Shown here: positions 1 to 64,000 of the stretch, one piece after another | Position numbering within the stretch: position 1 is the first letter of the stretch | How the letters are laid out: each line of letters opens with the position of its first letter | Assembly (NCBI RefSeq): GCF_949628265.1 | Contig: NC_088787.1 | Span: 5,880,501 to 5,944,500 of the forward strand | Reading direction: 5' to 3' | Source: Cloeon dipterum | Taxonomy: Eukaryota; Arthropoda; Insecta; Ephemeroptera; Baetidae | Length of the DNA stretch: 64,000 bases | Notes under the pieces: model-generated | What the model saw: the letters and a program-made list of their open reading frames with translations, nothing else | Database searches by the model: none | Told to the model about the DNA's origin: nothing | Translations under genes and position numbers: made by a program

Positions 1-834
1 GCGGCCAACTGGATATTTTACCTGGTTTGATTATGAAATAAATTGTTCCTTTAAAGGGAAAAATTCCAAGGGAGAAACACCAATGACGTGGAATTTCAAA
101 AGGAGGACGGTTGTGGAATGTTTTATTAAAGGGAATGAAGATGCGAGGCAGAATTTAGGTCAAAGTATGAAAATTGGGTCAAGAAAATCAATACGTAACG
201 TCTGAGCATCCAGGGGCTGTGATGTTTTAATTTTAAAGCGGAGGATTTTAGAAAACTCGGCTTTAAGGGGTTGATTAAGTGAGATGAGGAATTTTAAAGC
301 CAATCAAAATACTGAAAAAATTTAAATCCTTCACTATCAATAAAAATATTTTATCTTTTCTTTATTGAATGGAATATTGATGAAAAAAAACGACTGAATT
401 AATGAAAGCAAACAGAAGGGTGAAAGAAAATTATTGATTTTCTGATATATTTCAAATTAAAAAATTTTTATCAATGGACTGGTTAAGTTGAGAGTTTAGC
501 AGGGAAAAATGTCTTCAATGGGGGTTGCAAAAAGCCGCCCCGTTGCGACAAATTTCAAATTGTAGCAAAAATCATGCAGTTTAATCTTTAAAAAATGCAA
601 AAACGCAACAAAAAATGTTCAAATATAATTCAAAATATTAAAGAAGCTCTTATCTCCTCTTTTACGAGTGGGAAATTGGTAAAACACCAAGGAATTCCAA
701 CTCCTGAATTAATCAAAGCCAACAAAGAGAAGACGACGTGCAACAGAAGAGGGAGAAAACAAGCAGAGCGGGAAATATTTATTTGACAGGGACAGAAATA
801 GCAAATAGCAGGCATGCGAGATGAACATGCGTAC
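1..834. other. AT-rich left edge, probably PRRC2 intron
   Basis: This stretch follows the GTACGC donor that closes PRRC2 coding exon 2 on the minus strand. I found no further PRRC2 coding exon and no other supportable gene in it, so it is most simply the 5' part of a PRRC2 intron running off the window. The sequence is A/T-rich with scattered short homopolymers. Short open frames here match nothing I recognise. Confidence 0.55.
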
Positions 835-1580
835 TTTGCGGTCGGAGGCTGGGTCCAGGGCCGTACTGCACGTCCTGGGCGGTGCTCTTTGCGGCCTGCT
901 GGTCTGTGGAGAGGGAAGGGAACTCCTGCTGGAACATGGGGTTCTGGTGCGCGAGGAAGGAGGGGCCGCCGTCGACGCTGCTGGCGCCGCTTCCGCCGCT
1001 CATCAGGCTGCTCCAGAGCTTCTCCTGCGGTCCGCCGGCGCCGCTCTTGGCCGCCGAGGCCACCAGACTGGCCGCCGCTGCGGCGGCCGCGGCCGCCGCC
1101 GGCTGGTTGGGCGGCAAGGAGGGCGCCGAGGGGGTCGGCGCCCCGGAGACAGAGGTACAGAGAGGGTTCGTAGCTGAGGAGGCCGGCGGCGCCGCTGTCG
1201 AGGCCGTGCCCGCCGCAGCCGCAGCTGCCGGCGCCTCCTCCGACTCGCCTTTGGCACCCCATCCTGCGCCACCTGACGGAACTAGAGAGACCGGCGGCTC
1301 CTGACCGCTATGCTCCGACTTCAAGCTGGGAAGGTTGGCCGGCGGACGCCTGGCTGAGGGCACTTTGCCCAAACTTTGCATGCCATGTTTGCGAGGAAGC
1401 GTCTTCTGCTGCGGCTCGGCGGACTCTCCCTGCGAATCAATTCCGATTAAATTCGACAACAAATTAAAAATTAAATAGAAAACTCACGAGGGTGGACCTG
1501 TAGAGACTATTTATATCCAGCGACTGGAACTTGGACCTTCCTTTCTCCCCCTTTGATGCTAGCCCGGAAACTGCAGACAT
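835..1580 (-). CDS. PRRC2: PRRC2/BAT2-family protein, N-terminal exons (partial)
   Basis: Two coding exons on the minus strand: 1580-1488 (31 codons) and 1429-835, joined in phase 0. The second ends one base into a codon at a GTACGC donor, so the gene continues off the left edge. The start gives MSAVSGLASKGEKG, then FQSLDINSLYR, the family's conserved N-terminus. Exon 2 holds PRKHGMQSLGKV, ANLPSLKSE and, near its end, QEFPSLS and YGPGPSLRPQ, all BAT2 N-domain blocks. Between them lies an Ala/Ser/Pro/Gly-rich segment with long alanine runs, encoded by a GC-rich tract at about 960-1230 that is unlike the AT-rich surroundings. PRRC2 proteins are large, disordered, RNA-associated cytoplasmic proteins linked to translation and stress granules; that role is family knowledge. 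The start is shared with CCDC93's upstream region, suggesting a bidirectional promoter. Only 229 codons are visible. Confidence 0.93.
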
Positions 1581-2642
1581 GTCGAATACACGCCACCATT
1601 TAGGGGTGGAACTCTATGAGCGAACCGCGAGTCTGTGGACACATTAGAGCAGAGAATCCGTATAAATCGTTTTGTTTGCTTGCGAGAGCAGACGAAAAAG
1701 GTCAACTCGTGCCAATTAGTCGAGGTTGCGACGCGGCGCTGTGCAATTCAAGGTTAAGGCGTTTCAATGCACTCTACTGATGCAACTCGCGTCGATCGAC
1801 CGCGAGAACGCAATCAAAAGAGTCACTTAAAAATGCAAATTAGGTCAGCGCTAACCGCAAAACGGGCAAAGATGGTGGTGAAGCTGGCCGACTCACCCGG
1901 AAAAAGAGGTCGGTCGCCGTCTTTTCCGCCTCGGGAGACGAACAAACGTCAGAAGGACGGTCAGAGACCTTTGCAAAATTGCTCGGCCGGAGGAGGCGGA
2001 GCGTAGATTAAAAATATTCGGTTCGCGGCCGCACGAAACGAAATTACGCCTCAAAGCCGTCAAATCGGCCGAGAATCGTCGGACAACTGACGGAGACGCA
2101 ATTAATGCGCGTCTCCTCTGCGGTGCTTTTCTGCCGTCCGAATCGGAATCTACGCCGAGTCTCTTTTCAGAGGCTGGAATTCGAGCGATTCGCAGCCCTA
2201 GATCGGGATTACGCTCACCTTGGTCCGCCCAAAATTGCTAAGGATGAAATACTCTGTCGAATCCTTCCGTAGACTCTCTCCTAGGACGGATGATGACGGA
2301 TTTCTGTCTCGAAACCGTCGAATTCACTGTGTAACCGAGAATTCCACAAAAAACCAAGATGGCGAACGAAGAGAGATACAAAGCAAGGTGCAAGATATTT
2401 GTGAGGGTGTAGAAGCAGTGGGGCCAACATCAGCTGTTGGTTGGTAGCATCATTTGGACCAACCAGAAGGAGGGGCGGGAAAAAGCCGGCATCAATTAAC
2501 AGCAGCTGTGGATTTTAAATTCTTCCGATACTAGCGCTCTGTACTGCATTAGTCGATTCTGAGAACTACAAATGTATACAAATCTGACAAATTAATCAAG
2601 GCAGGGTCGCTGAAACCCGTTTAGCCCGTAAAATCGTTCGAA
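1581..2642. promoter_or_regulatory. Divergent intergenic region between PRRC2 and CCDC93
   Basis: About 1.06 kb separates the head-to-head start codons of PRRC2 (minus) and CCDC93 (plus). It is more GC-rich than its surroundings, with many CG dinucleotides between about 1640 and 2350, and shows no supportable coding exon. I infer a shared CpG-type promoter plus both 5' UTRs. I see no convincing TATA box for either gene, as expected for housekeeping genes. Confidence 0.55.
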
Positions 2643-5600
2643 ATGTCTGTGAATGAAGATGTCCAGCAGCAAATACAGGAAATTACAGATCTGCTGGTTG
2701 CTGCAGGATATTTCCGAGCACGAATAAAAACACTGCCAGTTTTTGACAAGGTTTGTCTCAGGGAATTTTTTTAATAATTTAACTCAATGATTTGTCAGGT
2801 TGTCGGAGGGATGGTCTGGTGCATTGTCAATTGCAATTTTGATGTGGACGTGGATCTGCTTTTCCAAGAAAATCTCACAATCGGCCAGAGAATGTGAGAT
2901 TTTATTTATTTAAGGTGCCAGTTTGTAATTTTTATTTCAGAGCCTTGACTGAGAAAATCGTCGCAGTGTTGGGTCAGATGGAATGCCCTTACCGCATTGA
3001 GCCCCATCAAATCCAAGGGTTGGATTTCAAAAATATTTTTTCTGCCATCAGGGTAAAGATTTCTCCCGTATAATTTTATGTTCCAAAGACAGATTTATTT
3101 CGATTTTCAGTGGCTCGTGAAGAAATCATTGGAGACAAGGAGCAGAAGAGGAGCTCAGATCAGAAGTCTTGCCGTCAGCAAACTGGACAGAATGTTCACA
3201 GCGCCGCTCAGAGTGGACGTTGAGAAGGAAAAGCACGTCCTGGACGCGATTGTAGGAGGAAAATAGTCGGATTTTAATTAGTATTGATTTCATGATTTTG
3301 TAGCACTCGTACGGAGTGGTCAGAAAATTTAAAAGGCAAGGAAAACCGCCTGCTGACGAGATGGCCAGCATCGAAACCACTCTTTTTGAGTATAGCGGGC
3401 GCTCCTTACAATTAGGGCTAGGCGAAGTTCAAGAGAAAGACGAGCAGGTACCTTTGGTGTTTAAATTATAAAATTGCTGTTTATTAAATAATATTTTTAT
3501 TCAGAGAAAGGTCGAAGAGCTGATGGAGGCGATGTCAATTGCAGAGGATGCAGAGGTCTGAGTCTGCTATTTATTTTAATCACAATTTTGTTAGAATTTA
3601 AATTAATTACAGTCCACGAAACTGACTGCCATGGCTGTGGAGAGCTTTCTGAAAAATGTTGAGGAAAAAAAGGTCGAAGGAAAGGTCGAGGCAAGCCAAA
3701 AGGGGATTTCACCCAATAGAAATATTAATTATTTATTTTAGAGCTCTCCGAGTAGTGGCTTGAGACGGAAATATCTGTTGGAGAGCCAGAGAGAAGCTCT
3801 AGTCGCCTCTCTTGCAAAGTGCCAGGAAGAGAAATCACAGACGCTGCAGAAACTTGCTGAGGCAGAGAGCAAAGTTAGTTCTCTCGTTGAATCTCAACAG
3901 AAGCTTGACGAAGAGGGGGAGCGGCTCTCCACGCTCTACAGCACCACAAACAAAGAGTTTGTTGCTCATTTTATTTTAATCCAAGCTTATGATTTTGAAT
4001 TTAGTATTGTCGATAAACTGATTGACAAAGTGGAGAAGCTGGAGAGCCTCAAGCAGGACGAGGTTGCCTTCAAACAGCAATGCCATAAGGATCTGGAAGT
4101 GCTCCAGAATAAACTCAGGTCATTTTCCATAATTTTAAATTATTTTTTAACATAACCGGTAAAATTAAATTAAATAAATTGCTCAAGTATAAGCGACTGG
4201 GGCTTAATCGTAACAGAGCAGTCGGCCTGTTGAAAGGTCGCGCGACCCGAGGAAGAGCAGTGATAGGCAAGGATGAAAATTGGTTGCCGAGAATCACCAA
4301 ATTTGTTCGATATTTCTGATTAAACTATTTAAAACCGGTCTAGGAGCAGATCTCAGGTCTGGATACCCTGAAAAAGGTCGTTAGGGCATCCCAAGTAAAA
4401 GTCCAAGCAAAGACCTGTCTGATGAGGGGTCATAGTCAACGATTTGATAAGCGGTTGAATTAAAAAAAAATCTACACAAAGAAAAAAACGAAAAAATCTT
4501 TTAATTTTTCTAAGGGCTGGAAAAATTTGAAAATTGGTTTCCAAAGTTTGGTGGAATCGGTAAAACTTTCCTCCATTTTTATTAAATAAAACCAAGAATG
4601 TTCCTAATTTTTTTCTGTCCGTTTTTCATTCAATTTCCAATCTAATAAAATTATTGTTTCAATGTGCAGTGAAGTGCAAAGCGATCCCAGAGAAAGAAAG
4701 GAGACGGTTCCTTCAGAAAGAGAAGGCGAGCAGGCCAAGGAGTTGGCAGCGCTGCGCATTTACTACGGAAAACTGAACCGCAACATCGCCTCGATGCTGC
4801 GGCAAATCGACGAGGTGCCTGGCAGGGCCGAGCTGGCCCAGTACCAAAAGCGATTCCTGGAACTCTACACTCAAGGTAAGAAAAGGCTGGGAGGTGCAGA
4901 ATTTTTAATTAATAATTTTAATTTGTTCAGTTGCTGACAAACACAAGGAGACGAAGCAATACTACACCCTGTACAATACCTTGCACGACACGCACTCCTT
5001 CCTGAAAAAGGAACTCGACCTTCTCAACTCCATCCAGGAGAGCTACAATGAGTAAGAATTTAATATGTGTGATTTTTTGATTTTATGTGCTTCATTAACA
5101 CAGCTGAATTTTTTTAAATAACGTTTTATTTGAACTTCAAAATCTTTTGTTCAGAAAATGCCGGTTTTTTCAAAAATAATTATGCCAAAGTTGTTTTTAC
5201 TCCAGTTTTTAGCTGGCTAAAATTAGGGAATTAAAGAAATCCAGTTTAAAACCCGTCTCCACCTTGAATTTTAAAATTTCAAGACTTTATTTTTAAAATA
5301 ACAAATTTAAAATCAATAATAAGATCTTAATCAGCCTATTTTAGCCATGAATTCTAACCGATTTAAAAAAAGCCAAATTGTGCCTGGAAAAAATTGCCTG
5401 GTTTTAATTTCCATTTTCCAGGCATTTAATTTCTGCAACGTTTATGTAGGCCTAGAATTTTTTAAGGTGTCAATCGATTCCCACGGGTTGAATTAAGGAA
5501 TGCAGCCAAATCGAATTTTGGCGCAGGGGTTTTTGGTATTAAAAAATACTAGATTTTTGGCCGAATTTTTAATGTGCGTGAAACCAAAATTGTCAAAAGG

Positions 5601-6010
5601 CTTCCAATTAAAATTTGATCTTCCGGAATTGATTCGCACTGTTTAAAACACATCTTTCAAAATTTAAAACAAACATTTTTCTATCAGGGCGATGATGAGT
5701 TCAGCGGGCAAGGAGCAGTTCAACGAACAGTTCAAGTTGATTGTCGAGCGAGTGCGGCAGAACAAATCAAAGGTGAACATTATTAATTTATTTTTTGATA
5801 AATTCTCAAAGAAAAATTGATGTTGAAATTTAGATCGAGGCTAAGCACAACGAGGAAAAATCCAAGCGGGACCGGCTGAGCCACTCGCTGCTCAGTCTGG
5901 TGGAGAAGGAGCGCAGCTACATCAACGCAATCAAAAGACTCACGATCGAGTGCAGGAAAAACGAAGACTTGCTTGCTGCCGTTCGCAATAGGACAGCAGC
6001 AAATAATTAG
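2643..6010 (+). CDS. CCDC93: Coiled-coil domain-containing protein 93 (CCC complex)
   Basis: Thirteen exons: 2643-2750, 2799-2893, 2941-3052, 3111-3251, 3304-3447, 3505-3555, 3613-3684, 3742-3956, 4005-4118, 4670-4875, 4931-5051, 5688-5772, 5834-6010. Phase closes throughout, giving 546 residues (human CCDC93 is about 630). Recognition blocks are [39 protein letters not shown]-like [11 protein letters not shown]-like FEYSGRS, then a coiled-coil half with [17 protein letters not shown] and [16 protein letters not shown]93 joins CCDC22 and COMMD proteins in the CCC part of Commander, which recycles membrane receptors from endosomes with WASH and retriever (family knowledge). The N-terminal part is the NN-CH-like domain and the rest is coiled coil. 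Exon 7 could instead end at 3690 with a GC donor, adding two residues. The intron at 3957-4004 is 48 bp and free of stops. AATAAA lies near 6055. Confidence 0.94.
4195..4290 (-). repeat. Dispersed repeat fragment in a CCDC93 intron
   Basis: The segment, read on the minus strand, carries TTGCCTATCAC and a CGGGTCGCGC block. It resembles sequence in intron 1 of two protease-homologue genes (about 40235-40620 and 45280-45650) and a shorter piece at about 57430-57510. It sits in the 551-bp intron 4119-4669, the second longest in this gene. I see no coding capacity. The family is unnamed here. Confidence 0.5.
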
Positions 6011-6129
6011 AAGGAAATTATAAATTCCATTATATACCTAGATATTCTTTAGTTTAATAAAACTATTTACACGTTTTTGTTATATATGAGTACAAATGTT
6101 TAATATTTCAATTAATAAACCTCCGGAAA

Positions 6130-6688
6130 TTATTTACAAAGTGACGTGTAATACTCCTCCTCCAAATCGTACAAATCGGCAGCCATGTCGTCTCTCAGAG
6201 TCATCAGCTTTTGGTCGCACTCGACCTGCTTCGTCCTGAACAGCTTGGAGTTGCTGGCGATGGCTTCGTTGACCGACGGGAAGTCGTTCAGGATCAGGTA
6301 CTGTTTAATGTCGGAAATCAGCTTCATCAGACTCTCGCCGGCTCTCACCTGAATTAAAAAATTCACGAATAGAACCTTTATTTAAACGTTATTGCAATTT
6401 TATTACGATATTAGCGGCACGAACGTGCATTTCGTAGTGCTCCTGCTCGCACTGCGTAATCCTGGAGAGCTGCTGCGAATTCTGGGCTTCACTGTCGCCT
6501 TTCGCCAGCTTCACCATTTCTATTGAGCGTAAAAAATAGTTAATAAAAAACCGTTATTGCGAGCGCATTTATATAATTATGATACCTTCGAAATTCTCGA
6601 GCATCGATTTGACGTCGTCCTTGAGCCTGGTGTTGTAGGACTTCAGAAGGGCCTCTTTGCTTTGGGGCAGGTTTCGCTGTGCCGCCAT
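6130..6688 (-). CDS. MED22: Mediator complex subunit 22
   Basis: Three minus-strand exons, 6688-6586, 6519-6407 and 6348-6130, encode 144 residues. The start gives [18 protein letters not shown], then [14 protein letters not shown], matching the MED22 (Surf5) N-terminus. Exon 2 ends [10 protein letters not shown]. Exon 3 begins [20 protein letters not shown], then [10 protein letters not shown], and ends in the acidic [17 protein letters not shown]22 is a small helical head-module subunit of Mediator that helps link transcription factors to RNA polymerase II in the nucleus (family knowledge). The length is close to the short form of animal MED22. The gene is tail-to-tail with CCDC93, with only about 120 bp between stop codons, so the two 3' UTRs probably abut or overlap. 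An upstream out-of-frame ATG lies only five bases before the chosen start. Confidence 0.95.
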
Positions 6689-6930
6689 CGCATGGAGCGA
6701 ATTTAGGCTGAAATTCATGTAATTTGGACGTTGGAGGAGAGAAATCATTAAGATTGTTTAAAAATACCTCTCTGATCGTCAAAAACACACGCTAAGCGAC
6801 GCTTTTCCTCTTATTTCTACAGATTTGAAGGGTTTCCTCGGCTTTCCGGACCGTGTGCGGCAGATGAACATAAACAAGAACCACGCCCCCTTCACGCCAG
6901 TGACTTCAGCTTGGTTCACCTCGGTTCCAC

Positions 6931-7013
6931 AAAGATACGTCATACCGTTGAGTGCGGTCGGTACTTTGATGGGTGACCGCCTGGGAACACTGCATGTTGT
7001 ACACGCGTCGTTA
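6931..7013 (+). pseudogene. 5S rRNA relic with internal deletion
   Basis: From about 6950 the sequence matches the 3' half of eukaryotic 5S rRNA, including GATGGGTGACCGCCTGGGAA, the box C region of the internal promoter. Just before it, CATACCGTTGA resembles the 5' end of 5S. The middle of the gene, including box A, seems to be missing. A run of Ts follows at about 7020, as at a pol III terminator. It may be a dead 5S copy or the head of a 5S-derived SINE. It lies about 260 bp upstream of the MED22 start codon, on the opposite strand. Confidence 0.72.
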
Positions 7014-7129
7014 TAATCTCTTTTTCCCGTTTCTATCGTTTTTATGTTTAAAAAGTGTTAAATGGATTACACAGTTTTTTCCGTAACGATTTCTTAATTC
7101 AATGAACTTTTTTGGAGACATGCATCTTT

Positions 7130-7460
7130 ACCAGAGTTCGCAAAAACCCACATTTTCCGGAAAACCCCCCACTGCATTGCAAAAAACTGGGTTTTCTGCG
7201 ATTTTGCCCTTTTTCCGAAACACAATACATGCATTCTTCTGTATGGAATATCAAAAATTCTCATGATGGATGACCAAAGTGGGTATTTTTGAAATTCAGT
7301 ATAATAGCCAATGGTTTCACCAAATGACCAAAAATATTACCTCTCGTCGTAATGTTCCAAAATTTGTGCCATTTTTGGCGCAAAATATTTCAATTTTTTA
7401 GGGTTAAATTTGGAAATAAGTGGCAAAAACCGAAACCTGTGGAAAGTCACAAACCATATA
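7130..7460 (+). repeat. Dispersed GGTTCGC-end repeat, copy 1
   Basis: This copy begins GTTCGCAAAAACCC and contains the TTTTCCGGAAAA, GCGATTTTGC and TTTTTGGCGC blocks shared with copies at 8376, 35957, 37076 and 57000. The best full copy (57000-57345) opens with GGTTCGC and closes with GCGAAC, so the family has short inverted ends, like a MITE. This copy's right end is diverged or lost. Confidence 0.55.
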
Positions 7461-7639
7461 TAATTTGAACATCTGAAATTATCAATTTTGAACATTTACA
7501 TTTATTATACATCCTAGTTAGCTAAATTTTAACCCCGTACGTAGTGCGGGTAGGTCTGATAAGAAATAGTTTTTTTTATAGAATTTTCTCGCCCGAAATC
7601 TCATCCCGGCCGGATGGAGAACATTTTGCCGTGACTGCT

Positions 7640-8335
7640 TGAGTGCGAGCCCTGGTTGTGAAGGTTGCACTGCCACCTGGCGATATACAGGTTAAAATGC
7701 AAAATAGTTACTAGGACAGTGGTGGCCGGCGGAAAGGCGCCACAATCTAGCCCGTGCTCAAATTTTTAACAATCAACTGTGAATGAAACTTGAAATAAAA
7801 TTCGGTCTTGATTCAAACATAAAAATTCTTGATTTCTTTATCTTAAAAAAAATTAACTAGGTTGGAAAATAACTGATTCGATGGAAATTGCGAAATCAAG
7901 AAATAAATAGAATTAAAAAGACTCTTCGGTTCTAAATTAGGCAAGCGAGCGAACGTTTGATACACGAACGAATTATTTCTTATCATATACATATACGTAA
8001 AATGCGCAGGCAGTTGGTCTGGCAACATGACAATTGAAAAATTAGGTTTAATTAGGTTTAATTAGGTTATAGACTTAGGTTATAAGCTAGGTTTAAGGGT
8101 CGGTTGTCGGTTGCATGCGACTAACTGCTTTTTTGGAAAGTTTTGCAAAAAAAATGAATGAAAGTTAATCTCGTTATAAATAGTAAAAAATAACAATTTT
8201 CAAGCCGGTATGGAAAATCGAGTACTTTTAGCTACTTAGATTAGATTTAATTTCTTTTTTTAAGATAAAATGACAAAAGTAAAGTATAACTTTGAAGCAA
8301 ACAATGGCGATAGGGAGATTGTTTTTCCTTAACCA
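7640..8335 (+). repeat. Dispersed ~0.7-kb repeat, copy a
   Basis: This is nearly identical over its first 500 bp to 10415-10925. Shared landmarks are GCACTGCCACCTGGCGATAT, GTTGGTCTGGCAACATGACA and a short tandem AATTAGGTTT run. The tail (CCGGTATGGA, AAAATGACA) is shared but more diverged. No intact open frame is conserved between copies, so it looks like a non-autonomous or decayed element. Confidence 0.75.
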
Positions 8336-8375
8336 TTACACTTAATTAAACTATTTTGGAGATATGCTTTTTAAG

Positions 8376-8622
8376 AGGGTTCGTAAAAACCCTAATTTTT
8401 CCGGAACCCCCACTGGTTTTTCTGCGATTTTCGCATTTTTCCGAAATCATGCATTCTTATGGAATATCAAAAGTTCGATCTCATGACGGATGACCAAAAA
8501 TATGTGTATTTTTAAAATTCAGTAAAAATATTAAATCTCATCGTAATTTTCCAGCTGTTTTTCTTGCGCAAAAAACCAGTTGTGCATTTTTGCGCACTGC
8601 TAAACTGGCGAACCTTGTTCTG
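8376..8622 (+). repeat. Dispersed GGTTCGC-end repeat, copy 2
   Basis: It begins GGGTTCGTAAAAACCC and ends ACTGGCGAACC, so both inverted ends are recognisable. The interior is shorter than in the 57-kb copy. It sits directly after copy a of the 0.7-kb repeat. Confidence 0.6.
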
Positions 8623-8754
8623 TACTCCATTTTTTTGGCCGCTGTATCCCAGCTGACGCCATACATACTTCTGCACCTCCATAATAAAATTACCTGCTTA
8701 AACTTTTTACAGTAAAAAAGCTGTTGGATCAATATGCAACTCGATCCTTAAACC

Positions 8755-8990
8755 TAATATCACACAGTTAAACCATTATTAACCGTTTTTTTAGTCATGT
8801 TGCCAGACCAACAGCCCAACAAGATTTGTTAAATAGCTTACAGATGAACTTGCACATACATATTTCCTTTGACACGCTTGCTTCATTTAGAACCAATGCT
8901 CTGTTTGATTATATTTAATTCTTGATTCGAAAAGTTCCGGCATATCAGTAATTTTCCAACAAAATCCAATTTTTTCATAATAAAGAAATG
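8755..8990 (-). repeat. Dispersed ~0.7-kb repeat, inverted partial copy
   Basis: Read on the minus strand this matches the 11.3-11.5 kb copy: CAAGAATTAAATATAA, GGTTCTAAAT, CAAGCGTGTC and GTTGGTCTGGCAACATGAC. It is inverted relative to copies a, b and c, so the 7.6-11.6 kb region carries direct and inverted copies of one family. Confidence 0.6.
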
Positions 8991-9171
8991 AAGATTTTTC
9001 GTAACGTAATCAAATGCGAATTAATTTTTATACAACTCGAAGTAAAAGTGTCGAATGGCGAGAGAGGAGTGGGAGAAGAAAGGAAAGAGCAGGACAATAA
9101 AGGAATTATTATAAAAGAGCAAAGAAGGGCAAAATCAACAAGTTTTTTGAGCAAGGAAATTTACAACTCGA

Positions 9172-9245
9172 GTTTTCAGGGCTCGCCAATTTTGCAATGT
9201 GCAAAAATGCACCACTAGTTTTTTCGCACAAAAAACCAGCTGGGA
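9172..9245 (-). repeat. Truncated GGTTCGC-end repeat
   Basis: A roughly 75-bp piece holds the right-end blocks (GCCAATTTTGCA, AAAAATGCACCACTAG, AAAAACCAGCTG) in reverse orientation. The left part of the element is absent. Confidence 0.5.
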
Positions 9246-9553
9246 AAAACTGTATATATCTCTTTATTGAATTAATCACACGCCAAAATAAATATGCAAT
9301 TATAGTAATCCTCGTCCGGAACTTCAAGATGTGTGTTTTTAACAGGCGCCATTTTTCTGCTTGACGAAATCTGAAAAAATAATTTGATAAGAAAATAAAT
9401 TTCTCGATCTTTTCGCTTGATTCCGATGTCCGATGTATCCAACAGTGCGAGAATTTTTAGGAATAGCTCCCTAAATTATGAAATTAATCGCAATTTTACA
9501 GTAGGGAGAAAAAATGCTTGGATAGTCGTCGATTTTCTCAATATTTTGCATTT

Positions 9554-10117
9554 TCAGTAAAGCTGAAAAGGAATTTCACAAATTTTCTGCCAAATCATAC
9601 CATATGTGCAGTTTTCAAAGAACATTTCGCACGCGTTGGAAAAGGTGCGCGTCACTCCCTTGCTGTTCTTGCCGCAAACTGGTGCGTAATTAGCAGGGCA
9701 GGCCACGGGGCAGTCTCCGGAAATACCTTTGGCCGTCGCTCCGACCAGCACCATGCAAGCTGAAAATCGATTCGACAATATTTGTAATCGCCAATTGCAA
9801 AAACACAATTTAATTGCTGTATCGTGGTTAGGTAAGCTTGCATTATTTATTAATTACTGTCAAGCTGAAGTGTTTTTCGGGTCCTAAATAAAATTTTGTA
9901 ATTATTTAAATCGTTTAAAATATATATTTCGAGAAACAAAAATTTTTTAGGTTTATTAAATTTAATATTTTAGTGATGAGGATCCTAAATAATTGAGCGA
10001 CAGTAAATTACGGTAAATTCATCAATGAAAATAATATAAATTTAGAATATTTTAATCCATTTTCAGTTGAGAAACTGGAGAATACTCACCAACAAAGCAG
10101 ACCAGAACGAATTTCAT
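9554..10117 (-). CDS. Small secreted Kazal-type protease inhibitor
   Basis: Two exons, 10117-10090 and 9759-9554, encode 77 residues. Residues 1-20 (MKFVLVCFVACMVLVGATAK) form a signal peptide, split by the intron after codon 9. The mature peptide carries one domain with six cysteines: CPVACPANYAPVCG, then SNAC, FENC and a final C seven residues before the end. The C-x3-C-x7-C spacing and YAPVCG are Kazal hallmarks. The residue two after the second cysteine, the usual P1 position, is Ala, which in this family suggests elastase-like or subtilisin-like targets rather than trypsin (inference). The C3-C4 loop is somewhat longer than in classical Kazal domains. A TATA box lies about 35 bp upstream of the start, giving a very short 5' UTR. 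The gene stands alone among repeats; no functional link to the protease homologues 30 kb away is shown. Confidence 0.88.
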
Positions 10118-10150
10118 GGTTTCAGTTTGTGGAAATCGGATGGCAGTCCT

Positions 10151-10158
10151 CTTTTATA
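10151..10158 (-). promoter_or_regulatory. TATA box of the Kazal gene
   Basis: TATAAAAG reads on the minus strand 34 bp before the Kazal ATG. With a usual 25-30 bp spacing, transcription would start only about ten bases before the start codon, as in many small secreted-protein genes of arthropods. Confidence 0.65.
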
Positions 10159-10414
10159 CAGTGAAATTGTCACCGCATGATAATAATTATCATGTTATTT
10201 GACAAAATGTGAAAATAACCAACAAGGTTGTTTTGTGGTTGAGTGAACCGGAAATTTTTTGCGGTCCGATCATCTGGAGATTCCACTTTTAAATTTTACT
10301 CGCATAATGTTTAAAAAATTTATATTTCAACAAAAATTAAAAATATTGTTATTTCAACTATTTCTTGAAGTTATAAAAATTTGGAATGATACAATTAATG
10401 AGCCTGCTTGGTGC

Positions 10415-11180
10415 CAGCCTGGTTGTTCACCTTTGCACTGCCACCTGGCGATATACAGGTTAAAATGCAAACTAGTTACTAGGACAGAGGTGGCCGGCGG
10501 AAAGGCGCCACGATCTAACCCATGCTCAAATTTTTAACAATCAACTGTGAATGAAACTTGAAATAAAATTCGGTCTTGATTCAAACGTAAAAATTCTTGA
10601 TTTCATTATCTTAAAAAATTTAACTAGGTTGGAAAATAACTGATTCGTTGGAAATTGCGAAATCAAGAAATAAATAGAATTAAAAAGACTCTTCGGTTCT
10701 AAATGAGGCAAGCGAGCGAACGTATTGATACATCCACGAATTATTTCATATCATATACAACAAGAATATCAAATGAGCAGGCAGTTGGTCTGGCAACATG
10801 ACAATTGAAAAATTAGGTTTAATTAGGTTTAATTAGGTTATAGACTTAGGTTATAAGCTAGGTTTAAGGGTCGGTTGTCGGTTGCATGCGACTAACTGCT
10901 TTTTTGGAAAGTTTTGCAAAAAATTGAGTTTAAGTTGATTGTTATATACATTAAAAAATAAAATTTAAGGCCGGTATGGAACGTACTTTTAGAGCTACTA
11001 AATTAGATTTAAGACAAAATGACACAAGTAAAGTAACTTTCAAGCAAACAATGACGATTGATTTCAATTTTCAAAGATTTTCAATCGAAGATTCCATTGG
11101 CAGCAGTCCTCAAGATGTTTTCCATTTTAATAAACTCACAAAGAAACAAGAAAAAGATTGTTTTTACAGTTTTTCCAGGG
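10415..11180 (+). repeat. Dispersed ~0.7-kb repeat, copy b
   Basis: This pairs with copy a at 7640-8335, with few differences over the first 500 bp. The tail runs on to about 11180 and contains an 83-codon open frame starting MERTFRATKLDLRQND. Copy a does not keep that frame, so I do not call it a gene. Confidence 0.75.
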
Positions 11181-11249
11181 GATCACCCATCGAAGAACTT
11201 TTACTGCTTACAACGTACGTTGCTTAACCTGCGCTGTGCATTTATTTTT

Positions 11250-11625
11250 TTTTTTTGGTTTTAAATAAAAAAATTCGGAATGGATCTAAACATGAAAAAT
11301 CTTGATTTCTTTAATATGAAAAAATTAAATTTTGGCGGAAAATCACTGATTTGCCACAACTTTTCAAGTCAAGAAATAAATATAACCAAACAGAGCATCG
11401 GTTCTAAATTAGGCAAGCGAGTGAACCCCTAACGTTGATACACACGAATATGTATGTAGTATTTGTTTGCTCATGCAGTTGGCAGTTGGTCTGGCAACAT
11501 GACAATAATAAAATTAGGTTTAATTAGGTTATATACTTAGGTTATAAGTTTAGGTTTAAGGGTCGGTTGCATGCGACTAACTGTCTTTTTTGGAAATTTT
11601 TGCAACAAAAAATGAGTGAAAGTTG
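11250..11625 (+). repeat. Dispersed ~0.7-kb repeat, partial copy c
   Basis: It shares GGTTCTAAATTAGGCAAGCG, GTTGGTCTGGCAACATGACA and CGACTAACTG with copies a and b but lacks their first 150 bp and is more diverged. It lies within 600 bp of copy b and just downstream of the SNUPN stop. Confidence 0.65.
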
Positions 11626-11823
11626 ATAAAATAATGAAAGGTTTTTATTATTTTCTCATTTTCATAATTTTATTCACACAGGTCATTTAAAATTTGTTGC
11701 ACTTTATAATTCACGATTACTTGACAGATGAAGTAGTATTATTTACTTTTCTTACACATTGACCAGTTCAGATATTATCTCTAAATTTAAAAGAAAATTG
11801 TGGTATCACAAGTCTGAAAAAGA

Positions 11824-13858
11824 CTATCCCAATTCGAGCTCGTCCTCTTCCTGCACCGGCTCTCCGCTCTCTTCAAAAATGCTGGACTCGTCGTGACCGC
11901 TGCCAGAGGTGTCCATTTCGACCGATTTTCTGCCCCGTCTTCGCTTTTCCTTTTGCTTCTTTTTGTACTCGGCGATGTACTCCAAATGCCCTGGATAGCT
12001 TTCTGGCTGTTGGGCCATTTCCTCATTCACGGAGATGCCCAGCACCTCGGCAATCATGAACGGGAGCAGCCAGACGACCAACGGAGTCACGCCGGCTGTG
12101 TAATGCGCCTCCTTGTGGTAGAAGAGCACGCCGTCCAGTTTTTCCGTGAAATCCAGGCTCTCCAGGGCAGTCTCTGTGTCAGTGGCAAGGGCGTGGGGCA
12201 AAGGATGGAATTTGTAGGCGTTGGGCCTCTCGAGCAATTCCGGGGTTTCTTCGAATTTCGACTTCAGCCAGTAAAACCGAAACTCAGTCTGAAATTTATA
12301 GAGTAAAAATATTGTTGTTTAAATGGGAAATTTGATCTCTGCAGGGTCGAAAACCTAAAAAATGTCACCAAACACGATATTTTAGAACATTTTACCTTGT
12401 TTTGACCTTCAGGGTCAGGTCAGGGTCGGACCATGAAGGTTAAATTTTGTTTTTATTTGTGTACAAACTAAATTAAACAAGAAAATTTAATTTCTTCGAC
12501 TTTATGAATGTTTTAAATGTCAGGGTCAGGTCAGGGTAGGACCCTGAATGTTGAATTTGAAATTTAACTGTCTGATGAGTGTCTACTGAGTAAATTGGAC
12601 ACGAGAATTTTGATTTCACGAACAATATTAATATTTAAGATTTCAGGGTCAGGGTCACGAGCTGGATTTCAAATTCGAATTGCGCCAAATGTATTGCGAT
12701 TATCATTATGAAATTTGGTGTACTTATGCAGAATTTTACGGGCTACATTTTGTTTCTGTACCCCATACAAATCAAAGATGGTCATCACCCTGAAAAAACA
12801 GATTTCCTGAAAAAGGTCGCGAAAGGTGACCTTAGACTTTGACCTGCGGCTTTTTTGTAAGTATAAAACTTGTTCAGTATCAAAATTTAGGTTGGATATT
12901 AAGATTTAGAGATGATATCCCAACTCGATTAGAAGTTTCGGCCCGTCTGATTTTCTGGGACATTTTTAAATTAAGTAAACGGGTAACGCCCCCTTTTTCA
13001 GGCCTCAGCAGTTGAATAACCCCACTTTAAATTAAATATATAAAAAATCGAGCAGTTTCCGCATAATTTTTAAGCCGACTTTTAATTTTAACTCAATATT
13101 TCGTGTTTTTGTAGATTTCTTTTATACAAAAACCAATATTATTTATACCTCGCAATTGACCATGGAGTAGCCAGCCCATAGAATCACGTCTAAAATGAAA
13201 ATGGTGCTTGTCTCTCTGTTATAGATGCAGTCGAGGACGGTTCTGCCCACTTTGCCTTCCTTCAGCAGGGCTTTGGTTTGGAAGAGAAATTTTCCGCTCA
13301 ACGAGAACCCCCGGCAGATTTTCTGCAAAAATTAAATACCATCAAGATATGATTTTTATTTTCCGAAATATTACTAGCTTTAAAATAGTTGAATTTTTTA
13401 GTTTGTGTACCGTTTCCGAAATGACAATACATCGTTTGCCGACGGGACAAGGGACGAGGTACCATTTTTCCATCAAATCTCCCGGCACCTCTTCCATCCA
13501 TTCAGACTGCATCAGCATCTTGCCGAACTTCTTCTTGGAAAGGTTCCCCTAAATAAATCATGACCAAAAAATTAAAATTTATTTTCATTCTTCCTTGCTA
13601 AAAATACAAACCGAGAGATGAGCATCTTCATGCCTTTGCTCGGGAATTTCCTCAAAGTTCCTGCCAGCGTCGAAATTCACATTTCGTTTCCTAAATCATC
13701 CGAAAATTTAGTCGTAATTATAAAAATAAAGGGAAAAAATACCTTTTCTGCTCCTCGAGAAAATGCTTTCGCTTCTCTTCCTGGCTGCGAAAAGTGCCTT
13801 TTGTTTTGTACAGCGCCTGTCGCTGCGTTGGCTCATTACTCCGTTCGACTGACAGCAT
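11824..13858 (-). CDS. SNUPN: Snurportin-1, m3G-cap snRNP import adaptor
   Basis: Five minus-strand exons, 13858-13743, 13690-13612, 13548-13411, 13322-13149 and 12288-11824, give 323 residues. Residues 10-50 form an importin-beta-binding region (RQALYKTKGTFRSQEEKRKH, then EEQKRKRNVNF). The cap-binding core follows: LMQSEWMEEVPGDL, WYLVPCPVGKRC, TVLDCIYN, FILDVILWAGYSMVNCETEF, FRFYWLKSKF, KLDGVLFYHKEAHY and TPLVVWLLPFM. The C-terminus is lysine-rich, then acidic, as in other snurportins. The protein binds the trimethylguanosine cap of spliceosomal snRNAs in the cytoplasm and hands them to importin-beta (family knowledge). Human SNUPN is 360 residues; the visible loss is mainly at the N- and C-termini and in one core loop. 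The 860-bp last intron contains a small repeat. AT-rich sequence follows the stop. Confidence 0.94.
12405..12665 (+). repeat. Three-copy CAGGGTCAGG repeat in a SNUPN intron
   Basis: Three diverged units spaced about 110-125 bp apart begin at about 12407, 12518 and 12643. Two contain CAGGGTCAGGTCAGGGT followed by GGACC(A/C)TGAA; the third has CAGGGTCAGGGTCA only. The whole lies in the last SNUPN intron. The AGGTCA-like cores resemble nuclear-receptor half sites, but that may be chance. Confidence 0.5.
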
Positions 13859-14413
13859 CTTTCCCAACAACAGCTGATCGATTTAACTTGAAAATCCAAG
13901 ACTTTTAAGTTTCAAATTGCGCATTTACACACACGCTGCCGCCGCCGAATTAAAGTTTACAAACAACAGCTGACGGGAGAGGGAGACTGACAATCCTGAC
14001 AATGAGAATTCGCCAGCACTGGCACCAGCGCCAAGCGGGTGATTGCGGTACTAAGGCTGCGTGCGGGAAGCGGGAAAGCGAGTGTAACCGAATATATGAG
14101 AATTTTTTGGGTTTGGCGCCTTTTATGCATGAATTGTACAGATTTTTCATCAAGAATGCGCAGTTAGATCAGTTTTTTTTTAAATTTTCTCTCTAAAAGA
14201 ACGAAAATGATTTCTTTTGCGCATGGAAAGGAGCTTGAAGTCATTTTGATTGATATTCTGGAAATTTAAAATAAAAAAAACATCATTTTCGAAAGGAAGA
14301 TGATATATAAAATGTATTTTTATTTGGCCTTAATTATAAAATAATCACTTTTTGATTGAAAAGTGCTCGTCAGAGGCGTGGTTTTGATTTACCCATGGAA
14401 GACACACGGGGTC
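13859..14413. other. Gap between SNUPN and the acidic-protein genes
   Basis: The first 250 bp (13880-14140) are moderately GC-rich and should hold the SNUPN promoter and 5' UTR. The rest is AT-rich and includes the likely 3' UTR of the acidic-protein gene 1. I found no coding exon. Confidence 0.5.
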
Positions 14414-15721
14414 TCAAGCAGATGAGGCTCTCTTTGTCCCTTTTTGGTCCTTATTCTTCTTCAACTCCATCTTCGGTTTTTTCGGAAGTTCTAACTTCTC
14501 ATCGTCATCATCCTCCTCCTCTTCCTGCCCCTCATCATCCTGCTCTCCATCATCATCTTCCTGCTCCTCGTCCTCTTCCTCCTCCTGCTCCTCTTCCTCC
14601 TCTTCTTCAACGATATCCTCCACGCCCTCTTCATCCTGCACCTCTTCCTCATCATCCTCCACATATTCATCATCCTCATCATCCTGCACCTCGTCATAAT
14701 CATCCAGACCTTCATCATCTTCATCATCATCAGCAGAGCTCAAATTACCTGCAGGAGCAGGAACGAATGGCTTCGTGAATGACTGATTTCCGTTTGGACT
14801 CTCTCTATTATTATGACTCTTGGAGAATTCTGCGGGGCCTTGACCATCATCATTGTCTGTTCCGCTACAGTCACTCCCACCCTGAATAGTAGGACCTGAT
14901 GAGGTTGAGCCTCGACCACTCTCCGTGGAAGTGGAAATTGCTCCCTGAAAAACCGAATGTTAGATTATCATATGTGCTGACTTTTAGTCTGTATAAAACT
15001 TGCCATAGTCTCCAGTTTGATGATTTCATCAACAATTTTCACCAGCTTGTATGCTCTGGGACACAATGGAATCAGTGCATCGGGAAAATGAGACTCCATC
15101 GTCGCTGCATACAGAGAAATACACATTTAATACATTTTAATTTCTAAGTTAGAACGCTCTCTCGATTTTGCTTAGTTTAAAAACCGCCTTTGATGAAGTT
15201 TCTGAGCACATCAATCGATCCTTGAGAGTAGAATTAGTTAAAATGAATATTTTTTCCGACCAAAAAGTCCAGCGCGACGTTCGAACCTTTTTTTCCCGCC
15301 AAAACAATATGAATGCGAGAACTGCGCATGCATCACAGCTGGCTGGTTCTGCCAAAGAAGTCATTCGTGCAGGTTGGTCTCTCTGCAAGTGGTTAAACCA
15401 GCTTTGACGCATGCGCACTTCTCGCATTCAAATTGTTTTGGCGGGAAAAAGGTTCGCACGTTGCGCTGGACTATCTGGTCGGAAAAAACATCAAATTTAC
15501 CTAATGCGAACCTCAAGAAGCGATTGGTGTGCTCAGGAACTTCGTCAAAAACGGTCTTTTTAAGCTATTCAAAATTAATTATTTGGAAATCGAGATAGAG
15601 AAAATTCTGATTAATTTTTGTCTCGGATATAAAATAAAAAATGGAGGTTCTTACAAAAATCGGTTGGCAATGGGCTGCTTTCAGATGAGCTGGGAGGCGT
15701 TATTTTTGCGATTCTTACCAT
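14414..15721 (-). CDS. Acidic Ser-rich protein, tandem paralogue 1
   Basis: Three minus-strand exons, 15721-15655, 15104-15004 and 14944-14414, encode 232 residues. The second intron uses a GC-AG pair (GCAAGT donor); any nearby GT donor breaks the frame. Residues 36-55 (CPRAYKLVKIVDEIIKLETM) form the only block shared clearly with paralogue 2. Then come a Ser/Gly/Asn-rich linker (57-125), about 85 residues that are nearly all Asp/Glu (126-210), and a basic tail with KKPKMELKKNK. Basic patch plus acidic run suggests a nuclear chaperone-like or chromatin-associated protein, but this is inference from composition and I do not recognise the family. The acidic run is coded by GAT/GAA/GAG repeats and may vary in length. 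Intron 1 carries a long-inverted-repeat element at 15172-15572. I chose the start by homology of exon 1 length (67 nt) and phase with paralogue 2. Confidence 0.72.
15172..15572. mobile_element. Long-inverted-repeat TTAA element, copy A
   Basis: About 400 bp with inverted arms of roughly 150 bp. The left arm begins AAACCGCCTTTGATGAAG and the right arm ends CTTCGTCAAAAACGGTCTTT. Inner landmarks are TTTTTCCGACCAAAA, CCCGCCAAAACAAT and CGCATGCGC, mirrored in the other arm. TTAA flanks both ends. It sits inside intron 1 of the acidic-protein gene 1. There is no transposase; it is a non-autonomous foldback or MITE-like element related to the copy at 18480. Confidence 0.8.
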
Positions 15722-15854
15722 TTTGTACGCTGTATGATTTTCACGCACAAAGGAATAGACCAAGACTGACCTTATTGCGAGAGGAAATAAGCATGTATTT
15801 TTCGCCTCCTTTGCATTTTACGCATTCCTTAAATATCCCAAGAGACGGAAGCGA

Positions 15855-16740
15855 ATTGCTTGGAGAAAAATTCTAAGAATGCTCAAAATGTCACAGCGAT
15901 CGTGGAATTCAATTTTTTGATGTTTCCTGTCGATCATGAATTTTAAAATGTTAAGAATTCAGAAGACTGGCGTTCAGCACTTTTATTCAATCCAAATTTT
16001 AATATTGGGATATGCTTTACAAAATATTTTTGAGTCATTTCAGTAGAGGAAAAATATTTGAATAATGAATTTTGTACGGTCGCAGAGGTGACACTTCTAA
16101 AAAAATCTTTTAAACTAAAACAAATCCTTTAAAAATCAATGAAGTTTCCCGGAAAATTCCACGTGTTTCAATTTGTGTTCAAATGCCTTTTTTAGACGGG
16201 CATAAAGAATATTACCATGAAAAGATCCTAAAAATGCAGTTCAATATTTCGAATTTTAATTACTGGAATAATGAAATTAATTTCTTACAAAATAAAAAAT
16301 AATCTCAATACAAAAATATACATATTCTGGAAATTATTATTTTAAATATAAATTTCGGGGATGAAAATAAATATTTCTCTCCCGTCGTCTGTAACAATTC
16401 CTTGGAGTAAAATTATAAGAAAGCTCAAAATATCACAGCGGTCGCGGAATTCAATTTTTAGATTATATCTGTCGATTTGGAATTTTATATATCCAGCCCT
16501 TTTCTACAATGTAAGAATTCAAAAGACTGTGATATGTCCAGAATTTTAATTTTGAGAGCTGCTTTAATGAGAAATACTCTTTAAATATTCGAAACTGATT
16601 TATACACATAATAAAAATGATATAAAATAAGATTCTTAATGCGAGAATTCATGTTCTGGAAATTATAAAATTAAAAATATAAATTTTGAGGGTGAGAGTT
16701 TATTTTTATTCTTCTGTATAGCTAAAATTCGTAAAATTCT
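15855..16740. repeat. Diverged direct repeat upstream of acidic-protein gene 1
   Basis: About 15855-16335 and 16385-16740 are related: both run from TTGGAG-AAAATT through GCTCAAAAT-TCACAGCG and GGAATTCAATTTTT to TTCTGGAAATTAT. A further short match (CCTTGGAGCAAAAA) lies at about 17860, some 135 bp before the start codon of paralogue 2, the same offset as in paralogue 1. The repeats are non-coding and probably record duplication of the gene's 5' flank. Confidence 0.6.
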
Positions 16741-16770
16741 AAAATTTGGACGGCAATTTGCTGTGGTATG

Positions 16771-17720
16771 TTAATCTGATTTTTCTCCTAAAGATGGTAC
16801 GGTCTCAAAGCTTCCCTCGGACCCTTCAGAAGATTCTACTTCGTCACCTTTGTCGTCCTCCTTCTCTACGAGTACAGGAATGTTTATTTCCTGACCTTCC
16901 TTCTTGCCCTCATGCTGACCCTCTTTCCCCTCTTCTCCGTCCAAGCAGAGGGGTTCAGCGCCTTCATTCTTGGCGTCTTCAACCTCTGCTTCAAGGTTGC
17001 CGTTCATCTTTGCAGGGTCATAAGAGTATATCGAATCGTCGTAACTATCATCCGTCTCGACCTCTTCCTCCTCGTCCGGATCGGACCATGATGAGATGCT
17101 GCTATTAAACTCGTCCCCAGGGATACTCGGCACTGTCCCGCTTTCGTCCTGGTTAGATGATTCGTCGCCTGATCCGCTTTGTGAGCCACTGACAGTGAGC
17201 GCTCTCTCCCTGGCCAGCAGATGCTGTTTCAGAATTTTTAATATGCTCTTGGTGATACCATCGTTTGCTCCGAGCGGCCTTTGAGGGCTCGTTGACGAAT
17301 TACTTGAGGTCCGACGTCTCTGCCGACGCCGCGGATCAGGAGTTTCTGAATCGGAAGAGGCTCCGAAGAGACTTGAAGATTCCTCCTAAACAGTTTGAAA
17401 AACAGTTATTGAAAAATGTCGAATTTTGGTTAACGCATTACTTTTGCCTCCAACTCCAACACGATGGCCGTGTCAACAATCTTCGTCAACTCATATGCGT
17501 AGGGACACGCTTCCTCCAGAACTTTGGGGAATAAAGGCACCATCGCTGCAGAACAAGATATTATTCAAGTTAAATCTCGCTAGTCAAGAAATTTTTGGGA
17601 AGTTTTAAATATTGAAATAACTTGTACCTTGAGAAGTAAAAATAGGTACTTACAGAATTTTTCCTCAATAACCTCTGGTATTCCTGACCTCCTGTCAGAA
17701 GTGCTAGTAGAAGCATCCAT
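16771..17720 (-). CDS. Acidic Ser-rich protein, tandem paralogue 2
   Basis: Three minus-strand exons, 17720-17654, 17545-17442 and 17385-16771, encode 261 residues. Exon 1 is 67 nt and ends in the same phase as in paralogue 1. The shared block lies at residue 36 onward (CPYAYELTKIVDTAIVLEL), with Cys-Pro at the identical position. Exon 3 begins EESSSLFGASSDSETPD, followed by a basic DPRRRQRRRTSS patch that looks like a nuclear localisation signal. Then come a Ser-rich region, DPDEEEEVETDDSYDDS and a Glu/Lys-rich C-terminus. Outside the N-terminal block the two paralogues share composition more than sequence. The second intron here uses an ordinary GTAATG donor, unlike the GC donor of paralogue 1. 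Function is unknown to me; a nuclear acidic protein is the best guess. It lies about 1.05 kb upstream of paralogue 1 on the same strand. Confidence 0.72.
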
Positions 17721-18478
17721 TTTTTGTAGAGTCTTGATTTCTTGCTAGTCTTCCACGGGGCAAAAGTGAGCAGACACTGATTGATTTTCTCTCTTTCTGT
17801 GCAACTAGACCGGATTGCTGGAATTTTTCTCCCGTCACTCGCATTTTTACATCTTTAAGAATTCCTTGGAGCAAAAATCCACAAAATGTGGCGAGAAAAA
17901 TTCTTCGCAGGTCACAAAAATGCACTTTTGCCAATGCAGGAGGTTAAATAATTTAAATGAGTAAGATTCTATGGAACAATTTACAAAAAAATTATTTCAT
18001 GTAAGAAACCATTCAAAATTTAATTTGTTTTATACCCTGACTTCATTTTATAATTTTTAATCCTTCATTATAACAGCCCAAAAGCTTTTAATTATTCAGC
18101 AAAAATAATTACTTCCTGTAATTATTTTGAAAAATAATTCACCCCTAAAACCTAGTAATTTTAGAAGTGTCGAAAGGTATGCAGAGATTTGGCGTAGGCA
18201 ACATATTCAAGTTTATTAATGTTTCAAATAAGTGGAAACTCACGAAAAACAAGAGCAAACACATCTCTTAAAATTTTCAGTGCATTTTTTTTAAATACTT
18301 TTGAGATTTTCAGGATTTTTAAATATGGCATTATAGTTTTTAAGCCTAAAAATTTACAGAAAATGTCCATTAACCACCTTTGACCTAGACTGATGACCTT
18401 AAATTCGAATGGATTTTTTTAGATAGCATTAATTGCGCTCTCCATTATTTCCCAAAATTCCTTTGCTTAAAATATAAT
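17721..18478. other. AT-rich gap upstream of acidic-protein gene 2
   Basis: The first 200 bp should hold the promoter of paralogue 2, including the CCTTGGAGCAAAAA block shared with the paralogue 1 flank. The remainder is A/T-rich and shows no coding exon, RNA gene or recognised repeat. Confidence 0.5.
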
Positions 18479-18479
18479 T

Positions 18480-18868
18480 TAAAGACCGTCTTTGACGACG
18501 TTATTAAGCACACCAATCGATTCTTTAGGGTCGAAATAGATTAAGTAGATATTTTTTTCCGACCAAAATGTCCAGCGCGTCGTGCGAACTTTTTTCCCGC
18601 CAAAACAATGATGAACGTTAATTTGAGAGCTGCGCATGCGTGAGAGCTTGCTGGATCTGAAAAAGAACTCAATCGTACAGGTGTTTTCTCTGCAAGTGCT
18701 CAATTCAGCTCTGACGCATGCGCAGTTCTCGCATTCATGTTGTTTTGGCGGGAAAAGAAGTTCGCACGTCTTACTTGACTTTTTGGTCGGAAACAATATC
18801 TACTTAATCTAATTCGACCCTAACGAATCGATTGTTGTGCTCAGAAACTTCGTCAAAGACGGTCTTTA
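18480..18868. mobile_element. Long-inverted-repeat TTAA element, copy B
   Basis: It begins AGACCGTCTTTGACGACG and ends CGTCAAAGACGGTCT, flanked on both sides by TTAA. Arms of about 150 bp mirror each other, with TTTTTCCGACCAAAA, CGCCAAAACAA and GCGCATGCG blocks, around a spacer of about 80 bp that is not conserved with copy A. There is no coding capacity. A TTAA target fits piggyBac-like or related transposases, but the ends are not classic piggyBac ends, so the class is open. Confidence 0.85.
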
Positions 18869-21382
18869 ACTTTAAATATGTCAATTCGGTCATTTAGAAT
18901 ACAACTGGAATTGTATCAAACCAAACAGATTGTAAAAATAGATTTATACAATCTTCTCAAGTAATATTATTGAAACCAACTCTTCGTTACATTTCTTCAG
19001 AATGCAATAAAAACAGCGAACAGAGGATCGTGCAGTCTATTATAGCGTGTAAGACAGTATCAAATTGTGAAATACAGTCTGCATTGAAGTAACCTGCTCT
19101 ATATGAGAGAGTACATTGCGTCGGCATTTTATGGCCTTCGGAGACTCGTAAAAGGGTCTGGTTCATCCGCCAACGAGATATAATCATGTCTCCGCGCGTT
19201 CTGCTGTGCGCGAAAAGTGCGTGTGAGACAGAAAAAATCATATTGCGGAGTGTGAGCGAGTGGTGTGCATCCCCTGGTCGAAAATTGCAGCATAAATGCG
19301 ATGCGGCGGGCGCAAAAGCAAAAGCACCGTCGCCCAGCAGCAGGTTCATCGGCCGCGCACTTGCTGGGCGTGACAACCTCCGTCAATATGCTATGCTGCA
19401 GGCGCCGACGATCAAAACACCATGCAAACTGCACCCTCATCGATTCTCCTAATTAATTATTCATTTTTTATTCTAATAAAATATTAATTAATTTTAATAA
19501 TTGGTTAAATGTTTTATTGCATATAAAACCAAATTAATTAAATGTGATTTTTAGACTAATTTTTGAGGAAAATAGTCTGGGCTGCATTTTTTTACCACCC
19601 GGTTTTTTCCACCTTCTTCATCTTGCAAGAAATGCAAGAAATGAATTTATCCTGTGCTTAAATGTTAAATTTGCGGTCGGAGTGGTCAAAATTTCCTCTG
19701 CTGTGATGCTTTTTTCTTTTAAATTGCAATTTTCTGACTCGATTTCTCCAATTTCTGACAATTTTTCAAGTCGAAGGTCATGGAAAAATTATAAAATTCA
19801 TGAAAACTAAGGTGCCAGAAACCGGTTAAAATTGGAAAAAAATAGATTTTTACCATTGCGCCGCATTTTTTTAAAAATGCGGGATTTTCGAAACCCTGAA
19901 TAAATAATTTTTGTAAAATGTTAAGAACGCATTACCTCAACTCTACGAGGTTCAATTTAATTAATTAGATGTGCATTGGATTCCTCTCGTCAAACCCGAT
20001 CGAATGAACACTAAATCATCGGTCAAAGGTCATTGGCCATTTTTAGCGTTTTTCTTACTTTTTAAAACCGGATCCACACTTACAGGTGTCACGGATTTTA
20101 ATGAAACTCAGTGGACGTGTAACCCTAATATACTTGCATCCAACCTGAAATTTTCAGGTCACAATTCTAAAAATTGCTCATGTTACAGGCTCTCAAAGTT
20201 TGCGGATTATTTAAAAATTGATTTTTTGGGGCAGTTGTAATTTTTTTGTCGAGATTGACGGAAATCAAATTATTTGATGTCTAAAATAATTAAAAATTAA
20301 ATGCTTAACAACTTTCCCAAGCTGACAAACTTATTAGATTTAAATGAAAAAATGGTGGCATGGTTTTACCTTGTTTTTGAGCGAAAAACGTGTTTTTTGC
20401 TCCCAAAAATTCGAGTTATTTAGCAAATAAACTGATTTTTTTAAACAAATTGTTGCCAATGAGATCATTAAAAATTTTCAGGAAGGTTGAAAACAAACCC
20501 TAACCTCAGGGGTGAGTTTTTGACAGAAATTAAAATTTACTGATTGGTCACTGGTATCGATTTCCATGTTTTTGACCTTGTCGAACTCAAATTTGAGCAT
20601 AGAATCTGTTCCACGAGAGTGTAACTCACATTTTATAGGCAGTAAAACTGAATTATTGAACTGAAAATAAATATTTGGTGAAAATTCGATCTGAAATTTT
20701 TAGTTTAGGAAAAGCAATAATTCACAAACCAAAAATGTGCATTTATTTAGCGAAATTTTCCAAATTAAATAGTTTGTAATGTATTTCAACCATTTTTAGC
20801 ATTAAATACAATTTTATTGTTAAATATACATTTTATAATTATATTTCCAGCACCCAGCAAAAATATCGTGTTTTTTTTTTAAATTAAAATGCGCAAAATC
20901 TCATCGTCTGGTTGTTTGCACGTTTGCAGTCTAGCTCATCTGCAGTTGATTTGCAGCCGTGAAATCGCTCACAAATTTCGACGGGAAGCAAGCAGCATTA
21001 TACTACTTTGAACACGGTGCGCGGCGCATGGAGCAGGTCATCGGCCGCACTTGGGCGTGATCTCGATCACATAGCGACGAAAGCTGCTGCTGCTGCTGCA
21101 TGCGAACAGGAGCCCCGGCATCAGCAACTTCTCAAATTCAATTTATGGCGGTGTATGGATGCTGGCAGTCTCTGTTTGCGTGCAAACCGCAATTCGTGCT
21201 TTTTGTCCACGGCCGGAGACAAGTTGATAATTAATTCCTCTCCACAACGGAGAAATGTAATTGCGTTTTATTTTGTAACGTTTGTGTATAGTAGAGTCAG
21301 AGGATGTTGGAAAATGTTCATTAATCGCCCGCTGAGATTGGCTTGTGTGTTTTTATTTCCAATCTGCGAGCAGTGCGTGTAG

Positions 21383-21407
21383 TCGTTCGTTCGTTCGTTC
21401 GTTCGTT
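21383..21407. repeat. (TCGT)n microsatellite
   Basis: About six tandem TCGT units at the end of a GC-richer patch, followed by GGGCCGGCG. A simple sequence repeat with no coding role visible. Confidence 0.85.
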
Positions 21408-21869
21408 GGGCCGGCGTTTTAATCTACGCCTCGCGGCTGTGTTCGCGTCAATCACACCCTTTCAAGCGAGCGCGCAGTCTCTACTATACGTAGTATGAAA
21501 AATTCCTTTTAACAACCCCTTCAGCTAGTAAATTGGCAGTTGATGATGCATAAAAATACTCCACTGCTATTCATCAAGCGGAATATTCAATTGCCCAAGT
21601 GAAAAAACACTCATTAGTAATTCCGAATGGATTTAAACAAGAATGAGGAAAATTTAGAACATTTTCTGAGCAAGAATTCCAAAACCTGCAATTTTAAAAA
21701 TTTATTAAACAGCTTAAACTAAAAAAATGGCTAAATGTGCATTCCAATTTAGAGAAATTTCAATTTTAGATCATTTATTGTAAAAAAATATAATTTTCTT
21801 TAGATTTTGAGATTGAAAAATTATGGTCAGGGATTTTCGTTAAAAAAAGACTGTGGTCGAATGCAGCCG

Positions 21870-22110
21870 ACCTCACACCTAGTATCACACAAATTATGCA
21901 AACGAAGTTTATAATTATTCTCAGGTTGCCAGACCAGCAGTCTAGACTAGACTATCATCCATATATTTATGAGTGTTTGTGCCACATTATGATCATACGA
22001 TCCACTCGCTTGCCTCTTTTACTGCCAGAGTTTGTTTTAATGATATTTATTTGTTGAAATCTCACGTTTTGGTGAACCAGCAATTTTTTAATAAAGTTTC
22101 GTTTTTACTA
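21870..22110 (-). repeat. Diverged inverted copy of the ~0.7-kb repeat
   Basis: It contains CCTAGTATCACACA, GGTTGCCAGACCAGCAG and CACTCGCTTGCCTC in the same order as the inverted copy at 8755-8990 (CCTAATATCACACA, TGTTGCCAGACCAACAG, ACACGCTTGCTTC). It is more degraded than the 8-11 kb copies. Confidence 0.5.
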
Positions 22111-22919
22111 TTTAAAGAATTATAAATAATGTTGGATTTTCAAAAAAACAACTATTATTTTCATTAAAATTTATAGCTTGTTCGTCTTATTTTTGAAGTT
22201 TTTAGCAATATTTCCCGTTGAAAAATTACAAGTCTTTGGACCAGTCGTACCGAGAAAATGCGTTAGGAATAAAAATGTACGGTTGTTTGGAAACTCGTAC
22301 CTGCATTCCTCTATGATCCAGATATATAACTATATTAATTAACATTTGAAGACTCCTGATAGATCGCGAATAAGCCCACTGATTTTTAATTTAAAACGTA
22401 TTTTTTAACAAAATTAGAACAGCAGGCTGCAATTATTTTGTAACAAATATATATTTAAAAACTCCACTGTGAAAAACTATATTTTAATAATTCCTGATTA
22501 AAATTTAAGCAACAAATGAGGAATTCATACAATCACGATTGAAGCAACTTGAAGGGAAAAACATATTTGATATTTTATTTTACAACCAAAACAAAAAATC
22601 AGCGAACAAAGTGAACCAATTTAGATTGTTTTCCAATTTTCTATATTTTACAAAAACATTTTGAGCCGAAATATGTTTCTAATTAAAAGTTAGTGTCATT
22701 TCTAAATCTATTATCAAATTTCATTTTTAATTTTTACGGGGCAATGTTGGAAATAAATAATTTTCAATGTGTAATTTTTTCTATATCAAAATTGTTTTGC
22801 ATAATTCTGCACTTAAGTCTATTTTAGATGAGATTCCTGATACATCAAACAAACCCAGATTTATTTATTAATTTTTTAAAACAAAATTAGAATATAAACA
22901 AATTTTCTATTCCTGTTGA

Positions 22920-25900
22920 GGAATTGTGTTTAGAGCTAGGTTGGGAAAAATGTTTGGTTTAAAAATAAACACCGCAGGAAGAGAGGTATCAAGCTTGGAA
23001 TTCGGTGCGAATTGAAAGGTGCGTGAGCTGAAAACTCGGGCGTTGAGTCTTGAGTCGCTTCTCCTTTTGATTCTCGCACTTTCCAAACACGATAATTTGG
23101 TATTTTTGGCGTCAAATTTGGTCATTTCCACCAATTCCAAACTGAAATTAATTTAAATATTATTTTAAATTGTAAAAAATGAATCTAATCAGAGTTAACA
23201 ATTATATATTTGTCTTATACTTTAATCATATTCAATTTTAAGCCTGAATTACTTGCTTTGCCTACACTATTTATTATTATTTTCTGTGGAAGAGTCAAAC
23301 TATTAGGAAGCCAGGAAAAATGTTTGACCCGCTGCCGAGATATCAGGAATGGAATATGGTGCGAAACGTGCGTGTGAGCATCTCCTTGGTGTTTACGCTC
23401 CTCCTCAATTTATCTTCCACGCTCTAATCAGTGCGATTTTTCTTTTAATTTGCATAAATATTGTACAGACTCTTCTCACTTCTTAAAAATTGTTATTTGT
23501 TATTTTCTTTACAAATTTTAATTTCTTAAATTTTAATCTAATTTAATTAGAAAATTTTCGTTGTTTCTCAATAGAGAGAATTGTTAGCTTGAAATTGTGA
23601 CCATCTGCACGCCAGCACTCAACTAAACTGGGGATAATTGTAGTACGATTTTATTTAAACCTGAAATTTCATGGAAAAGCTGTTTTAACATTTTAATTAA
23701 AAAATTTGGCAGTGAAATTTAACTAAGAGTGCATCATGTTCTAATGAAGAAGAAAGTTAGAAGGGCAGAAAAAAAATTTGGTTCAATAATATCGACCAGC
23801 CGCCGAGATATGAGGCTTCGAACTTTGGTGCGAGTAGAAGGTGCGTGTGGCTTCACCATCGCGCGAATTGAGCAGTCGCGACACTCCGCACTCTTGCGCT
23901 TCAATCCCCTGTCCTCTTTCTTTGGTATTTACGAACTCCTGATTATTCGCAGACATGTCTGTTTCAACCAGGGACCTCAATTTCAAATGAAAATTGTATT
24001 TTGCACGAAAAATCGTTGTTTTCTGATGAGAAACCGAGATATTTAGACCAATTAAGCTGCCAAGAGTTTCATTTTTAAAATAATGTCATTTTCTGGAGAG
24101 GAATGATTTCAGGTTGTGAAAGAAAAATGTTGGTTGGAAAATATTAATCAGTTTTCGAGATGCAAAGGATTGGAAATTGGTGCGTAGAGTGCGAGCGAGC
24201 ATCTCCTTGCTGTTTACGCTCCTCCTCAGTTTCTTATTTACATTAATTAGCGAATTTTCGTCGTTTTCTGTTAGGGAGCCGTACTTGGAGGGCAGGAAGA
24301 AATTGTGACCATCTGCACGCCAGGATTCTGTCTGGATCACTGGTAAAAATTCATATTTCGCAACCTAAAATTTCATAGGAAAGTTTTTTTTTAATAATTC
24401 CAGCAGTGAAATGTCACAAAAATATACATCATTTTCTAAAGAAGATTGGAGTTAGAAGGGAAGGAAAAAATGTTGGTTAAAAAATATCAAACAGCCTCCG
24501 AGATACGAGGGTTCGAACTGGGAGCAAAAAGGTGCGTGTGGTTTCACCATCGCGCGAATTGAGCTGTTGACTCTCCGCGCTCCCGCGCTTCAATGTTCTA
24601 TCCTTTTATTAGGTATTTATGAGCTCCTGATTATTCGCAGATATGACTAATCTGATCAGGGACCTCTATTTCAAGTGAAAATATTAAACTGATCTAATTT
24701 TCACGAAAAATCTGATGAGAAATCCCTTTTGAAGGCCATACAACACAATTTTACATAGATATTTAGACAAATTAAGCTGCGAAGATTTTAGATGGAGTTT
24801 CAATTTTAAATAAAATATAGTTTTATGAAGAAGAATAATGACAGGAAGTGAGGAAAAAATTTGGTTGAAAAATATCAACCAGCCGCCGAGATACGAGACT
24901 TCGAACTGGGAGCAAAAAGGTGCGTGTGCCTTCACCATCGCGCGAACTGAGTAGTCGACACTCCGCGCTCCCGCGCTTCAATCTTCTGTCCTTTCTTATA
25001 TTTTAAGGAGTTTTTTTTTTAAATAATGTGTTGTATTCTGGAGAAGAATAGTGACAGGGAGTGAGGAGAAAAATTTGGTTGAAAAATATTGACCCACTGC
25101 CGAGATACGAGGCTTCGAACTGGGAGCAAAAAGGTGCGTGTGGCTTTACCATCGCGCGAATTTAGCACTTTTGACTCTCCGCGCACTCTCGCGCAGTCCT
25201 TTCTTAGGTATTAATCATCCTTATGAACTCCTGATTATTCGCAGACATGTCTGTTTAAATCAGGGACCTCAATTTCAAGTGCAAATTGTATAATTTGGAA
25301 ACAAATCGTTGTTTTCTGATGAGAAACCCGTTGTGCAGGATATAGTACACAATTTTATCGAGGTATTTCGACTAATTAAGCTACCAAGCGTTTTTATGGT
25401 GTTTGATTTTTATAAAATACGTCATTTTATGAAGAAGAATAGTAACAGTTGTGAGGAAAAAATTTTGGTGGAAAAATATTGACCAGCCGCCGAGATACGA
25501 GGCTTCGAACTGGGAGCAAAAAGGTGCGTGTGCCTTCACCATCGCGCGAATTTAGCAGTCGACACTCCGCACTCCCGCGCTTCCATCTTCTGCCCTTTCT
25601 TAAGGTATTTATGAACTCCTGATTACACGCAGACATGACCAATCTAATCAGGGACCTCTATTTTAAGTGCAAAATATTAAACTGATGTAATTTTCACGAA
25701 AAATCTGATGAGAAACCTCTTTTGAAGGACATAAAACACAATTTTATCGAGATATGTAGACAAATTAAGCTGCCACGATTTTTCATGCAGTTAGAATTTA
25801 AAAAAATATGTCGTTTTATGGAGATGAGTTGTGACAGGTGTGAGGAAAAAAGTTTGGTGGAAAAATATTAACCTGCTGCCGAGATACGAGGGTTCGAACT

Positions 25901-26930
25901 GGGAGCAAAAAGGTGCGTGTGCCTTCACCATCGCGCGAATTTAGCAGTCGCAACACTCCGCACTCTCGCGCTTCCATCTTCTGTCCTTTCTTATGATTTA
26001 TGAACTCCTGATTATTCGCAGACATGACTCTTTTCAACAGGGACTTATATATCAAGTGAAAATTATGTTTTGGATGAAAAATCGTTGCTTTCTGACGAGA
26101 AACCCCGTTGTGCGGGCTACAAAACACAATTTTATCGAGATATTAAGCTGCCAAGCGTTTTCATGAAGTTTCATTTTTAAAAATTAGGTCTGTTCCTGGA
26201 GACGAATGGTGTTAGGAAGTAAAGAAACAATTTTGGATGAAAAATATCGACCAGCTGCCGAGATACGAGGCTTCGAACTGGGTGCGGAAAGGTGCGTGTG
26301 GCTTCACCATCGTTCGCATTGAGCTGTTTTGACACTCCGCTCTCGCGCGCTTCCATCTTCTGTCCTTTCTTATGATTTATGAACTCCTGATTATTCGCAG
26401 ACATGACCGCTTTAATCAGTGACCTCTATATCAAGTGAAAATAGTAATTTGGACCAAAAATCGTTGTTTTCTCATGGGAAACCGAGAAATGTAGACCAAT
26501 TAACCTGCCAAGATTTTTATGGAGTTAAATTTTGAACAAAGTACGTCATTTTCTGGAGAAGAATGGTGGCAGGTTGTAAAGGAAAAATTATGGTTGGAAA
26601 TTATCAACCAGCTTTCGAGGTGCAAAGGGTTGGAAAGTGGTGCGTAGAGTACGTGTGGCCGCTTGAAACCTTTTATCGAGCAGTTCACCACTATAATCTC
26701 CGCGTTCCCGCACTCAAGCAGTGCATTAGCTTGCTCAATCTTATGTATTTATGACATCCTGATTTTATCGGCGTGATTTCCCCCATGAGAAACGTTGATT
26801 CTAATTATTTTAAACATTCCAAGGGGATGAAATTTGTTAAAATTCATCATTTTCCTGTTTGAATGGGACCCGGGAGTTTTGTAAACCGAGAGATCCGACT
26901 TGGAAAAGTGCGTGTGGCCGAAACCTCGCC
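22920..26930. repeat. Irregular tandem array, unit ~350-390 bp, about 12 units
   Basis: A core of GCCGAGATACGAGGCTTCGA, an AACTGGGAGCAAAAAGG block, GTGCGTGTG and CACCATCGCGCGAATT recurs with anchors at about 22985, 23340, 23805, 24160, 24500, 24890, 25095, 25490, 25875, 26260, 26615 and 26890. Between cores lie CTCCTGATTATTCGCAGACAT, ATCAGGGACCTC and AATTAAGCTGCCAAG blocks. Most units are one type. Units near 23340 and 24160 differ (TCTCCTTG, TTTACGCTCCTCCTCA), and the one near 26615 is also distinct. Open frames inside units are not maintained and no protein is supported. Spacing varies from about 210 to 465 bp, so it is not a clean satellite. The last weak unit merges into the GC-rich block at 26.9 kb. 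Each unit repeats a CpG-dense core in AT-rich DNA. Confidence 0.85.
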
Positions 26931-27600
26931 GCCCGGACCGCCAGCACCCCCACCCCCTTAGCAACGCGATCCGCACCCCAAAAGTCCACAATTCCGGCTG
27001 CTGAGACGATCCTGAGGCGAGGTGCGTAGGTCGTTGGGCGCGGCGGGGTGCGAGTGGTGCGACCAGGAGCCGAGAATGAGCAGCGGCAGGGAGGGCAGGG
27101 GCGGCGGGGACCGGGGGGTGGTGGTGGTTGTGTCGGAGTCGGGGGGCGGAGATCCGACGGCCGGCGCCGCGTACGCACCCGCGAGACGCACGCACTTTTG
27201 CCTCGCGGTCGCCGCGGTGCATCCTCTGCGATTGCATGTATGCGGTCTCGGCGGGGGCGGCGGGGGGCGGGGGCGGTCTCGGGGGGCGGCCTGCTCACGC
27301 ACCCCGTGCACAACATGCTTAGGTAGCATTCGATCCTGGTCAAATGTGCGTACGGCGCGCACAAGCAGCAGCCTCGTGCTGAGAGCGGCGGTGGCGGGCG
27401 GGGTGGGAGCCGCGAGGCGCGCGGCGGGAGCAGCGCCGCACGCCGACCCAGCGCTTCGCCAATCGAGGTGCACATCCCTGACAGCGTGCACCGGCGGCTC
27501 CACGGCCCCGCCGGGGCCCACCACGGGCCCCCGACGTGCCACGAGAGTCGCACCGCTTGAACCGCAATCAGGTACGCCACGCACCTCACACGCACCTTTT
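26931..27600. promoter_or_regulatory. GC-rich CpG-island-like block
   Basis: A sharply bounded block that is strongly GC- and CpG-rich, with long G runs. It is open in several frames on both strands, but the predicted proteins are low-complexity Arg/Pro/Gly/Ala and match no family. That pattern is expected of GC-rich non-coding DNA. I read it as a CpG-island promoter or 5' UTR for an unseen transcript. No TATA box is convincing. It abuts the end of the tandem array. Confidence 0.5.
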
Positions 27601-29570
27601 TATTTGCCGAAATGGGGTCACCACTTTGCTGATTGGTCCGCAAGGTGTTTTCGAAACCCTTTTCATTCAGGAAGAAGGGACGGTGGAAAATGCTCCATTT
27701 CCTGGTGGGCGGGGCTTATCCAGATTCACAACTCCATTAAGGAGAATTTTTGCAAATTTTTAAAAAGTTTCCACGGTATACCAATGTTTTTTCACTTGAT
27801 TTCGGTTCCAGATGTGAAAATTTGGCGGTAAATTTAAAAAAAATCATAATTTTCCCTAAGGAGAAAGTGATTGTTGCTTAAAAAAGAATTAATTATTCTC
27901 AAAAATTTAAATTTCAGCTTTCCTACAATTTTTAAAAATATTTCCCCCAGCCAAAACACCCACTTCAACCCTTAAAACTCGGAATTAGCATCGGTTAGGC
28001 CGTAAATAAATCAAGGCGTGGCCTAGCTGAATCTGGGGCAGCGTTATGAATGAAATGAAAGGGCGAGGCCCGTAAGGCCGAGTTGTCCCTGGCCGCACCT
28101 CGGCGTGAGTAGCGTGTGCAGCAGCGGGCGGCCGTAAAAAGTCGGTCCAGGCAGCGCCGTGCGCCGCGCCGCGCTGCTTTGATAAAAGAGACACGAGAGC
28201 ACCCTAAGCAGAAAAATGGTGCTAGTTGCCAAGAAAAGGGTTTCAGACGGCGCATCTTTTGCTTTCTTTCTATTTTATTTTTATACTCTCTCCGCTCTGC
28301 TCCGTACTTGGCAAAAAGCCGCAGGCCGAGTTGCATTATCGCAATTACCCATATCCATACGCTCGAGGGGAAAAAGCAAATCTGCTGACTGCGCTGTGAC
28401 ATTTTTTTTTATTATTTTAGAAGCACTTAACATTGTTTGTAATATTTTTATTGCTAAATGCACTGATATACATCTCTTTGAGAAAGACGTTGTCTGAGAA
28501 AAGATTGTTAAATCAATTAATAAATAAAAACTAAAGTTATTTAATTTTTAATATTTTTCTAGAGGATTTTTTGGCTTTTTTAATTTAAAATTTTTAATGA
28601 ATGCTTAATGGTTTGGAATGTTGTTTGAATATAAAATTAATTTCTGCGTTTAAATAATTTCAGTTAAATTCAAAAGAAGGATCATGCTCAAAATTAAATC
28701 AAATTAACTATTTACCAACTGTTTTTTTTATGAAATCAACTCTACGTCAGAAATTGACTTAAAAAATCTTACAAATTCTCCTAAATTATTATTTCTGCAA
28801 ATTTAGGCGTGAATTTTTACAAATTTAACATGATTAAAATTTTAAATCTCTTCAATTTTTAACTAATACCTATTTTAGATTTAAATCAATGAAATTTTTG
28901 CAGCCATCCAATTAAATTACAAACTTCAAACGAAGCAAAGATCCTTCTTCCCTATTGACCTGCCTTTGCCAACGACGAGATATCGATTGGCACTTTTGCA
29001 ACAGAGTGCAAAAGATATTAGAAGAGATCTTGTTCATTTTTCTGCTTCTCTCTCTCTTCTCCGCGTATCAATCTCTTTGCCACCGAGCCGGACAAGCGTT
29101 TTCTTATATCTCTCAGGAGGAAAACGCAGCGGGCGGGATGAGTGCGCGGCGATATTGAATTTCTGGCTGCGGTCCAGTCAACCCTATCATTTTGCACCCT
29201 ATAATTTATCACTTCTGACGCACGCTCTCTTTTTCAGGTGCAGCCGAAAATCGATAGCAGACGATCTCGCAGCGTGTAATCAATTCCCTGTAGCCGAGTA
29301 GACACCCAAGGTATTATCACAAATTGGATTCGGTCACGATACACTCCTAACTGGATTTATACTCTTGACACGCCAAAGCCGCCAGTTAATGCGTGTTACG
29401 TAGCTTCTCATTACGCGGTGATTAATTATCAACGCTTTGCTGGCCTCAGAAATAAAGGCTTAGATAAGCCTCTCCACGAAGATTTAAATTAATTTTAAAC
29501 CATTTTCATCATGAGTTTGAAGCTTAAATTCACTTACACTCAAATTTAAAGTGTTTGCAACGATTACTTT
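27601..29570. other. Intergenic with a second GC-rich patch
   Basis: AT-rich sequence interrupted at about 28010-28200 by a GC-rich patch (GCCGCGCCGCGCTGC) and at about 28960-29290 by a mixed patch. Short open frames occur, but none shows codon-like conservation, signal peptide or family motif. Nothing here is called a gene. Confidence 0.45.
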
Positions 29571-29571
29571 A

Positions 29572-29670
29572 TCTAAATTCGTTAAAGATCAGAAAGACGC
29601 TTTGGCAGCCACCATTTTAAAAAGATGGCGGCTGCCGAAGCGTCATTCTGATCTCTGGCGAATTTAGATA
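29572..29670. repeat. Long imperfect hairpin with YY1-like motif
   Basis: Two arms of about 45 bp pair around a short AAA centre: TAAATTCG, GATCAGAA-GACGCTT and GGCAGCCACCATTTT against AAGATGGCGGCTGCC, GAAGCGTC and TTCTGATC...CGAATTTA. The inner arm contains AAGATGGCGGC, the YY1/Pho recognition sequence, in both orientations. It may be a tiny foldback element, a structured RNA, or a regulatory palindrome. Confidence 0.75.
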
Positions 29671-31200
29671 AAATAATAATAGTTATTCGTGTTTAATAAA
29701 AGGGCGGCAGGAGTTTTAAACATGCACCAATAGCGATCGTTTTTATTCTTAAATGAGTTTCAATCACTTAATTACCGAAACTAATTGAGATTAAACGTTT
29801 AAATACAGTTTGTGACGTCACACTGCACGAAAAGAATCGTTTCCCAGTTTGTTGACGATCTTATTTTAATTATTTCCTATTTGTATGATTTGCTTTCAGG
29901 GGATGTTGACCAAGAGGACCGATAATCTTGCCCCTCTCCTCCCATCCGAACCTCAACGTACGTTTTAGCCCAATCTCCGAACACTCTACAGCAGCTTCCT
30001 AGACTATCACATTTGATCAGGTGTTTTCTTGCAACGATCGAGTCTCGTTTTTCCCATTTTCCAAGCGCTACCAAATGTACTGAAACACACAGAGAAGAAA
30101 CTATTATATTATATACTACGACGCCGCTCGTTTCCAATCTATATATCCGCAGAAATTACATGTAGTGTGTATGAAGACGAAAAAAATAAGAGAAATTATT
30201 CTATATTGGGTACGCTGGAAAATGAGAATGTGAAATAACACACGGATCGTGTCGAAGACGGCGTAGAATCAGCAGAAAAGATGTTTTAACGATTAGAAGG
30301 TATTATCGTTTATGAATTACAGAGATTATAAATATAATTGATTTTGGAAATTCTCGCCATCGCCTGAATCAAGTTCAAATCGAGAGTAACATAGATTGAA
30401 ATATACTAGACAGCAAAGTAGGCCGTACACCACACATACTATATCGTAGTAGGACGAGAGAAAATTCGAATTTCGCCCCTGAAAAAAACACACGCCCCTT
30501 CCACCCCCCGCCCTCTCTTCTCGATTTTGCAGAACGGTCGACCTACACTCGAATCGATGTGAGGCGGTGAACATTATTGTGAAAGACACGCTTGCAAACC
30601 TTTTGATTGCAGTGATAGCTGAGAATTTATTCTCTCAGCACCCTTCCACATAATTATACTGAGCTTTTATACAAAAGTGGGGGAGGCAGACGCTTCCATA
30701 GTTTCTAATTGAAGTAAGTGAATACTAAAACTTAATAGCCCTTGAAATTCATCAGCGCGTACACACATATTTTAGCAAAGTCCAAATTTTGCTTTAGACA
30801 TTCCGCTGACGACCTCTAGTCTGAAAAATTCTTCTGTGTCGGATAGAAATTCTCAGGTGCTCCCTAAAAATTGAGAAAATATTCTACTAGCAAACCTTGC
30901 GTGTATTTTGTAGTAGTCATTTCGAGGGATGAATGGAGCGAACAACAATAAATCCATAGCCAATTACCGAAATTTGGCGGGAAAGGGACTACCCTGAGAT
31001 TATTCGTGTGAAAAGTGGACGTATTTTCCCGCCAGGCTGCGAAGAGGGGAGGGGGCGCGACCGCCTGACTAATGAGTCATTCAAACGAGCTTCACGGCCG
31101 CACCCCCCACCCCCGACGCACCAACGCGTTCAGTGTAGTGTGTTATTCTCGTAAAAATAACGTAGACTGCTGTGTCTTGGTTCCAATATGGCGACACCGG
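29671..31200. other. Gene-free stretch
   Basis: Mixed-composition DNA without a supportable gene. It contains CpG-containing segments near 30040-30560 and a C-rich tract near 31080-31130. Possible TATA-like and AP-1-like (TGAGTCA) strings occur but are too short to call. Confidence 0.4.
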
Positions 31201-31716
31201 CTGCGCAGTAGCACTAAACACGCACTAATATCCACGCATGCGCAGTGAAAGTTGGATTGTTGTTTAGTTATGATTTACTGCGCATGCGTGGTACCTACTA
31301 AAACCTTCTGCGCATGCATTTTTCCTGAAATAAAGTAATGCGCAGTTGGTTACTAAGCACGCTTGGCATGCGCAGTAGGTTGCAGTGCAATTTAGTCTTG
31401 CTTGGAGGGTCGAGTTGATTTAGTAAATTAAGTTTAACAGTAGAGTTCCTAATTAACGCATAATTATCTTCATTTTGAGTGAAAATCGAAGGTTGCAGTT
31501 GTTTCCCGCGCACTTTTAAAATGCGCAATCGACTTCTGAGCTGCGCGGTGGGTTTCTTAAGGAAATGTAACATGCGCAGAACACTTTCATAAGACTGGAT
31601 CATGCGCAGTAGATGTGACACATGCGCAGTAGGCTCCTGAACACTTGAATCGTGCGCAGTGAGTGAAAGAGAGTATATAAACAATCACATCCCCCTATGT
31701 AATGCGCATGCGCAAC
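31201..31716. promoter_or_regulatory. Dense cluster of TGCGCA (NRF1-like) sites
   Basis: Thirteen CATGCGCAGT-like or TGCGCA motifs occur in about 515 bp, at about 31202, 31236, 31279, 31309, 31338, 31366, 31520, 31541, 31571, 31601, 31621, 31651 and 31701. Several are full palindromes (TGCGCATGCG). NRF1 and insect erect-wing bind YGCGCAYGCGCR, so this may be a homotypic binding cluster. Some adjacent sites are 20-33 bp apart, which also fits a degenerate minisatellite. A YY1-like AATATGGCGAC lies just upstream at about 31186. Confidence 0.6.
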
Positions 31717-33227
31717 TTTTGAGTTCCTCACGGCGAATGAAGAGACCTGAAAGCCGGTGGCGCCATGTGCAGGACACTGTTAGCGTTGTGCGTACCGTTT
31801 CTCCAGACGTTTAAAAAGGATAGCTGCGCTGCAGGCAGAGCCTTTCTTCGTTAGGCGGGTTCCCTATCTAGTCGAGAGGGGCGCGAACAAGAGTCAAAGC
31901 CCGCGGGTTCTCAGCACTGCGTTTGCTCCTCTCTATAATGCCAGCGGCAGTATTCAAGAATATGTGTCGCTTCGTCCGCAGCGGCAATAAAAAAGAAAAG
32001 AAAAGAAACAACTGCTTATAACATTCTCTTCTTATTGTCCGAGCTATAGCACCTAGACACGATTGTATAGACTTTTGAGATGAAATCGTTTTCGAGCGCT
32101 CTCGCATTTACACATTTTTCGGTAGGGCGACCTTTTTGACGCCGCTTATTATATTTATAATACTATATAACTAAACTGATACGAGACAGACTACTAAGGG
32201 ATATAAAATCTATATAGTGAACCGATTAATGACCAAAGACGACTGCTTTTTTGATTCCATTTTTTGATGATAAACTTACAGCGTGTAGCAAACGCTCCTT
32301 TTTGGAACAGTTTTCCTATAAAAACAGAAAAATTCTTTTCACTAGAGCTGGACACAAGCGTGATAAACGACGGATTATATAGCTATTAAGTCGCGGTGAT
32401 ATATAAATGTGAATTTATTGTCGACTCAGTTCAAGTTTCCGACGCCTCTATCATTTTGTTGCTGTTATTCACTGTGTATATGTATTTTGTGAAAATAAAT
32501 TCATGTAAAACGACCGGAGCTAACTGATTTACACGGAAACACCGCCAAAATTGATGTGTGATATATACATACGAAGTTAATTATAATTTGATTGTCTTGT
32601 AATTGATACGTACGGCGTCCTCGTGTGTGCAATCGTGGTTTATTATTTCCGTGCTCGTAATTGTCTCTTGTCGACCGTACGCTAGTCTCGCAATCTCGTC
32701 TCTCTGCTCTCTCTCTACATGTACGTTGTGCATTTATGTGTGTGTGTGTTTGTATATGTACGTATTACGTGTGTGTAGTATGCTCTCTATCTCTCTCTAT
32801 AGTCCATATCAAATCAAAATGCATATTAAATCGTCATTACTATGCGGCGCCGGACACACGCCCGACGCGCCGCGCTCTTAATTGTCTCTCCACCCCCTCG
32901 CACCCGCTCTCTACCTCCCGTCCGTATCTCTATCTCTCTCTTTCATTGTTTGTGCTTTTTCTCTAATTGTCTCAATAAATAATTCACGTCTCACACTATA
33001 TATACTACGAGTGTTTCATTCCGCTATTATCACACGCACAAAGGCCGCAAAACCGGCTGTTAAAGCAATTAAATTTCAATGGGGAGCTGGGGAAATGAAT
33101 TATGGTCGCCCTCTTTCCTCTTTCATCGGGAAAATAAATATTTACTTTTAAAATAACCTGAAAATTATTAAAAAAAGTAATTTTAATGAGTTTATAATCA
33201 AAATGAGCAAGAATTATACAATTTTAA
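31717..33227. other. Gene-free stretch with CT/GT-rich segment
   Basis: About 32690-32800 and 32880-32970 are rich in CTCT and GTGT dinucleotides. The rest is AT-rich, with a CpG-containing patch near 32850-32880. No coding exon is supported. Confidence 0.4.
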
Positions 33228-33400
33228 GGAGGGTTTGCCCATTTTTCAATACACAAAAATGCACCACGGGTTTCTTGCACAAAAAACAGCTGGAATAAAC
33301 CCACCAATTTTGGGTTTCCGCATTTATCCGAATTTAACCCCAAAAAGGTCACATTTCGCGCCAAAAAGTCCAAAATCTTGAAAAATTAGGATTAGTGTTT
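33228..33400 (-). repeat. GGTTCGC-end repeat, reverse partial copy
   Basis: Reading on the minus strand gives TTTGGCGCGAAATGTGACC, TTTTTGGGGTTAAATTCGG, CCAGCTGTTTTTTGTGCAA and TGCATTTTTGTG, the right half of the 57-kb copy. The left half is missing. Confidence 0.6.
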
Positions 33401-35090
33401 AGATTTTTTGTCTGTTGGCAAAAATCTGTTGCATAATTTTCGCTAAAATTTATTCAAAATTATTAAGAATCTCCAGCACAAAATACATTTCTTTTTTCCC
33501 ACCAATATCAGCTTAGATTTTACAAGAAAACTCCTGACATGAAAATAAAACATTTCAGCTTCAAGTTCGTGCAAAAAAGGTTTCAAAAGATGCTTTAAAA
33601 ATCCAACTGGTTTCTCCAAAAACAACTTTTTAAAGAAAAACTGCTTAAAATTCTAAAGATAAAATAAAAAAAACACGGTTTGAAAGGCATTTTTGACGTT
33701 ATCTTGTCTAGACCTCAGAAAGAGCAGAGTAAAAAAGGTGATTTTATTCAACGAATAGGCAATAAAATGGAGCTCGAATCTGCCGTACACTTGATTGCTA
33801 ATTGTTCCTAATTGATATCGATTTTCAATAAGGGGTAGATGAATGAATAGGAAATGTAGGTCATAAAAAGGCTTAGCAGCAATTTTAACAGAAGAAAAAC
33901 TGACCTTGGTTAAATTTTTTCAGACTTATAAAACTGTTTTAAAAAATTTTAATCGTGTTTTCATAAAAATTAAGGCGCTGCTTGCAGGTTCTCAAGGCCA
34001 GGAGGGTCACAAAATTTTATTGAAAATGTTTTTAATCTGTTTGATATTTATATAGAGCAAAAAGTACCTGGATAAACTCAATTTTCCATCCTCTATTTTA
34101 TTTTATACAAATATTTTTAGATAAATTAATTTTAGCTAAAAATACCTTTGAGGTTCTTGTATAATTACGATTTTTGTTTAAAAAAAAAGAGAATTTTGAC
34201 TGTGATTTTATCGATATTGATTTATGGACAGACTTTAAACGTTCTTGATTCTTTTTAAAAGTGGGATAAACAGCTTCAAGTTGGATCAATCGTTCCCAAC
34301 AGATTTTATGTATCCATGGCGACAGAAAAGTCTTCGTTTTATCTTCTATATAGAAGTAGTTTTATGAGCAAAAAACAGAAATCACTATGCACTGTATATG
34401 TACTAGACAAAAGGGAAGATTTTTATTTCTTTTAAGAGTCCTTTCAACGAAAAATACTGAGGTGTTTCTAGGAAATTAAATTAATTTTGAATCATTTTCA
34501 AATTTTAGGACAAATAAAATGAATTTCTGAAGATGCTTTGCCAGCAATCATTGTTTTATTTCTCAGAAGAAAACCTGAAACAGTTATTGAATACAATTGA
34601 AAAGAAAAATATGCAAGAAATCGAGAAATAATTTATTATTTTTACATTTTAAACTCATGTAGAAGCCAATAAGATGTCGATCTATATTGTATTTGAATTA
34701 ATTAATTAATAAAAAATGCTAATACATTAACATTTAATTTAAATTCAATAATTAATGCAGAAAAAACTAACTACTTGATTTTCGTTGTATTACACATTTG
34801 TATTAATTAAATTATTTGATGCATATGCTGGATATAATTAATAATTTTAAACAATCTCTTAGTTTTAAATGTTTCAAAAATTATGATTTTTCTTGACAAA
34901 TTAAAAATTTACCATACAATACCATCAGTTTCTGAATTTAAAATAAATCAAAACTATTATTTAATACCAATTAAAGAAATAATTAAGACATTTCTAATTC
35001 ATTCTCCTAACTGCAAGAGCAACAAACGGTTCGAATTCGCCATACCGCTGCTTTCCACCCCATTTCATCCCCCGCGGCGGCTCTCTCATT
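33401..35090. other. AT-rich gene-free stretch
   Basis: Very A/T-rich with homopolymer runs and no supportable coding exon, RNA gene or further recognised repeat. Confidence 0.45.
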
Positions 35091-35640
35091 AGCGCGCGCG
35101 CGTGTGTGTGTGTGTGTGTGTAACGTAGCGATCGAGTTGGGAGCTAGAGTCAACATAGACATGAGGCATTGCGAAAAGGACGAGCAGAGAGAGGGTGGGA
35201 GGGCGAGGGGGGACCGTCGGCGTTATTTATGGCAGATGCGCACGTGTGTGGGCAGGGCGAGAGCGAGCGAGCGTCGCGAGGCGAGAGGGTTGCCGGCCGG
35301 TCGGCCTGCCGGTGGGTGGGTGGGTCGGCCGCGGCGTGGGCCAGACGAGACGAGACGCATCGACCCACTCCACTCATCGGCCCGCTATCGACCCTGTTTC
35401 TCGCGCGCGCTCCGGCAATATTGCACGCAGCACCGCTTCGCACCCAAACACACACGCCCCGAAAACTCCCCTGACCTACCCTTCCGCCTTCTCGGTGTCC
35501 CACGCCACGGCCAGAAGCCGCGCGCGTGTCAGCATATCGTCCGTCGGTGCGGTGGGTGCTCTCGCAACGGAAATTAAAAGGGGGAAAATTGCAGCGTTCC
35601 AATTTCACTCCTTGCCTTGCTCGTAGAAAAGCAGCGATAA
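35091..35640. promoter_or_regulatory. GC-rich block headed by (CG)n(TG)n
   Basis: The block opens with alternating CG then TG dinucleotides (35093-35120). It continues as a CpG-rich tract with open frames on both strands that encode low-complexity Arg-rich peptides only. The alternating purine-pyrimidine start can adopt Z-DNA. I read it as a CpG-island-like regulatory block of unknown target. Confidence 0.45.
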
Positions 35641-35956
35641 AAGCAGCAGTATAAATCGGAATTGTGCCGAGCTTTGTCTTTAATGCCGACTGATTTTTTT
35701 ATTGCTTTCCATTTAATTTAATTTGTAAAATGTTGCTAGAAATTGTTTAAAAAAATATTTCTTAACAAAAAGAAGCTAATTTTTATTATTCTGTAAATCT
35801 TCTCAAGATGAAATACCAACTTGCGAATTTAAAAAAACTCCCTCGCCTCGGTAGGAATAAATGGCTATGCATTTGGACGGTTTTTATTTTTCAGAAAGAC
35901 TCTTGAACTAATTTTTGGACAAATTTTGACAGTTTTATACAGTTTCCAAGACATTA

Positions 35957-36070
35957 TAGGTTCGCAAAAACCCGAAATTCTCCGGAAAGAAAGCACTGCA
36001 TTGGTAAATTTGGTTTTTGCGGGTTTTTCTGCATTTTTAACTTTTAAACAATTCGAAAATCTAATAAACT
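35957..36070 (+). repeat. GGTTCGC-end repeat, left-half copy
   Basis: It begins GGTTCGCAAAAACCCG, then CTCCGGAAAG, CACTGCATTG and TTTTTGCGGGTTTTTCTGCA. Only the left portion of the family is present. Confidence 0.6.
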
Positions 36071-37075
36071 GAAATCGTGAGAACCATTTTCTAACGAGAA
36101 TAAAAAATTGCATTTTTCCATGAATTTTTAGCGGTTCAAATCGCAAATTAATAAAAATTGCGTGATTATTGTCCCGCAACGACTCGAAGCTCAGAAAATA
36201 ATTTAATGCGTGGTTCGGGTTTTACATCACTTCCAGCCAGCAGCCCAGCTTCTTTACTGATTACTCAAAAACCATATCATTCTAAAAATAAAATACTTCC
36301 TAGAAACAGCTATAGAATTAAAAATGTTTAACTATCTAAAAGATCGTGTGTGCATTCCGACCAATAAATATACTTTCAAAGAATAAACTTTTCACTAAAT
36401 AGGAACTCAAAATCAATTTATTTTACAAATATAAACATAATTGAAATATGTATTACAAATTAATTAAATTTTAAAAAAATTAAAAAAAAATTAATATATT
36501 ATTTTAAGTTTTAAAATTATATATTATATATTTATTTAATTTATAAACATTTGTCAAAGTATTAGATATATTACCGTTGGTAATAGTGGCCAAAGTTTCC
36601 TAAAAATTTTACGATTACAATATTTTGTACGATATTTCTTCAATAATTAATTATTATTATTTGAAGCAGGCGTTTAGACAGAAAAAGTTTTAGTCAACAC
36701 ATATAACAGAACTGTTATTTTGAAGAAAACCTTATAAAATGCAATTTAAAGAAAAATATATTTTAAAAACGAAAATTTGAGGCTTTTTTTCTCTTACGAC
36801 CGAAAGTTTTAACAAAAGGAAAACACTGTGATATTTATTTTTAACAGAGCATAAATTAATAGAACGCATTTTCAGCGAAAAAATTACTTTTATGGCTTTT
36901 TCAAATGCTCTGTCGCTACCAAATCAATAAGGCGTGAATTTTTGCCATGATTTGATTTTTTTTTATTATTTATAAATGACCAAAATCATAAAATCTGCGT
37001 TTACATGTCTGGAAATTTACCCAAAAATTGAAAAGAAATTTTGAAAATATTTTTCAACAACAGGCCTGATAATCA

Positions 37076-37310
37076 GGCTTCGCAGAAACCCGATTTTTTT
37101 CCGGAAAAATTCACTGCATTACAAAAAACGATTTATTTTGCGATTCGTTTCTGCAGTTTTGCTTATTTTTATAAAACACTTGCATTTTTATTGAAAATAA
37201 AAAATTCTCATGAGGGAATTTTTGGCGCGAAATGTGACCTTTTCGGGGTTAAATTCGGGAAAAATGGTGGTTTTTTCCAGCTGTTTTTTTTCCGCAAAAA
37301 CTGTGAGAAG
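37076..37310 (+). repeat. GGTTCGC-end repeat, internal copy
   Basis: It contains GGCTTCGCAGAAACCCG, TTTTCCGGAAAAATTCACTG, TTTTTGGCGCGAAATGTGAC and TCCAGCTGTTTTTTTTCCGC in family order. The right terminus is lost. Confidence 0.6.
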
Positions 37311-39580
37311 AAAATGCCATTAATTGTATTTAATTTTGTCAAATAAAAAATAAAAAATGTAGTATAGAGATAGAATGAAAAATTTGTTAACATTGTAAAT
37401 TTCTTTGATTTTGGACCAACGTCAACGTAATAATATACTTTCAAGCTATTAATAGGAACTCGAAAGATTTTTTAAAAGTCAACGTAAGCTATACTGGTAA
37501 TTAATCTTAAAAATTAATTAAATTATAAAAGTCTAAATTTTATCATTGAATTACGATTTATTTATCGAGTTCAGAAAATTTGTTGTATGATTCCAAATTA
37601 ATAGAGATATTTCTTGTTTACTGTCACTAAAGCATTTAATCATAATTTGAAGAGATAATTTCGTGATAGTCTAAAATGTTCGAGATTTTACAAAATTAAA
37701 TAATCCTCTCTTGCGGTTTGCCATAATTAAAAGGTCATCAGCTCAACTGGAAATGAAATAAAACGATTTTGTCGCTCCGTTGCCTCTGCGTGCCTGCTTT
37801 TAAAAGAGATTTATGGCCCCGTGTCCGAGAGAGACAGATGAAAATTGTATTCCTGACGCTTCTCGTTCCAGCCGCGATTATGTTGCCTCCCAGCTCGCTG
37901 CAGGAGAAGAAAAAACCAGCTTTAAAGGTTGACAAGGATTCTAGACCAAGCTTTGCAGTTGTCAGCTGATTTTGCGAGTTCGTTTTTTTAACCTTTAAGC
38001 CGAAAAAAATTAATTAAATAATTTGGCGGGAAATAAAACTCTGATTTGATTGGAGAGGGCAAGGAAACGCCTGCAAAATTATAAAGTTTGCAAAGCGCAG
38101 AGCACAAAATTCAAGCGGGTTGCATAATTTTCGCACTGCAGGCGCTAAGGAAATGGTCGATCTCTCCTTTGCCTACTTTGCGAACGTATTTCCACATTGC
38201 TGAGTCTACGAAACGAAACGAATTTTAATTAAAAACCAAATTAGCACTCTTGAATTCAGAGCAGCCAGCGCGTTATTTGCTCATCCGCGAAGGCGGAAAT
38301 AAAAGTTTGGCTCGCCCCGTTTGCAGACGAGAACAATTTCATGGCGAGTTTGTTTTTGTAAAAGAGCTTGTGCATACTTGCATCGCTTGCTCTCTCTCTC
38401 TCACAAAGTGCTCTCGGGTCATAAATTAAAAGTTTCGCCACGATCGATGCATAGTTTTGCGCTTCCTACATGTGATATTGCGAGGCGGAGTAATCTGCAG
38501 TATGTGCGCGGCTCGTCTGACGACCGCCACCTCTTGCTTTTCATGCAGAAAATTACTCAAATTTTCACGTTATTTTTAAATTATTATTTTAACATAAAAT
38601 ACAAATGTTTTATTTTAAATTTAAAAGTTTTTATACTAATTTAATATAAAACCAACACTAAATTATTCAAGTATAACAATTTTTACATCAATTTTATAAT
38701 TTTATCAAATTTAAATTTTATTTTTTAAACATATAATTTTAGTTTTGTCAATAATTTTTCTAACTGGGGAATTTCTTATAAAACTATTTTTTAAATAAAT
38801 TTTTACCCTCCTGAAGATCATCTAATTGCTAAACTTTAATTGCGTGAGTAATATCCATCATTTATAATTAATTATTTTTTTATTCCAAGTTTGAACAGAA
38901 AGATTTTGAAGACAACGCACTGGCTAAATCATTCGTCGCTTTGAATAATTTTTAACGCCAGGAAGATGCAGTTTTTTGACCTCGGAATCGATCATTGGCC
39001 TCCGCAAGGAGTCATGATTTTCGGGAATGTAACGGGAACGATGCGATGGTGCGAGCAGAGAAAGTTTCCTGCGCGCTGCAAGGTCAGATAATCGATAGCC
39101 GCGTGTACCCGATCGCAGCAGCGCAATCGCATTACACATTAATTAACAGCCCAATCACTTAAATTTGCTTCAAGACTTTTTCTAATTTCTTTAGTACATC
39201 ACGTCAAATTCTCTAATTTTATGCTTCTAAAATCTCAAATCACTGGATTCTATGAGCGATACAAAATTGAATTTTTATGCTGAAGAGCGGGATCGAACTC
39301 AAGCGAAAATAATTCATTTGATTTTTTTTTTAAATTTATGAGATATAACTAATAAAAATTATCACCTTTGATTTTCAATGCGGGGTCAGTGCTCTCGTTT
39401 TAATTAATTTAAAAACATATGAAACAAATTTAAACAGTAATTTAATTAAAGTGGAATAACATTTGGTTCATTTTTAAAAATGAGTAGAGAAAGGGTTAAA
39501 AATTAATATCTTTTTAAACGAAACAACGTTTAAAATATCAGGATAATAATAAAACGATCAGGAGAGGATATTTTTTTTCG
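37311..39580. other. Gene-free stretch before the protease-homologue cluster
   Basis: Mostly AT-rich. About 37750-37970 and 38240-38530 are less AT-rich and contain short open frames. One at 37838-37969 would give a 43-residue peptide starting MKIVFLTLLVPAAIML, but nothing else supports it. From about 39240 the sequence resembles the flanks upstream of SPH genes 2 and 3 (GAGCGGGATCGAA, TCAAGC), so the duplicated unit begins here. Confidence 0.45.
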
Positions 39581-39745
39581 TTCGCATCAACTCGCAGCGT
39601 GCAAAGGTTGGACGAGGAGTCAATAGCCGCACACTCAGGTGCATAACTCACGCAGCAGTTGCATCTTTTACACTCCTACACTCTTTGTTACTCCTACGCA
39701 TTTCTTTCTTCTCCTTCCTCATTCTGCGGAGGAGGATGACCGAGG

Positions 39746-39754
39746 AAATATAAG
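39746..39754 (+). promoter_or_regulatory. TATA box of SPH gene 1
   Basis: AAATATAAG followed by CGAGTGCATTTCC, 44 bp before the ATG. The same box and spacing occur in SPH gene 2 (44719-44727). The upstream 150 bp (CAAAGGTTGGACGAGGAGTC, GCATTTCTTTCTTCTCCTTC) are also shared. The 5' UTR should be very short. Confidence 0.65.
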
Positions 39755-39789
39755 CGAGTGCATTTCCTCCGAAATCATTCGGCGGCACC

Positions 39790-42700
39790 ATGGGTTCTTT
39801 TCTGGCGATTGCTTTTTTGGTCCTCCTCGCCCAAGCTTCTGCCAGGGTTAGTAGAAATGTTTAACATTTTTAATTTAAACAGTTTTTTTCCCATAGGGTT
39901 TTCTTTGATCAATGGTCAATTTTTCTTAGTTACCTTGGTTTGTTAATTTTCACTCCCAATTTTGATTGACAAAATTTCTTCTGCTTTTTGTTACACCTAT
40001 TTAATTTTATATACAAAAATTTGAAAAATCTTTGTATATTTATTTTATTTTGTTTATTTGATACAAAATAAATAATGAAATTTTTATTTTGTTATTTTTA
40101 TTTTTTTTCTTATAAGTTTTAAAGTTTTTTCAAACAAATTCGCTCCCCATTCCGCAATAGAAATATTGAAATAAATTTTTTTAAGGTTTTCATTTTCAGT
40201 ACTTCACGCAACGAATAATAATGTTCACAAACGAAATGATTAGTTTTATTTTTGTTAAAATTCGGCCGTTCTTCCGATCGTCGACCACGACCCCTCATCG
40301 GACAGGTCACGCACGGCGCTTCGACCTTGGGTACCATGACGACCTTTTTCAGGGTACCCCGACCTGAGATCCGTTCCGAGGCCAGATTTTCATGCGTTTT
40401 CAGTAATTTCGAATACATTTGGCGATGATTTTTTACTCTTGCCTATCACCGACCTTCCTCAGGTCACGCATGACCTGAGCTCGGGCCTTGGACTGTTTAT
40501 CGTGGTTTTGCCACCGCTGTCTTTTAGTCTTTTGCTCAATTTCTGGCTCGAGACGGACAGTTGCCCGAATTTAATATTCTTGATCTACGTCAAAATACAA
40601 ATTAAATTTAAAGTTTTTTCCAGTATAAGTTTCTAAGTCTTTTATTTGGTTGAAAAGTTCAACATAAATATTATATTTTTTTAATTCTGTTTCGCAAATT
40701 TTTCAAGGCGACGGACGAATCAAAGAATGAAGCTGAGAAAGTCGAGGGCCAGTTTGAACGGCCTGCAATAAAGGAATACACGCTGGAAGAACTGTTGGGA
40801 GAGGACAATGGTATCAAAAAGAGCGCCTCATTGGAATCCTGGATTCAGAATATTGAAACAGTTACAGGCATTGCGGCGCTCGAAGCCGCGAACGAGAAGC
40901 GAAACAAATTCGGAGAAAAAGGGTCTGCAACAACGGTGGTCAAGGAAGGTGCAAGAATTTTGGGAGGAAGCAGTGTGACGGAAGGACAGCACAGCTACAA
41001 CGTTCTTGTGGTAACCTCACCTTACAGTGGCAGCACCATTTACTGCGGAGGCGCATTGCTGACCCCCCAATGGGTGATAACCGCCGCGCAATGTGTCGCA
41101 GGGTGAGTTCTTTTAGTGCACTCCAATCTCGGTTTCTTAAAAAAATCAGAATTTCAAATGCTACCCACCTTTGTTCTCGTTTTGATCTCCTTTTACCCCC
41201 TGCTCTAATTTAAAAAGGCAAAAAAGTACTTCTTCTCGGGTCTTAAAAATGTAAATTAAATCTACCTAAACATACCATTATTTCAAAATTGAAACGTTCT
41301 ACATTCGAATGAAATGCAAAAGAATATTTTTTTAGTTTTACCAGAGGGGTTGAAATATGGCAAAATGGGGGTGGAGATTGAGCACCGCCCCTAAGCCCTT
41401 CAGCTATAAGGTCAAGACGAGTGTACTTTTTTGTAATTCTGAGGGTAAGAACCCGAGATTTGGGGATGACAAAATATGAAAATCACAGAGCGAAGTCTTA
41501 TACTGATATAATTTACAAAATTCAATTTTTTTTTATTTTTTAAATAAGGAACCAAAAATTATTTGCAGGGCGTCTACAATTAAGGTATACGCTGGTGCGG
41601 TTAGTATGCCAGTAGATGCGGGTACAGCTAAAGATGCAACAGCGAGGATCCATCCTAACTTCGTGCGCAACTTCGCACTGAACGACATTGCGCTGCTCAA
41701 GACGGCTACTCCGTACACCCTTTCAAGTGAGTGAGAACTCCCCGAATCATATCCAATCCCTACAATCAGTTTTACCACCGGTATGTCTGCTTGAGAATAT
41801 AAATTTTGAAAAAATTACCTTTTGGTTTGGTTCCCGAAAATAGCTTTTACAAAAATCTCAAAAATTAAATTAAAAATCTCGGCCTCATTTTCATGAATCT
41901 TAATTAACTGCAGATTTTGACCCGCTTAATTAACTTTCAAAGGGCTTTAAGTGTGTTCCTTTCTGGAAGCCAAGATCATCTCTCTTTGGCTCAATGCTTT
42001 TTTATTTCGAAAAGAAAAACAAAAAACCAAGCGTCTCTCAAATGTTATTTTTTTAATAAAAAATAATTTTATTTTAAATAACGCATGATAATATATTGTT
42101 AGCAATTTAACAGCTCTTCGGACAAATGTTTCCAGGCACCATTTCCACAATTCGACTTTCGACCGAGAGTGTCGGTTCCGTGGAAAACGCGCAGCTCAGG
42201 ACGTTTGGATTCGGTCCTGAAGACAACGGTGAGAAGGAACATTATTCCGAATCTTTCGCTTTTATCTTGTTTGTTTCGTAATTTCAGGTGCTGCTATAGG
42301 AACTTCCTTGAAGTACGTTGACATGTCGAATCTGAAAAAGTCCACGTGTTTGACGCTCACTGCAGACTTTTATGTGGCCTACCCTGGAAACACCGGATGT
42401 TTGAGCACCTCCGTCGCAACGAAAGGATGGTGCTATGTAAGATTTTTTATTTTAATAATTTGTAGTGTTTCTTTTTCTTGCAGTCTGCTTTATATTTGTA
42501 TGAAAAAAGTCAAAATTCAGAGATGCATCTGTTTAAAAATATAATACTATCATGGTGAGATGCTAATTTTTTAAATTTTTTGCAAAACAAAATCAATAAA
42601 ACACAATTTGGAAATTTATGCTCATCGGGTTTCGCAGGTCAACTGTTTTTTACTGTTTCAAATGGTTAACGAACTTGAAATAAACTAAATACGACCTCAA

Positions 42701-43170
42701 ATTTAAAGCTCTGATGGAAAAACAGAAAATTACAATCAAAACGTTTATTACAGACCAAAAACCCCGGAAATCTCTTTTGAGGAGCAAAAAATCAGTCACA
42801 GCCCTGAATAAAATTTTTTAAACTCATAAATATAAGTGTCGCCAGTCATAATGGAGCAAAATCTTCTAATAATCAGGTTGAAAATAAAATATTAAATTAA
42901 TTGCAATATATTTTTTACCTTAAAACCACTTTTTGTTAGCTCAAATTAGGTTTAAAATAGTCCTCAACCCGAATTTCTAACGTTAATCGTGTTTTTCAGG
43001 GAGACACCGGCGCCCCCGTCGTTTACACGAATGACGGAGACTCAACAACCAAGCTCTACGGCGTTAATTCTCAATTTCTGGGCTGTTCGAGTGCTTATCC
43101 GAGCTCGTACACGCTGGTGCGCCCGTACCTCAACTGGATCAGATCGACGACCCTGCTGACGCTCACTTAA
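39790..43170 (+). CDS. Serine protease homologue 1 (His57Gln, Ser195Thr)
   Basis: Seven exons, 39790-39846, 40708-40810, 40868-41102, 41569-41726, 42136-42228, 42288-42436 and 43000-43170, encode 321 residues. Exon 1 is the signal peptide (MGSFLAIAFLVLLAQASA). A propeptide with KEYTLEELLGEDN leads to an Arg83-Ile84 activation site (ARILGG). The chymotrypsin-fold domain has six cysteines in the usual pairs. Catalytic equivalents: Gln128 replaces His57 (TAAQC), Asp171 (NDIALL) keeps Asp102, Thr268 replaces Ser195 (GDTGAP). Asp267 keeps Asp194, which pairs with the new N-terminus after cleavage. I infer a secreted pseudoprotease; related insect homologues act as cofactors or decoys, but no role is shown here. 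The 57-bp intron 40811-40867 is free of stops in this gene and could be retained; the same intron in copies 2, 4 and 5 would break the frame. AATAAA is at 43242. Confidence 0.92.
40235..40620 (+). repeat. Intron-1 repeat shared by SPH genes 1 and 2
   Basis: This block in intron 1 is nearly the same as 45280-45650 in SPH gene 2: TTGTTAAAATTCGGCCGTTC, TTCCGATCGTCGACCACGAC and CTTGCCTATCACCGACCTTC. Shorter relatives lie in intron 1 of SPH gene 4 (about 57430-57510) and in a CCDC93 intron (4195-4290, inverted). It therefore predates the gene duplication and is a dispersed repeat. Confidence 0.7.
41110..41500. mobile_element. Decayed foldback element in SPH1 intron 3
   Basis: Left part (AATTTCAAATGCTACCCACC, TTGATCTCCTTTTACCCCCT) and right part (GGGGGTGGAG, CGCCCCTAAGCCCTTCAGC, AGACGAGTGTAC, AACCCGAGATTTGGGG) are loosely inverted. 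The same block lies in intron 3 of SPH2, SPH3 and SPH4 and as a free copy at 55480-55915. It is absent from SPH5. Confidence 0.6.
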
Positions 43171-43799
43171 TTCATTTTTTTCACTGTCGTTCTGAACAAA
43201 ATGGTGTCGGGCTCATTGTTGCTAAAAATGCAAATTTGCGGAATAAAGTTTGGACATTTTTAATTTATTGTAACAAATAAAATCTATAGAATTGCATGTT
43301 TATTTTAATTTATTAATTACCAATCTGTTTTAATGTTTTTCATTAAAAAAAATCAAACTGACGGCGTTCTTTTTGAAAAAGGTCAATAAATTGTGGTAAT
43401 TACGGAAAATTAATGAATATTACAGGATTTTATTTCTGCATTTGTGTGCGTGCAAAGAGGGAGAACAAAATTTAAAAATGAATTTTCTTTAAAGATCTTA
43501 TTAGTACTTTTATAAGGGCAAATTAAATCAATTTTCCAATCTTTCCTATCTCTAAATAAAAAATATCCGAATTGCTTCTCCAAAGTCCATTTTAATCCCA
43601 TCAATTTCATATTAATTGGCAGTTGCTGCTGAGCCCAGGTAATTAATAAGCTGCAGGCCAAGATGCACAAACCTGCTCCAAGAATCTGACCTGACCTTAT
43701 ACAGTGGCAGCATCCTCTCCGCTATTTTTCGAAGGATTCTTGCTGATCATGCGTGAACATAAATTATATCCCGTTTATAAAATAGCTTCTTCCAAAAAT
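43171..43799. other. SPH1 3' UTR and gap to the orphan exon
   Basis: The first 90 bp hold a 3' UTR block (GTGTCGGGCTCATTGTTGCT, AATGCAAATTTGCGGAAT) conserved after SPH2, SPH3, SPH4 and the headless copy, ending in AATAAA. The rest is AT-rich with nothing supportable. Confidence 0.55.
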
Positions 43800-43947
43800 T
43801 TGCTTTCGCGGAGAGGTGGAGGAAGGTATTTAAAGGGTTAGCGGAGCACAATTCGGTTATTTGCTGCTGCGTCTGCCTCGCCATGCGCTCTTTCTTATAG
43901 GAATAATTGTGCTTTTCGTTCTTCTTGCAAACGTCTCTGCAAATAAG
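43800..43947 (+). pseudogene. Orphan promoter and first exon of an SPH5-type gene
   Basis: GGAGAGGTGGA, the TATA box GGTATTTAAAGGG (43825-43837) and GTCTGCCTCGCCATGCGCTC match the promoter and start of SPH5 (61800-61890). The reading frame is broken: after ATGCGCTCTTTC comes an insertion that produces an immediate TAG stop, although GCAAACGTCTCTGCAAATAAG and a GTAAAA donor are still recognisable. No matching exons follow before SPH2. It is the stump of a deleted or truncated gene copy. Confidence 0.8.
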
Positions 43948-44718
43948 GTAAAATTTATTATACTAACATGTAAAAAAATTTTTAAGGGAAATTTTAGTGG
44001 TTTTCAAAAGCCATGGAGAGGCTGAAAGAGCCTAATAAAAAATATGAGAAATTGTATACTCCTTTTTGAGTTGTGCAAGGGAAATTTTTATTCAACTTGT
44101 CATGTCAGAGAATTCTCTCAATAAAATTGATGCTATTTTTAGCACGTGAATTTTTTAAAGGTTTAATTCAAATGGAGGGTGAGTAATTCCGCAACTTGCC
44201 TCCTCTTTTGGATTTTACTCAGAAATTCCTTCATTTTTTTTTAATTTTATATTTATAATATGAAGAAAAATGGTATTTTACGCATGATAAATTGCGACGA
44301 GCGGGATCGAAATCAAGCTAAAAAACAATTTAATTGTTCGAGATTTCTCACCTCTGATTTTCAATGTGGGGACATTGCTCCTATACTTCATTAAACAAAC
44401 TTTGAAACCGATTGGCTACCTGGATTTTTTTAGATATATCTCCTAATCTTTACTATTTTAAGAAAAGGTAAAAATTTGTAAATTTTTGAACTTTGAATCA
44501 TTGAGTTAAAAAAAATCAGAGGAAAGGAAATTGTTTGAAGAGTTTTCTCGCCCGTTCGCATCAACTTGCAGCCCGTGCAAGGTTGGACGAGGAGTCAATA
44601 GCCGCGCACTCACAATCAGGTACATATATCTCGCGCAGCAGATGCACCTTTCACTCTTTGTTCCTCCTACGCATTTCTCTCTTCTCCTTCCTCATTCTGC
44701 GGAGGAGGATGGCCAAGG

Positions 44719-44727
44719 AAATATAAG
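44719..44727 (+). promoter_or_regulatory. TATA box of SPH gene 2
   Basis: AAATATAAG then CGAGTGCATTTCC, 44 bp before the ATG, the same layout as SPH1. SPH3 (ATATAAG about 50313) and SPH4 (about 56309) carry the related ATATAAGCGTGTGCAGTGC form. Confidence 0.65.
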
Positions 44728-44762
44728 CGAGTGCATTTCCTCCGAAATCATTCGGCGGCACC

Positions 44763-47732
44763 ATGGGTTCTTTTCTGGCGATTGTTTTTTTGGTCCTCCT
44801 CGCCCAAGCGGCTGCCAGGGTTAGTAGAAATGTTTAACATTTTAAATTTAATAATAATTTAGGGAAAATCTTTCGAATAGGGTTTTCTCGGATCAGTGAT
44901 TTATTTTCTAATTCAGCCTTACAAAAACCTTAGTGTTTTTTACTTTCGATAATCAATTTTTAAAAAATTATACAAAGAAATTTCGTTAGATTTTGCAATA
45001 ATAATGTTACACACCTTCATGCTTTATTTAATTTCTAAAAATCCAGAAAACGTGTATAGTTAAATATTTTATACAAAAGAAATGAACAATATTTATTCTC
45101 TTGTTATTTTTTATTTATTCCTTATTACATTTTTATAATGTTATAAAATATGGCGATAGAAAAAATTTAATTTTCATAAGAATTTCATTTTGGCCTTGTC
45201 AAAACATTTTGCCCTCACAGAAAAATTAAAAATAATTTTGTTCACGCTTTTTCGGCTTCGCGTGACGCGTTTTGTTCAGAGGCGAAAATGGTTTTATTTT
45301 TGTTAAAATTCGGCCGTTCTTCCGATCGTCGACCACGACCCCTCAGCGGACAGGTCACGCGCGGCGCTTCAACCTGGTGACCCTAATGACCTTTTTCAGG
45401 GTACCCCGACCTTAGATCCGCTCCGAGGCCAGATTTTCATGCATTTTTAGTAGTTTTCGAGTACATTTGGCGATGATTTTTTACCCTTGCCTATCACCGA
45501 CCTTCCTCAGGTCGCGCACCACCTGAGATCGGACCCAGGACTGTTTTTTCGTGGTTTTGCCACCGCTGTCATATATATTTTAGTCTTTTGCTCGATTTCT
45601 GGCTCGACGGACAGCTGCCCGAATTTAATTTTCTGATCTACGTCAAAATAAAATTAATTTGAAATCATTTCCCAATAAAAAAAACAAGGCAATTTGGTTT
45701 AAAACATCCAGAGAAATATTTTATTTTAAAATTTTATGCTGCACCAAATTTTTAAAGGCTACAAACGAATCGAAGAATGAAGCTGAGGCCCAGTTTGAAA
45801 GACCTGCAATAAAAGAATACACGCTGGAAGAATTGTTGGGAGAGGACAATGGTATAAAAAAATACCACCTCATTGGAATCCAGAATTCAGAACATTGAAA
45901 CAGTTACAGGCATTGCGGCGCTCGAAGCCGCGAACGAGAAGCGGAACAAATTCGGAGAAAAAGGGTCTGAAACAACGGTGGTCAAGGAAGGTGCAAGAAT
46001 TTTGGGAGGAAGCAGTGTAACGGAAGGAGAGCACAGCTACAACGTCTTTGTGGGAGCCGCACCTTACAGTGGCAACGCCATTTACTGCGGGGGCGCACTG
46101 CTTTCCCCCCAATGGGTGCTAACCGCCGCGCAATGTGTCGCAGGGTGAGTTGCAAAAAATCAGAATTTCGAATTCTTCCCACAGTAAGACTCGTCTTGAT
46201 CTCCTCTTACAAAAAATGTACTTCCCGGGGCATAAAAATGTATTAAATTTACCAAATCTCACTCTAAACTACCAACACATTCCACAATTTTAAAAATAAA
46301 AACGCCAATGTTATTTCTGTTTTTAGTTTTTTTGAAATCAATGAATTATGGGGTTGGAGTGTAAACAACGCCTTTGAACCCTTTAGCTAGTCAGGGAAGG
46401 ACAAGATGAGTCTATTGGAGTGTTGAATTTGTAATTCTGATGGTTGGAGCCCGAGATTTGCAGTTGACAAAATATAACAGTCACGAAAAAAAATTGGTTT
46501 TTCCAATTTTAAGGGAAATTTCTCACAATTAACAAATCTTTAAAAACATTTTGAAAATTCACAAATACCCATTATTTGTAAATTGATTCGCAGGGCGACT
46601 GAAATCGTAGTATTTGCTGGTGCGGTTTCTATGCCACAAGATATGGGTATTTTAAAAAATGCAAGAGCGACGATTCATCCTGGCTTCGTGCGCAATTTCG
46701 CGGTGAATGACATTGCTCTGCTCAAGACGGCTACTCCGTACACCCTTTCAAGTGAGTGATAATGGTTTTTTTGACACCCCCTGAATAATTTCATATTGCA
46801 AAAATTAGTTATTGATATAATATAACATTGAAATTTTTCATTAGTAATTTAGAATGTTTGCTTTTAATTGTGGTTCGATTTGATTTAACAGCTAGCCCTT
46901 ATTCTGACAAAAATACCGTCCACAGGCACCATTTCCACAATTCGACTTTCGACCGAGAGTGTCGGTTCCGTGGAAAACGCCCAGCTCAGGACGTTTGGAT
47001 TCGGTCCTGAAGACAACAGTGAGAAGGAACATTATTCCGAATCTTTCGCTTTTATCTTGTTTGTTTCGTAATTTCAGGTGCTGCCATAGCAACTTCCTTG
47101 AATTACGTCGATATGGCGAACCTGAAAAAGTCTACGTGTTTGACACTCACTACAGACTTTTATGTGGCTTATCCGGCAAACACCGGATGTTTGAGCACCT
47201 CCGTCGCAACAAAAGGATGGTGCTATGTAAGTTTTTTTATTTTGAGTCTGATTTACATTCGCTGTTTTGAAATTCATGGATATCAATTAAAAAAATTGTA
47301 AGACGGTCTAAAATTCTTGATTAAACCCCAAAAAACACCCCGCATATCTCCTAAAGGGTGAAAATAAATTATAAATCCCAAGTAAAATTTTTCAAGAGTC
47401 ATAAATAATTGTTTAAAACCATTATTTGGCTAAATCTGTTAATAATAAGGCTGAAAATAAATTAATCTGAAAAATTACAATATTTTTGGTTCCAAAAATC
47501 CACGTTTTATGTGAAAAATCCGTCTATAACCCGGATTTCTAAAATTAGTCGTGTTTTTCAGGGAGACACCGGCTCTCCCGTCGTTTACACGAATGACGGA
47601 GACTCAACAACCAAGGTCTACGGCGTTAATTCTCAATATCTCGGCTGTTCGAGTGCGTATCCGAGCTCGTACACGCTGGTGCGCCCGTACCTCAACTGGA
47701 TCAAAGCGACGACCAAGCTGACGCTCACTTAA
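44763..47732 (+). CDS. Serine protease homologue 2 (His57Gln, Ser195Thr)
   Basis: Exons 44763-44819, 45758-45851, 45910-46144, 46594-46751, 46926-47018, 47078-47226 and 47562-47732 encode 318 residues. Exon 1 gives a signal peptide nearly identical to SPH1. The propeptide lacks three residues found in SPH1 (AEAQ for AEKVEGQ) but keeps KEYTLEELLGEDN. Activation would occur at Arg80-Ile81 (ARILGG). Gln125 stands at His57, Asp168 (AVNDIALL) at Asp102, and Thr265 (GDTGSP) at Ser195. The exon 2 acceptor is AAAG, an uncommon base before AG. Exon 5 and intron 5 are almost identical to SPH1 while exon 4 is strongly diverged (EIVVFAGAVSMPQDMGILKN). Polyadenylation signal AATAAA is at about 47836. A second, intact copy of the terminal exon lies 1.2 kb downstream and could serve as an alternative 3' end. 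Confidence 0.92.
46145..46490. mobile_element. Decayed foldback element in SPH2 intron 3
   Basis: Same family and position as in SPH1: AATTCTTCCCACAGTAAGAC near the left end, CAACGCCTTTGAACCCTTTA and GACAAGATGAGTCTATTGGA near the right. Inheritance with the gene duplication is the simplest explanation. Confidence 0.55.
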
Positions 47733-48954
47733 TTCATTTATTTATTCACTGTCGTTTCTGAACAAAAAGGTGTAGGGCTTATTATTGCTAGAATTTAAAA
47801 TTTGTTGAACATATTACAAGGAAATTTTGTTGTTGAATAAAATCTACAGAATAGCTTGTTTATTATATTTGAATTTATTAATTCCCAAAACTCTCCTAAT
47901 GTTTTGCAATTATTTGCCTTTATTTTTGTATTGGTTGCAGTAAAATAAAAAGCTTGATGGTTAACTGTTGATATTTTATTTAAATGGTTTATGTTTATAC
48001 ATTTTGGTCATTATTCGAAATAAAAAAGGACGGACAGTTATTAAAAATTACAGGCGAGAAATAATTAGTAAATAATTATTTCTTTATTTCTTTATTAGTA
48101 AATAATTATTTCCAATGTTCCATTCGATTAGCAGAATCCAAAAGAACAAAGGGAAATTAAAATTGGAACAATTTTTCAATAAATTAATGACAAAGTTTTT
48201 TCACGACGAGCTACATCAAAATCAAGCAGAATATAATATAATTAATTTTTTTTAGATTTTTAATAATTAAAAAGTGCATTTTTAATGGAGGACAGTACTC
48301 CTGCTAAATCGATACAAAACTTTTATAACCAATTAAAACAGCAACCTGGGAAATGTTTAATATTTTTAATTTAATTTTAGGGAATTTGTCAAGAATGTGT
48401 AAAAATCTATAATTTTAAAACGAAATAACATTGAGATAAAATCCTATACACATTTGCCGAAATTCAGTGATATTATATATTTAAAAAAATGTATATAAGT
48501 TTATCATAAGGAAGCTATAATTTTTTTAACCAAAACTATCGAAAAAGAGTCATTTTTTTAACAATCTTGAAACTCCCTCCTTTAGCAGTCAAATAAATTA
48601 GACTCCTAATTTTTTACTCTTCCTCGGTAAAGAACAAAATATAAACTAATTACTTGCTCAAATTCCAGGATCTGACTGGGGAACACATAGAACAAAAGGC
48701 ATATAAATTTTTGCTAATGTTTATTTCGGTCCAAAAAACACCTGAGAGCGCAAATCTCCTGAGAGGTGAAAAAACAATTACAATAACCATGAGTACAGTT
48801 TTTCAGAATTCATAAATAATTGTTCAGAATCATAATTGAGCTAAATTTGCTCATAATCAAGTTAAAAATAGAATATTTTTGGTGCCTAAAAAGCACGTTT
48901 AATGTGAAAAATCCGTCCTCAACGCGAGTTTCTAAAATAAACTGTATATTTCAG
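47733..48954. other. SPH2 3' flank and remnants of a deleted copy
   Basis: After the SPH2 3' UTR, 48180-48350 matches the distant upstream flank of SPH2 and SPH3 (CACGACGAGCTACATCAAAA, GGAGGACAGTACTCC, ACCTGGGAAA). By about 48690 the sequence already matches intron 6 of the complete genes (AAAACACCTGAGAG, TCATAAATAATTGTT). The whole body of a gene copy is missing between these points. Confidence 0.55.
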
Positions 48955-49125
48955 GGTGACACTGGCTCCCCTGTCGTTTACACCAACGACGGAGACTCAA
49001 CAACCAAGGTCTACGGCGTTAATTCTCAATTTCTGGGCTGTTCGAGTGCGTATCCGAGCTCCTACACGCTGGTGCGCCCGTACCTCAACTGGATCAAAGC
49101 GATGACGAAACTGACGCTCACTTAA
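48955..49125 (+). pseudogene. Headless SPH copy: intact terminal exon only
   Basis: The 171-bp exon follows a TATTTCAG acceptor and encodes GDTGSPVVYTNDGDSTTKVY, then GVNSQFLGCSSAYPSSYTLV, ending in TLT and TAA with no damage. Exons 1-6 of this copy are absent; flanks on both sides match the normal duplicated unit, so an internal deletion removed them. The frame's integrity means either recent loss or use as an alternative last exon by SPH2, whose exon 6 donor is in the right phase (phase 0). Thr is at the Ser195 position, as in SPH1-4. Confidence 0.85.
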
Positions 49126-50005
49126 TACATTTTATTTATTCACTCCACTTTCCGTCGTCATTCTGACCAAAAAAGTGTCGGCTTTGTTATTGCTAGAAAT
49201 TCAAATTTGCGGAACATAATTAGGTAATTTTGTTGAATGAAATCTAGGTTATTATTCCAATTAAAAAAGGACGGAAATTAACAAATAATGATACAGGTGA
49301 GAAATAATTAAACAATAAAAATAATGTTTTATTTTATTTCCAAAATTTCAAAATCACTTATCATTTTGATTTGTCTCGACGCTGAGCAGATTTCCAAAAG
49401 CTTAAAAGCGAAATTGGAATTGGACCAATTTTCAATAATAATACGGCAAAAGTTATTTTTCCGCGACGAGCTAGATCAAGATCAAGCTGTAAATTAAAAA
49501 AGCGGGAAATCCATTATTTAATCCTTTATTGTCTTTATGATAGTAAAAAATTGATTTTTTTATGCTGGTTAGATCAAGACGAGCAAGATCGAAATCAAGC
49601 GAAAAAAACAGTTATTTTTGTAGATTTTTTTAAAATTATGAAGTAAGATCCACCTCTGACAGTGCTCGGCCCTGCTTCATTAATGAACAAAAGTTGAAAC
49701 CAATCAGCTACCTGGATTTTTTGTTTTTCCTAATTTTTAGAGGGCTAGTGTGTAAAGAAAGGATAAAAATTAATAACCGAAAACTGTAACGACAATTGTA
49801 ATTTTCTAAAATATCTTACTTTTTGGCGCGAAATGGGAAATTTTCGGGGTAAAAATTCGGAAAAATGCGGAAAACCCCAAAACTGTGGGTTTATCCAGCT
49901 ATTTTTTGCGCATTGCCAAATTGGCAAATCCTGAGAGGGACGAGCGGGGGATCGAGAGAATTGCCCTCTTGCTCACGTATATTGTCAATTGTCAGGAGAG
50001 CGAGG

Positions 50006-50006
<1 letters not shown>
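49126..50006. other. Upstream flank of SPH3
   Basis: It contains the duplicated-unit flank (49440-49690: CGACGAGCTAGATCAAGATC, ACCAATCAGCTACCTGG) and then, at about 49815-49935, a right-half copy of the GGTTCGC-end repeat (TTTTTGGCGCGAAATGGGAA). That insertion replaces the CAAAGGTTGGACGAGGAG promoter block present in SPH1 and SPH2. Confidence 0.55.

Positions 50007-50054
<48 letters not shown>
50007..50054. repeat. (TG)24 microsatellite
   Basis: Forty-eight bases of uninterrupted TG repeat, about 310 bp upstream of the SPH3 start codon. It could influence promoter structure but nothing shows that it does. Confidence 0.95.
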
Positions 50055-50057
<3 letters not shown>

Positions 50058-50364
50058 TCGAGAGTGGGAAAGCTCTTGCGGTGCTTTTAAGTATACCTGA
50101 GTTTCTCCCTTTAAGGCGCCCGAAAATTTACGTCGTTATATATATCGCATATATATCGATAAACAACATTAATTGTTAATGCGATTGTAATTTTCGAAAA
50201 ACCCTGACATCTATCTTGTCGTTATATATCGGTATAAATCAGTTACTAATGCGATTGTAATAGCGTCAGGTAAAACCCTGACACGGAGGAGGTGAGGAGG
50301 ATGACCAAGGCAATATAAGCGTGTGCAGTGCAGAAATTTACTCAAAAAACCATTCGGCGGCACC

Positions 50365-53300
50365 ATGCGCTCTTTTCTGGCGATTGTTCTTTTGGTCCTC
50401 CTCGCAAATGCTCATGCTAGGGTTAGTAGAAAAGTTTGAAATTTAAATTTAATTATTTTTTAGGGAAAATCTTTCGAATAGGTTTTTTGGATCAGTGCGT
50501 GGTTCTATTTTTCTAATTGACCGTTGCGAAAGCCCATACTGTTTTACTATGGACTATCTAAATTGTGATTGCATTTTTAAATCCATGTATATAAATCTCG
50601 CATTACACAAATTTTCGTCCTATCTTCCTCAACCTGTTACGCCAGTTTTATATTAATTTAAATTAAAAATTAAAAATTCATAATATATTTTATAATCTAT
50701 GCCTTCGTAAGAACCATTACAAAAATCGTTAGAAGTGATCTAATCTCATGGTGATTTAACAAAAATGTTGGAATTTTTAAGATTTTCCACAAAATTTCGC
50801 CACTATAGAAAAATTTAAATTATATTTTACGATATTTCCTTAAATCGAAAAAAATCATAGAAAAATATCCACTAATAATATCCTATATAAGCATTAAAAT
50901 TTAAAATCTCCCATTTGGTTCACAACACCACGACAGGAACATATATATTATACATATTTAAATTATTTTTATTCACGAGACTTTTCAAGGGTACGGATGG
51001 AACGAAGAGTGAAGCAAAGGGCCAGTTTGAAAGTCCCGCAATAAAAGAATACACGCTGGAAAAACTGTTGGACGGGGACAATGGTATCAAAAAGAGCACC
51101 TCTTTGGAATCTAGAATCCAGACCAAATTGTTAAAATAGTTACAGGCATTGCGGCTCTTAAAGCAGCGGAAAAGAAGCGGAACATCGCCAGAAAAATAAA
51201 AAAATGGTCTACAAAAAGGGTTGTCAAGAAAAGTAGAAGAATTTTGGAAGGAACCATTGTGAAGTCCGGAGAGCACGCCTACAACGTTCTTGTGGTAACT
51301 GTACCTTACAGCGGCAGCAAAATTTACTGCGGAGGCGCGCTGCTGTCCCCTCAATGGGTGCTAACCGCCGCGCAATGTGTCGCAGGGTGAGGAGTTCTTT
51401 TAGTGCACTGCAATCTAGGGTAAAAAACAAACAGAATTTCAAATTCTAGTCATCATTCCTCCTCTTACCCCCTGCTCTAATTTAATAGCAAAAATGTGCT
51501 TCCTCTGAGGGCTTTAAAATATATTAAATACACCAAATCTCACTTTAAACTAGTATAACACATCTATTTCATTTCAAAATTAAAGCTGGAATGTTTTAAC
51601 AGTTTTAAGAGTTTTCAAAGGGGTTGAATTATGGCGATTTGAGGGTGGAGGGTGAGCACCGCCCATAAACCCTTCAGCTAGTCAGGGGCGGTCAAGACGA
51701 GCCTAATTGTCTTACAAAACGAAAAAATGCTACTTTGAAATTTCCAAACGTGGTCATGGGATAACTTTTGAACACACTTTGAAAACTCAAATTTGGGAAA
51801 AACGTCATTATTTTTGGATTTTGTAAACAAAGGAGCCAAAAATGATTCATATAGAGCGTCTGCAATTCAAATTTTTGCTGGTGCGATTAATTCGCCAGTA
51901 AATTTGGGTAAAGCTAGAGCTGCAACAGCGACGATTCATCCTGGCTTCGTGCGCAATTTCGCGCTGAATGATATTGCGCTGCTCAAGACGGCTACTCCGT
52001 ACACCCTTTCAAGTGAGTGAGAACGGTTTTTGGAGACTCGCTGAATCATTTCCAATCCCCAAAATCAGCTATGATAATTTTTACTACCGGTATATCTGCT
52101 TGGGAATATACAATTTGAAAAAATTTTTGGTGCTCAAAAATAGATTTTTAATGCTTTCACTATGAATATTTAAAAAATTAATTAATGCAATTTTTCTTTT
52201 GATCTAACGATTTTTTGCACCTCTGGAAGCGAAGATCATCTCAAATTTGAAACAAGTGGCATTTTTGCCTTTCCAAGAACTGTATTATTTGTGTTTTACA
52301 ATGATAAGAAAAATTATGCGCAAATTTGCGTTATTTATAGAGGAGGCCATCTAGAAATAAATTTCTTTTTGTTCCTGCAGATACTTGATTTTTTTTCTTT
52401 GAGAAAATTCGGAATTTAAGTGAAAATCACGATTAAAACAATGCTAATGATTTTCTCAAAAATTTAAAGTACTTTTCCTATTGCGTAATTTTTAACTGTG
52501 CATGATTCAGAACCTAATCTGTATATGTGTTTTAAAAGATTTTGCGGGGAAATTCACAATCGTACACGACTCTTCAAAACTGTTTGTGTACGTTTTTAAT
52601 TGTGGTTCGAAATGAACTGCAATTTTTGATGCTGCTGCAATTTGACAGCCCTTCGGACATATGTCCACAGACACTATTTCCACAATCAAACTTTCGACCG
52701 CGAGCGTCGGTTCCGTGGAAAACGCTCAGCTCAGGACGTTTGGAATCGGCCCTGCTAATGACAACAGTGAGAAGGACAACCCGCGCATCTTTCGCTTTTA
52801 TTTATTGTGTGTGTTTTTCATAATTTCAGGTGCTGCCAAAGGAAATTCCTTTCAATTCGTCGACATGTCGAACGTGAAAAAGTCCACGTGTTTGACACTC
52901 ACTGCAGACTTTTTTGTGGTCTATCCTGCAAATACTGGATGTTTGAGCACCTCAGTTGCAACGAAAGGATGGTGTTTTGTAAGAATTGTCTAAATTGTAA
53001 TAATTTTTAGTCCCTTTTTTGGAGTCTGACTAACATTGGTAGGAAAGGACTTTTGCTTATCCGATTTTCAGGGAAGTCTATTTAAAAAATATGTATAGAA
53101 TTGTATCATGAGACGCTAAAAATTATTATTTTTTAACCCAATAATCGAAAAAACAGTCTCGATAAAGTTTGCTCATTGGCTTTAGTTGATCATCAAATTA
53201 GACTTGTATATTTGTACTGTTCCTTTGTAAAGAACTAGACAAACTAATTAATTAAGACCTCAGATCCAAAGTTCTGGTGAATAAAAAAAACAGAAAACGA

Positions 53301-53711
53301 CGCTTTAAATCGGTGAATATATTTTAAAGCCATAAAACACCCCCAAAAATCCGCTGAAGGGTGACAAATCAATTAAAACCCTCAATATATTTTGCCGGTA
53401 ATGTAAAAAACATTTCGTAACCATTAAATATGCTCTGAATCAGGTTAAAAATTATTATTTCTGAAAATTGCTATATTGCTAAAAATCATCTTCAAAATCC
53501 GTGCTCAACCCGAATTTCTAAAATTAATCGTGTTTTTCAGGGTGACACTGGCTCCCCTGTCGTGTACACGAATGACGGAGACTCATCGACCAAGGTCTAC
53601 GGCGTTAATTCTCAATTTCTGGGCTGTTCGAGTGCGTATCCGAGCTCCTACACGCTGGTGCGCCCGTACATTGCCTGGATCAAATCGACGACCACGCTGA
53701 CGCTCACTTAA
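50365..53711 (+). CDS. Serine protease homologue 3 (His57Gln, Ser195Thr)
   Basis: Exons 50365-50421, 50990-51083, 51146-51386, 51855-52012, 52671-52766, 52830-52978 and 53541-53711 encode 321 residues. The signal peptide is MRSFLAIVLLVLLANAHA. The propeptide is the most changed in the cluster: KEYTLEKLLDGDN, then a Lys/Arg-rich stretch (KKRNIARKIKKWSTKRVVKK) that leads to Arg82-Ile83 with ILEG instead of ILGG. That basic run offers extra sites for trypsin- or furin-like processing. Gln127 is at His57, Asp170 at Asp102, Thr268 (GDTGSP) at Ser195; six domain cysteines are kept. Exon 4 begins after an unusual ATATAG acceptor but stays in frame. Exon 5 carries one extra codon (GPANDN). Intact throughout, so I call it a gene, not a pseudogene. 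Confidence 0.91.
51420..51775. mobile_element. Decayed foldback element in SPH3 intron 3
   Basis: It carries AATTTCAAATTCTAGTCATC at the left and GAGGGTGGAGGGTGAGCACC, then GCCCATAAACCCTTCAGCTA, towards the right, as in the other intron 3 copies. Confidence 0.55.
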
Positions 53712-55479
53712 TTCCCTGCTGTCGTTCCTGAACAAAAAGGTGTCGGGCTTATTGTTGCTAGAAATGCAAATTTGCGGGAATTATTTCGGAAATTTTTGAT
53801 TGATTATGATGGATGAAATTTGAATTTATTGTTGCCAATCTGACTTTTACGTTTTGCATTTTTTGGCTGCCTTTTAATTTTTCTTTCATAAAAACACAAA
53901 AAGATAAGGATTACAAATATGGATTATGTCAGCCCAAGAAATATTGGGTTTATTATTAGCAAAAACGGACGGAAATTTATTTAAAATTACAGGTGAGTAA
54001 TATTTAAACTGATTATTATTTTTTTAAGATTATTTCTGCATTTGTGCCCATACAAAGTAGAAGGAAAATAATATCTAATTTTTAAAGGTTTAAATTAATT
54101 AGTGTACAATTTTATACTTATTTTTAATTACCTGAATCTTAGAATGAAACTATGGCTCGGCTGTTGTGCACATAAATGAGGCAAATAACTCGAATAAACT
54201 TTAATAAATAAAATAAACTCATTTTTTGTGTGCTAATTTAAAGTTCCAAAATTTTAATGCATATTTTTCAAATTAAAATAATTCCTAGATAAATTTATGT
54301 AAAAGGTTAACTTGAAAATAAAATTGCGAATGGTGATGGTTTTTTTGCGGATGGTTATATGCAAGTTGTAATGAATAGATATACAATATTTCAAGGCGAC
54401 GAGCACCCAAGGCCGCGGGATCAGCGTACTCGCAGCTTCGGAGCTTGAAATTGCTCACTCAGTGGCCGGCATAAATAATGATTTTGGAAACAACTACTGC
54501 TTTTCGTGCCCTGCCCCACGTACTCTTGTTTCCAAGCAATTATCCCATCATCCGCACAAAGCGCGCACGAAAATAATCAACATAATTTCCTCACAAATAT
54601 GGCAAAAAACATCTGTAAACTAATATCGTTTGCATTTAACTTTTTTAAAGGGGGTTTTCCAATGTATAATTTACAAATTAAATTATTAAAAAAATTGAAT
54701 ATCACAAATAGTTAATTGTCAGGGTTTAAAATGAACAAACCTTTGGCCGAACAGTGGAGGAATATCATCGTTTTTGCTATTTCCCCCCTGCTCCTACTAT
54801 ATATAATGATTAAAATACACAGACCAATGAACTGATCTGGTCTGAAAGCGAGCATCTTTAAAAAGAATCAAGCGAGCCTGCATGATTCTTGATAATCATG
54901 CAGACTAAGCTATTCGCAGAAGAGTTATAAAAAAATACATACGCACGGGAACGGTGTCAAATTTAAATAGCATAACCTTGGACATTTTTGAGTTTTTCCT
55001 CATTTTTAGATTATGTCAAGAAAACGTACACCTTTTGCTAAATATCATTGAGATAAACTAATCAGGAGAGGTGTCAGATACCTCCTCTCTGTATCCCGTG
55101 TTTATCTCTTGCTTGTGACTCGGGCAAACCCTCGTTTCCTATTGTTATTTTCCGTGATTCTCTTACACTCCGCTATTTATGCTTTCTCTCTTTCTGCACG
55201 CCTAAAACAATATCACGCCAGCGTATCCCAAGACAGTAAAGCGAAACTGGGAACCGGAATCCGAATCCTTTTCCAGTTATTGTCACACGGAACCGGAAAT
55301 ATTTTAAGTGGAAAAGGACCGGACAGGATTTCAATATACATGCCAATATATTTTCCGTTTTCAAATGCGAAAATATAATAATAATTATGCGCGTCAGCAA
55401 AAAAGCTGGCTGAAAATTTTGGAGTGGTTTTATTATTGTCTTCGAAAATTAAAAAAATGACATTTTGCGATTTTTTGGT
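53712..55479. other. SPH3 3' flank and intergenic
   Basis: The conserved 3' UTR block follows the stop (GGTGTCGGGCTTATTGTTGC). A TTTCAAGGCGACGAGCACC string at about 54390 resembles the start of SPH exon 2 but soon diverges. A CpG-containing patch at about 54400-54560 and an open frame at 55109-55378 show no family similarity. Otherwise AT-rich. Confidence 0.45.
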
Positions 55480-55915
55480 TCTTTTGCACCACCAAATCTC
55501 GGATTCTGATCGTCAGAATTGCAAAAACTACCCACCGTTAGACTCCTCTCGACCTCCACTAAGCAGCTAAACTATTTATGGAGTGCAAACCCCCATCCCC
55601 TTTTAACCCCATTGCTACCAATTTGATAAAAAAATTAGCTTGTTTCCCCATTTTCTTTAAATGGGATTAAAATTATCCTAAAATCCTTCTAAATTATCAC
55701 CCCTGCGTCCATTCCTTCCAAACTTGAACAGAAAAATGATTTTTAAAATTGAATTTAAGTATACAAAAAAGCAGAGCTATATAATATTTAATTTTTTCAA
55801 GGGGTTAAGCAACCTAAGGGTGGAGGGTAAGCACCCCTAAACCCTTCAGCAGATCAGGGGAGACCCAGACGAGTCTAACGGTGGGAAGTATTTGCAATTA
55901 TGATCTTGCAGGATG
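55480..55915. mobile_element. Foldback element, free copy
   Basis: Inverted arms of about 100 bp: the left arm has AATTGCAAAAACTACCCACC and GTTAGACTCCTCTCGACCTC, the right arm has GACGAGTCTAACGGTGGGAA and TATTTGCAATTATGATCTTG. The arms flank an AT-rich middle of about 200 bp. It is the clearest copy of the family found in intron 3 of SPH1-4 and shows that the family transposed independently of the genes. No coding capacity. Confidence 0.75.
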
Positions 55916-56359
55916 GGTAGAGTAAGTTCTATTCCAAAATAATTACGCGTCCCGGCCACTCAGTTTTTTCCTACTCTGATCAATTGCTAATTGCTGGGTC
56001 CGCTGATCCCGCGCGCAGCCTTGAACGCTGGTCGCCTTGAAATTTCGGGAGTATTTAAAATCAGCTCTTTTCGCGCATTTATCACACCTGCATCCACAAA
56101 GCGCGCACGACATAGATCAATAAACTTTCCTTTTTTACAAGAGGATAAGAGATTTTTTTTTGCCCAATTCACTTGCAATGCGCAAAGGTTGCGGAGGATC
56201 AGTTGCCGCGCACGAAGGTACATACATTTTACGCTCCTCGCTGTTGCTCTTTATACACACATTCCTTTCTTCTCCTTCCCAAATCTGCTGGAGGAGCATG
56301 AGCAAGGTAATATAAGCGTGTGCAGTGCGAAAATTGCTCCAAAACCTTTCGGCTTCACC

Positions 56360-59300
56360 ATGCGAACGTTTTTAGCGATTGGTCTTTCGGTCATCCTCCT
56401 CGCCCATGCTTCTGCTTTGGTTAGTAGAAATATTTTAGTTTTCAATTTAAACAATTTCTTGGATCAGTGGATTTTTTATTTATTTTTCTAATTGCCAAGG
56501 GTTCGTTTCTATTTTAATTTACTTCCGCTGCAGTTATTTAATTCTCAAACCTGCCACTTAAATTATTTCTTTTGATGGGTTTAAACCAAAATTCAGTCGA
56601 GCCAAAATTGCTTTGAAACTTTTTAACAAAAATTTTTATTTTAAAAAAATCTAAAAGATTGGTGGTCCGTGTAAACAACACTTTCAAGGCGAAAAATTGC
56701 TTGTTTTCGTGGAATGTTTGATTCATAGTTTTGCCTAAGGCAGAGTAAGCCGCAGCACGCGGCTCGCACAAAGTGTCGCGCCGGCTTTTCACAATTTATT
56801 GATTACTTTTTTAGATCCGAAGAAATTACTTACAAATTTTCTGTTGATTTTTTATCTTCCTATACCTATTACACCAGTTTCATTATTTTAAATCAGAAAT
56901 TTTATTTGTTATGTATTTTTAATTTGGTTTGTACCGATCTTTACAATAAGGAGAACCAACCAGTTCTTATTTGTTATTGCTGGTGTTCTGTAAAAAGGCA
57001 AGGTTCGCAAAAACCCGCATTTTTCCAGAAAAAAAAACTGCATATCAAAAAATAATTTTTTGCGGGTTTTTCTGCAATTTTGCGCATTTTTTCGATACAC
57101 TTATATTATGCATTTTATTGGTCGATAAAATTGCCAATTGTTTCACCAAAAGACCGAAAATTCTAACAATTAATCGTAAATCTCCAAAATTTCACACTTT
57201 TTTTGGCGAGTAATGTGACTTTTTCGGGGGTTAAATCGGAAAAAATGCGGAAATTCCAAAAACTGGTAGTTTTTTCCAGCTGTTTTAACGTTTTTGCAAA
57301 ACTCCAGCGGTGCATTTTTACGCATTGCAAAATTAGCGAACTCTGCAAAATAGGTTGTTAATTGAGTGACTTGAAATTCTCATCGGGCTGGGAGGCGCAC
57401 CGGTGTGCCGTCACGCCACTTTGCTGGTTTTCGCACCTTTCCAACGGCCAGGATTTTACTCCCTTGCCTATGACCGACTTTCCTCAGGTCGCGTGCCTTG
57501 AGGACTGTTTTTTTGCCATTTTTCCAATTTGAATATTTTGGTCGATTTCGTCCGAAGAGCAGGCGCAAAACGCCTATTAATGGCCACTTGTAAATATAAG
57601 AATATTTATTTGGTTTGTACAAAGAAATAACACATTTTTTAATTTATTCCTAAAAAGTAACACTATAAAAATTGCTAGATGTGTGGATTTTTTTATCGGT
57701 TTTTGAGTTTTTCCCATATTTAATAAAAAAATCCAAAAATATCCTACATTAATTGAGGCAATATAAGTCTTAAAATTTTCCTTATGGTTATAAAAATATC
57801 AACAGGACTTTTATAAATTTTACGTGTTCCACAAAATGTTCAAGGCGACGAACCAATCTAAGAATGAAACTGAGAAAGTCGAGGGCCAGTTTGAAGAGTC
57901 TGGAATAAAAGAATACACGCTGGAAGAACTGTTGGGAGAGGACAATGGTATCACAAAAAATAAAAATACCACCTCATTCGAATCCGCAGGAATCAGAATA
58001 ATCAACCAGTTACAGGCATTGCGGCGCTCGAAGCCGCGAACGAGAAGCGGGAAAAAATGAAAGAAGAAGAAAGTTCTGCAACAACGGTGGCCAGCTCAAG
58101 TGGACGAATTTTGGGAGGAACGGCTGTGACGGAAGGACAGCACGCCTACAACGTTCTTGTGGTAACCGTGCCTTACAGTGGCAGCGACATAACCTGCGGA
58201 GGCGCTCTGCTGTCCACCCAGTGGGTGCTAACCGCCGCGCAATGTGTCGCAGGGTGAGTTGCAAAAAATCAGAATTTAAAATCGTCTTGATTTTCCTCTC
58301 ACCCCCTGCTCCAATTTTAATAGCCAGGACGTGCTTCCTCGGGGCTTAAAAATATAAAATTAAATTAATCAAATCTCACAAATAATTTTTTATTTGAATG
58401 AAACGCAAAAAATTGTTTTTAGGTTTTCCAAAAAGGGGTTGAAATGTGGTATTTTGGGGGTGGAGGGTTAGCACCGCCCCTAAACCCTTCAGCTCTCAGG
58501 GGTGTGCAATTCTGTGTAATTCTGAGATGGTTTCAACCCGAGACTTGGAGTTGGCAAAATATGAAAATCACGAAAAAAAAATGAAAATAATTCAAACACT
58601 TTTTGAAAATTGAAATTTAGGAATAACATTATTTTTTACTTTGCAAATAAGGAGCCAAAAATGATTCGCAGGGCGTCTTCAATTACGGTTTATGCTGGTG
58701 CGGTTGGTACGCCAGTAGATTCAGGCACTTCGAAATCTGCAACAGCGAAGATTCATCCGAAATTCGTGCGCAATTTCGCGCTGAACGACATTGCGCTGCT
58801 CAAGACGGCTACTCCGTACACCCTAGGAAGTGAGTGACATAATTAAGGGTTTGATTTTCTCCCTCCTTTAACTCTCTAAAATTAGTTATTGATTAGGGGC
58901 TATGAATTTTAGACGGGGTTTTTTTTTTGCCAAAATAGTCGATTTTTTTAGATTGTTTCTTAGGCGGTTTTAATTTTCATTGTGTCCTTAGCGTTTCATT
59001 ATATATTTCACACAAATTCATGTTTAATTTTATGTTTTTTCTGAGCCAATTTACAGATAAATTTAGATTGATGATTAATTTTAAAGGAAAATCACTGGTA
59101 TATAGTTTTTTGTTCAATCGAGCAAATTCATTAATAGAAAGTAATGGTCGATTATTTGGACGGGATTTTAAGAAAATGAAAATTTTAAGTGATTTTATTT
59201 AATTACTTGTTAGGAAATGCAGAAATTCCAGATTTTGAGGCCCGGGATTTTTTCATAATTCCAAAAAATTAGAAAAAATAAATTCTTAAAATCAAAGTCG

Positions 59301-61143
59301 GACTGCAACTTTTGATTGCGTTGAGATTTTATCACAAAACTTTGACTACCCGACTTAGATTTTCTTCCTGAACAACTTTCCCTATCCTGAAAAGGTTGCA
59401 GGCCAAAAGTCAAGATCACATTTTGCGACCTTTTCTGAGAAGTCGATTTTTTTATTTAATTTTTTTATTTACACAGTCAAATTGTAGCCTGTGAAATTCT
59501 ATGCAAGTAAACAAATTTTCAGAATTGCAGTTTCGTGGCAATCAAAGTTAGAAGTTTTGAACGCGGCTCGAATCCGTTCTCCCGAGCATGACATTTAATT
59601 AGAAAATGTGCCCGTCAATTAAAAATCGATTTTTCCATGTCCTGTTTACCTCAACGCACCGTAGGAATCGAAATGGGACTACCAAAAATTGATTCTGACA
59701 CTCAGATTCTTACCCTGATATAACCCTGAGGGTTGAATTGCGAAAAAATGCGTAAAATTGTCAAGTTTGGTTTCAATTCACTGGCTTTTGACCCATCACA
59801 GCTTAAATTTTGTTATGAATATTTTTCACAGCATAAAAATCACGTTGTTGGAAAATTTTGCATGCCAAACTTAACTATTTAGACGGTTTTATGTGTGGTT
59901 TAAATAGCTTAAAATTGCATGATTCGTGCTAATTTGATATTCCCACTATGATCTGAAGCTTAGAAAATAGTCAATCGACCGTCTAAAATTCACAGCCCTA
60001 TTTATTGATAATTTTGATATAATTTTTAAAGTGTGTATTAGCTAGAGAATCTAAAATTTGAAAAAATACTAAAGTAATTTCGAATAAGCTTTTAATCATT
60101 GTTTGAATGAATTTTATTTTTAGATGCTTTCGCAATTTAACAAAAAAAAAATAAAAATAAATAAATTAATGTCCACAGGCCTAATTTCTACAATTAAACT
60201 TTCGACCGCCGGCACCGGTTCAATGGAAAACGCGCAGCTCAGGACGTTTGGATTCGGCCCTGAAAACAACGGTAAGAAAGACATCCCGCGCATCTCTTTC
60301 GCTTTTACATTGTTTTTTTTTCGTAATTTCAGATGCTGCCATAGGAGAAACCTTGAATTTCGTCGACATGTCGAACGTGAAAAAGGCAACGTGTTTGTCA
60401 CTCACTGCAGACTTTTTTGTGGTCTATCCTGCAAACACCGGATGTTTGAGCACCGCAGTCGCGACAAAAGGATGGTGTTTTGTAAGAATCTTCTAAATTG
60501 TAATCAATTTTAGTGTTTTTTTTAGATTTGTAGAAAACAGATTTTATTAGCTTAGCCGAAATCTAGAGAAATCTTTTTTAAGCCAAATAAATAATTACAA
60601 AAATTGTCTCGATAGAAAAGTTTTGAAATTTGCTCGTTTGCTTTTAGAAGACCGTATATTTTTACTTTTGCTTGATTAACTAATTTGGACCTCAGATTTT
60701 AATTTCTGATGGTGAAATAATAGAAAACAACATTAAAATATGTTTATTATCCCAAAAACCACACCCGAAATCCCTCTGACGGGTGAGAAATTGTTTAAAA
60801 CCCTCTTTAAATTTGTCAAAAGTTATCATTATTATGCTAAATCTGCTTTTAATTTGGTTAAAAATGATCATTTTGAAAAATTGCGATATATTTCGGGGTT
60901 TAATCCACGTTTTAGGTGAAAATCGGCTTCAAAATCAGTCCCCTAATTTCTAAAATTAATCGTGTTTTTCAGGGTGACACCGGCTCCCCTGTCGTGTACA
61001 CGAATGACGGAGACTCATCGACCAAGGTCTACGGCGTTAATTCTCAATTTCTGGGCTGTTCGAGTTCGTATCCGAGCTCGTACACGCTGGTGGGCCCGTA
61101 CATTGCCTGGATCAAAGCGACGACCAAGCTGACGGTCACTTAA
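56360..61143 (+). CDS. Serine protease homologue 4 (His57Gln, Ser195Thr)
   Basis: Exons 56360-56419, 57845-57947, 58016-58253, 58672-58829, 60179-60271, 60333-60481 and 60973-61143 encode 323 residues. The signal peptide is MRTFLAIGLSVILLAHASA. The propeptide keeps KEYTLEELLGEDN; the short intron 57948-58015 is required, because reading through shifts the frame. Activation at Arg85-Ile86 (GRILGG). Gln130 is at His57, Asp173 at Asp102, Thr270 (GDTGSP) at Ser195. The gene is the longest of the cluster: intron 1 (1425 bp) holds a full GGTTCGC-end repeat and intron 4 (1349 bp) holds a hAT-like insertion. Exon 6 begins ATGCTGCC after CAG, giving Asp in place of Gly at the splice codon. The protein ends ATTKLTVT. 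Confidence 0.92.
57000..57345 (+). mobile_element. GGTTCGC-end repeat, best complete copy
   Basis: About 345 bp in SPH4 intron 1. It opens AGGTTCGCAAAAACCCGCAT and closes GCAAAATTAGCGAACTCTGC, so the ends are short inverted repeats around GTTCGC. Inside are TTTGCGGGTTTTTCTGCA, TTTTTTTGGCGAG, TTTTTCGGGGGTTAAATCGG and TTTTTCCAGCTGTTTT. Fragments of the same family occur at about 7130, 8376, 9172, 33228, 35957, 37076 and 49815. There is no coding capacity, so I class it as a MITE-like element. Confidence 0.7.
58262..58600. mobile_element. Decayed foldback element in SPH4 intron 3
   Basis: TTGGGGGTGGAGGGTTAGCA, CCGCCCCTAAACCCTTCAGC and CAACCCGAGACTTGGAG identify the right part. The left part is short. 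Same intron and orientation as in SPH1-3. Confidence 0.55.
58886..60009. mobile_element. hAT-like non-autonomous element in SPH4 intron 4
   Basis: The left end reads TAGGGGCTATGAATTTTAGA and the right end, inverted, TAGGGCTGTGAATTTTAGAC, a terminal inverted repeat of about 22 bp with two or three mismatches. The flanks carry TTATTGAT at 58886-58893 and again at 60002-60009, an 8-bp target duplication as made by hAT transposases. The 1.1-kb interior has no transposase frame. The insertion explains why this intron is far longer than in SPH1-3. Confidence 0.82.
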
Positions 61144-61823
61144 TTCACTGCTGTCGTTTCTGAACAAAAAGGTGTCGGGCTTATTGTTGCTAAAAATGCA
61201 AATTGGTGGAATATTCATTTATTAGTTTCAGATCTGGCTTTATGTTTTGCAATTTTTTGGATTTTTTAATAAAAGATTTATCATCAATGTGTTGTTTTCT
61301 TAATATGTGTGAGTCAAATTTTTTTGAATATCAATATTGCTTTGTGTTTTTGTTATTTAAAACGATTAAAAAGCTTTTATTTACCACTCTGGAGGATAAA
61401 ATGCAACATCAACTACAATCAAAATCGTCCAGATCTGCTTAAAAGTTCAAGAATAGGAAATTTTATTTTTTAATTTCCTCCCGAAATTATTTCCAAAAGA
61501 CTTGGCGTTTTTAAATCTCGAGGGAAAAATCTAGCAGGGAAGTGTTACATTACAAACAGTTGAAAAAATTGAAAATACGAAACTTAACTATCATTATGCG
61601 GTTTTTTGTTTGTGCATTAATTGTTGAAATCATTAATTTCGAATTTTAAACAAAAACTACTTTATAAATTTATAGCATCAGATAAATTTTATTTCTCTGA
61701 TCTTTGAGTCGGTCCCGGTGTAAAAATGCACCGAAATCAAGTCTCGGGATTCTAAAAGGAGCGCGTGGATTTAATAAAAAAAAAAAATACCACTCCTGCG
61801 TTTGGCGGAGAGGTGGAAGAAGG
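61144..61823. other. SPH4 3' flank and gap to SPH5
   Basis: The conserved 3' UTR block follows the stop (GGTGTCGGGCTTATTGTTGC, AATGCAAATTGGTGGAAT). The rest is AT-rich with no supportable feature until the SPH5 promoter block begins near 61795. Confidence 0.5.
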
Positions 61824-61878
61824 TATTTAAAGGGTCCGCGGAGCACCAAGTCGGTTGTCGACTGCAGTCTGCCTCGCC
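61795..61878 (+). promoter_or_regulatory. SPH5-type promoter
   Basis: CTCCTGCGTTTGGCGGAGAG, the TATA box GGTATTTAAAGGG (61822-61834) and TCCGCGGAGCACCAAGTCGG lead to the ATG 55 bp after the TATA start. The block is almost identical at 63864-63950 (SPH6), and a decayed version stands at 43800-43882. It differs from the ATATAAGCG promoter of SPH1-4, so the cluster has two promoter types. Confidence 0.75.
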
Positions 61879-63248
61879 ATGCGCTCTTTCGTAGGAATCG
61901 TGATTTTGGTCCTCCTCGCCAACGTCTCCGCAAAGGTGAGCTTGATTTATTTTCTATCAGTGCGAGGTTAACAAATAAATTGTATTTTAGGATGCAGTTA
62001 GAGTCGAATTACCAGCTAACACGGTAAATCTCAGATTTAAAATATTTGATCTTTATACGTGCGAGTTTTATTTTTTAAAGGAAAAACTGGAAAAGGAGGC
62101 AGTGCCGGTGAACAAAACTGAAGAGAAAGAATACACCTTGGAAGAGCTGTTGGGAGAGGACAATGGTAGGTAAAATTCGGAACACTCAGAAATTGAATCC
62201 TAAAATTCTAAAATTAGTTACAGCAATCGAAGCGTTATTAGAGGCCGATAAGAAGCGGCACAACTCCACTCAAGCCTTGGCGGCTGCACTGGCGGCTGCA
62301 GGAAGCAAATCGGCCGAGGTGGTCAACAGAATATTAGGAGGAGATTTAGTTGTCCCAGGAGAGCAAACCTTCAACGCTTTTCTTGTAACCGTACCAGTGA
62401 GTGGGCCAGCTAGAATCTGCGGAGGTGCATTGCTGTCGGCGCAATGGGTACTCACCGCCGCCCAATGCGTCGCTGGGTGAGCACAATAATTAATCTTTTC
62501 CCTTGTTCAATTCGAACCGAGTGATTTCGCAGGTCGGCTTTAATCCAGGTAGTAGCAGGCCCGTCGACGTCGGTTGGCGTTCCGTTCGTCCATCCCAAAT
62601 TCGTGCTGAATTTTCTGTTAAATGACATCGCGCTGGTCAAGTTAGCAACACCCACCACGCTCGGAGGTAAGCCCCGCAATTGATTCCCTGCTTCTTTTCA
62701 ACTGACGCATTTTAAAGCTTTTGCTTCGACTATCCGGCTCTCGACCGCCACTACCACCAGCATGGACAATGTCCAGCTCAGGACCTTTGGCATTGGCGCC
62801 AGTGATAACAGTGAGTCAACGAGTAACTCTCCATTTTTTTTAACTAATGTCCGACTAAAAATTGCAGCCATTGGTGTATCGGGACCTTTGCAATTCGTCG
62901 ACATGACGAATGTGAAAAAGTCCGAGTGTCTGTCACAAACTGCAAGCTTCTTCGTCGCCTACCCGACGAACACTGGATGTTTGAGCACCGCAGGTGGAAC
63001 CAAAGGATTTTGCTCTGTAAGACTATTTTTAGATTTTTTTCAGTTTAAAATTATTAATTGCCTAAATTTCTTAGAGTGACGCTGGCTCGCCTGTCGTGCA
63101 CATCGATGAAGCAGAAGGCACGACTACACTTTACGGATTGAATTCCCTATCCCTGGGCTGCCCGAGCCAATATCCCAGCGCCTACACTCTGGTCCAGCCG
63201 TACATCACCTGGATCAAATTGACGACTAATCTGAAGACATTAACGTGA
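61879..63248 (+). CDS. Serine protease homologue 5 (His57Gln, Ser195Ala)
   Basis: Eight exons, 61879-61935, 61991-62023, 62081-62165, 62224-62476, 62533-62666, 62718-62810, 62868-63016 and 63075-63248, encode 325 residues. All introns are 50-60 bp, so the gene is much more compact than SPH1-4. The signal peptide is MRSFVGIVILVLLANVSA. A 33-nt extra exon (DAVRVELPANT) is not seen in the others. The propeptide keeps KEYTLEELLGEDN, then has an Ala-rich stretch before Arg94-Ile95 (NRILGG). Gln139 is at His57, Asp174 (LNDIALV) at Asp102, and Ala271 (SDAGSP) at Ser195, so both nucleophile and base are gone. The loop after the Gln is about eight residues shorter than in SPH1-4. AATAAA is at 63275. 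It represents a separate branch of the cluster and lacks the intron 3 foldback element. Confidence 0.92.
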
Positions 63249-63760
<512 letters not shown>

Positions 63761-63950
63761 TTAATTATTATTGAAATTCTGAGACCAATGAACTTGCAAG
63801 GTTAAAAAATGCACAAAAAAATCAGGTCTCAGGATCGGAAATTCCTTCCTTGACAAATGAACCACTCCTGCGTTTGGCGGAGAGGTGGAAAAAGGTATTT
63901 AAAGGGTCCGCGGAGCACCAAGTCGGTTGTCGACTGCAGTCTGCCTCACC

Positions 63951-64000
63951 ATGCGCTTTTTCGTAGGAATCGTGCTTTTGGTCCTCCTCGCCAACGTGTC
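63951..64000 (+). CDS. Serine protease homologue 6, first exon (cut by window)
   Basis: ATG and 16 further codons are visible (MRFFVGIVLLVLLANVS), a signal peptide almost the same as SPH5. The promoter block at 63864-63950, with TATTTAAAG at 63896, is nearly identical to that of SPH5. The gene continues beyond the right edge, so its catalytic positions cannot be read. Confidence 0.8.
   Translation, partial: MRFFVGIVLLVLLANV

Follow-up and report, generated by a model that had tools for sequence, protein, structure and literature searches.

Five tandem genes for secreted protease homologues

The window analysed here, a 64,000-nucleotide stretch of Cloeon dipterum contig NC_088787.1, contains five complete seven-exon genes (G1-G5) on its forward strand between positions 39790 and 63248, all coding for secreted S1A (trypsin-fold) proteins. 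The splice models bear out the five genes and their limits as proposed by an earlier sequence-only reading of this DNA. All introns are GT-AG with an identical order of phases (0,1,2,1,1,0), frames and splice sites are intact in all five genes, and the propeptide coding region of each is split by an intron of 57-68 nt. The G1 propeptide intron is 57 nt long and has no stop codon, so that read-through is possible. The coordinates of these and the neighboring features are shown in Table 1.

Table 1. Features of the gene array, numbered from the first nucleotide of the window
Feature	Position	Strand	Description	Basis
G1	39790-43170	+	321 aa, Gln57/Asp102/Thr195	splice model, motifs, Pfam Trypsin
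G1 exons	39790-39846, 40708-40810, 40868-41102, 41569-41726, 42136-42228, 42288-42436, 43000-43170	+		
G2	44763-47732	+	318 aa, Gln57/Thr195	splice model, motifs
G2 exons	44763-44819, 45758-45851, 45910-46144, 46594-46751, 46926-47018, 47078-47226, 47562-47732	+		
G3	50365-53711	+	321 aa, Gln57/Thr195, new N-terminus ILEG	splice model, motifs
G3 exons	50365-50421, 50990-51083, 51146-51386, 51855-52012, 52671-52766, 52830-52978, 53541-53711	+		
G4	56360-61143	+	323 aa, Gln57/Thr195	splice model, motifs
G4 exons	56360-56419, 57845-57947, 58016-58253, 58672-58829, 60179-60271, 60333-60481, 60973-61143	+		
G5	61879-63248	+	314 aa, Gln57/Ser193/Ala195	splice model, motifs
G5 exons	61879-61935, 62081-62165, 62224-62476, 62533-62666, 62718-62810, 62868-63016, 63075-63248	+		
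C2_6 (locus L031), signal-peptide exon	63951..64000	+	sixth array gene, rest beyond window end	
TATA-like box TATAAG, G1	39749..39754	+	41 nt 5' of start codon	predicted function
TATA-like box TATTTAAA, G5	61824..61831	+	55 nt 5' of start codon	predicted function
Orphan promoter and signal exon, G5 class	43883..43947	+	no own downstream exons seen	
Orphan last exon (GDTGSP...)	48955..49125	+	no own exons seen ahead of it	
KEYTLEEL propeptide motif, G1	40771..40794	+		
KEYTLE[EK]L propeptide motif, G2-G5	starts 45812, 51044, 57908, 62126	+		

The promoters fall into two classes and are alike within each. TATA-like boxes of the G1 class are also present at G2 (-41), G3 (-51) and G4 (-49), and those of the G5 class at C2_6 (-55), C2_7 (-43) and the orphan signal exon (-56). 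The ATG frame of this orphan exon reaches a stop after five codons, and it is a relic of partial duplication; the orphan last exon is a partial duplicate.

Active-site replacement and domain content

All five proteins contain the motifs TAAQC and NDIAL, and the region around position 195 reads GDTGAP in G1, GDTGSP in G2-G4 and SDAGSP in G5, in which Gly193 is replaced as well. The remaining features that the sequence-only reading listed alongside these motifs are all present, including a signal peptide, the activation site R/IL[GE]G, Asp102, Asp194 and a mature chain with exactly six cysteines. PF00089 (Trypsin) matches all five proteins (best E 3.8e-33), and the sole other Pfam family at E <=0.1 is Trypsin_2, which is under its cut-off in the member tabulated. 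Although they resemble digestive enzymes, G1-G5 are almost certainly incapable of cutting protein.

Clip domains are N-terminal and have six cysteines. None was found in the five proteins, whose prepropeptides of 80-85 residues contain no cysteines and give no Pfam clip match, nor did the Pfam search reveal any regulatory domain in their propeptides. This agrees with the earlier reading, although its generalization about clip domains being the rule in insect homologues does not hold for Tenebrio molitor, in which 102 of 125 homologues are described as lacking a regulatory region in the propeptide (PMC11172050).

Alternative splicing that restores His57 or Ser195, which the earlier reading had named as counter-evidence to look for, is rejected on three pattern searches that revealed no hidden exon in the window. 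TAAHCV has 66 matches in the genome, none of them in the window, and the degenerate pattern D[S/T]G[G/A]P matches the window once, at the GDTGAP of G1 itself. The loose pattern A[A/G]HC matches at 15667, 31769 and 62766, the last on the opposite strand.

The wider family

The array is not a whole cluster, as had been supposed, but part of a lineage-expanded family that numbers 34 loci or more and is spread over three arrays, C2 (at least eight genes, including G1-G5), C1 (at least seven) and C5 (at least 19), these sizes being lower bounds given that the genome search scores only the best candidates. Outside the window the spliced models come from an aligner that heavily penalizes stops, such that the absence of stops in the 34 models is not independent evidence of open frames. 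All but one of the models span the mature domain; the exception is the incomplete C5_17, whose first model crossed a stop. The fifth exon of C1_4 is abnormal with loss of one cysteine, and a scan of eight C5 genes, some with less than 310 nt of upstream sequence, found no signal exon.

The feature common to the whole family is not Gln57 but loss of Ser195, which is absent from all 33 mature-domain models and is replaced by Ala in the partial C5_17. Gln57 occurs in all 15 C1 and C2 genes and His57 in 17 of 18 C5 genes, with His57 missing in 16/33 models overall. The DNA pattern TAAQCV matches the genome 19 times, 15 of them in two family arrays, compared with six matches in a reverse-read control. 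Gly193 is retained in 10/33 models, Asp194 in 31/33 (Glu in two), Ser226 in 28/33, and C42, C58, C191 and C220 in every one. The residue preceding the predicted processing site [IL][LF][GE][GS] is Arg in 32 models and Lys in one (C1_6), and the mature chains have pI values of 4.4-9.2 (6.1-8.9 in G1-G5). Two residues are missing between 214 and 220 in the family, so the residue assigned to 216 depends on the alignment; it is F in seven models, Y in six, I in six, S in five, R in four, and T, Q, N, H and M in one each, and in G1-G4 it is Phe or Tyr. The position is Gly in 12 of 15 comparison S1 genes of the same genome, which were chosen by hand from many S1 matches (169 at exon level). The propeptide pattern EYTLE[EA]L has 20 exact matches genome-wide, 19 of which are in the C2 and C5 arrays. 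Elsewhere in the genome analysis, no exact (TTAGG)6 or (TCAGG)6 repeat turned up, and no COX1 match exceeded the cut-off.

Relationships and the origin of Gln57

In a 48-row tree, which omits C5_17, the family lies on one side of a branch from the 15 chosen S1 genes with support of 100/100, and the base of the family is without resolution. The eight C2 genes form a single clade both here (98/95) and in a 36-row tree that omits C1_7 (99/98). The five Gln57 copies in the window are therefore not five independent events, the change having been inherited, and the idea that the losses in the window arose separately is rejected. C5 is nested inside the Gln57 rows in the 36-row tree and the starred branches force two changes, but the fork separating C1_1-5 has support of only 84/75 and the test does not reject a tree constrained to keep all Gln57 rows in one group (p-AU 0.225); Gln57 may have arisen once or more than once.

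A constrained core with faster loops

Selection was estimated in five groups: C2 (eight genes), G1-G4 (four), C1 (five of seven), C5a (six, five of them in the segment table) and C5b (ten). C5_16 and C5_19 belong to no group, and C5_17 is outside the codon alignment. The selection suggested by the sequence-only reading is evident in part, with omega below 1 in C2 (0.43, 2dL 107) and G1-G4 (0.66, 2dL 7.0), but it is weaker than was implied, as C5b does not differ from 1 (0.87, 2dL 1.7) and C1 does so only marginally (0.81, 2dL 3.7). A null with kappa fixed at 2 on whole mature chains gives larger 2dL values (C5b 15.5, C1 11.8), and the grid values are preferred. For six genes of active enzymes, a set that includes two near copies, omega is 0.04, a value probably lowered by saturated silent sites. 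In pairwise counts dS is below 1 in 165 of 528 pairs, with ratios of 0.25-1.20; the median ratio is 0.39 over the 498 pairs with finite dS, and several C5b pairs exceed 1, up to 1.20.

Separating the chains into core and loops, using segments grouped after their rates had been seen, gives core omega values of 0.12-0.38 with a value of 1 rejected in all five groups, including C5b (0.38, 2dL 26.4) and C1 (0.37, 2dL 15.8). The loops are mostly near neutral, with omega of 1.50 in G1-G4 (2dL 3.0), 1.16 in C1 (4.7), 1.15 in C5b (1.4), 0.84 in C5a (1.7) and 0.62 in C2 (15.2, reflecting omega below 1), although the null fixes both omega at 1 and kappa at 1.5, and kappa may explain part of each 2dL. 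No loop set in the five groups is significantly above 1. Fast and slow segments differ by group (the autolysis segment is at 0.46 in C1 and 0.45 in C5a), and the fast ones extend beyond the cleft rim.

Comparison with known proteases and homologues

With a trypsin fold and a replaced triad these proteins are S1A serine protease homologues (SPHs), a general kind already known from insects and mites; a literature search returned such kinds only, which is weak evidence that this very family has not been described earlier. Crab collagenase (1azz) is the best profile match among solved structures, and the family resembles the brachyurin-type chymotrypsins in fold, Gly189 and cysteine pattern. The intact His57/Asp102/Ser195 of the active brachyurins is not found, however, and the family also differs from them in having Gln57 in C1 and C2, no Gly aligned with 216, and predominantly Ser226. 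Clip-domain SPHs (proPO cofactors) likewise have an inactive S1 domain, but with the clip domain that is absent here.

By description, the non-clip SPHs of T. molitor (clades A3-A7) are similar secreted S1A proteins with a small propeptide, a trypsin-type site, no regulatory domain, many residues at 195 and multiple duplications (PMC11172050). Gln57 is the commonest change at His57 there, in 55 of 125 homologues, Thr195 occurs in 21, and the mostly large aliphatic residues at 216 in A5-A7 are a further likeness. The Cloeon family differs in being one group in three arrays from which Ser195 is wholly absent, in the EYTLE[EA]L motif shared by many members, and in its wide range of pI, whereas the Tenebrio proteins tend to be anionic (mostly pI 4-5), according to the same account. 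The SMIPP-Ss of the scabies mite, an inactive S1 family of 33 members found in gut and faeces, match what is proposed below for the Cloeon family in having a blocked S1 site and a function away from the old active site (PMC4031079). One conserved tyrosine is described as the block in SMIPP-Ss; the residue aligned with 216 here, which may or may not occupy the position of that tyrosine, is Y in six of 33 models and varies in the others. Their conserved surface is opposite the old active site whereas the most constrained segments of the Cloeon family surround it.

Proposed function

We propose, with a probability of about one half, that the family comprises secreted, non-catalytic S1A binding scaffolds without a clip domain that work through their surface loops, most likely in the gut lumen. 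The pre-pro-protein would be secreted and then probably cut after Arg by a trypsin-like enzyme, and the cut chain would fold like an activated protease, as Ile16 and Asp194 are either retained or exchanged for similar residues. Peptide cleavage would not be expected of the processed protein, because Ser195 is lost throughout, His57 is changed to Gln in C2 and the oxyanion Gly193 is often replaced; the S1 pocket is probably blocked, since the 214-220 segment lining it is shortened and the residue aligned with 216 is mostly bulky. The surface loops would then contact other molecules. The gut location is a guess by analogy, made because the same has been inferred for the similar non-clip homologues of Tenebrio, for which 95 homologue transcripts, mostly with a small propeptide lacking a regulatory domain, are reported mainly at feeding stages (PMC11172050). 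An elaboration in which the family stem lost both Ser195 and His57, the C5 array later went back from Gln57 to His57 for a reason other than catalysis, and the EYTLE[EA]L motif of the propeptide, not the protease domain, is the conserved functional element, so that processing would release a bioactive propeptide carried by the dead domain, is very unlikely.

The best-studied insect homologues are cofactors of the melanization cascade, a precedent for G1-G5 acting likewise in the haemolymph. The clip-A cofactor described in PMC11172050 carries a clip domain, however, and with neither prepropeptide cysteines nor a clip match in G1-G5 such a role is very unlikely. Secretion onto another organism or a mate in venom, saliva or seminal fluid, where the proteins would block protease cascades of the target, is possible though unlikely; it fits tandem copies with fast loops, as well as reports of changed-triad homologues in the Aphidius ervi venom apparatus (five unisequences, one classed as a venom protein; PMC4035087), of one homologue in Torymus venom (PMC7930282) and of complement inhibitors among the 33 scabies mite SMIPP-Ss (PMC4031079), but no loop set is significantly above omega 1 and the Cotesia venom homologue needs its clip domain, according to the title of PMC4553444.

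The conserved segments around the old active site, with their low core omega, and the more than five-fold increase of ten Tribolium castaneum homologue genes in response to peptidase inhibitors in the diet (cited within PMC11172050) would suit decoys that absorb dietary or host canonical inhibitors through the old cleft and so spare active enzymes. This is rather doubtful, as the mostly bulky residue aligned with 216, Gln, Tyr or Leu at 215, and Pro, Glu or Asp at 195 in 16 of 18 C5 rows should clash with the inhibitor P1, and the fast segments also lie outside the rim of the cleft. Gene copies in decay, with hardly any function remaining, could account for the omega close to 1 in C5b and the marginal value in C1, the orphan exons at 43883 and 48955 and the incomplete C5_17, but are highly improbable given that core omega is well below 1 in every group, frames and splice sites of G1-G5 are intact, and promoters are alike within each class. 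Residual proteolysis by G1-G4 with Thr195 as a weak nucleophile has a parallel in Tenebrio SerPH122, a Ser to Thr homologue reported to have low activity (PMC11172050), but His57 is also gone in G1-G4 and an aromatic residue aligns with 216, making this scarcely credible.

The three arrays place different branches of active-site decay in one genome, with Ser195 gone from all of them and His57 kept or regained in one, which allows tests of the sequence in which residues were lost and of how much constraint a dead active site still carries. The propeptide motif that has outlasted the catalytic residues is a part worth testing, and the view that insect proteins of this kind serve mainly as immune cofactors with clip domains is corrected.

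Structure of the five window genes

Hand-built splice models place five complete genes (G1–G5) on the forward strand between 39790 and 63248 of the window (C2:5880501-5944500), within a eukaryotic genome of 190 Mb in 10 contigs. Each has seven exons with GT-AG borders and identical intron phases (0,1,2,1,1,0), and a 57–68 nt intron interrupts the propeptide coding region in all five. The proteins are 314–323 residues long, with a prepropeptide of 80–85 residues and a mature chain of 231–239. The sequence-only reading had described intact genes with TAAQC and an altered GDSGGP, and splice models and motif readout confirm this: TAAQC and NDIAL are present in all five, and the Ser195 region reads GDTGAP in G1, GDTGSP in G2–G4 and SDAGSP in G5. 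Retention of a visible signal peptide, an Arg-Ile activation site (Arg-Ile-Leu) and six cysteines in the mature chains is likewise borne out. The Pfam family Trypsin matches G1–G5, and in the member tabulated no other family exceeds its cut-off; a profile search of solved structures gave crab collagenase 1azz as best match (E 1.8e-26) and mite allergen Der p 3 as second.

The array containing these genes (C2) extends beyond the window and includes partial copies (see table). A TATAAG box lies 41–51 nt upstream of the ATG in G1–G4 and TATTTAAA 43–56 nt upstream in G5, the downstream members C2_6 and C2_7, and the orphan signal exon, so that C2 promoters seem to fall into two classes. A long (CT)n repeat is located ~190 nt 5' of the sixth gene's start codon. 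Exact (TTAGG)6 and (TCAGG)6 telomere repeats gave no matches across the whole genome, which would fit Diptera, some parasitic wasps or contigs that stop short of telomeres.

Features in the window (unprefixed positions) and elsewhere in the genome; array counts are lower bounds
Feature	Position	Strand	Remarks
ORF	779-1483	-	presumably resembles PRRC2/BAT2 N-terminus (putative)
ORF	9554-9853	-	cysteine pattern CPVACPANYAPVCGKN..., which we take to be Kazal-like (putative)
Orphan promoter and signal exon	43883		ATG frame reaches a stop after five codons
Orphan last exon	48955-49125		partial copy
(CT)n repeat	~63649-63758
Sixth array gene	63951 (start)		C2 array runs on past window
Two further C2 genes	downstream of sixth gene		L031, L032 cover C2 continuation
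C2 array			at least 8 genes
C1 array	C1:4044353-4068372 (4.044-4.068 Mb)		at least 7 genes; L051, L054-L058
C5 array	C5:28393249-28486135 (28.393-28.486 Mb)	-	at least 19 genes; L052, L053, L059-L073
S1 gene outside family	C4:9833200-9836900		L080
Two active-type S1 genes	C3:16884700-16889900	opposite orientation	L078, L079; ~3 kb apart

Residue states across three arrays

Protein searches of the genome found three arrays of this family, named C1, C2 and C5 after their contigs. Of 34 modelled loci, 33 have models covering all or nearly all of the mature domain, and C5_17 is partial, with Ala at 195. Ser is absent from position 195 in all 33, which have Ala (10), Pro (9), Glu (6), Thr (4) or Asn, Ile, Asp and Gly (one each); Ser195 is present in 15/15 S1 genes of a chosen comparison set. 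Residue 57 is Gln in all 15 C1 and C2 genes, and His in 17 and Arg in one of the 18 C5 models. The seven C1 genes combine Gln57 with Ala195 throughout, and residue 195 in C5 is Glu, Pro, Asp, Gly or Ala. C1_7 is a very divergent member, and the fifth exon of C1_4 is abnormal in its splice model.

Asp102 and Asp194 are each found in 31/33 models (Glu194 in two), Gly193 in only 10. After activation the mature chain would begin with Ile in 31 models and with Leu in C2_7 and C1_4. Compared with the enzyme L014, the family lacks two residues in the 214–220 segment. The residue that aligns with 216 is Phe (7), Tyr (6), Ile (6), Ser (5), Arg (4) or another (5) and never Gly, which 12 of the 15 comparison genes have. 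From these features we infer that the S1 pocket is blocked or changed in most of the family; which residue corresponds exactly to 216 is alignment-dependent.

Order of residue loss

A 48-row tree of the 33 family members and 15 hand-picked S1 genes puts the family on one side of a branch with 100/100 support, parted from the others by a long stem, which fits a single loss of Ser195 there. Residue 57 has a less certain history. In a tree of 36 rows built from more columns, C5 forms a clade (100/99) within the Gln57 rows; on that topology either Gln57 came first and C5 reverted to His, or loss occurred three times. The fork on which this depends is supported at only 84/75, and grouping the Gln57 rows as one clade is not rejected (p-AU 0.225). 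The His57-to-Gln change recurs independently, since L080, outside the family, has Gln57 with Ser195 kept (GDSGGA). The predicted proteins of the active-type pair L078 and L079 are identical across the modelled part.

Selection and the propeptide motif

One-ratio codon models gave whole-chain omega values of 0.43 for eight C2 genes (2dL against omega 1, 107), 0.66 for G1–G4 (7.0), 0.55 for subgroup C5a (27.7), 0.81 for five C1 genes (3.7) and 0.87 for subgroup C5b (1.7). On these values the earlier suggestion of selection is upheld for C2 and G1–G4, and in C5b and C1 the whole-chain omega by itself would not exclude relaxation. With segment sets defined after per-segment rates were known, the pooled 57 block, 102 block and 191–214 have omega 0.12–0.38 (1 rejected in 5/5 groups), and the pooled 16–41, 60/70 loops and autolysis loop 0.62–1.50, significantly above 1 in none of the five groups; the fast segments differ between groups. 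We read this as retention of the scaffold with surface loops under loose constraint, positive selection on the loops being possible. Omega for six active relatives is 0.04, probably an underestimate owing to saturation at silent sites.

The motif EYTLE[EA]L is present in the propeptides of 5/8 C2 and 13/19 C5 genes, with EYTLEKL in G3, and no copy was seen in C2_6, C2_8 or any of the seven C1 genes. Searched at the DNA level, the motif matches exactly at 20 places genome-wide: six in C2 (one of these within a truncated copy), 13 in C5 and one elsewhere; a reverse-read control gave one. Mature chains of the arrays sharing it are just 33–51% identical, and the motif has outlived the catalytic residues.

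Comparable families and proposed role

Inactive S1 homologues are already known as a class. Of 125 homologues described in Tenebrio molitor, 102 lack regulatory regions, 55 carry the His-to-Gln change (printed H195Q, though the sentence concerns position 57) and 21 have Thr195 (PMC11172050). Nilaparvata has 25 homologues among 90, many genes of that family being tandem (PMC4085338), and the scabies mite an inactive paralogue family of 33, with a tyrosine blocking the S1 site in two solved members and complement inhibited by at least five (PMC4031079). The proposed contrast with clip-domain homologues therefore does not set the Cloeon family apart. Less usual are the lack of Ser195 throughout three arrays and the conserved propeptide motif.

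The signal peptide would direct secretion. Candidate signal exons are also seen in C1_1, C1_2, C1_6 and C2_8, and none was found in eight C5 genes scanned, some with little upstream sequence. Cleavage by a trypsin-like enzyme would then allow residue 16 and Asp194 to produce an activated-protease fold, in which catalysis would be absent and surface loops would bind other molecules. Our best guess for the site of action is the gut lumen, by analogy with Tenebrio: 95 homologue transcripts there, most of them coding for a small propeptide and lacking a regulatory domain, are expressed mainly at feeding stages (PMC11172050). We propose, with moderate confidence, that the family consists of secreted, processed, non-catalytic binding proteins.
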